33,853 bases of DNA from positions 1 to 33,853 of IMG/VR virus record IMGVR_UViG_3300044609_001707; one strand, written 5' to 3'. The notes under the pieces were generated by a model that was not told the DNA's origin, did not search any database, and saw only the letters and a list, made by a program, of their open reading frames with translations. The first letter of the stretch is position 1. Each line of letters opens with the position of its first letter. The translations under genes were made by a program, and so were the position numbers. The stretch comes from a virus. This document shows positions 1 to 33,853 of the stretch, one piece after another.

Positions 1-399
1 GTCAAGGCACAGAACGGACTGAGCGGTTCATTGACAACCCTTGCAGATGGTTCTTCATACCTCATCGCTGGTGTTGGTATCCAGATCGTATCGGCTTCTA
101 ACGGAGCAGTTACAATCAGTGCCAACTCGAACAGCACGATGAAGGGCTACTTCGCAGGCAACAGCTCAAACCTTTCCGGCAATACCTTCACCTTCGGTGT
201 TGGTGGAGCTGCAATTGGTACGCTGAGCGTTGCAAGCGATGAGTTCATCGACGTTTACCTGAACGGTGTGTACATGTCATTCGGTGCAGGCCGCGACATT
301 ACATCCGTCTCGGCAGACTCGTTTGACTTCAATGCTTCAATTGCTGCAAGCTTGTCAGGTGAAGACGTGATCTCAGTGGTACTGAGAAACATCGTGTAA
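1..399 (+). CDS. Fibre-like virion protein, C-terminal part (cut by window start)
   Basis: The frame is open from the first base, so this is the 3' end of a longer gene; the first possible internal start is a TTG at 31 with no reason to prefer it. The visible 132 residues hold two modules that also occur in the collagen-like fibre encoded at 1035-2555. One is a LIAGxGIxI...GxVTIS segment at the start. The other is a DVYLNG...G.D.. beta-rich segment at the end. Small residues and Ser/Thr/Asn dominate, as in phage fibre or surface-decoration proteins. It is read on the opposite strand to the fibre it resembles and is followed by a strong terminator, so it ends a rightward transcript. It is richer in GC (30 of the first 60 bases) than most of the window, which may mean high expression. 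Exact role unknown. Confidence 0.6.
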   Translation, partial: VKAQNGLSGSLTTLADGSSYLIAGVGIQIVSASNGAVTISANSNSTMKGYFAGNSSNLSGNTFTFGVGGAAIGTLSVASDEFIDVYLNGVYMSFGAGRDITSVSADSFDFNASIAASLSGEDVISVVLRNIV

Positions 400-401
400 T
401 T

Positions 402-420
402 GTTAACTCCCTGAGTTAAC
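402..420. repeat. Short perfect inverted repeat after the stop codon
   Basis: GTTAACT is followed by a 5-base loop and AGTTAAC, starting three bases after the stop codon at 397-399. It lies directly before the terminator hairpin at 428-453. It could extend the terminator structure or be a small protein-binding palindrome; the sequence does not decide. Confidence 0.5.
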
Positions 421-427
421 CCGAAAA

Positions 428-460
428 GGGGTCCGGAAGTGATTTCGGACCCCTTTTTTT
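428..460 (+). terminator. Rho-independent terminator
   Basis: An 8-base GC-rich stem GGGGTCCG (428-435) pairs with CGGACCCC (446-453) and is followed by seven T residues (454-460). It would end the rightward transcript of the fibre-like gene that stops at 399 and separate it from the gene starting at 505. Confidence 0.9.
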
Positions 461-504
461 CTATCAAGGTTTATTTATTTGTATAGGACAGGAGCCTGTT
501 TAAA

Positions 505-1029
505 ATGACACAAGAATCATTAAAAGAAAAAGTTTCTCTGTTGGATGAACTTCTGAAGCAAAAGATATCCCAAGCAAATTCCCTCAAGGAATCGATGAAA
601 CCCATTGAGGCATTCAACACGGCAACGAAAGAACTTTGTAAGAAGATTGAAGAGATAGTAAAACCAAAGAAGACAGAGAGCCTAGAACTCATCTCCAAAG
701 ATAAGATTTCAGGTGAGGCATATCGTTACATGACTGAGGTCTTTGAGTCAATATTGTCATTGACAAGATCATCAAAAATAGATGCAGAAAAATTGCTTTT
801 TGTAAAGCAACAAGAACTCAATTTCCTTGCAAGTGAATTCACAAAATTAAAGGAATTTCAAGGTAAATTTGTTAATGAATTGAACAAGATAGAATTGGGT
901 GAAAAAGAAGAAAAGAAAGAAGAACAGAAGCCTGAATACATAAGACCTGATCAAAATCCAAACACAAAGATTGGAAAGGCCGCAATGGATATACAACAGA
1001 GAAAAAAAACCACAAAGGGCGAAGAATGA
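505..1029 (+). CDS. Unrecognised charged, helical protein
   Basis: 174 residues, starting at an ATG with AGGAG about ten bases upstream (490-494). I do not recognise a family. The protein is Lys/Glu-rich with long stretches that look helical or coiled coil (roughly residues 1-60 and 95-135). A Glu/Lys-rich linker (about 130-142) follows, then a basic C-terminal tail containing NPNTKIGKAAM. There are no Cys clusters beyond one isolated Cys, no signal peptide and no membrane segment. It lies between a terminator and a convergent fibre gene; the two stop codons are separated by only five bases (1030-1034). The location beside fibre genes suggests a virion or assembly role, such as a chaperone or adaptor, but this is inference from position only. 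Confidence 0.6.
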   Translation: MTQESLKEKVSLLDELLKQKISQANSLKESMKPIEAFNTATKELCKKIEEIVKPKKTESLELISKDKISGEAYRYMTEVFESILSLTRSSKIDAEKLLFVKQQELNFLASEFTKLKEFQGKFVNELNKIELGEKEEKKEEQKPEYIRPDQNPNTKIGKAAMDIQQRKKTTKGEE

Positions 1030-1034
1030 ATCAT

Positions 1035-2555
1035 TCACTTTGAATAAGTGGCTGTGACTTTTGATCCGTGAGTGGGAGGTATTAACATCGTAACAGTCGA
1101 TCCTGATATCGTGAAATCAGCATCGGCACCTGCCTCCAATAAAACACCGTTGAGAAACACCATGATGCTGTCCGTGTCGCTTGGCGTAAATGTAAGGGTG
1201 AATATATTGTTCACCCCGTCAATGTCACCAGACAGCCTCTCGTTCCACACGATCGATTGAACTTGAGATGAATTGTTGATCGTTATTTCTCCGGAAGGAG
1301 AAGAACTTATACTAATTCCTGTACCTGCAACGAACGTAGTTTCTGCTGTCGCTATCCTGATCACTACGTCATCATCATGATTTAATTGATAAGGTAAACG
1401 TATCGTAGTAATACTTGGAACCTCAAAGTCCTTATCAGTTCCAGGCAATAATAATTGACCGTTCAGGTACACATCGATGTCTGTGTTTACGTCAAATCCC
1501 GACATCAAAGATCCTATTGATGAAAAATCAATGACGCCATCTGCATCTTGATCACTGCCTTTCAAAGATCCCTTTTTGTAAAAAATGTTATTGAATGCGC
1601 CGCTTGTTCCGGCGGTTGAAGATATTGTTACTGAACCTTCAGGAGATGTGGTAATAACAATATTTTCTCCCGCAATTAACTCAGGAACGTCGCCCGATCT
1701 GCCTTCAGGACCTTGAGGACCAACAAGAGAATCTAGAAAATCCTGTTGGGACCCGGAATTTCCTTCATTTATCCAGATTTCATATGCCGACAGGCCGTCA
1801 CTTCCGGTGGGTCCAACGGGTCCTGTCAATCCGGTATCACCCTTGGGACCTTGGGGACCAGTGGCCCCTGGAGGTCCTATTGGTCCCGTATCTCCGATTG
1901 GGCCTTCAGGCCCAATCAATGAAGTACCTGATCCCCATCCAGAAGATGTCTTTGGACCAAAGATCGTTTTTGTAGTTTTGTTGATGTAAAAATCGCCCTC
2001 GTCTCCCGTCGATGAAGACGGATTTGAGTTTCCATTTAGGACAGTCTTACCATCAGCACCTGGAGGACCGGGAACCCCTCCTAATCCTGAATCCAGACTA
2101 CTTGCATGAATATACCACGTATCTGTTCTCCAGAAAAGACTTACATAACCATAGTTGGTATTAATCGTCTTAGTCAAAAATCCATCTATGTTCGTGGAAG
2201 CATCCCAAGAAGAAATGACAATGTTATTTGTGGAAGCAGTTCCAGAAAGGTCTTTTATCACCAAAAGGTTTCCGTCTTTTGGTTTTTTAGGTAATTTGAC
2301 GTATAAGGTTCCTGAACCTATCGTAGCTGGCTCTATTGCTGCAATAGTGTGATTTTGACTTATGGTAACAGTTCCATTCAACCTGCACTTATAATTTCCT
2401 ATACTTAAAGAAAGACTTCCATTAACGATAAGTTCACTCGGCATGTTGTCGAGTCCAACTTGGACAGGTTGAGGGAAAGACACCTTGTTGATGCTTCCCC
2501 TGTTGTCCCTGAGAAGCACCATGTACGGTTTAGTTGTCTCTTCCTTTTTCAACAT
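1035..2555 (-). CDS. Collagen-like tail fibre protein
   Basis: 506 residues. The middle part (about residues 155-285) contains Gly-Pro-Pro/Gly-x-y triplets in two blocks, broken by a segment with the motif SAYEIW...FLDSL that commonly separates collagen-like repeats in phage fibres. Before them is a beta-rich N-terminal domain (1-150), probably the attachment end. After them come a LIAGENI...GSVTIS module, a VYLNGQLL..GTDKDF module, a second VAGTGISI...GEITIN module and a last VFLNGVLLEAGADADF module. Such alternating beta modules suggest a trimeric fibre tip. It would be part of the host-binding apparatus. Its gene lies 14 bases downstream of the 1435-residue virion gene; no good ribosome binding site is visible before its ATG, so it may rely on readthrough or translational coupling. 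The family type is clear; the receptor is not. Confidence 0.85.
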   Translation of the reverse strand: MLKKEETTKPYMVLLRDNRGSINKVSFPQPVQVGLDNMPSELIVNGSLSLSIGNYKCRLNGTVTISQNHTIAAIEPATIGSGTLYVKLPKKPKDGNLLVIKDLSGTASTNNIVISSWDASTNIDGFLTKTINTNYGYVSLFWRTDTWYIHASSLDSGLGGVPGPPGADGKTVLNGNSNPSSSTGDEGDFYINKTTKTIFGPKTSSGWGSGTSLIGPEGPIGDTGPIGPPGATGPQGPKGDTGLTGPVGPTGSDGLSAYEIWINEGNSGSQQDFLDSLVGPQGPEGRSGDVPELIAGENIVITTSPEGSVTISSTAGTSGAFNNIFYKKGSLKGSDQDADGVIDFSSIGSLMSGFDVNTDIDVYLNGQLLLPGTDKDFEVPSITTIRLPYQLNHDDDVVIRIATAETTFVAGTGISISSSPSGEITINNSSQVQSIVWNERLSGDIDGVNNIFTLTFTPSDTDSIMVFLNGVLLEAGADADFTISGSTVTMLIPPTHGSKVTATYSK

Positions 2556-2569
2556 ATTCTATAAGTAAG

Positions 2570-5500
2570 TTATAGTGTGAGCTCTACTAAATTTTGATTA
2601 ATATTGTTTAGATCGTACGTTCTATTTGTTGCGATTCCATCAAAATAAGGAACGCTTGAAGCTGCCTCAAAGTTTATGTTGCTTCCCCACGTATTTTCAG
2701 GAGATGTTATATCTCCTGTGGATGTATTGATGAATCTTACCCTAACGGGAGATGTTCCAATTGTGTTATTGTTGCCTGCACTTCTACCACCCTCTGTCAA
2801 TTCTTCATTGTAGAATTTAGAATCAAGCCGTTGTTCCAACATGTCCCTAAAATGTCCAAATCTATTTCTGTTAAATACTGCTGAAGAATATGCAGGTAAA
2901 CCACTGTAAACTCCATACTTCCATCCACGAATGATAGGTCCTATATGATATTTGATGATAGCCTCGATCTCACCACCTTTTGTATCAGAAGTCCGGGTAA
3001 ATGTTTCTTCACTTCTAAATTGATATTGATGATTGTGACCTATTATTATGCCATCTTCATCATATTTCATCGTGTTCCTATCACCAAATCCGTATAACAC
3101 CCTTGCAGTGTCATCGCTTAACATACTTGTGATCGTGGGATATGAATCTCCCAAAGGAGTAACTTTTACTAGTGATCTATAGTTTTTATCACACAAAACA
3201 TTAAAAACAATATCACTTTCTCTGTGACAAATAAGAAGATTATCTATTTTTTTAACACCAGCCATTTCAATAGATGAATCAGCTGCAAATAACGATGCAG
3301 AAAAAATAGTAGACATGTCTCTTCTTAAAGATAATTTACGAGTAACGTTGTACTCAAAGGGATATGAAAAATTCCATTTTTTGTCATTTACTTCAAAGAA
3401 ATCTTCGGTTGGTTCGTGTGAATTAAAGAATATCGCGCCATAAGAACGTCTTCTGTCATAAAGTTGTCCTAGAATCTCTTCAGGATATCCTAAGTGATGA
3501 ATGTTGCTTTCATTAATTTTCGCACAATCAATATAATCTGGCATGATTGAATCATAAAATCTTTCGTTTAAAGAATTAAGCCTGACATTTCTTTGATTGT
3601 GAGAAAACTCATCTAAACGGGATGCCTTCTGTAACACTGACAGTGGAGACTTATTTTTTAGATGAAAGTCTCTATAACCTCTATAAACATAGAGAAAATC
3701 CTCTAAATCAAGTTGATTTCCTGCCATCAAAGAAGAAAAAACATTTTCCCTACTGGGAAGATTATGATCTTCCCATGTAGTCTCTTGCGTAGAAATAACA
3801 TAAGTGTTAACTTTACAAGATGATTCAAACATCGAACCATCAACATTTTGATCTGTATAGGTTCCATAAAAACTATCATCATATTCAATCTGAAATTGAT
3901 CGCAAACAGGATCCATTCCAATTGTACCGTGAACAGAATTGGAGTCCAAAGATTGATTTAACGTGTCGTGAAACTCCTTCCCTTCACGCAATAAACTTCC
4001 ATAAAGAGTTACCTTGATTGACCCAGTGTTGATCCAAACATCGTGCCGTAAACCATTCCTCCAAAAGTCAACAGGTGTTCCTGCAATAGGAAGAAATCCG
4101 TTAGTATGAACAGTCGGTCTATTCTTAGATAGCGCAAACACCAGATTATCTCCTGGTAGAAGGAGATATGGAGATTGCGTTGATTTTTCTACAGGAATTG
4201 CGTATTGAAACCATGCCTGGAAATCTGGGTTTATGCTTGTATCAAGCACACTCTTGAGGGCTGCAGGAAAATCATCAAAGCTAGATGACACAAATAACGG
4301 ATTTGTTACTTTTCCGTTGTTTGCAAGCTGAAATGTCGTGTACTCTTTTCCGTACAACGACCTTCCACTGATGTTGTTTCCTCTTGAGTCACGTGAAAAT
4401 GGGTTTACACTTTTCACATTGGAAACACCAACAAAACTTTTCCCGCCACCTCCAACAGCAGGTTGATAGATGTCTATTTCCGGCGCTGTCATGAAAGATT
4501 TAACGAACTCAGCGCGTTCATCATAAAAATTGCCATCAAAGTTCGATGCATCCATCAACTGTCTTAAGACAACACCGTTAGAAACCCCGGCCTCTGTTTT
4601 TATGACAACTGACCCGGTGAAATAATAGTCACCATTGGGCTTAACAACTGTTGAAGGCGTTACACCATATTTGACAAATCCCTCAGGTTCAAACAACCAT
4701 ATGGGATAAGTGCTTGCTTCGTCAGTGATCCATGATTGCCTCACGGCAACGTTTCCAACGTTGTCGCCCTCTGGGATTATTGTACCTGTCAGAATCAGAT
4801 CTCTGTGGGTAACAAGTCCAGTTGAGATCTGGTTGAACAAAGATAAAGTTATTGCGGGACCTGCAAAATCAAATACATTTGTTGAAACACCTGGATCGTC
4901 GTCTGATCCGCAAACGCCGATTGGTGTGCTAGACGTAGTCTTATCATCAAACCAACCCGGCCCAAAAGTCATCGGTAATTCAAAGACGGCTTTTTCCAAC
5001 AAAAAAGGTTGGTTTATTGGGATTGAAATTTGTTCGTCCTTCCCTGCCAAGTAATCATCATTCACCTGAACGTTTTTTTCATACAACTTTGTCAGTAGGT
5101 TGATTGAAGCAGTGTTCTGAAACCATGGTTGTGACCGTCTTCCAAATTCAGCGTCTGATGACCAATCTAACCCTAACGGCAACTCACTTGATCCTGAAGC
5201 AACCACGTTTCCAATAGGTCCAAAACACCGTGCATCTTCTGGCCAATATGATCCAATTGTCTGGTAACTCGTTGAACCAGTCGCGTTCATCAAATCTGAA
5301 CGAGCGTTATTTGTCTGAGGAATCAACATTCCCTTTGTTGATTTATTGTAATAGTAAATTGCAGAACCCGTTTCAAACATCTGCAACTTGTGTTGCAGCG
5401 GAAATTCCATCTTAATTTGTGTCTTTGACCGTAATGGATGCTTGAGGTCTAGTCCAAAAAACTCGACAGATGATCCTGTCATGTAATACGAATTAAACGA

Positions 5501-6877
5501 AGACGGGTGTTGTTCAGGCCTGTCGTGATCGCTGAAAGGACTCACATATTCTACCGGAGTATTTCCAATAAAGTTATCTGCAATTGCCCTTGGTGTGCTT
5601 GAAGCGACTTCAAAATCACCATACAGGTTTTGCCTGTCAACAACACCAATCTCTGAATTTGCATAATCGCGAGGTAACAACGTGGGATAATCGACAACAC
5701 AGGTCTTACCAAAAACCAACGATCTCCTGTCATCATACATGCTCAACCTCGTGCCCATACGGTGCACGTCTCCGGTTCGGGCAATCTGAGGATAACTTGG
5801 TTTTGAGTCTATGAAAGTTAAATCACGTCGAGGTAACACCTTACGCCTGTTGACAGGAGGCATGAACGTCATCACACAACCAAAAAGATCTTGTCCTGGC
5901 CAATTTGCGTACCTTCCCTTCAAGAAATCAAGGGGAGGTGTCGCAGTTGTGTCATCCATGTTTGACACAAACATTGAGACGTTATAAGGCTTAGGACTGC
6001 TAAACAACAGAGTGTATGCACTTTCATCTGTGTAGCCTGGGTCGTATTCACATCCTCCGTATTTTGAAACAACCCTTGAGCTATCAGAAGGATGTCCTAA
6101 TCCTACAGAAAAATCTCTGAATCTCCAGAACGTAGAATCTTCATTTTCCTTGTCATTTACGAAGATTCCAATCGTTGCTCCTTCATAACCTGCGTTAGAA
6201 AGATAATTGTTCAGGTTTTTCTTTGCATCGTATCTGAACTCTATCTTACCTGATTCATACAAGACGACTTCAAAAGTGATGATTGAATCATAATTGTATG
6301 AATTGTTTTCTGCAAATGATCTCCAACGAATCACGAGGCAATTTTCACCACGCTGACTTACTGTGTTTACATACTTGACACCAGAGGTGACTGGGTTTAG
6401 TCCCGGCGGGGGAGATATTACGCCTCTTTGAATCGCCGTTCTTGCACTTAACGTATTATACGGAGATGGTAACTGTCCGATTTCATCAAATGCATTTCTT
6501 AAACTGTCAAACCATGGACACAATAGAACTCCATCTGTTGTGAAGTTGTCCAAGATGGTTTCGTTAAGCTGTGTGTCTGTGACATAATCACTCATGCTAA
6601 ATGAGGAAACATCAGACCTTTCTCTCAGGACAACAAACCCTCCAGTATGAACCACAAACCTATCATAAGTTTTTTCGTTGAACTTGAAATCAAATCCTAT
6701 GTTTGTTGTCGAGGATTCAAAGTTGTACTGCCCTCCTGTGCTAACCCCACCGGGCAAATCGAACATCGCAGAAGACGCTACGGGAAAAAGCCCAATCCCA
6801 GGTGCAATAACACGGGTGAAGACGTACTTATCAAAATCTTGTGTGGGCGCAGCCCTTAATTCTTTTGGTGTTGACAT
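2570..6877 (-). CDS. Very large virion protein with an NIDO-like N-terminal domain
   Basis: 1435 residues. The segment of about residues 48-85 follows the pattern of secreted beta-sandwich domains (IGFDFKFNEKTYDRFVVHTG). It continues with VLLCPWFDSLR near 117-127, an IRW strand, and FEVVLYESGKIEFRYD followed by ATIGIF. This order resembles NIDO-like or adhesin domains. The rest, Asn/Ser/Thr/Asp-rich and without repeats I can define, shows no known domain; it contains a LLLPGDNLVFALS segment typical of beta-sandwich virion proteins. No signal peptide is present. The start overlaps the stop of the upstream 272-residue gene by one base (TGATG), with GGAGG about 13 bases before it (6891-6895), implying coupled translation. 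Size and neighbours point to a tail, baseplate or long-fibre component. The specific role is unknown. Confidence 0.7.
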   Translation of the reverse strand: MSTPKELRAAPTQDFDKYVFTRVIAPGIGLFPVASSAMFDLPGGVSTGGQYNFESSTTNIGFDFKFNEKTYDRFVVHTGGFVVLRERSDVSSFSMSDYVTDTQLNETILDNFTTDGVLLCPWFDSLRNAFDEIGQLPSPYNTLSARTAIQRGVISPPPGLNPVTSGVKYVNTVSQRGENCLVIRWRSFAENNSYNYDSIITFEVVLYESGKIEFRYDAKKNLNNYLSNAGYEGATIGIFVNDKENEDSTFWRFRDFSVGLGHPSDSSRVVSKYGGCEYDPGYTDESAYTLLFSSPKPYNVSMFVSNMDDTTATPPLDFLKGRYANWPGQDLFGCVMTFMPPVNRRKVLPRRDLTFIDSKPSYPQIARTGDVHRMGTRLSMYDDRRSLVFGKTCVVDYPTLLPRDYANSEIGVVDRQNLYGDFEVASSTPRAIADNFIGNTPVEYVSPFSDHDRPEQHPSSFNSYYMTGSSVEFFGLDLKHPLRSKTQIKMEFPLQHKLQMFETGSAIYYYNKSTKGMLIPQTNNARSDLMNATGSTSYQTIGSYWPEDARCFGPIGNVVASGSSELPLGLDWSSDAEFGRRSQPWFQNTASINLLTKLYEKNVQVNDDYLAGKDEQISIPINQPFLLEKAVFELPMTFGPGWFDDKTTSSTPIGVCGSDDDPGVSTNVFDFAGPAITLSLFNQISTGLVTHRDLILTGTIIPEGDNVGNVAVRQSWITDEASTYPIWLFEPEGFVKYGVTPSTVVKPNGDYYFTGSVVIKTEAGVSNGVVLRQLMDASNFDGNFYDERAEFVKSFMTAPEIDIYQPAVGGGGKSFVGVSNVKSVNPFSRDSRGNNISGRSLYGKEYTTFQLANNGKVTNPLFVSSSFDDFPAALKSVLDTSINPDFQAWFQYAIPVEKSTQSPYLLLPGDNLVFALSKNRPTVHTNGFLPIAGTPVDFWRNGLRHDVWINTGSIKVTLYGSLLREGKEFHDTLNQSLDSNSVHGTIGMDPVCDQFQIEYDDSFYGTYTDQNVDGSMFESSCKVNTYVISTQETTWEDHNLPSRENVFSSLMAGNQLDLEDFLYVYRGYRDFHLKNKSPLSVLQKASRLDEFSHNQRNVRLNSLNERFYDSIMPDYIDCAKINESNIHHLGYPEEILGQLYDRRRSYGAIFFNSHEPTEDFFEVNDKKWNFSYPFEYNVTRKLSLRRDMSTIFSASLFAADSSIEMAGVKKIDNLLICHRESDIVFNVLCDKNYRSLVKVTPLGDSYPTITSMLSDDTARVLYGFGDRNTMKYDEDGIIIGHNHQYQFRSEETFTRTSDTKGGEIEAIIKYHIGPIIRGWKYGVYSGLPAYSSAVFNRNRFGHFRDMLEQRLDSKFYNEELTEGGRSAGNNNTIGTSPVRVRFINTSTGDITSPENTWGSNINFEAASSVPYFDGIATNRTYDLNNINQNLVELTL

Positions 6878-7695
6878 CAGTATGTCATGCCTCCAAATGC
6901 AATTGAATCGGTACCAATTTTTATGTTACCGTCATAATCCCAACCGGCAGAGAACGACCTCTTATTTTCAGGGATAAAATTTTCCGTTGCGGGTCTCATT
7001 AGCCTCAAGACAAATGACAACTCATCGTCTGCAAAACCAACGTTTATCTGTCGGGAGTCGCTGAATGGCTTTAGGTACGTAAATTCGTACTTAAAATATC
7101 CACGATCATCGTATGAGACAATGTCACTAATGGGATTAAAATAATCAACCTGAACAATCTGATATGCACCCAGGTTAGGATCATCAAATCCTGCAATGTT
7201 TGCCTTGACATTATGTGCCACAAAGGGTGATTCAATGGAGCGGAATCCAACGATATCACGAATCGTCAATGGCTCAATGACTCCGTCAAAGTTTCTGGTC
7301 GTTATCTCGTCATTATCACCTATGACAATAGGTAAGGTAAAAATATCATCGTACAAGTATGAGAACTTTTCCTGCTTTTGGATAAAATGAAAAGGATTAA
7401 ACTTTTCGTTATCCATGAATGCGTGACTTTCCTCGTAGTGTCTGACATCCATTCCAAACCTGTTTTGTCGCAAAACGTGATTCGGTTCTCCTGAATGGAT
7501 TTTCACAGTTCCCATGTCATAATGCTTCTGCAACGTAAGTTCCACACCTTGACGATATCCATCTATCATGCGGGTGTCTATGTTGGCACGCACTTCTCCA
7601 CTCACGCGGGTAGGATTAGTCAACTCCGGTTCAATTGGAGTTGGACCCTCGTCAAAATAAATTGCTTTTACAACGTGTGTTGTAGGATGAACCAT
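6877..7695 (-). CDS. Virion-associated protein upstream of the giant tail gene
   Basis: 272 residues, starting at an ATG with GAGG eight bases upstream. I do not recognise the family. The protein is rich in Phe, Tyr, Asp and Asn, has no Cys and shows no membrane segment. The C-terminal half (about 195-270) has strand-like segments ending in GGMTY. It is translationally coupled to the following 1435-residue gene by a one-base overlap, which suggests that the two products act together, for example as an adaptor and the large appendage it joins. It is the first gene after the terminator at 7774-7805 in the direction of transcription, so a promoter is expected in 7696-7786. I could not pick out a convincing one there. 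Confidence 0.6.
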   Translation of the reverse strand: MVHPTTHVVKAIYFDEGPTPIEPELTNPTRVSGEVRANIDTRMIDGYRQGVELTLQKHYDMGTVKIHSGEPNHVLRQNRFGMDVRHYEESHAFMDNEKFNPFHFIQKQEKFSYLYDDIFTLPIVIGDNDEITTRNFDGVIEPLTIRDIVGFRSIESPFVAHNVKANIAGFDDPNLGAYQIVQVDYFNPISDIVSYDDRGYFKYEFTYLKPFSDSRQINVGFADDELSFVLRLMRPATENFIPENKRSFSAGWDYDGNIKIGTDSIAFGGMTY

Positions 7696-7773
7696 GGTGT
7701 TTCCTCAAGTCGTTCAATTCGCCAGTACGACATTAAGTAATTTAAGGCTCAAAGTTATTGACAGTAAAATTAA

Positions 7774-7805
7774 CAAAAACAAAGAAACCCGGGATTAACC
7801 CGGGT
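7774..7805 (-). terminator. Rho-independent terminator
   Basis: Read on the minus strand, ACCCGGG and CCCGGGT (7805-7799 with 7793-7787) form a 7-base stem with a 5-base loop. A T-rich tract (complement of 7786-7774) follows. It sits just after the stop of the gene at 7812-8027 and closes that small operon before the large tail genes. Confidence 0.85.
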
Positions 7806-7811
7806 CCTACT

Positions 7812-8027
7812 TTAATCTTGATTGTCTTGATTCAACATTTTTTCCATCTGCTGCTTTTCCCATTTTTCAAACTGAAGGTTAGACTTCTGTTTCAGTAAGG
7901 AAAAAAGCATTTCTCTCATCCTACCTCGAAGGCCAATCAAGATTTGATCGCCAGACTGGAGTTGTTGTAATGATAGAAGATCGTATAGACACAAAAACTC
8001 GCTTGGTTGAAGCTCAATACTCAACAT
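7812..8027 (-). CDS. Small unrecognised protein, last gene of a small operon
   Basis: 71 residues. The start is coupled to the stop of the upstream 199-residue gene by a one-base overlap (TGATG) with GGTGG just upstream. It is mostly helical, with a Gln/Lys-rich C-terminus. The N-terminal segment IELQPSEFLCLYDLL resembles the segment IRLSGSEARTLYRLL in the 94-residue protein at 8641-8925 and the N-terminus of the 199-residue protein. The three adjacent genes may therefore share a short helical module. No function can be assigned. The gene is followed directly by a terminator. Confidence 0.6.
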   Translation of the reverse strand: MLSIELQPSEFLCLYDLLSLQQLQSGDQILIGLRGRMREMLFSLLKQKSNLQFEKWEKQQMEKMLNQDNQD

Positions 8028-8626
8028 CAGTCCACCATGTAAACTACGTTATCTTCAAGTAATGTCTTCCATTCCTTGTGAAGCTTCTTAAAGGTAAACA
8101 TAAACTTTGCTCCGGAAGAACACCAGAACTCAATCAGCTTTCCTTCCCTGCGAAGGAAGGCAACGTTGTCATCATGATAAATTCCACCATTCAACAGAAG
8201 GTATGAATCGCCATCTTCAAAAGTTTCAAATTCAAGAGAACAAACCTTCTCCGAGTCGCTTACGGGATTTCCTCCTTCAAACACATTTGCCTCAGGAAGT
8301 TCATGAAGCTTATCAGAAGCTATGACCTTAGAATGCTTAGGATGAGGGTGTAACTTGTCTTCATCGCTATCGTCATCTTCCTCATCGTCTTCCTCGTCAT
8401 CATCATGGTGACCAGAATCATGATCACCACCACAGTCTGAACAAGACTCATCACCTAGATCGTCATCTTCCCCTCGATGAGGGACATCAGTGAGGAACTC
8501 TGACAATCTGTCAGACAAATCACAAACTTCCTCAAGGAGTAAATCATCCTTGTCGTAAGCTATCATTTTTTCATAATGAAAAAGCACTTTAGACAGCAAA
8601 AGTGCATCAGACTTATTCAGGCGCAT
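8027..8626 (-). CDS. Acidic protein with an Asp/Glu/His-rich core, function unknown
   Basis: 199 residues, with an excellent ribosome binding site (GGAGG, six bases before the ATG). The N-terminal ~46 residues are helical. Residues about 53-90 are almost entirely Asp/Glu with a CxxC pair (Cys62, Cys65) and a GDHDSGHHDDD cluster, followed by HPHPKH near 93-98. The C-terminal ~80 residues form a separate beta-rich domain with FEDGDSYLLLNGG and EFWCSSGAKFMF. The acidic/His stretch could bind metal ions or act as a flexible DNA-mimic-like linker; both are guesses. The gene lies in a four-gene minus-strand cluster and is coupled to the gene after it. I do not recognise a family. Confidence 0.65.
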   Translation of the reverse strand: MRLNKSDALLLSKVLFHYEKMIAYDKDDLLLEEVCDLSDRLSEFLTDVPHRGEDDDLGDESCSDCGGDHDSGHHDDDEEDDEEDDDSDEDKLHPHPKHSKVIASDKLHELPEANVFEGGNPVSDSEKVCSLEFETFEDGDSYLLLNGGIYHDDNVAFLRREGKLIEFWCSSGAKFMFTFKKLHKEWKTLLEDNVVYMVD

Positions 8627-8640
8627 AACACCTCCAATTT

Positions 8641-8925
8641 TTAAACAGACTTACCGGTGACAGTGTAGTGCTTGTTAAGAAGTCTATAAAGAGTTCTAGC
8701 CTCAGAACCGCTCAGTCGAATCGAGGTGTCAGGAAGCTCAATGTACAGAGAGCTTGCCTTGGAAGCAGGATTAGTAGTGATTGCAAACGATGCAGTTCCC
8801 TCATCCCTGTTGTAAGTCTCAGTCCTGAGCTCACCATTGTTGTCCTCGGAAAACTTGAGGAACGAATTACGATTACGGGTCTTGTTGCTAACGATGTTCA
8901 TCTCAATCATGTTCTTACGCGACAT
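8641..8925 (-). CDS. Small basic protein, function unknown
   Basis: 94 residues, with GGAG seven bases before the ATG. The first ~30 residues are polar and basic (MSRKNMIEMN..NKTRNRNSF), the middle is strand-like, and the last ~25 carry SIRLSGSEARTLYRLLNKHY. That last helix pattern is echoed in the next two genes of the operon (199 and 71 residues). It is the first gene behind the promoter-like element at 8963-8991, so it probably leads a three-gene unit that ends at the terminator at 7774-7805. No domain is recognised. Small basic early-type phage proteins often bind nucleic acid, but nothing here proves that. Confidence 0.6.
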   Translation of the reverse strand: MSRKNMIEMNIVSNKTRNRNSFLKFSEDNNGELRTETYNRDEGTASFAITTNPASKASSLYIELPDTSIRLSGSEARTLYRLLNKHYTVTGKSV

Positions 8926-8962
8926 TTTATCTCCGCGGTCTTGTTATCATCACCGCAAAGCA

Positions 8963-8991
8963 AACATACCACAAGGGTGTGAAATGGACAA
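8963..8991 (-). promoter_or_regulatory. Sigma70-type promoter candidate
   Basis: On the minus strand TTGTCC (8991-8986) is followed after exactly 17 bases by TATGTT (8968-8963), 38 bases before the start of the 94-residue gene. Each box matches four of six consensus bases. Position and spacing are good; sequence alone cannot prove use. Confidence 0.45.
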
Positions 8992-8995
8992 AAGT

Positions 8996-9541
8996 TTATT
9001 TCGTCGGGGATAAAAGAGGATTTTTTGAATCGCTTTTATTCTGTTTATCTGACGTTTTGGAAATTTTTGTTAAATCTCCATCTTTCGCAGCCTCTGCATT
9101 TTTCATTGAATCCTGTAATGTTGCTAGTTCATCTTTTACTGAATCTGCGCCTTGTTTTAACTTTCGTAAAAGATCAGCTGGGGTTAGTTTATCTAATTTT
9201 TTATTCTGATAATAACTATTAACTACGCTTCTTGCGGCGTTGCCTGCAACCGCGGCCACCTGATCTGCAGGTTTATCTGAAGATTTTGTAACCTTTTCAA
9301 TTTTTTTTGCAACGACCCCACTATTCATTGACGCATCAAGTGCCTTAACGGCTGATGATTGAGGTTTTGATTTGATTTCTGTATCAGTTTGATCTACGTT
9401 ATTCGACGGAGTGGAGGGATTTGTACCAGAAGTACCCGTTGTTGACTTTGACATGTTTTCATTTAGTGAATGCAATGTTTCAAAGATGAATTCTTTTAAA
9501 AAATTGAAAGAAGAAAGACGTTGATTTGACCTGAGATTCAT
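8996..9541 (-). CDS. Ala/Ser/Lys-rich protein with a leader-like N-terminus
   Basis: I place the start at the ATG at 9541 (181 residues). A longer reading to 9598 needs a GTG and overlaps the divergent plus-strand gene. No clear ribosome binding site is seen at either. The N-terminus (FNFLKEFIFETLHSLNEN, residues 12-29) looks like a short amphipathic leader with hydrophobic-x-Glu sites, comparable to T4 capsid-targeting leaders. The rest is low complexity, rich in Ser, Lys, Asp and Ala, with a helical part (about 95-150) and no Cys. If the leader is real this would be an internal head protein released by the prohead protease after Glu28; this is inference. An alternative is a small scaffold or DNA-associated protein. 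The family is not recognised. Confidence 0.55.
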   Translation of the reverse strand: MNLRSNQRLSSFNFLKEFIFETLHSLNENMSKSTTGTSGTNPSTPSNNVDQTDTEIKSKPQSSAVKALDASMNSGVVAKKIEKVTKSSDKPADQVAAVAGNAARSVVNSYYQNKKLDKLTPADLLRKLKQGADSVKDELATLQDSMKNAEAAKDGDLTKISKTSDKQNKSDSKNPLLSPTK

Positions 9542-9601
9542 GAATCTAACTATCAAAATGAAATACAAAACATCACAATAACGGGTGATATGATTCACGA
9601 C

Positions 9602-10078
9602 ATGAACATATTCGTCCTATCAGAAGATCCACGTGAAGCTGCACGGATGCACTGTGACCGTCATGTCCTGAAAATGATCTTAGAGAGCGGCCAGATGTTG
9701 TGTGCTGCACATCCTCCCGAGGTTGCCCCTTGGAAACGTACCCACTATCATCATCCTTGCACCGTGTGGACTCGCACGACACAATCAAATTATTCTTGGT
9801 TGGCCGAACTCGGTACCGCTCTCTGTGATGAATATAGACGGCGGTACGGGAAGATACATAAATCAGAGGTGGTAATCAATTGGTGCAGGAATAATATTCC
9901 TCCAAGTGTGCCCGAGGGTCCACTGACGCCATTTGTGATAGCGATCAAGGATCCACAGTATCACAAGGCGGACGTGGTGGAGTCTTATAGGTCTTATTAC
10001 CTGGGTGACAAGGTCAGGTTTGCCAAGTGGAAGCACTCTGAACAACCCGACTGGTGGAATCCACCCTCACCTACCTGA
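9602..10078 (+). CDS. Conserved phage/bacterial protein of unknown function
   Basis: 158 residues from the ATG at 9602. An in-frame ATG four codons earlier (9590) is possible, but relatives that I recall begin MNIFVL, which fits 9602. The pattern is distinctive: CDRHVLKMILESGQ, then HHPCTVWTR, then YSWLAELG..LCDEYRRRYGKIHKSE, then PLTPFV, then a SYRSYY and WWNPP end. I recall this order from a widespread uncharacterised family of phage and bacterial proteins. The conserved His, Cys and Trp suggest an enzyme or metal site, but no activity is known to me. It is the only rightward gene between 1 kb and the right end. It runs head-on into the cysteine-cluster gene and overlaps it by 12 bases, which suggests separate acquisition. 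Confidence 0.75.
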   Translation: MNIFVLSEDPREAARMHCDRHVLKMILESGQMLCAAHPPEVAPWKRTHYHHPCTVWTRTTQSNYSWLAELGTALCDEYRRRYGKIHKSEVVINWCRNNIPPSVPEGPLTPFVIAIKDPQYHKADVVESYRSYYLGDKVRFAKWKHSEQPDWWNPPSPT

Positions 10079-10495
10079 CATCGACTGCCTAAAAGAAGGA
10101 CTGCCGATTGAGTGGTGTTTACCTTCAATCTCATAAAACAAGTTGTTGCCCGTTTCCAAGGCCCATTGGATAAGCCAATTTAACGTAGCAACGTTAAGCT
10201 TTCCTCCCGCCTCGGCGACTTCATAGTGCGTCAACTCAGGTTTCATGGGATGAATCACCTTGGTGATGATGACGCCCGTCAAGTCAGGACGCATCCACAC
10301 CGGAAAGATATCTTCAGATTTCCATGCGCAATTGTAGTTCCTGCAGGTTCCAGGCCTGTCCTCATATATTGTGCACTTCCCGGTGGCCAAGAAGAAACAG
10401 TTCCTTCCTGGAAACATCTTGTGACCTTTGATGTCTGCCGATAACCAACCTTCACAACATTTTGTGCAAGAACCACACTCTCTGCTTTCAGACAT
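10067..10495 (-). CDS. YkgJ-type CxxCxxCC cysteine-cluster protein
   Basis: 142 residues with AAGGA before the ATG. The N-terminus has CGSCTKCC (Cys7, 10, 13, 14). Cys33 and Cys41 follow, and then YEDRPGTCRNYNC (Cys51, Cys56). This is the signature of the YkgJ/UPF0153 family, thought to bind zinc or an iron-sulfur cluster. The C-terminal half is a helical region without known motifs. The family's biochemical role is not established, and phage members are usually of unknown function. The gene overlaps the end of the HNH gene by eight bases and the convergent plus-strand gene by twelve, so the three form a compact accessory pocket between the capsid operon and the small-gene cluster. Confidence 0.8.
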   Translation of the reverse strand: MSESRECGSCTKCCEGWLSADIKGHKMFPGRNCFFLATGKCTIYEDRPGTCRNYNCAWKSEDIFPVWMRPDLTGVIITKVIHPMKPELTHYEVAEAGGKLNVATLNWLIQWALETGNNLFYEIEGKHHSIGSPSFRQSMSGR

Positions 10496-10832
10496 TTTTC
10501 TTCCTTAAAACCATGTGATTTTCATTTACGCGCCAATCAATCTCGTCCAGTGGGGATTCCTGATCTTTCTTGTGCCACACCACTGTCCTTCCTCCCAACG
10601 CAGTTGAACTGAACACCCCGAGGATGATTATGTCACCAGCGTGAACAAGATCGTGACAAGTGTGACACAAGATTGCAAGGTTGATGTTGTCGTTCGTACT
10701 ACGAGGATCGCACCTGGGAATCACGTGATGAATGTTCAGAGCATGTGGATTATCAAACCCACACACTTCACACCTCTCCTTCAATAATTTCGGTTGTCCA
10801 CGTTTCCTACGAATCACTAGAAAAATGTACAA
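10488..10832 (-). CDS. HNH endonuclease
   Basis: Up to 114 residues. It has a zinc-binding CxxC (Cys21, Cys24), the catalytic HHVIPR (His35-His36), a downstream Asn (NINLAILC) and a second CHTCHDLVH (Cys56, Cys59, His60, His64). This is the full HNH/McrA-like fold. Enzymes of this type nick or cut DNA; a small free-standing phage member can act as a homing endonuclease, a packaging-associated nuclease or a host-DNA nuclease. The start is uncertain: the frame begins at a TTG (10832) that overlaps the -10 box of the candidate promoter, and a GTG at 10817 is an alternative; neither has a clear ribosome binding site. It lies just beyond the terminator of the capsid gene and is followed by the YkgJ-type gene. 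Confidence 0.85.
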   Translation of the reverse strand: MYIFLVIRRKRGQPKLLKERCEVCGFDNPHALNIHHVIPRCDPRSTNDNINLAILCHTCHDLVHAGDIIILGVFSSTALGGRTVVWHKKDQESPLDEIDWRVNENHMVLRKKNV

Positions 10833-10860
10833 TTAATTCATGGTTAGTTAACCATAACAA
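10832..10860 (-). promoter_or_regulatory. Promoter candidate with a palindromic spacer
   Basis: On the minus strand TTGTTA (10860-10855) and ATTAAT (10837-10832) are 17 bases apart. The spacer is filled by the near-palindrome TGGTTAACTAACCA (10854-10841). It would drive the HNH and YkgJ-type genes after the capsid terminator. The -35 box overlaps the terminator's T-tract. Each box matches four of six consensus bases, so this is tentative. Confidence 0.3.
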
Positions 10861-10885
10861 AAAAAAGCCGCCTCGCGGCGGCTTT
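10855..10885 (-). terminator. Rho-independent terminator of the head operon
   Basis: Read on the minus strand, AAAGCCGCC pairs with GGCGGCTTT (10885-10877 with 10872-10864) around a four-base loop, and the T-run continues to 10855. It lies 30 bases past the stop of the major capsid gene and is the strongest hairpin in the right-hand part of the window, as expected after the most highly expressed gene. Confidence 0.92.
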
Positions 10886-10914
10886 AAAACTAAGGAAGAT
10901 TCCTTATGTTTTGA

Positions 10915-12822
10915 TTAAATCACGTTCATGTCCATGACTGTGACGGTTCCGTAGAAGTCGCTTCTGATGACCTTCTTACCGTAGCGAGTCATCACACCCT
11001 TACGTGGCGTGAAGTCCTCAGGTGCGAAGATCGTCGGGGTGACGATGAGCGGAACGTAAGGAGCATAGACGTAGCCGGTCTCGAGGTAGCTGCCACCCTT
11101 GTAGCCGACGAGGATCTTGTTACGTGGGAAGTAAGGATCCTTGTAGACCGTGAAGCGGTTCGACACGGTACCGATTGCCTCTGCGCCGATCGTGAACGGC
11201 GAACCAACCTGGCCCTCACCGTCGAGCGAGAACTTGGGCTTGTAGAGAACCGATGACTCGAGGATGGTGCAGACGTCTGGGCCGGTCACGAGGAAGTTGG
11301 CCGAACCACGGAGTGTCTTCCTGTGGATGGTGTTTGCCACGTCGATGATTGTCTCGACGAGGGTCTCGTACCACTCACGGACAGTACCGGTGAACTGCGG
11401 TCCAATCTGGAGCGAGTTGGCAAGTGCCTGACGATCGCCTGTCACCTTGTTAACAAAGCGACCGGGGCTACGTGACCAGTAGTAGTTGGCACCGTTAGCT
11501 GACGTCACGAGGTCACCGAGGATCTCGCGGTCGATCTCAAGGGCAATCTGCTCCGAGAGGATCGATGTCAACTCAACCTCGGCGTCCATCGAGTGATAGG
11601 CGTTGAGGTCCTGAGCAAGCTCAGGCGACCAACGGGCACGCAGCTTGCGTGTCGTGGCGGTGATGGCGATCGACTCGATCTTGATGTCAATCTCGGGGAT
11701 TGCAGGAGCAGGTGTACCCGATCCTGAACCGAAGTCAGACTCAAATGATGGGATTGTAAGAACTGCGCCGGGTGCTCCAGCGTCGCCGCCTACGTTCTCC
11801 AGTGTGTCAGCCTTGGCATAACTGAGTGTAGCAGTGCCGACAGTAACGCCGCCACCATTTGCACACTTAACCACGAACTGAACGTGATCACCGTTCAATG
11901 CATCAGGTGTGAAACGCTTACCTGAACCTGAGCCCGTAATTGTACCACGCTTATTAAGTCTGCGTAGGTTGAGAACGCCTGCGCCTGACTGGTACTGCTC
12001 ACCCCATGCTGATGCGCCAGTAAGGCCGCTAACAAGTGCAAGCTGATCAACCGCAAGAAGATCGGCGGTACCTGGCAATGCAGAGGTTGGAACATACAGG
12101 AAAAGAGCATCAAGGTTGTTCAGAGAGAGGTCTGTCTCAACCTGCTGGTCAAATCCCATCAAGCGAGCGTTGGAACCCGAGAAGTCAGAAACTGATGAAA
12201 CAAGTCCTGACTGAACCCATGAACCATTCTCGTGCCACGAACCTGAGAAGACTGTACCTGCCGCAAGGTTAAGATCTGTCTTGACGCCGTGAACCTTTGA
12301 GTATCCGACGTTGACGAGATCATACATGCCACCCGTGGCGAGTGATCCTGAACGGATTCCCTTACCGGTTGGGTTGTTGTAGATTGACTGGCCACGCTGG
12401 TAGGTTGCACCGAGTGTACCACCCGAAAGATCCTCACCCCAGTCACCACCCACGTTTGAACCGTATGTGTAGTCTAGATAGAAGATGAGGCCCGAGGGGA
12501 GCGACATTGGCTGGATCGAGACGAGCTCGTTGGCAACGAGGCCACCGAACACCCTACGAACGATCGGGAATGCGATATTGCTGAAGCCCTGGATCTGACC
12601 CGACGATGCGAGGTTTCCACCACCTGTCGACAGCGAGTTGGACTCCTTCAGGACCTGGGCAGCCTGGTTCTCCAGGAGCTGCGACATTGTCTCACGGCGG
12701 TTGCCATCAAGGCCACGGAGAAGGCCTGTACGGCTCCACTTCTCGACAAGGCGGGCACGCTCAGCACCGATGTGCTTCTCGCGAATTCCCTGAGCTAACT
12801 GATCTAATGTAAACTGCTTCAT
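10915..12822 (-). CDS. 23: Major capsid protein, T4 gp23-like
   Basis: 635 residues with GGAG eight bases before the ATG. It builds the head shell. Recognisable parts are LLENQAAQVLKE (49-60), then FPIVRRVFGGLVANELVSIQPM (85-106) with PSGLIFYLDYTYG. Next is RKLRARWSPELAQDLNAYH (392-410) with AEVELTSILSEQIALEIDREI, the hallmark region of gp23 proteins. By analogy with T4, the prohead protease should remove the N-terminus after Glu60 (LKE|S). T4 gp23 is 521 residues; the surplus here lies between about 165 and 380, a Gly/Ser/Thr-rich stretch that may be a surface-exposed domain. Base composition is unusual for the window: 35 G+C in the 60 bases from 11041, consistent with codons tuned for high expression. 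Last gene of the head block, ended by a strong terminator. Confidence 0.93.
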   Translation of the reverse strand: MKQFTLDQLAQGIREKHIGAERARLVEKWSRTGLLRGLDGNRRETMSQLLENQAAQVLKESNSLSTGGGNLASSGQIQGFSNIAFPIVRRVFGGLVANELVSIQPMSLPSGLIFYLDYTYGSNVGGDWGEDLSGGTLGATYQRGQSIYNNPTGKGIRSGSLATGGMYDLVNVGYSKVHGVKTDLNLAAGTVFSGSWHENGSWVQSGLVSSVSDFSGSNARLMGFDQQVETDLSLNNLDALFLYVPTSALPGTADLLAVDQLALVSGLTGASAWGEQYQSGAGVLNLRRLNKRGTITGSGSGKRFTPDALNGDHVQFVVKCANGGGVTVGTATLSYAKADTLENVGGDAGAPGAVLTIPSFESDFGSGSGTPAPAIPEIDIKIESIAITATTRKLRARWSPELAQDLNAYHSMDAEVELTSILSEQIALEIDREILGDLVTSANGANYYWSRSPGRFVNKVTGDRQALANSLQIGPQFTGTVREWYETLVETIIDVANTIHRKTLRGSANFLVTGPDVCTILESSVLYKPKFSLDGEGQVGSPFTIGAEAIGTVSNRFTVYKDPYFPRNKILVGYKGGSYLETGYVYAPYVPLIVTPTIFAPEDFTPRKGVMTRYGKKVIRSDFYGTVTVMDMNVI

Positions 12823-12868
12823 TTTAAAACTCCATTAATGTTGGTTGTTAGAAATTATGTTCAATGCA

Positions 12869-14506
12869 TTACTTGGTAATGCCGGCCAGACGTGCCCAAC
12901 GATCGGTCTCAAATCCCTCATTGAGGTTTGTCGATGCCGGACGAGTTGCCCTTGACGAAGAACCGAGGACCTTACGATCTCTCGACTCCGACAGAGGACG
13001 AGACGTTCCTGCCAATGTCTTGGTCAGGCTTTCATAAACAAGCTTGACCTCACGAAGGTTACGGGCCTCATCGAGACGCTCGATGATCTCAGCCTTCTGC
13101 CTCTTGGAAAGCGACTCATTCTGGAGAAGCTTGTTCGTGTAGATCAACTTTGCGTTGAACAGATTCGATTCTGCCAACTTTGCGCGGAGTTTGGATTCGG
13201 CCTGTACCGCGTGCCTATTGGATGCGTCATTATGACGTGCACCATTGCGGGCATTACGCCTCGATTCAGCTACGTTATCTCTGCGGATCTTGTAGTCAAG
13301 GGGATCTCCCTCATCATCTACATCTCCGCCAAAATCATCCATATCACCAGGTCCATGACCCTTGGTTGAAGGAACTGCCTCTTCGGCAAGTCTCCTGTTT
13401 CTTCTGCGTGATTCGGCAATCATTCGGGCCTGACGGGCTCGTGACTCGCGGATGACCTTCATGCGAGAGATCTCACGACGCAGCATTCCTTCGTCGATCT
13501 CAACAACGAGGTTATTGCTCAAACGACGACGTGATTCCATTGCATAGTTATGTCCTTCCTCCTTGGGCTCCTCTTCCTCTTCGCCGACACCGCCGTCGAG
13601 GTCCATGTCCTCATCGCCCATATCTTCGCCTTCATCTCCGCCTTCATCATCGAGGTCGAGTTCAAAATCATCGCCCTCGTCATCCATGTCTTCGCCTTCA
13701 TCTCCACCTTCATCATCGAGGTCGAGTTCGTCTGCTCCGAGAATTTTGATTGATGAACCTTGAAAATCATCTGCTGAAATGTTGTCACCATCAATCTCTA
13801 TCGTGACAGTTTCTTCATTGAGGTGTCTTCTTCTACCGAATCTGTTATTACGCATATTTTGCTCCTGAAGCTGGTTAAGTTCTTTATAAAACGATTCTAA
13901 CGTCAATTCATACTCATTTTTCTTGCGAGGATCTGACACAGATTCCTGCACATGCTCATACATAGCTTCCACCTGAGAAATTAACTTCCCAATTTGCGGT
14001 GAACGATCACGTGATTCTTTCAAGAAAAGAATAGAGTATTTGACATCCTTAATACCCTCGCCCAGCTTCTTAAGCTGACTTCCGAGTGTAACATTTGATG
14101 AACCCATAAATGGACTAAGAGGACCAGGCGAATGTTGGGTTTTATCATAATCTCCCAACTCAAATTCATCTACGTCATCCATCATATCAAGATCACCAAA
14201 CATAGGTGGTTCTACAGGTTCACCTGGGACTCCTAAGTCCATTCGAGGTGCAGGTGCACCGCACCCAGGTGACATTTCATCTGTCATCAAATCACCTTCA
14301 GGTGGAAGACCACCGGGTTCACCAAGATTGAAATCATGATCTTCGAGCTCGTCCATTCCACCATATTCACGTAAAAGTTCTTTTTCTATAAGATCACGAA
14401 TTCGCGGTGTGACAGCCTCGACGAGTGCACGCTTTGCATTGTCCTCGGCAATTTCCTTCAACTTCTTGGCGTCAGCCAGCGCTTCTTCGTAGAGTTGTTT
14501 TGACAT
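12869..14506 (-). CDS. Prohead core scaffold-like protein (T4 gp22 position)
   Basis: 545 residues, with GAGG before the ATG. It lies immediately before the capsid gene, where T4 has the scaffold gp22. The N-terminus is helical (1-50). Then comes a Pro/Asp-rich region, a helical part (140-225), two tandem 22-residue acidic repeats (260-281 and 282-303), and a basic, Arg-rich C-terminal half. The end, GFETDRWARLAGI, resembles the C-terminus of scaffold proteins I recall from other phages. T4 gp22 binds the capsid protein with its C-terminus, so the same is likely here. Twelve Glu-Ser pairs occur, for example at residues 164, 324, 354, 365, 414, 437, 446 and 507; many fit the gp21-type hydrophobic-x-Glu cleavage pattern, as expected for a scaffold digested after assembly. 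GC content falls from the 3' to the 5' part. Confidence 0.8.
   Translation of the reverse strand: MSKQLYEEALADAKKLKEIAEDNAKRALVEAVTPRIRDLIEKELLREYGGMDELEDHDFNLGEPGGLPPEGDLMTDEMSPGCGAPAPRMDLGVPGEPVEPPMFGDLDMMDDVDEFELGDYDKTQHSPGPLSPFMGSSNVTLGSQLKKLGEGIKDVKYSILFLKESRDRSPQIGKLISQVEAMYEHVQESVSDPRKKNEYELTLESFYKELNQLQEQNMRNNRFGRRRHLNEETVTIEIDGDNISADDFQGSSIKILGADELDLDDEGGDEGEDMDDEGDDFELDLDDEGGDEGEDMGDEDMDLDGGVGEEEEEPKEEGHNYAMESRRRLSNNLVVEIDEGMLRREISRMKVIRESRARQARMIAESRRRNRRLAEEAVPSTKGHGPGDMDDFGGDVDDEGDPLDYKIRRDNVAESRRNARNGARHNDASNRHAVQAESKLRAKLAESNLFNAKLIYTNKLLQNESLSKRQKAEIIERLDEARNLREVKLVYESLTKTLAGTSRPLSESRDRKVLGSSSRATRPASTNLNEGFETDRWARLAGITK
13598..13729 (-). repeat. Tandem 66-base repeat encoding acidic 22-residue units
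   Basis: Two adjacent 66-base units (13664-13729 and 13598-13663). The first 41 bases of each (13689-13729 and 13623-13663) differ at one position; the remainder has diverged. They encode ELDLDDEGGDEGEDM plus seven further residues. The repeat is inside the scaffold-like gene, in frame, and probably arose by slippage or unequal recombination. Confidence 0.9.
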
Positions 14507-14556
14507 ATTTCCTCATCATCTCCAATTTTCAATTAAATATTGGTCATTTCGCATTA

Positions 14557-15129
14557 TTATTCAGGATATTGTTCAATATTAACGAGATTTATGTTGCTTT
14601 CGCCCAACATATTATTCTTGTAGACTGTAGAATCCTTAGGTTGACGTGTATTTACCGTGGTGTCATAACCAGGTTTTACCTGAGAAGGCTTTAATCCTGG
14701 GTTATTTTCCAATAGCTTATCAGTACCTTCAACTCTCACTTCGCCCAACTCGGTAGCATTTACGCCTCTGGCACCTGTGCCTGGTGATGAAACATCAGGA
14801 ACAAAGGCGTTCATCGGATCGCCTGAAGCCTGTGGTGTGAATAAGTCATCAGGATTTTGCCCACCTGGCGGTGTAAACGGTAGATTTTGTCCTGAATAGT
14901 TCATATAAACACCTTGAGGAAACATGTCAGGATCACCACGTTTGCCTCCTCTATTATTTGATGCTCGTAAAAATTCATTTCCGTTTTTTACAATTTCTTC
15001 CCGTATCTGATCAGAAGGTTTATCAGCAAAAGGATTTGCGTCGTTTGAAAATGACCTTGCAAGAAATGTCTTCTTAGCGCTATTTGAAGAAGCATAGGTT
15101 GTATATCTACCTGATCCAGGTCCTGGCAT
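14557..15129 (-). CDS. Head-region protein, paralogue B of a tandem pair
   Basis: 190 residues from the ATG at 15129. A longer frame begins at a TTG (15147), but the strong site GAGGGGG lies just before 15129, and the product then begins MPGPGSGRYTTY, matching its neighbour's MPGKGKYTTY. It is a paralogue of the product of 15174-15707. Both share the N-terminal MPG..YTTY and a central GDPMNAFVPDVSSPG block. Both also have a C-terminal LGESN followed by EQYPE. The LGE|S site (after Glu177) fits prohead protease cutting and would release a short C-terminal peptide. The sequence is polar, Gly/Pro/Asn-rich and probably largely disordered. Located between the small head genes and the scaffold, it is likely a head-assembly or internal protein. 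I do not recognise a named family. Confidence 0.7.
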   Translation of the reverse strand: MPGPGSGRYTTYASSNSAKKTFLARSFSNDANPFADKPSDQIREEIVKNGNEFLRASNNRGGKRGDPDMFPQGVYMNYSGQNLPFTPPGGQNPDDLFTPQASGDPMNAFVPDVSSPGTGARGVNATELGEVRVEGTDKLLENNPGLKPSQVKPGYDTTVNTRQPKDSTVYKNNMLGESNINLVNIEQYPE

Positions 15130-15133
15130 TTTT

Positions 15134-15140
15134 CCCCCTC
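15134..15140 (-). promoter_or_regulatory. Ribosome binding site that fixes a start
   Basis: GAGGGGG on the minus strand, four bases before the ATG at 15129. It supports the ATG over the upstream TTG at 15147 and makes the two paralogues begin alike. Confidence 0.8.
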
Positions 15141-15173
15141 GGTCCAAGACCTGAACCGAAATTGTGTCTTAAA

Positions 15174-15707
15174 TCATTCAGGATATTGTTCAACGTTTTT
15201 AGTGTCAAATGAGTTGCTTTCACCCAAAACGTTTTTCTCATAAACGACTGATCCTTTTGGAAGTCGAGTGTTTGCAGATGGAACATATGATCCATCAAAC
15301 GTTTCCTTGTATTCTTCAGGAGTCTTCTTGGGATTAAGCGCGGGATCTTTGTCAAGACCGCCTGTCTTTCCTGGGCCTGGTGATGAAACGTCAGGAACGA
15401 AAGCATTCATTGGATCGCCTGCACGATCTGTAGGAACGCTTCCATTTGCAGGACCGTATTGCATTCCTCCTCCTGAATACGTCAGGTCAACGCCATTCGG
15501 GAACATACTGGAATCACCACTGGTTTTACCACCACCGGCCTCTGCACGAAGAATCTTGTTTCCTCTATTTACAACTTCTTCCTTGACCTCTTCGGCTTTT
15601 AGGCCACTAAATGGTCCTCCCTTAAAGAGACTATCACGATAGTTCTTTCGTGGAATTTTGACAGGATCAGTTTCGTGATATGTTGTGTATTTACCCTTGC
15701 CTGGCAT
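15174..15707 (-). CDS. Head-region protein, paralogue A of a tandem pair
   Basis: 177 residues, with AGGAGGG before the ATG. It is paralogous to the product of 14557-15129: it shares MPG..YTTY at the start, GDPMNAFVPDVSSPG in the middle and VLGESN...VEQYPE at the end (candidate cut after Glu163). The last coding bases are identical in both genes over 18 bases (15176-15193 and 14559-14576). The region between the shared blocks is polar and Gly-rich, with a helical KAEEVKEEVVNRGNKIL near residues 37-53. Position in the head block and the shared candidate protease site suggest a prohead component, possibly processed. The reason for two copies is unknown; they may have divided a role, as T4 internal proteins have. 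Confidence 0.7.
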   Translation of the reverse strand: MPGKGKYTTYHETDPVKIPRKNYRDSLFKGGPFSGLKAEEVKEEVVNRGNKILRAEAGGGKTSGDSSMFPNGVDLTYSGGGMQYGPANGSVPTDRAGDPMNAFVPDVSSPGPGKTGGLDKDPALNPKKTPEEYKETFDGSYVPSANTRLPKGSVVYEKNVLGESNSFDTKNVEQYPE

Positions 15708-15719
15708 GATACCCTCCTT

Positions 15720-15965
15720 TTAGTTGGAATTTAACAAAGTCTTTGCGATGCGAGTGCGCGTCTCTGCGATCTTCGCAAGGCGCTTCTTCAATCGGCTCTC
15801 CTCGATCTTAAGAGCCTTGACATAATCAATATGCTTCTCTAACGCGTCTGCAAGTTTGTCAGCATCGACTTCTTCTGCCTTGACGTCCTCAACGTCTTTC
15901 ATATTTCCAAACTTGCTTGCCTCGTCGAGGATCATCTTCTTTAAAATTTTAGTCGTAAGTTTCAT
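15720..15965 (-). CDS. Small helical prohead-core-like protein
   Basis: 81 residues. The ATG at 15965 is preferred over one two codons upstream (15971), because GGAG (15973-15976) is seven bases from the former but only one from the latter. The N-terminus MKLTTKILKKMILDEASKFG is a basic/hydrophobic helix ending in LDE|A, a pattern like T4 capsid-targeting leaders with their protease site. The rest is acidic, then strongly Lys/Arg-rich and helical, with the coiled-coil look of T4 core proteins such as gp67/gp68. The gene lies between the protease region and the paralogue pair. A role as a prohead core or internal protein is inferred from position and leader. No family is recognised. Confidence 0.65.
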   Translation of the reverse strand: MKLTTKILKKMILDEASKFGNMKDVEDVKAEEVDADKLADALEKHIDYVKALKIEESRLKKRLAKIAETRTRIAKTLLNSN

Positions 15966-16012
15966 ACACATTCTCCAGTTGTTTGAAGTAACATTTTTCT
16001 AAATATGTATGA

Positions 16013-16516
16013 TTATGACAATTTCCTCTTGGGAACGTCCATAAAAGCAAGATTTGCCCACTTTGAAGCAACATCTTCACCAAAAACCTGTTCAGGTGAA
16101 CCATTGAAGTGTTCAACTTGAGACACTCGAGAAGAATTACCGCTTGATGATGCCCCGCCTGAATCACCGTTTGACATCATCTTAGGAAGTGTCGTCATCG
16201 CGGTGTCGGCAAGTATGTCAGCCATCAATGCATTTCCGCGTGATTCCTGTTTGATTGCCTCCACCAAAGTAGAGGAATATCTTCCTTTGTCATGTTGTCC
16301 AATCGGAGTGTCCAACGCAGAATTTCTAGGCCTCGCCATGGAGTTTGAAACACCCTCACGTTTAATCTGCTTGCCTTCAGAAAATTGAGAATAATTGTTT
16401 CCTGTAGATACAGGTAGCACAGGACCAGAGGCGCCAAGACCCTCCTGAAGTATCTCAACGAGACATTCCTTCACCATAGACTTGAGCTGTGATCTCGTCA
16501 ACTTTACGCCATTCAT
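16013..16516 (-). CDS. Head-region protein with a leader-like N-terminus
   Basis: 167 residues, with GGGAG before the ATG. The N-terminus MNGVKLTRSQLKSMVKECLV, continued by EILQEGLGAS, forms a hydrophobic/charged helix ending in LQE|G (Glu25). This is much like the leaders of the neighbouring 81-residue and 108-residue proteins. The remainder is Ser/Asn/Gly-rich with a helical stretch, STLVEAIKQESRGNALMADI, that carries a further Glu-Ser site. The C-terminus ends in a basic RKLS. It is directly downstream of the protease gene (19-base gap). These features suit a prohead core or internal protein processed by the protease. This is inference; the family is not recognised. Confidence 0.65.
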   Translation of the reverse strand: MNGVKLTRSQLKSMVKECLVEILQEGLGASGPVLPVSTGNNYSQFSEGKQIKREGVSNSMARPRNSALDTPIGQHDKGRYSSTLVEAIKQESRGNALMADILADTAMTTLPKMMSNGDSGGASSSGNSSRVSQVEHFNGSPEQVFGEDVASKWANLAFMDVPKRKLS

Positions 16517-16535
16517 TTACAATCTCCCACCTGTA

Positions 16536-17189
16536 TCATCTTCCATAAGAAAGGATGTCGTTAAGAACCCTATCAATCCTGTCACTCTTGTTAAAAATCT
16601 TCCTCAATTCTGCATCTGCAATCCTCTTTCCTTCTGGAATCATGAATGCACCAGGAGTTGATGGTTCTGAAACATAGTCCCAACAGATCAATTGAAAGTC
16701 ATCCTGCACAATGTGATAATCACCTTGCTTTTTAGTAGAACCAACTCCTCTTGATGAAATACCCAATTTTACGCCACTCTCAATCAAAGACTGAAGTATC
16801 TTACCAGAAGGAGTGTCCAAGACCTCTGCGGTGCCATAAACAACACCGTTTTCCATGTAAGCTTCACGTATGATGTGAGATACATTCTTTAAATTAACAA
16901 CAGACGAATCAGGGTGATCGAGTTCACCTAAGGCACGATTTTCAATGATGAACTTCTGGTAATTTCTGACCTCACGCTCCAATAACTGAATGGGATAGAT
17001 ACGACCATTCTGGTTCAACGTATCGGCCTTCTGCAGAATTCCTTTCATCATGACTTTCTTTACCGCAGGAGATTCAACCTTATTTCCAAAGGAATCTTCA
17101 ACGATTGTTGCCGGCTTAACAACCTCTGTCACAATCTTGTATTCAAAGACATCATACGTATCTAAAAGACGCTTCTCATTTAACAACAT
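16536..17189 (-). CDS. 21: Prohead maturation protease, T4 gp21-like
   Basis: 217 residues with GAGGAG before the ATG. It is the serine protease that cuts scaffold, capsid and internal proteins during head maturation. The N-terminal part includes GRIYP, common in phage prohead proteases. The catalytic His is in ELDHPDS (His92) and the catalytic Ser in GISSRG (Ser145 or Ser146), followed by GVGS. Length matches T4 gp21 (212 residues). The gene lies between the 285-residue gene and the small core-like genes, in the T4 order portal-core-protease-scaffold-capsid. Candidate substrates in this window carry hydrophobic-x-Glu sites, often followed by Ser. Confidence 0.9.
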   Translation of the reverse strand: MLLNEKRLLDTYDVFEYKIVTEVVKPATIVEDSFGNKVESPAVKKVMMKGILQKADTLNQNGRIYPIQLLEREVRNYQKFIIENRALGELDHPDSSVVNLKNVSHIIREAYMENGVVYGTAEVLDTPSGKILQSLIESGVKLGISSRGVGSTKKQGDYHIVQDDFQLICWDYVSEPSTPGAFMIPEGKRIADAELRKIFNKSDRIDRVLNDILSYGR

Positions 17190-17192
17190 GAC

Positions 17193-18050
17193 TCACTCCT
17201 CGCTGTCAAGCTCTGAATTTAACTTTGTGTACAACATGAACCGTGTCACCGTGTCGTCGTCTACAACTTCAACATTTTCGGCCATGAGACGCGATTTTGT
17301 CTGAAGTAACTTGTCAACAACGTACTTGTCTGATGAACCTTCATATAATGATATCTTCTTTAACAATCCATCTTTCACTTCTGACAATCTACGTCGTATG
17401 ATTGTTGGATCACTATTTGTTGTAGAAAACACATATGCCTTTAACAAACCTTTCTGACTTTCGTCCAGGACACCCATGTATTTTTCATTCAATTTCTTGG
17501 TCATAACTTTCATTAACAAACGAGACATACCGTTTGATTCTTCGTTTAATAGTTGATCATCAGCTTCTACTTTTTCTGAAACCAACCAATTAGTCAATTG
17601 ATCTTCATACGTAGCTAACCTTGCAATGTCCTTGTCACGACTAGGAGCACGCCAATTATTCAACAAAGTCTGAACAGTTGCATACATCTTATATTCATTG
17701 ATTTGTTGATCATAGAAATTATCATCTCGCAAAGCATGATTAATATGTTTTATCAATAACGACTTTTCTCGATCAAGCGTTGTCATGTCGTAAGAACAGG
17801 CGGCTTCCTTTGCTTCTCCTATGATTGAAGACGCAACCATGGGAGAACTCACTGTCGTCTTGATCAAAGAATTGATCAACCTGAATTCTCTGTGTAATTC
17901 AGTCCCTGGTTTGAAGTGTCTCTTTAGAATCCTTAAAGCAGTTGCAGATCTTTTCTGGTCTCCTTCAACTAAGGCGTTTGAAATAGTCCTTACAAGGAAT
18001 TCATACAAAAGACCTGCATTTCTTTTTTTATTGTGTGTCTTGTTACTCAT
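17193..18050 (-). CDS. Conserved phage protein between portal and protease
   Basis: 285 residues, starting within the portal stop (ATGA, four-base overlap), so it is translationally coupled to the portal. It occupies the place of T4 genes 67 and 68, which encode prohead core proteins, but it is longer and I see no clear similarity to them. The N-terminus (basic, then GLLYEFLVRTISNALVEGD) and the whole chain look helical. ALRILKRHFKPGTELHREFRL is a distinct segment that I recall from uncharacterised proteins at the same place in other phages. It contains a few candidate Glu-Ser sites, such as LDE|S. A head-assembly or core role is inferred from position. Confidence 0.65.
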   Translation of the reverse strand: MSNKTHNKKRNAGLLYEFLVRTISNALVEGDQKRSATALRILKRHFKPGTELHREFRLINSLIKTTVSSPMVASSIIGEAKEAACSYDMTTLDREKSLLIKHINHALRDDNFYDQQINEYKMYATVQTLLNNWRAPSRDKDIARLATYEDQLTNWLVSEKVEADDQLLNEESNGMSRLLMKVMTKKLNEKYMGVLDESQKGLLKAYVFSTTNSDPTIIRRRLSEVKDGLLKKISLYEGSSDKYVVDKLLQTKSRLMAENVEVVDDDTVTRFMLYTKLNSELDSEE

Positions 18051-20068
18051 GACTCATCACCTTCATCAATGATAAATACGCTCTCGTCAGATTCTTTCAA
18101 TAACCCGCCTCGCGACAATCCATGTTTTTGTTTCCATTTATTCAAAGCAGACAACACGTCATGTGGTAGGTTTGTCCTTGTTGGGCGTTCGTTCTTGGAT
18201 TCAAATTTTATGACATCATCGGTCATGGTCCTCATTCCGGTCACGTCCTTGGCGTAACGATTGTTAGGACTCAACATTTCGGCAAAGTCAGGCGTGTGAT
18301 CTATCTTATGTTTACGACGCTTACTATTTCTCTTGTTCCGAGCAACGTGATTCTGCTTGACGGCAGGTCTTCTTCTTTCATCTAAAAGAGATTCTCTTAA
18401 AGAAGATCTGATCTTAACTGGGGAGTCTAGTTCTTTTAACGAATATTGAGTTCCGGTGAAATCATCATAGTCCTCCCCAGAGGTAAGGAGTTCAACACCT
18501 GGCTCTGCATCCTCCAACGGCTCATCACTTGCATTTTCTTCAGGAGGAGCTTCCTCTCCTCCACCCATGTCACCACCCATGTCACCACCCAAGTCATCTC
18601 CGCCACCACCAAACAAATCTCCTCCACCGCCACCCATATCATCACCACCTGCGCCGGCGGCTTCAATGTCCTGATCTGTTATCTTATCCTTCTTACGACC
18701 ATCATCAATTTCATTGCATTCGTCATCATTCAGACCCCAGATTTCTTTACGAATGAAATTCTTGTTTACATAACCCTCGGGTGCTGAACCGGCAATCTCA
18801 AACTTTGCACGCCACAATTCCAATTTTTGCTGTTGCGCCACTGTAGACGGATTTGACAATCTCAACGTAAAATTCTGCAGATCGTCACCATCAAACCCAT
18901 GAGCATACAAGTGTATGATTGCCAACTTGTTTAACTCTGACAAAAGAACTCTTTGTATCACGTTAATCGTGCGAGAAAATCTGATGTCTTCTTGAGCAAG
19001 TGTTGCCTTGCTTGATAACATCTCATCATATCCCAAGTAAGCACGTGGTATCTTTAATGCGGCAAACAATTTCTTTTGTATGTATGCAACGTCTTCAACC
19101 GCAGCTGCGTTTTGTCCACCTGCCAAAGTTTCAATTCGAGTTCCGGTTTCAGTTCCTCTGACGGGAATGAAATAATCTTCGTCAACAGACATTGGATTGT
19201 AGCGTAAATCTACTCTGCCCGAGTTTCTATCAATTACCTGATTTGACCTTAGATTTTTACGTTGTTCTTCAACGTATAATGGAATGTCAGCAGCAGGAAT
19301 ATTCGCAACATCAATGTAAAAAACTCTTCTTTCAGGCGCACGTACGACTCGATACACAAGCATCGCATCTTCAATGAGAATTAATTGCCTCCAGATTCTA
19401 CGTGCAGCCTCAATTACAGATGAACCGTAAGGCAAGAACATGTCATTACCCAACAATCTAAAGTGACTGATTTCCCAATTCTCTAAAACCCTGTTACCCA
19501 AAGTTACCCAACGGAACCTGACGGCAAAGGGATCTTCCCTATCGTAATTCTCCTCACGTTCAATTTCATTTACTGGTACGGGAAAGGCTGAAACAACACC
19601 GTATTCGGGATGTACGTCATTATAAAGAAAAAAGTCACCATACTTAACAAGGTTTCTTGCCCACGATCTAAGGTTGAATTCTGTGTTTAACGTGTTATAG
19701 AAAAGGTCTTCAAGTATTTCTTTGATCTTTTCATTGTCAGAATATATGTGAAGCACCCGACCTTTTTCATCCTGTGAGCAGGCTTCATCTGCGTAAATGT
19801 CCAACGCAGCCGCGATTTCCGGTGTGTACTCCATCTCCTGGAAATCTTGATATCTCATCAAGCGTTCAGAAAGGTTGTATGCATTTGCCGTTATGGTAGC
19901 GTAAGTTGGTGCAATTGACTTTTGAAAAAGCAGTGCACCTGAAGATTTTGTTCTATCAGCAACCGCGATAGCAGTGTCAATAGTTCTAATTTTCTTTTTG
20001 ACTATAGGACCACTTTTGAAGAGTGTGCTGAGTCTTTTGAATAGAGATTGATCTGTTTTTTTTGCCAT
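18047..20068 (-). CDS. 20: Portal protein, T4 gp20-like
   Basis: 673 residues. It forms the dodecameric portal through which DNA is packaged and to which the neck attaches. Typical regions are YTPEIAAALDIYADEAC (81-97), FYNTLNTEFNLRSWARNLVKYGD (123-145), RAPERRVFYIDV (243-253) and the tunnel/crown part around EDVAYIQKKLFAALKIPRAYLGYDE (325-349). The chain is longer than T4 gp20 (524). Past about residue 465 it has a Gly/Asp-rich low-complexity linker (472-504) and an acidic stretch. It ends with a basic tail with KRNSKRRKHK and a final LLKE|SDES. The extension may be flexible inside the prohead and could be trimmed by the protease after Glu659. The start has a weak ribosome binding site (AGGCAGG). 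Confidence 0.92.
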   Translation of the reverse strand: MAKKTDQSLFKRLSTLFKSGPIVKKKIRTIDTAIAVADRTKSSGALLFQKSIAPTYATITANAYNLSERLMRYQDFQEMEYTPEIAAALDIYADEACSQDEKGRVLHIYSDNEKIKEILEDLFYNTLNTEFNLRSWARNLVKYGDFFLYNDVHPEYGVVSAFPVPVNEIEREENYDREDPFAVRFRWVTLGNRVLENWEISHFRLLGNDMFLPYGSSVIEAARRIWRQLILIEDAMLVYRVVRAPERRVFYIDVANIPAADIPLYVEEQRKNLRSNQVIDRNSGRVDLRYNPMSVDEDYFIPVRGTETGTRIETLAGGQNAAAVEDVAYIQKKLFAALKIPRAYLGYDEMLSSKATLAQEDIRFSRTINVIQRVLLSELNKLAIIHLYAHGFDGDDLQNFTLRLSNPSTVAQQQKLELWRAKFEIAGSAPEGYVNKNFIRKEIWGLNDDECNEIDDGRKKDKITDQDIEAAGAGGDDMGGGGGDLFGGGGDDLGGDMGGDMGGGEEAPPEENASDEPLEDAEPGVELLTSGEDYDDFTGTQYSLKELDSPVKIRSSLRESLLDERRRPAVKQNHVARNKRNSKRRKHKIDHTPDFAEMLSPNNRYAKDVTGMRTMTDDVIKFESKNERPTRTNLPHDVLSALNKWKQKHGLSRGGLLKESDESVFIIDEGDES

Positions 20069-20150
20069 AATAAATGCCTGCCTATTTGTGAGACAAGGCT
20101 CAACTTCAATTTAATTTGTTATTTGTTTCGGTATAGGAATTACATGAGTT

Positions 20151-20477
20151 TCATTTTTTTTTAGCTTTAGGATTTACTGACTGATATACGATTTCTGTTC
20201 GTGGTGGACGATCAAGATATTGTTCTGGTGATTTTACAATCATATTTATTGTGTCTTGAAGACGTGCCAGGTCATCAACTAGGGCATTGGTTACGTTAAT
20301 TCCTGCTTGATTTTGAAATTTATTTATTGCATCTACAAGATCTGCAATTCCAGATTTCATCTGCGTCTCTTTTCTTAATTGTTCAGCGTCTACTGAAGAT
20401 TTTTCTTCAAGAATTGCACGATTAATTTCTTCTGCTATGATTGACCTGAGTCTTGCAAATGTTATCTTGTGTGTCAT
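20151..20477 (-). CDS. Small helical protein with a leader-like N-terminus
   Basis: 108 residues, with AAGAGG before the ATG. The N-terminus FARLRSIIAEEINRAILEEK (7-26) is an amphipathic helix with hydrophobic-x-Glu sites (IAE, LEE), like the leaders of the other small head-region proteins. The remainder is helical (SGIADLVDAINKF, LVDDLARLQDTINMIVKS) and ends in a polybasic PKAKKK. It lies between terminase and portal, where T4 has head and neck genes. Suggested role: a prohead core or packaged protein, or a small partner of the terminase. Neither is proven. The family is not recognised. Confidence 0.6.
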   Translation of the reverse strand: MTHKITFARLRSIIAEEINRAILEEKSSVDAEQLRKETQMKSGIADLVDAINKFQNQAGINVTNALVDDLARLQDTINMIVKSPEQYLDRPPRTEIVYQSVNPKAKKK

Positions 20478-20514
20478 ATTACACCTCTTACGTATGATTA
20501 AATATAGTGACTTT

Positions 20515-22128
20515 TCACCTAAGCAGCCAGTTAAAATCTATTCCGCTTGAATTTTTTACGAGCGATGGATCGCGAGGTTTTCCTACGTTGTAAGGAGTAA
20601 ACCCGTGTATGTTAGGATTTACCAACGGTTTAACAGAATCAATGTCACCTGGGATTGATGAAATATCACGTCTATCAATACCTGTAGCCTTTAACATTGC
20701 CATTGCAACTTCTCTACCTTGTTCACTTACTGCAGATGTACCATTTGTGAGCCAAGTACCAATTGCTAAAGAAAGAATGAGATCGTCGTGAGCGTCCCTT
20801 GACGCTTGTGCCTTAGACCCGTTCCAAATGAATGCCTGCATTTGATCATAGGTTCTTTGAGAGTAAATTTTGATAACCCTGTTACGAATTACTTCCTCTA
20901 ATTTACCCAGGATTTGTGGTCGTGTATTTCCTTGTGTTTCAAATCCAGGAACAATGTCATTATCAGTTGGTTGGTATTCCCAAGGATCACCTGTTGTTGA
21001 CCGATACCATAACCTTCTGTATCCTGAATCTCGTAATTTTACGCAAGTGAAATAACCAAAAGTATTGCGTTCTGGACATAACAACGCGGTGTTATATGCT
21101 TTTCCATATTCCAAAAGCAGATCTGCAAACTTGTCTGGAGGTATCTTTCCCATGTACTCTGCAACAACTTCAAGGTTATATGCATCTATTACGTGAAATG
21201 CAGAAAAGTCTGCGCCATCTCCTCTTGCAACATCTGCAGAAATGACATACTTTCTACCAGGTTCTGGATCAGACCAGATCCACACTCCGTGTGCAGGACC
21301 CTCTTTCTTTTTGGGTTGTATCAACATAGACCTGAGATATTCCATCTCAGAATCTTGCAAGAAGGTATCACCTGAAGACAAGAAGTCACACAAAAACTCT
21401 TGAGCAACCTTACGCTTAGGTAGGTTTTTTGTTTCTTTGTCAAACCACTCCTGATCATGTTCAGGATGCACCCACCAGGGAAGATTTATTGTATTGAATT
21501 CATTTTGTTGTGAAACTGCGTCTGTCCATAACTTGTAATACATTCCTCCCACACCATTTGGCGTTGAAATGATGATGGCAGAACCACCCGTTGACAACGT
21601 GGGATATAGGCCTGTCCAAATATCTTCAAAGTCTCTAATGAATGCTGCCTCGTCGACGATCAGAAGAGAAAGAGCCTCTGAACGTCCAGCGTCAGGTGAT
21701 GTAGGAATTGCTGTAACCGTAGAGCCATTTGAGAAACGTATCTGTTGTTTGGTACATTCAAAACGCGTCAACAACAACCATTTTGGCAGGCCGTCCAACA
21801 TGGTCTTTACCTTTTTGATAAAGTTCATTGCTGTTTGAAGTTTAGTAGCGATGACAAGGACGTTCTTGTCCTTTTTGAAAATAGAATACCAAACAGAATA
21901 TGCAGCAGTGACCGTTGACAATCCTAACTGTCTGGATTTGAGAACAATGTTAAAACGATTTTCCTCAAATTTTTTGACGCAATCATCCTGAAAAGAATAA
22001 GTTTCAAAAGGAATAAGACCGCGTTTTGGGTGCTGAATCTTTGTATATGTTCTCATGAAATAAACAGGATCGCGGCCACACCTCAGTATTTCCTTGACCT
22101 GTTGTTCTTTGTTCATCCCGCCAGCCAT
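20515..22128 (-). CDS. 17: Terminase large subunit, T4 gp17-like
   Basis: 537 residues. It is the ATP-driven DNA packaging motor with a headful nuclease. The Walker A variant KSRQLGLST (64-72) has the classic SRQ form. Walker B is LLIVDEAAF (155-163, with the catalytic Glu160), and ISTPNG (187-192) is the coupling motif. The RNase H-like nuclease has ISADVARGDGAD (Asp299), CPERN (Glu353) and a late DAHDD. Length is near the family norm (T4 gp17 is 610). No small terminase is seen beside it; T4 has gene 16 adjacent, but here the gene upstream is a 127-residue protein of unknown role that could fill that place. The start follows the upstream stop by three bases (GGGTGATAAATG). Confidence 0.95.
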   Translation of the reverse strand: MAGGMNKEQQVKEILRCGRDPVYFMRTYTKIQHPKRGLIPFETYSFQDDCVKKFEENRFNIVLKSRQLGLSTVTAAYSVWYSIFKKDKNVLVIATKLQTAMNFIKKVKTMLDGLPKWLLLTRFECTKQQIRFSNGSTVTAIPTSPDAGRSEALSLLIVDEAAFIRDFEDIWTGLYPTLSTGGSAIIISTPNGVGGMYYKLWTDAVSQQNEFNTINLPWWVHPEHDQEWFDKETKNLPKRKVAQEFLCDFLSSGDTFLQDSEMEYLRSMLIQPKKKEGPAHGVWIWSDPEPGRKYVISADVARGDGADFSAFHVIDAYNLEVVAEYMGKIPPDKFADLLLEYGKAYNTALLCPERNTFGYFTCVKLRDSGYRRLWYRSTTGDPWEYQPTDNDIVPGFETQGNTRPQILGKLEEVIRNRVIKIYSQRTYDQMQAFIWNGSKAQASRDAHDDLILSLAIGTWLTNGTSAVSEQGREVAMAMLKATGIDRRDISSIPGDIDSVKPLVNPNIHGFTPYNVGKPRDPSLVKNSSGIDFNWLLR

Positions 22129-22131
22129 TTA

Positions 22132-22515
22132 TCACCCAATTTCGTATATCGTCTTACGCCTATAACATGCAGTTCTTTTTGGATTGTGAACTCCAAATCC
22201 TACTATTTCAAGTGACTCATTTGATGAAACTTGTTTTGTTGTCAATGATCTATCGGAAATTTGCTTATACGTTGCCTTTACTTTTGAAAGTACTTCATTC
22301 ATAAGGGAGATTGATTCTTCAGAACATGCACGTTTGGTGACGATCATCTCTTTTTCTGTACCAAAATTCACCATCATCCCACATGTGACAATGAGCTTGT
22401 TACCGTGCAGGTTAAACTTCACTGAATATCCTGCTGTGGCGGGTGTCGACGAACGACCCCATGATGTGTCCATGGCTTGACCTAATGCGTTGTAATCAAC
22501 ATCAACGTTTGGCAT
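22132..22515 (-). CDS. Unrecognised small protein directly before the large terminase
   Basis: 127 residues, with AGGAG before the ATG. The middle has a strand pattern YSVKFNLHGNKLIVTCGMMVNFG. Next comes a helix SEESISLMNEVLSKVKATYKQI, and then VGFGVHNPKRTACYRRK. This looks like a small alpha/beta fold. By position it could be a small terminase subunit or a neck protein, but I see no helix-turn-helix of the small-terminase type, and I therefore leave the function open. Its stop is three bases before the terminase start, so the two are co-translated. Confidence 0.6.
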   Translation of the reverse strand: MPNVDVDYNALGQAMDTSWGRSSTPATAGYSVKFNLHGNKLIVTCGMMVNFGTEKEMIVTKRACSEESISLMNEVLSKVKATYKQISDRSLTTKQVSSNESLEIVGFGVHNPKRTACYRRKTIYEIG

Positions 22516-22550
22516 AATTGCTTGCTCCTATGCATAATTATCACACATAA

Positions 22551-22862
22551 TTAATCTGCCACAAATTTTATGGACATGGGAGGTCTTTGCTTTAGTTCAT
22601 CATCTATTTGTTCTATAGTTGGTCTCCACCCATCTTTCCAACTTTGACGACGTGAAGCCGCCCATGCAAGAGAACACCTGTGACAACAATTAAATTCTTC
22701 CCAGGCATTTTCATCATCCTTTGATCTCATCAAGGTGCTGCACACAGGACATGATATTGGAACATTGGAATTGAATTCTTTTGGAGTGATCACATAAAAT
22801 TCATCTGGGTGTTGTGATATCCATCGATCGCGTGGATACGACTTTTTGTTCAAATCATTCAT
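22551..22862 (-). CDS. Small zinc-ribbon protein
   Basis: 103 residues from the ATG at 22862; a longer start at 22886 overlaps the recombination gene by 32 bases and lacks a ribosome binding site, whereas 22862 has AAGGGTC and overlaps by eight bases. The core is CPVCSTLMRSK followed by NCCHRCSLAW, giving a four-Cys zinc site typical of zinc ribbons. Trp-rich segments (DAWE-like NAWEEF, SRRQSWKDGW) flank it. Such small proteins in phages may bind nucleic acid or RNA polymerase; this one cannot be assigned further. It is the gene just after the Mre11-Rad50 fusion in the same transcript. Confidence 0.65.
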   Translation of the reverse strand: MNDLNKKSYPRDRWISQHPDEFYVITPKEFNSNVPISCPVCSTLMRSKDDENAWEEFNCCHRCSLAWAASRRQSWKDGWRPTIEQIDDELKQRPPMSIKFVAD

Positions 22863-25800
22863 AAATGACCCTTGAATCTTTTTCATTTTTTGTTATTTCA
22901 ACGACTATGTCAGCGGCGTCCTTCACTCCATCAACGTGTGTGATAACGATGATTGTCTTGAAATATCTCTTCAGGGAAGATAGAAGTCTATTACAGGCTT
23001 CAACGCCAGTGTCATCTAGGGCACCAAACCCTTCGTCAATAATGAACATGTCAGTTTTTGGAAGAGATGAAACATTGATGAGTGCAGCCCTGATTGCAAT
23101 TGAACTGATCATCTTCTCCATTCCAGAACCAAGCTCTATGATTCTTCTTGAATCTCCATAGTTTATATAAACTTCCATTGAATCTGAATCATCGTCAATT
23201 TCAAGTTCAACCGTAAAGTCAACGATACCTGACAATATCTTGTTAATTTCTGCATTGATTGCAGGCATCTGTGATGCAATCACAGCTGTTGGAATTCCTC
23301 TTCTGGAAAAGGCAGTTGTGATCAGTTCATGAACTTTCATCCTTTGAAGAACTGCATCTCGAGAAGATCTTTCGTCATGAAGTTTTTCATTATCCGAATT
23401 AAGTTTTCCTAACTTGCTGGCAAGTTGAAGTTTATCACTGTCAAGTTGTGACAACTTTTTTGTCAAAAAATCTATCTCGGATCTAAGCGAAACAACCTCA
23501 GCGTTTTCATCATTCTTTAACGCCTCTTCCAATTCATTCAAACGAGTCGATGCAGATGCCTGTTGCGCAAAAAGTGATTCAATCATGCTTTCAATTTTAA
23601 ACATATCTGTCTGCTTCTTTGACAGGTCAATTGAAAGGTTGGTATGCATATCATGCAATTTTTGAATCTTGTTTACCTTATCCTGATAGTTTTCCACCCT
23701 TAACGTTTCAAGAGATTCAGACGCCCGTTCAAGCTTCTCTAACGCCTTAACAGTTCTGATCTTTTGATCGTTTATTTTTGTCTTTACTGCATGTGCATCC
23801 TTAATGAACTTGCAAGATGGGAACATGTCGCCACAAGGTACATCATCAAGAATTTTGAGCGATCTTTCCTGTTGCTTTAATGCAACTGATTCCTTCTCAT
23901 GAAGTAACTTGAGTTCTTTCACAGAAGACTCAAGCTGATTGAAAGAATCAAGCTTCTTCTTGAGCACCAGAATATCATTCTCCTCTTTTAGGGAATTAAT
24001 CTGATTAATCTTACCTTTTACTTTTTCTGATTCATCCTGAATGATTCTAAGTGCCTCTTGGCGCTCCCTTAACCTATTGTTGAGGTCGTCCAGTTTGATT
24101 TTTTGTGATTCAACCTGAGAATAGGTGACTGGTGTGAAATCACTGTGCCTTGTGAGCTCAGACTTAAGTTCAGACATCTTTTCCGAAATATCGCGATAAT
24201 CTGTCTTGATGCTTTCAATTTTAGATGCACACTCAACAAGAGAATTGCTGTTCGAAACCTCAAGAGACTTCCAGTCTCTTTCTGGTAGGAGTTTTAGTTG
24301 GGCCTTTGATGTGCTAAGATCCTTGTTGGCAAGTTCGTACATCTTGTCAAAGACATCCAGGTCAAGAAACTTGGACAGAAGGGTCATTCTCTTCGAGGAT
24401 CCGTGCTGGATAAATTGATTTATCTCTCCTTGCGCAGAAAGAGACGTAAGCAAAAAATCCTCTGCGTTTCCAATTAGACGCCTGATGATCTTTTCGGTGT
24501 CGTTTCTCTGCTCACCAGCAAGATCATGTGCCTCACCCTTAGAATCTATCCTGTAAAGATTCAAAGCTGTTGATGCATTAACAACGCCCTTCTTATTTTC
24601 ACTCTTTGTGGTTTGTCTTTCTATGACGTAATCAATACCGTTGACCCTAACTGTTGCCCTAGAGTAACAATATGGCTTACGAACGTTACAAACATAGAGG
24701 TTTTTCATTGGTCCTCTGTCGGTAGTATTGAACAATGAATACATTATTCCACCCACGATAGAAGACTTACCCGCTCTGTTTGAACCAAAAATACCAACAA
24801 TTCCATTCAGGTTGTCAAAGTTTATTTCATTACCTTCGCCGTAAGAAAACAGATTATCAAACTTTAGATTCTTCAGAGACCACTTTGTATTTCTAGTGGA
24901 ATCTTCTGAAGACGCAGCTATCGAAAGATATGACCTTACCTGATCAGTTACCTTTTGCCAGATATCATCAGTGAGTCCGGAAGAAGTGTGATAGTTTCTA
25001 ATCAAAGAAACCAACATCTCGGGTTCACGTAAATCAGTGCGCTGAAGAACCTGCGTTTCAGTTACGATGTTTTCTTTATCTACCTGCTGATCAATCTTAA
25101 ACGTAGTTTCTGAAGCGTGCAACTCCTGCTTCAGTCGGGAAGTAAGGCCCTGAACATCATGCTGACTTATATGAGACAAGCTTTTGATTCTGAAGCGAGA
25201 GCCGTGAGGAAAATCGCTAGCAAGATCAAATGTATCATCAACCGAACCAGACCATTCCAGGGTGACAAATGGCTTTAAGTTGGGCAAGGAATGATACTCA
25301 ACGTCCCAATCTGAATGGGAACGTATGTCCCAGATTAGAAATCCATGATCAAGTTCCTCTGCGTAATTTTGCTGAATTAAAGTTCCAGGATAAGCCATCG
25401 TAGGCTTGTAGTTCTTGTATGTCAGGAACTGACGTTTATGAATGTCACCCAGGAGAGTGATATCATAATCCTTAAAAAAGGAAACACCGATTCCGTCCTC
25501 GATGGCCCAGTCAGCCTCTGTCTTGCTACCCAAGACGGAACCGTGATAACATGCAATGTTAAATTCACCGGGTACGGGGGTTACCTTATCCCAACCTTCT
25601 TCATCAAAAAGAGAAAAAACACAAAAATTATATCCAGGTGCAAACTGATAAACACCACTCTTTTTGTAAAGATGTATGTCTGGATTTGCTAAGGCATCAA
25701 CGATTGGCGAGACCGCGTCCTGACGGGACATGTTGACAAGATTTCCATCATGATTTCCTAAAATCATGTGAACAGGTGCAACCTTGACCATTTCTGTCAA

Positions 25801-26007
25801 CCACCAGGTCAACAAGTCAATGTATTCAGGGGAAATTCCTGTTGTCTTAGTATGAAAGATGTCTCCACCGACAAAGATGTGTGTTACCTGTTGTTTTTTA
25901 CAATCATCAATAAAGTGACGAAAAATTTCACGATATTCATCGTGTCGAGAAAGAGCCCTAATGTGAATGTCAGCACAGTGCGCGATACGAATCATGGGAT
26001 GATACAT
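22855..26007 (-). CDS. Single-chain Mre11-Rad50 (gp47-gp46) recombination nuclease
   Basis: 1050 residues; one polypeptide joins two proteins that are separate in T4 (gp47, gp46) and in bacteria (SbcD, SbcC). Residues 1-370 are the Mre11 nuclease: DIH (13-15), GGDIFH (47-52), GNHD (84-87), CYHGS (153-157) and GDIHKR (187-192). Residues 378-1050 are the Rad50 ATPase: Walker A GSNRAGKS (408-415), Q-loop region SAQGEINQF (524-532), long coiled coils (about 560-900), signature ELGSGMEKM (958-966), Walker B FIIDEG (988-993) and His1024. The hook has PCGDMFPSC (Cys725, Cys732), a wider spacing than the usual CxxC. The complex processes DNA ends for recombination-dependent replication and repair. 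The start may be Met5 (MIRIAH) at 25995; neither has a good ribosome binding site. The gene follows the primase gene. Confidence 0.93.
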   Translation of the reverse strand: MYHPMIRIAHCADIHIRALSRHDEYREIFRHFIDDCKKQQVTHIFVGGDIFHTKTTGISPEYIDLLTWWLTEMVKVAPVHMILGNHDGNLVNMSRQDAVSPIVDALANPDIHLYKKSGVYQFAPGYNFCVFSLFDEEGWDKVTPVPGEFNIACYHGSVLGSKTEADWAIEDGIGVSFFKDYDITLLGDIHKRQFLTYKNYKPTMAYPGTLIQQNYAEELDHGFLIWDIRSHSDWDVEYHSLPNLKPFVTLEWSGSVDDTFDLASDFPHGSRFRIKSLSHISQHDVQGLTSRLKQELHASETTFKIDQQVDKENIVTETQVLQRTDLREPEMLVSLIRNYHTSSGLTDDIWQKVTDQVRSYLSIAASSEDSTRNTKWSLKNLKFDNLFSYGEGNEINFDNLNGIVGIFGSNRAGKSSIVGGIMYSLFNTTDRGPMKNLYVCNVRKPYCYSRATVRVNGIDYVIERQTTKSENKKGVVNASTALNLYRIDSKGEAHDLAGEQRNDTEKIIRRLIGNAEDFLLTSLSAQGEINQFIQHGSSKRMTLLSKFLDLDVFDKMYELANKDLSTSKAQLKLLPERDWKSLEVSNSNSLVECASKIESIKTDYRDISEKMSELKSELTRHSDFTPVTYSQVESQKIKLDDLNNRLRERQEALRIIQDESEKVKGKINQINSLKEENDILVLKKKLDSFNQLESSVKELKLLHEKESVALKQQERSLKILDDVPCGDMFPSCKFIKDAHAVKTKINDQKIRTVKALEKLERASESLETLRVENYQDKVNKIQKLHDMHTNLSIDLSKKQTDMFKIESMIESLFAQQASASTRLNELEEALKNDENAEVVSLRSEIDFLTKKLSQLDSDKLQLASKLGKLNSDNEKLHDERSSRDAVLQRMKVHELITTAFSRRGIPTAVIASQMPAINAEINKILSGIVDFTVELEIDDDSDSMEVYINYGDSRRIIELGSGMEKMISSIAIRAALINVSSLPKTDMFIIDEGFGALDDTGVEACNRLLSSLKRYFKTIIVITHVDGVKDAADIVVEITKNEKDSRVIYE

Positions 26008-26022
26008 TACTATACGAATTTT

Positions 26023-27021
26023 TCAATGTTTAAATTGACGATCCAGACGAAGACTAACTTCTGAAATTTTTTCCAACTTATCAAAAAATACATTTTCCCA
26101 GGTTGGAGATTGAGCTACGTCTAGTATAGTTTTAAACTGAGACTTTGACATGTTGCCTGGATCTTTCTGTTCGCGGGTATCAACAACAACAACGTCAATA
26201 TCATAACTTTGAAATAGTTTTGCAAGCTTTGGCGTTTTTTTGTGCCACATGTCACCGTCCAACGCAAGGGCAATTGGAGTGTCATGCAACATGATCTGCG
26301 AAAATAGTCTTGAATTTATCGACAGGTCAGATCCTAATAACGCAGTTGCGTTATCACCACACTTCATCATGTCAAATGGACCTTCACAAATTACTAGTCT
26401 TTTACTCCAATCAATGTTTAATTCATTAAATACAAATTTAGACTTATCATCTTCTGGATTGTCGTACTTTGTTCTTCTGTCGTGCGAATCTACGTTTCTT
26501 GCAACAAAAAAGTTTAAAACTCCTTCTGCATCAAACGATGGCATGATTATCCTTCGTTTCCATCTTTGATCAAAAGACATGCCCAATTTATAGTGCCAAA
26601 CGTCACGCAAATTGATATTTCTGCTTGACAAATAAGACCATGCTGCTTTAACGTCAGGATGACCTTGATTCATTTCAACCAAAAGTCTAAAATCAGAAGG
26701 GAGAGGCGTTACTTTTTCTAGATCTGGGATTTCTGTTTCTTTTGATTTTTTCAAAGAATCAGGAATGAATTCAGACTTATAACGTTGTAACTGAGAAATC
26801 GTTCCGTACTTTCTGATCAACGGAGCAAGAGAGTATGCTCTCCACCCACACGTCCAACAGTGATGTGCGTCATCTTCTACACGAATTGCAAGTTTCCTCT
26901 TGTTTAGATCGGATGGTGCACAAATAGGACATCGAACGCTAAAATTACGACCGTTTGTTGCCAAGACGCCTTTACCAAAAACGCTTTCGATAAAAGCTAA
27001 CTTACCAGAAATCGTGTACAT
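26023..27021 (-). CDS. DNA primase
   Basis: 332 residues from the ATG at 27021; the frame has an extra TTG codon just before. It makes RNA primers for lagging-strand replication. The N-terminus has a zinc finger (CPIC 31-34, CWTC 55-58). A RWKRRIIMPSFDAEGVLNFF segment follows, then the Toprim domain with VICEGPFDMMK (catalytic Glu213) and ALALDGD (Asp255, Asp257). Length is close to T4 gp61 (342 residues) and there is no helicase domain attached, so a separate helicase must lie elsewhere. It lies 15 bases before the Mre11-Rad50 gene, in a replication/recombination block sandwiched between structural genes. Confidence 0.9.
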   Translation of the reverse strand: MYTISGKLAFIESVFGKGVLATNGRNFSVRCPICAPSDLNKRKLAIRVEDDAHHCWTCGWRAYSLAPLIRKYGTISQLQRYKSEFIPDSLKKSKETEIPDLEKVTPLPSDFRLLVEMNQGHPDVKAAWSYLSSRNINLRDVWHYKLGMSFDQRWKRRIIMPSFDAEGVLNFFVARNVDSHDRRTKYDNPEDDKSKFVFNELNIDWSKRLVICEGPFDMMKCGDNATALLGSDLSINSRLFSQIMLHDTPIALALDGDMWHKKTPKLAKLFQSYDIDVVVVDTREQKDPGNMSKSQFKTILDVAQSPTWENVFFDKLEKISEVSLRLDRQFKH

Positions 27022-27053
27022 CAATGCAACTTTAAGTTGTTATGACGTGATGT

Positions 27054-27584
27054 TCATCTTACGTTTGAAGCTGAACTTAATTCAACATTACTCCTGAAAT
27101 GAAACATGACAGGTACCTTGATTCCTAGTTCTTTTGCAATTGCAAGCCTGTGATTACCTTCACCAACTTTAACCACACCATTTTTTCCAATCTCAACGTG
27201 GGCAGGGTCTCTTGTTTTCCAACCTGATTTCATTTTTTCGACCATTGCATTCCATTTGTTAAGTCCCACGTTTTCGTTTTCGTCAGGAACAAAATTCCAC
27301 TTGTCTGAAAATTTATTTCCGGAAGTTGAAATGACCTCCTCACCTTCGGCTGTCTTTGCAGACCAATCATATTCTCTATATCGCCAAAGTTCTTCCGGTG
27401 AGAAGAATGCATGATATGAATCCTCATCATACGGTTTCAGTCCGTCTTTAGCCCATGCGTCTTTGATATCTTCAATGGTAGGAGGACTATTTGGATCTAT
27501 TGAATAATATCCTCTATGACCCACGATTTTTGGTGATGATTCCTGAATGACATGTTTGATGAAATTTTTCAACAGAGTTTTCAT
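27054..27584 (-). CDS. ParB-like protein with a leader-like N-terminus
   Basis: 176 residues. The C-terminal part (about 129-162), VEIGKNGVVKVGEGNHRLAI followed by AKELGIKVPVMF, matches the ParB/Srx-type fold with its GNHR motif (143-146). Proteins of this fold include nucleases, CTP-binding ParB and sulfiredoxin, so the activity is open. The N-terminus MKTLLKNFIKHVIQESSPK is an amphipathic helix ending in IQE|S, remarkably like the T4 leader consensus (MKTYQEFIAEA in T4 internal proteins). This suggests the mature protein may be carried in the head and delivered with the DNA. The middle is Trp/Tyr/Asp-rich and unassigned. The start has only a weak ribosome binding site. The gene lies between the primase and the RuvC-like gene. 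Confidence 0.7.
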   Translation of the reverse strand: MKTLLKNFIKHVIQESSPKIVGHRGYYSIDPNSPPTIEDIKDAWAKDGLKPYDEDSYHAFFSPEELWRYREYDWSAKTAEGEEVISTSGNKFSDKWNFVPDENENVGLNKWNAMVEKMKSGWKTRDPAHVEIGKNGVVKVGEGNHRLAIAKELGIKVPVMFHFRSNVELSSASNVR

Positions 27585-27588
27585 GGAT

Positions 27589-28155
27589 TTAATTATCTTT
27601 CGTTAGCAAAGTTGCTTTAGCAATGACATAAGCGTCAGTCGCATCTCTTGACCATTCTACGTCTTTGCCGTTTTTCTTTTTAGGCCAATCAACATGTTTC
27701 AGGTCATTTTCAGACATGTATTTGAAAACCTGTTCTTTACCACTCATGCCAGCAATTGAGGTTCTTTGCATTTTTATCCCACACAGTTTTCTTGCATGTG
27801 CAGAAGAAACATAGATGGGATCTGTATCAAAGATTTTTCTGCCAATGTAACTTACAATTCCATTGAACCTCATCAACGTCGTGATTGTCATGGCCGATGA
27901 CATTCCCTTTTGAAACCCAAGCAAAGGTTCTTCTAGGGACATTTTCCATGATGCGTCAGGATAATTTTCTTTGATGGATTGAAAAAAATCTGAAATCCTG
28001 TCAGCTTTTTTCCACAGCGTATCAGCACCTTTGAATTCTACCCTATCCAGAAATAGGATGTGAGATCCGTCAACCAACGTTGTAGACTCTGGGTCTAAAA
28101 TACAAACGCCAGTAATTGACGTTGAAACGTCCAGCCCGATTATCAATTTTTTCAT
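27589..28155 (-). CDS. RuvC-like Holliday junction resolvase
   Basis: 188 residues from the ATG at 28155. A longer frame begins at a GTG (28179), but the product at 28155 starts MKKLIIGLDVSTSITG, the usual beginning of this family. It has an RNase H-like fold with Asp9 in GLDVSTSITGVCIL, Glu75-Glu76 in SLEEPLLGF, and SRDATDAYVIA near the end (Asp171, Asp174), giving the acidic catalytic set. Such phage enzymes resolve four-way junctions so that branched DNA can be packaged, the job of endonuclease VII (gp49) in T4. It lies between the ParB-like gene and the head-completion nuclease. Confidence in the fold is high; the exact substrate is inferred. Confidence 0.82.
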   Translation of the reverse strand: MKKLIIGLDVSTSITGVCILDPESTTLVDGSHILFLDRVEFKGADTLWKKADRISDFFQSIKENYPDASWKMSLEEPLLGFQKGMSSAMTITTLMRFNGIVSYIGRKIFDTDPIYVSSAHARKLCGIKMQRTSIAGMSGKEQVFKYMSENDLKHVDWPKKKNGKDVEWSRDATDAYVIAKATLLTKDN

Positions 28156-28197
28156 AGATTGAATTATGGACAAGAACACACACAGTAAAATTGTAAA

Positions 28198-28605
28198 TTA
28201 AAGTATGCCTAATTCTTTAAGCTCAATCTCTGTGATTATTCTGAGAGTGAATCCGTGCACACCGCACCATTCTGAGGCTGCAGCTAGCTTCTTCTTGACA
28301 ACAACCTGATCAAGTCTCTTTTTTGGTTTGATTTCTATGATCTCAATCAAACCGTCGGCATATTCAACTTTAAAATCTGGATAGTATTTTCTGTATTTAG
28401 CGGTTCTCTTGTTGCTAAGATAATCTATCGTTATTGATTCATACGACCATGACGTGACTGTTTCTGTTTCGTCAAGGTATTTCATGAATTTTTCTTCCCA
28501 GCCGGATCGAAACTTGCAGTCCTGTCCCGTCTTTGTTGAAACGTAAGATCCTTTGTGATAATGTGATCTTCGGCGACGCGACTTTTTTTTGACAGTTGTT
28601 TTCAT
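28198..28605 (-). CDS. 4: Head-completion nuclease, T4 gp4-like (PD-(D/E)XK)
   Basis: 135 residues; the start lies inside the stop of the preceding virion gene (ATGA, four-base overlap). After a basic N-terminus it has FRSGWEEKFMKYLDETETVTS, then YYPDF (Asp77), then IEIIEIKPKK (Glu91, Lys93). This is the PD-(D/E)XK nuclease core in the arrangement of T4 gp4 head-completion proteins. The end FTLRIITEIELKELGI also matches that family. T4 gp4 acts at the portal after packaging to trim or secure the DNA end before tail joining. TnsA-type nucleases share this fold, but no transposase partner is present and the phage setting favours gp4. Confidence 0.82.
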   Translation of the reverse strand: MKTTVKKKSRRRRSHYHKGSYVSTKTGQDCKFRSGWEEKFMKYLDETETVTSWSYESITIDYLSNKRTAKYRKYYPDFKVEYADGLIEIIEIKPKKRLDQVVVKKKLAAASEWCGVHGFTLRIITEIELKELGIL

Positions 28606-31115
28606 ACGTCAAACGTGACCTTGAACATGATCCTGTCGCCGTGACGCTTCACTATTGGTTGTGCCAACTGTGACTTTGCGACAACGTTCAAGTTTTCATC
28701 ATGAAAATTCAATCCAGTGATGTACACAAAGTACGGATCATTATCAGTCTTTATTCCTGATGCAGGTAGCTGTTTGTAAGTTGGATTTGAACTTGAGTTC
28801 AACATGTTTTGAGGTGCAATAACTTCAACTTTTAACGTATGAATGTTTTGTTCACCTTTGAATGAAACATAAAATCCATCTTTTCCATAGAAGTACAAGT
28901 GTGGATTTTTAATCACAACAATCCCTTCGTTGTAATAAATGTTTCCGCAACTGTTCCATGTCGACGCAGGTGTAAGACAATCTGCACGATAAATGTTACC
29001 CATTCCATCATCTTTAAGCGTGATTCCGATATGACCGCCTGATCCTGTAATGTTATAATCACTTATGACAAAACTTCCAGGCTTTATTTGTTTTCCATAA
29101 TAAAGATTGCTTATGTCAAAAAACGTCACCTGATTGGATGAAGGATCTTTTGTTCTTTGGTAAATTGTGAGAGGGGTCCCTGTTTGAATCCCTGGATCAT
29201 ATACATCATTATAAATGTCAGAATCTACGTTTCTTTGGTAATTGATAAATGCAGGCCCTGGTACCGTGTTGGGATTTTCAGGTGTGAAACCTATCAATGA
29301 ATTTGTAAATTCATCACCTGAAACCAATGAAGTGCCTTCAACGTCGTCAAAAGATGATCCAAAGATCAAAGACGACGTTGACAGTAAGTTATCAAGGTTT
29401 ACAAAACTTAGGTCTTCTACGTTGTCATCACCGACAAATTTTGATTTTTTTGACTCAAGTGAAATAAGCGAATAATTTGGTAAAAATACGCCATCATCAC
29501 AAGGTAAAATCAACAAATTTCTTCTTCTAATGAATGGATCATCATACAAAATATCGTTGGCTGATCTTGCGTCTGTCGTATCTGTGATGATCGTTCCTGA
29601 CATGTGATGCAATCTTGGATATGTATCGTTAGCAAAATCCCTAACGTAATTTTCTGCATTGATAAAATGTCCATTTACACCAAAAGACATTGCGACGTTA
29701 AATGGATCGTTCGTTGATCCATCAATTTCAAAGAATGGAGTTTGAGGTATTCCTCCTGTACCATTGACGTTTTGTCTAAACGGAGATTCTTCTACAAAGA
29801 AAGGAGGTATATAAAGTGCAATTCTCTCGTCAAGAGATACAGGTCCTACTGAAGATGAAACGTCAATGTCTTTATCTGACATGTAATATCGTTTAATACA
29901 TACATCATGTAACTCTGCATTCAGAGGGTGCATGAATGAATAAGATGAAGGTTCTTCAATTCCGGTATCTGGATTTAAGATTATCAATCCATCTCTTGTC
30001 GATGGGTCATTTGCAAAAAAATTAGATTGTGCTGAAGTTCCTTGATTTTTTCCTTCCCAAAAATTTCCTATTGAAAGGACTTCAGGTGGAGAAAGAGTGG
30101 TAAAAAGTTTTGGTGCAATTGTTCCGGAAGGAATGACAAAAAAACCCCTATCCACACCATCAACATTAAAACTCCCGGTTCCTTCATTAATTAAGTTTGT
30201 ACCCCATCTAATGACTACATGATGCCACTTGTTCCACGATAGAGAATTATCGTCTGACCTAAAAACAAGATCAGAAGGATACGGACCTGATTGTGCCAGA
30301 GACGGAGCAATATCCGCACTGTGACTTAATTGTAACTGTAATCTAAACGCTGAAGAACGACCGTTTTCGTCCTTTGCAGAGCCTGTTATGAGAGAAACTG
30401 CATAACTTGAAGACAGGTGAAAAATTGTTCCTGCCTTAAACTCTCCATCAACGCTGTCTTGTTTGTATCTTGGATTAATGTAAAAATCGAAAGAAAATGC
30501 GCCACTTAAACTATATGAACCCGTAACGTAACCGTCGTGGATTTGATTTGCAGGACCTGAAATATTCGGATACAAAAGTACAGAACTATCAGGAACTTTT
30601 GAAGAGGTAAAAAAATTCAACGTATTGTAATTTGTATAACCCCAATGAGCTGTAGGATATGTTACCCTGTAATAAGAATTTAAAACATCCTTAACAATAA
30701 GTTTTCTCATTGTGTTAGACGTAAAATCTGCCGTCGGGGTAAATCTTATAATATCTAAAGTTTTGTATTTCCTTGCAGATGTGCCTTGGGCATTAACCTT
30801 ATCAAGGTATTCTTCAAGCAAGGAATGAAATTTTGCATCGTAACTTGATGCATTTGATGGGTCTATGCTTGCATAATATTTGTTAGAATTTGCAAGTCCA
30901 TTCAATTGAGTCAAGTAACTGTTTAAATCTTCATCGTTATACGTAGCATCAATAAATGCCGGGAGAGGAGCCATTTCCTTTTCTCTAAGACTTCTCCTAG
31001 CAAAAACGTAGACAGAACCTTCTACTCCTGAAGATGATGATGAATAAGTTCGCGAAGGATTTGTTGTTACGCTAAACGTTTCTATGTCACCTGGATTGAC
31101 TTTGATAATCGACAT
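28602..31115 (-). CDS. Large virion protein with a LamG-like domain
   Basis: 837 residues. About residues 195-345 form a concanavalin/LamG-like beta-sandwich: SYSLSGAFSFDFYINPRYKQ, then FHLSSSYAVSLITG, FRLQLQLSHS and SLSWNKWHHVVIRWG (the W.HV signature), then FNVDGVDRG. Such domains often bind glycans. The N-terminus MSIIKVNPGDIETF and the C-terminal module (NSSSNPTY...VYITGLNFHDENLNVVAKSQLAQPI.KR...KVTFDV) both resemble those of the 412-residue protein at 31205-32443, so the two are probably parts of one structure, such as baseplate or neck-attached appendages. No signal peptide is present. The ribosome binding site is weak. It is the gene before the head-completion nuclease. Confidence 0.75.
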   Translation of the reverse strand: MSIIKVNPGDIETFSVTTNPSRTYSSSSSGVEGSVYVFARRSLREKEMAPLPAFIDATYNDEDLNSYLTQLNGLANSNKYYASIDPSNASSYDAKFHSLLEEYLDKVNAQGTSARKYKTLDIIRFTPTADFTSNTMRKLIVKDVLNSYYRVTYPTAHWGYTNYNTLNFFTSSKVPDSSVLLYPNISGPANQIHDGYVTGSYSLSGAFSFDFYINPRYKQDSVDGEFKAGTIFHLSSSYAVSLITGSAKDENGRSSAFRLQLQLSHSADIAPSLAQSGPYPSDLVFRSDDNSLSWNKWHHVVIRWGTNLINEGTGSFNVDGVDRGFFVIPSGTIAPKLFTTLSPPEVLSIGNFWEGKNQGTSAQSNFFANDPSTRDGLIILNPDTGIEEPSSYSFMHPLNAELHDVCIKRYYMSDKDIDVSSSVGPVSLDERIALYIPPFFVEESPFRQNVNGTGGIPQTPFFEIDGSTNDPFNVAMSFGVNGHFINAENYVRDFANDTYPRLHHMSGTIITDTTDARSANDILYDDPFIRRRNLLILPCDDGVFLPNYSLISLESKKSKFVGDDNVEDLSFVNLDNLLSTSSLIFGSSFDDVEGTSLVSGDEFTNSLIGFTPENPNTVPGPAFINYQRNVDSDIYNDVYDPGIQTGTPLTIYQRTKDPSSNQVTFFDISNLYYGKQIKPGSFVISDYNITGSGGHIGITLKDDGMGNIYRADCLTPASTWNSCGNIYYNEGIVVIKNPHLYFYGKDGFYVSFKGEQNIHTLKVEVIAPQNMLNSSSNPTYKQLPASGIKTDNDPYFVYITGLNFHDENLNVVAKSQLAQPIVKRHGDRIMFKVTFDV

Positions 31116-31164
31116 CGCCCGGGGCCTTTATCGTAACTATGTTAATCTCAAACATGGCAACCGG

Positions 31165-31187
31165 TGCAGCTGCGTAAAACAGCTGCA
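31165..31187. repeat. Inverted repeat between two virion genes
   Basis: TGCAGCTG (31165-31172) pairs with CAGCTGCA (31180-31187) around a seven-base loop. It lies in the 89-base gap between the genes ending at 31205 and starting at 31115. No T-tract follows on the minus strand, so it is not a standard terminator; it may be an RNA processing or stability element. Confidence 0.6.
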
Positions 31188-31204
31188 ATCATTAACCATT
31201 GACA

Positions 31205-32443
31205 TTAAAAATCTAATCTAATTCGAAGAGTTAAGTCTCTTTCAGGAGACTTCTCTACGGGTCTAGACAGTTTTGCAACCGCCAATAGATTGTTGTTTGC
31301 GTCATACAAACCAACTGAAGTAATAAAAGAAAATGTTTGTTGGGTATCTTCTTGTCCTTGATCGATCACTACAATCCTGTTATCAGAATCTGTAAATGTT
31401 GGATTGGAAGAGTAATTGAATTCATCAGCCGAAGCCCTGCAGAATATCAACGTACTATTGATGTTTGTCACGTTTTGAAATGTGATTGCAGACTGTGGTC
31501 CTGAACCAAATCTGCATTCTGCAATATGATCAATTACATTATCTATCGATGCAGATACAACAAAGTCAGGAATAAATTTTGACTTTTTAACTGTCTCTGT
31601 TCCGGTACCACCTAACATAATTTTTCCAAGAGGATGCATTGCATCTATGGTACCAGATACAAATTGTGATCCTGATGTTATCTTCTGAAGATCAAAAACA
31701 GCAACACCTCTATCGTAGAACATAAGTCCGACTGTCTTATTAGTGTTTGCGCTGTCTACGATATTACCAACCTGTCCACCTTCTGTCACGGGTCTCAAAC
31801 TTGCAGCACCGATGTCTGTATAGATTGCAGAGCCTGACAAAGAAGTAGAGTATAGGTTTGGATGACCATGTAAGTCGACTGTAGGTGGTTCGTCATTACG
31901 AGCACCGATGTTGCTAACATGACTTGCTGATTGATAAAATCTCATTGCAAAAGTTTCACGTTTGATTTGGTCCCTTGCAAACAATCTCTTGAATGAAAGA
32001 AACAATCCTACGTCAATAATATCACTACTATTGGTAGAGTCTATTGGCGCCTTAAATTGTTGCGATGCGTCTCCCAATAATGCCTGAGAAAATTGTCTAT
32101 AAATGTCAAGCTTCTCTCTCATCATCAAAGAAGAAGACGGGAACAACTCCTTTCCTGATGCATCAGTTCCAGCTTGACTGGTCAATGTAGTTGTTCCTCC
32201 TGGTCTAATTCCAAACGTCATATCAAAAACAGGATTTGCAGTCTGCAAAGTAAAATCCTGATCATATACTGTTTGATACAAAGAACTTGTTACACCCGGG
32301 CCGATTCCACCCGTAACAAAGACTTGATACTTTCTACGTGAAGCAGATCCACTAATGTCTTCCTGCAGAACATCGATCAGCTGATTTAAAAATGAACGTG
32401 CTGTCTTGATGTCACTTGGTAAAATCTCTTTAAAAATTGACAT
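31205..32443 (-). CDS. Virion (baseplate-type) protein
   Basis: 412 residues, with AGGA upstream of the ATG. The N-terminus MSIFKEILPSDIKTARSFLN is followed by a Gly/Thr/Ser-rich beta domain, with KRETFAMRFY near residue 165 and FYDRGVAVFDLQKI near 240. The C-terminal module (FNYSSNPTFTDSDNR, then FITSVGLYDANNNLLAVAKL, then PVEKSPERDLTLRIRLDF) recurs in phage tail or baseplate proteins I recall, and is shared with the 837-residue product of the next gene. I cannot name the exact T4 counterpart. Co-transcribed with the 240-residue protein upstream. Confidence 0.75.
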   Translation of the reverse strand: MSIFKEILPSDIKTARSFLNQLIDVLQEDISGSASRRKYQVFVTGGIGPGVTSSLYQTVYDQDFTLQTANPVFDMTFGIRPGGTTTLTSQAGTDASGKELFPSSSLMMREKLDIYRQFSQALLGDASQQFKAPIDSTNSSDIIDVGLFLSFKRLFARDQIKRETFAMRFYQSASHVSNIGARNDEPPTVDLHGHPNLYSTSLSGSAIYTDIGAASLRPVTEGGQVGNIVDSANTNKTVGLMFYDRGVAVFDLQKITSGSQFVSGTIDAMHPLGKIMLGGTGTETVKKSKFIPDFVVSASIDNVIDHIAECRFGSGPQSAITFQNVTNINSTLIFCRASADEFNYSSNPTFTDSDNRIVVIDQGQEDTQQTFSFITSVGLYDANNNLLAVAKLSRPVEKSPERDLTLRIRLDF

Positions 32444-32460
32444 GTTGTTAAAATTCCTAA

Positions 32461-33183
32461 TTATTTGTTGATGATTACAGTAATGTCCTTAACTGCACCT
32501 GATTGTACACCTGTCACTTTAACATATGTTTTGATGTATTCTCTTGTTGCTGCCGGATATCCATAAACCTGGAATAGTGCGTTAGTTAAAGACTTTACTG
32601 TCAAAGTAAATTTCAATAGTGAACCACCATAAGCATTTTCCGTGCTTTCACGTTCCAAAATATACGTTGCTCTTTGCTGACCGTCAATGTTTTCAGGTGT
32701 GCTGCCTGCAATTTGACAAAAAAGATTAGGTACTTCAATAACAAATGCTTGATCTCTTAATTCAACGTCAATCGATGTTTCATTTGCAATTGTTTGTTCC
32801 AGAGAGATCGTTGCCTTAGACGAACCAGATCCAGGTCTAGACGCCAACGTAACAGTTGATTGAGTTGAATTAATATTTGAATCACCAGACAATGACAAAG
32901 ATGGAAGTCTAAGCAGATTGGGATTAGAAATACTAATCAACCTGTATTTCTGAGAATGTGCTTGATTTGTGAGAGCCTCAAAAATAGGAGTATTTTTTTC
33001 TATTTTTTCCCTTCCAACAACTCTTCCATACTTCTGAATTATGCTGTAGTTAACTTCATCATCGCCTAAAGCAAACTTGTGAATTGAAAAACTACCATCG
33101 TTCTTAGCCAAGAATTGACGTCCAATGTCAGTCAAAACTGCGTCAAGAATGATATTATTTGTTGAATGATCAAGAAATCCCAT
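32461..33183 (-). CDS. Conserved virion protein with a LDAVLTDIGR N-terminus
   Basis: 240 residues, with GGTGAT just before the ATG. The N-terminus MGFLDHSTNNIILDAVLTDI followed by GRQFLAKNDGSF and FALGDDEVNY is a motif I recall in many uncharacterised phage structural proteins. The KNTPIFEALTN segment that follows is part of the same pattern. The rest is Ser/Thr-rich with beta-strand character (about 90-240). It sits in a run of virion genes and is probably a baseplate or tail-tip component; the precise role is unknown. The 107-base region upstream, 33184-33290, is AT-rich with no gene and no convincing promoter. Confidence 0.75.
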   Translation of the reverse strand: MGFLDHSTNNIILDAVLTDIGRQFLAKNDGSFSIHKFALGDDEVNYSIIQKYGRVVGREKIEKNTPIFEALTNQAHSQKYRLISISNPNLLRLPSLSLSGDSNINSTQSTVTLASRPGSGSSKATISLEQTIANETSIDVELRDQAFVIEVPNLFCQIAGSTPENIDGQQRATYILERESTENAYGGSLLKFTLTVKSLTNALFQVYGYPAATREYIKTYVKVTGVQSGAVKDITVIINK

Positions 33184-33290
33184 ATATCACCATGTTCCTG
33201 TAGACAAATTGCTTATTGCTACGTATAATCAAACACTAAATTAATGCTCCACTTTGGGACAATCATATTTTTTTTACGTTGACTGTAAAG

Positions 33291-33853
33291 TCATATTATT
33301 TTTCCCGTTGGGACATTGAACCTAAATGATGGGAAAGATAGCTTTGGTTTTGTTGCTCTAATTCTATCATCGATTTTTACGGTCAATGTTTCACTCTTTT
33401 GATTGTCAACGTTGATAAACTGAAATTTGTAAGAACCATTTGATTGATTCGTTGACAAAACACGATGCGCCCTATTGTGTTCATCCTCAATTTGATAAAA
33501 TTGTGGCGTAAAGTAAAGAAACATTCTTTTTGTATATGAGCCGTTTATGTGCGCAGAATTAACAAATCCTGCACCTTCAAGGTACAAATTTGGATATTGT
33601 TTGGGCGCACCACTGTGACTGATCAATTTTTTTGTTAATTGGTTTTTGAATATGTCAAAACTTAATTCATATTGAGGACCATAACCTGATGTTAATCCAT
33701 GAGCATCGATGGAACATATCGTGTATATGTAACTTGAATTTTTTACAAAATCATCATCAATGTAAAAAGTAACAGGATTATTAACGTATTCAACAAGGCG
33801 TGACGTTGGTTTTTCATTAAAGCTAGATTTTACTATTGAATCATCAAAATCAT
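33291..33853 (-). CDS. Virion protein, C-terminal part (cut by window end)
   Basis: The frame stays open from its stop at 33291 to the last base of the window, so this is the C-terminal 186 residues of a longer protein; an internal TTG at 33626 is not the true start. Visible parts are FYIDDDFVKNSSYIYTICSI, DAHGLTSGYGPQYELSFDIF and KKLISHSGAPKQYPNLYLEG, followed by FLYFTPQFYQIEDEHNRAHR. The first part resembles a fibronectin-type III-like strand arrangement (YIYTICSIDAHGL). This sequence type occurs in phage virion proteins of unknown role. The context supports a baseplate or tail component. Confidence 0.7.
   Translation of the reverse strand, partial: DFDDSIVKSSFNEKPTSRLVEYVNNPVTFYIDDDFVKNSSYIYTICSIDAHGLTSGYGPQYELSFDIFKNQLTKKLISHSGAPKQYPNLYLEGAGFVNSAHINGSYTKRMFLYFTPQFYQIEDEHNRAHRVLSTNQSNGSYKFQFINVDNQKSETLTVKIDDRIRATKPKLSFPSFRFNVPTGKII

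Follow-up and report, generated by a model that had tools for sequence, protein, structure and literature searches.

The question raised by this locus is whether the short N-termini with which several otherwise different proteins begin, each ending in a hydrophobic-x-Glu site, act as capsid-targeting leaders. The window, i.e. the whole stretch of 33,853 nucleotides analyzed here, is a 34-kb piece of a far-T4 phage genome, with genes for terminase, gp20, gp23 and a protease of the S77 (gp21) type. Our preferred reading of the sequences, to which we assign a probability of roughly 0.7, is that these common N-termini are T4-like leaders for capsid targeting, which would be cut by the phage's own S77 protease and thereby release their bodies in the head.

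Head genes and leader candidates in the window

The gp21-like protease of the original prediction was recovered as a 217-aa protein (16536..17189, minus strand; PF03420, E=7e-28). Its profile match of 97.9 bits lies above the curated cut-off of 27, and H92, S145/S146 and D171 are kept in 98% of an alignment of 58 relatives, T4 gp21 among them; the profile match and the conserved catalytic His, Ser and Asp identify it as a Peptidase S77 member. Also encoded on the minus strand are the major capsid protein gp23 (10915..12822; PF07068, E=2.1e-74), the T4-like portal protein gp20 (18047..20068; PF07230, E=3.5e-71) and a T4-type large terminase (20515..22128; PF03237, E=1.6e-16). Adjoining gp23, a scaffold-like acidic protein of 545 aa (12869..14506, minus strand), with 70 matches in relatives and none in the family search, is presumed from position and composition to be the gp22 equivalent.

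All five hydrophobic-x-Glu N-termini that had been described are present in the translations of the window, but as a set they are unevenly supported. The 81-, 167- and 108-aa proteins carry the class A motif MK[IL]TxxQLR[KR]IIREE, the 176-aa protein is a moderate fit to class B, MxxLRxYIRxILxE, and the place of the 181-aa protein is not established. With a class A PSSM trained on a single relative (G002), these three N-termini are matched in the window where the internal rate predicts 0.04. The class B model, for which two other genomes supplied the training set, matches one (the 176-aa protein; 0.08 expected at an 8-bit cut).

The three class A genes are again on the minus strand (↓ marks the predicted cut). 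The 81-aa protein (15720..15965) has the leader MKLTTKILKKMILDE↓A (15921-15965, 14.5 bits); L8 and E15 are invariant among 40 distinct family sequences, and the gene lies between the protease and the scaffold-like gene both in the window and in relatives, making the product a probable prohead core component. In the 167-aa protein (16013..16516), for which a phage-record search gave no match, the leader MNGVKLTRSQLKSMVKECLVEILQE↓G (16442-16516, 27 bits) ends in EILQE↓G, with L23, E25 and G26 present in every family member (37/37). The 108-aa protein (20151..20477), encoded between terminase and portal, has the leader MTHKITFARLRSIIAEEINRAILEE↓K (20403-20477, 26.7 bits); in its homologues the leaders have diverged and a hydrophobic-x-E is retained ahead of the body (ALFE↓G, ALME↓G, LLKE↓D, NLQE↓G). 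In the 81- and 108-aa proteins more than one Glu could mark the predicted cut. The bodies do differ, as had been proposed for diverse cargo; however, with their genes placed within the head module and maintained in relatives, these three products are more likely prohead core components, in a gp67/gp68-like position, than delivered cargo.

The 176-aa ParB/sulfiredoxin-like protein (27054..27584, minus strand) begins with the class B-like leader MKTLLKNFIKHVIQE↓SS (27540-27584, 8.8 bits), and two homologues, whose start codons were both corrected by hand, start with LLKTLIREYLIIE↓GYYD and LLRLLIRESFLAE↓GYYD. In its AF2 model the body is folded and the leader, residues 1-28, has a pLDDT below 50. 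The body has no Pfam match but contains GEGNHRLAIA, a GxxNHRxA-type motif, and its top PDB fold matches belong mostly to the ParB/Srx superfamily (ParB, Noc, Srx, free serine kinase), though with a best E of 0.045. The least supported of the five candidates is the 181-aa protein (8996..9541, minus strand) with the possible leader MNLRSNQRLSSFNFLKEFIFETLHSLNE↓N (9458-9541), ending in FLKEFIFETLHSLNE: it passes neither class model (2.7 bits with class B), and its sole homologue (L003) has a similar start, FVLRRFILETLELYE↓SS.

Motif statistics and the predicted cut site

Enrichment of a generic [LIVMF][LIVMF]xE near N-termini discriminated too poorly (ratios of 1.3 in a control genome, 1.5 in T4 and 1.2-2.9 elsewhere), and class models were therefore used in its place. 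When the motif was compared with chance genome-wide, as the original prediction had proposed, N-terminal matches in genomes not used for training greatly exceeded the internal rate; of the 3188 N-termini in genomes and fragments left out of training, 125 scored, compared with 1.9 expected from shuffled N-termini.

The site at the leader end is also conserved. A masked class A model restricted to columns 2-11 recovered N-termini with Glu at residue 14 in 84/98 cases, conservation falls steeply past residue 15-16, and the site reads I-I-[RK]-E↓[EAST]; class B leaders stop right at the Glu, ending [IL]-x-E. The predicted propeptide cleavage of gp23, VLKE60↓S61 (about 12643-12654, minus strand), has the consensus [VLI]-L-[KR]-E↓[SA] in 95 aligned major capsid proteins (E60 in 95/95, K/R at P2 in 94/95, S/A at P1' in 87/95), so that P3, P2 and P1 agree between the two sites. 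In 59% of class A leaders Glu occupies P1', where the gp23 site has Ser or Ala, and several leaders contain two candidate sites. Both features would suit uncut helices that dock on the scaffold or on a different head component, with the Glu exposed on the helix surface and intact N-termini packaged. We consider such docking unlikely in view of the P3-P1 agreement, of class B leaders finishing exactly at the Glu, and of the 167-aa family, in which conservation collapses past residue 28 and a variable linker follows the invariant L-x-E↓G junction. E-GFF second sites occur behind some leaders, in a handful of cases too few for interpretation. The pair of MPGKGKYTTY proteins (14557-15707) has a gp23-site-like C-terminal VLGE↓SN, which was rejected because its Glu is present in only 12/41 sequences.

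Leaders, bodies and head genes in relatives

Class A tags 3-33 proteins per genome in sampled genomes of relatives, and one 273-kb genome has 47 leader genes, 12.7% of its genes, some of them arranged in tandem; these per-genome counts are approximate, as genes were called with a simple home-made ORF caller. The expectation of differing bodies behind a common leader was borne out, with 370 class A leader proteins falling into 263 body clusters. The variable members are found mainly in leader arrays outside the head module. Judged from these comparisons, the leader set exists and is independent of the body, and just a minor share of it lies in the window.

The two classes also exchange on one body: GDVILTGRFKNK follows class A leaders in L168:1068 and L191:6886 and a class B leader in L456:12180. 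A search for this body in named phages, aimed at a leader-swap comparison in cyanophages, returned one weak match, to an uncultured record. Likewise, a Zeta-like kinase body has the junction ESLLAE↓GVYDP, FILKE↓GLYDP (HTVC008M) or MKTFAELQE↓GVYDP (Melnitz). Few class A bodies (about 10 of 148) have any Pfam match; the matches include kinase/Zeta-like, HAD, phosphoribosyltransferase, M78-peptidase and PAP2 domains. In the class B/short-leader set, an Alt-family ADP-ribosylase relative (phrog_832, E=2.9e-8) follows a leader ending RRIIVE↓S.

Of 22 leader-positive contigs of 100 kb or more, 20 encode S77, and these 20 also encode gp23; since gp23 too is absent from the remaining two, their head module probably lies off-contig, and S77 and gp23 occur together in 20/20 of the contigs that encode a head module. 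The presence of S77 alone discriminates weakly, being found in 5/9 random contigs of that size (Fisher p=0.04), while stronger gp21-like matches, with a cut-off picked after the data were seen, separate clearly (1/9 random contigs, p=5e-5).

Arrays outside the head module, an unknown cargo function and the capacity of basic amphipathic helices to bind membranes or nucleic acid could also point to an address other than the head, such as the membrane, a replication compartment or the phage polymerase. This seems quite unlikely, because leaders also occur on conserved head-module genes beside protease and portal, gp21-type S77 and gp23 accompany them in all contigs with a head module, a conserved protease-like site would be unneeded, and no replication-polymerase, helicase or terminase-large family appears in the Pfam matches of the 148 bodies. 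A recombining gene-start cassette of shared DNA and ribosome-binding context, with no protein role, would fit the duplication suggested by tandem arrays and a few related bodies and the uniform codon positions in leaders of one genome (G021), but is very improbable: leaders within one genome are only 51-67% identical in nucleotides, fixed residues use several synonymous codons, mostly near genome diversity, Glu14 is kept in distant genomes, and the hydrophobic-x-E site remains when leader classes swap on one body.

The body-independent leaders, S77 and gp23 in every sufficiently complete carrier and the capsid-like site thus support a T4-type capsid-targeting system, as far as sequence can indicate. 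The leader, a basic amphipathic helix of 14-25 residues, would bind the assembling prohead core and be cut by the S77 protease at the conserved Glu, with a hydrophobic residue two positions before, during head maturation. Its removal would leave the body free inside the head, either to stay as an internal protein or to be ejected with the DNA; the 81-, 167- and 108-aa proteins would serve as core components, and the variable members as cargo acting on the host early in infection. On balance we lean towards the wider picture, taken as a whole, of a lineage-specific head-address system, widespread in uncultured freshwater and marine T4-like jumbo phages, that occupies up to ~13% of genes, many in arrays, uses two interchangeable leaders and places dozens of proteins in each head.

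If so, a 15-residue motif would turn part of the viral dark matter into a testable list and assign hundreds of uncultured-phage proteins to the virion and the first minutes of infection. Dozens of otherwise uncharacterized proteins would become candidate deliveries to the host cell, among which functions in counter-defence and host take-over could naturally be sought. In large-headed phages the leaders could also act as packaging tags.

Relation to known systems

A tblastn search of cultured phages with a class A leader returned nothing, the DNA pattern is absent from immuto, Mel-JY01 and RM378, and among the phage records searched only the uncultured LR756508 has class A; the T4 genome has no class A or B N-terminal match. 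Because class A is absent from T4 and these named relatives, its relation to the T4 capsid-targeting sequence (CTS) would be one of analogy rather than sequence homology. A full-text search of the PMC open library gave no paper with the motif strings, no published proteomics of class A or B phages was found, and the parts consulted of a far-T4 paper, a jumbo-phage comparative paper and a 2026 review held no passage on such leaders.

In Agrobacterium phage Atu_ph07, gp53-58 begin with M[KR]W[ENQ][QD]L[TN]E ahead of bodies with a YRGM motif. They fall within CDS 31-76, a range from which 29 proteins were found in virions by mass spectrometry, a count for the whole range and not for gp53-58 individually (PMC6102473); the cluster is thus only suggestive of packaged, processed leader proteins.

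In the giant phages phiKZ and SPN3US, several head and ejection proteins lose N-terminal propeptides after Glu through gp175 and gp245 (PMC10052503, PMC5694885). Several proteins with (here putative) N-terminal propeptides and a gp21-related protease are features shared with the present phages; SPN3US, however, uses an A-x-E motif with most propeptides longer than 100 residues, and has no short leader common to hundreds of bodies. ARTs and other effectors encoded near head genes have been predicted, from fusions and gene position, to be packaged in the head (PMC9503650), as leader-bearing proteins may be here, whereas neither a leader nor a cleavage site is described in the passages of that proposal consulted.

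The closest parallel is the T4 CTS of IPI, IPII, IPIII and Alt, processed by gp21: a short N-terminal leader, a hydrophobic-x-Glu end, diverse bodies, and a genome that also encodes S77 protease and gp23, with one leader-bearing body here being an Alt-family relative. In the IPIII CTS, targeting (residues 4 and 7) and processing (residues 8 and 10) are separable (PMC9026906), the latter residues matching P3 and P1 of the leaders described here. In contrast to the T4 sequence, MKTYQEFIAE, to which they are unrelated, these leaders are longer, form two lineage classes, occur on head-module genes as well as in arrays, and are known from sequence alone; T4 has about four leader genes, compared with up to ~47 per genome here. 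What appears to be new relative to T4, on the best reading of these data, is a different leader sequence, in two classes, deployed on a much larger scale.

Head module of the window

The minus strand of this 33,853-base IMG/VR virus fragment carries a T4-type head module comprising a terminase (PF03237), portal gp20 (PF07230), an S77 protease (PF03420), a scaffold-like protein and the major capsid protein gp23 (PF07068). The S77 gene, of the T4 gp21-type prohead protease family, bears out the original prediction that a gp21-like protease is encoded here. The window gp23 has hundreds of IMG/VR relatives (best 80 at 67-88% identity), and every match to a named phage lies below 60%, which places the window in the far-T4 group, whose members have come chiefly from metagenomes. 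Two adjoining paralogues starting MPG..GKYTTY (14557-15707) lie in the head module and are kept in relatives, without a family match. Also encoded are a collagen-repeat protein (GPPGATGPQGPKGDTG; 1035-2555; PF01391 match slightly under cut-off), probably a fibre, a TnsA-like endonuclease (28198-28605; PF08722, 2.4e-13) and a plus-strand pyrimidine dimer glycosylase-like gene (9590-10078; PF03013, 8.7e-6) with nearly all neighbours running opposite.

Enrichment and spread of the leaders

Five minus-strand window proteins, of 81 (15720-15965), 167 (16013-16516), 108 (20151-20477), 176 (27054-27584) and 181 residues (8996-9541), have N-terminal sequences as originally described, with a short helix ending in hydrophobic-x-Glu. 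A 16-column model of the class A leader (MK[IL]TxxQLR[KR]IIREE) was trained on 14 leaders of one large relative (G002); genes of the large relatives were called with a simple script. N-terminal matches numbered 17, 8 and 8 in G004, G005 and G008, against 0.29, 0.08 and 0.28 expected from internal positions, and 3 in the window against 0.04, namely the 81-, 167- and 108-residue proteins. The marine genomes G021 and G018 gave 28 (0.4 expected) and 31 (0.3 expected); a control phage genome gave 2 and T4 none. When the genomes not used for training are pooled, 125 N-terminal sequences match, versus 1.9 from shuffled N-termini, placing the motif far above both the internal rate and the shuffled control. 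G018 and G021 are also rich in a second leader, class B (MxxLRxYIRxILxE). The 176-residue protein fits class B moderately; its homologues, with start codons corrected, have similar starts by eye, though the only homologue scored with the class B model does not pass. The proposed set of five holds for the three class A proteins and moderately for the 176-residue protein, and is not established for the 181-residue protein. A 412-residue window protein (31205-32443) has a start ending LIDVLQE↓DISGS (arrow, predicted cut), conserved in relatives, and scores weakly for class A at residue 15; the resemblance could be fortuitous, or the protein could be one more structural protein that is processed.

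In IMG/VR, a degenerate DNA pattern encoding MKITxxQLR[RK]IIRE recovered 92 stretches, with chance matches, by our own estimate, far below one. The pattern hit only two contigs across 84,980 species genomes of bacteria and archaea, one of them equal in length to a viral contig of the leader set. Calling genes in these stretches and in the fetched genomes yielded 370 different class A proteins, whose bodies (the parts behind the leader) form 263 clusters. Leader genes make up 47 of the 371 called in G018, and neighbours form runs of up to 14: 13 in tandem at G018 253151-263662, mostly class B, and 14 at G021 52332-58201, both with bodies that are for the most part unrelated. The few bodies that recur in these runs start LLTE↓AMKTxxxLPDD. 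Conservation covers residues 1-15 and then falls away, a second hydrophobic-x-E often lying near residues 18-22.

Candidate cut site and protease

Because the model that had helped to find the leaders itself gives credit for Glu, the Glu test was repeated with columns 2-11 only; residue 14 was Glu in 84 of 98 cases. The predicted propeptide end of gp23 reads [VLI]-L-[KR]-E↓[SA] (Glu in 95/95 sequences, preceded by K/R in 94/95), and its counterpart in the leaders is I-I-[RK]-E. All 37 sequences of the 167-residue family have Leu23, Glu25 and Gly26, followed by a variable linker; in the 108-residue family the leader diverges, yet hydrophobic-x-E still precedes the body. AlphaFold2, from an alignment of three sequences only, rendered the 176-residue protein's leader as a low-confidence helix apart from the folded body. 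Three genomes keep leader proteins of 173-174 residues (L093:3868, L138:11065, L124:5970) with a late site, VMNE/IVNE↓GFF, and behind it a long Ala/Lys/Gly-rich amphipathic stretch; these might be membrane-active internal proteins.

Leaders are also exchanged on constant bodies. The body GDVILTGRFKNK is preceded by a class A leader in certain contigs and, in G021, by one of class B. A Zeta-toxin/AAA_33-like kinase follows a long marine leader that ends in ESLLAE↓GVYDP; in the Pelagibacter phage HTVC008M its junction reads FILKE↓GLYDP, and in the Methylophilales phage Melnitz the leader is MKTFAELQE↓GVYDP. With both, bodies and the hydrophobic-x-E junction stay constant. Codon use suggests that the leaders are preserved as protein sequences rather than being mere recent DNA copies; some array members look duplicated.

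Of the 22 contigs of 100 kb or more that encode leaders, 20 carry S77 and the identical 20 carry gp23; the other two lack both and are probably fragments. One of these two, 101,404 bp long, has been assigned to a MAG carrying an S77 gene, which, at a guess, could be the rest of its phage. Since S77 also occurs in 5/9 random contigs of at least 100 kb (strong gp21-like match in 1/9), S77 alone is a weak discriminator; its occurrence together with gp23 carries more weight.

Bodies and comparison with T4

The bodies had been proposed as cargo sent to the head. The 81-, 167- and 108-residue window proteins are more likely core proteins than cargo, because they are part of the conserved head module. 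Most bodies fall into no family: Pfam matches were obtained for 10 at most of 148 class A bodies, including HAD, Zeta/AAA_33, phosphoribosyltransferase, PAP2 and M78 peptidase. A G018 protein that starts with the leader MKANSARKLRHLVRRIIVE has a match (phrog_832, 2.9e-8) to the phage RNA polymerase ADP-ribosylase family, to which T4 Alt belongs; Alt is cut and packaged in T4. Arrays of related proteins in the uncultured phage record LR756508 (L434:17793-21502; leader MRLKEILLE) and Agrobacterium phage Atu_ph07 (gp53-58, L504:686-7620; M[KR]WEQLTE) have very short leaders ending LxE and a Y-R-G motif in the bodies. This suggests ADP-ribosyltransferases, as a lead only, since the LR756508 set matched no Pfam family. 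Atu_ph07 gp53 joins a Y-R-G-type body to a Zeta-like kinase. The Atu_ph07 array falls inside cluster CDS 31-76, of whose products 29 were detected in virions by mass spectrometry, a count for the whole cluster (PMC6102473).

Packaging, cleavage and ejection of the leader proteins are what we infer from these patterns. In T4, the 10-residue capsid-targeting sequence (CTS) of IPIII suffices to carry foreign proteins into the head; targeting depends on its residues 4 and 7, processing on residues 8 and 10 (PMC9026906). A test for sequence similarity between the leaders and the T4 CTS found none; the two share the same plan in different letters, and we therefore file the leaders as putatively working like CTS leaders.
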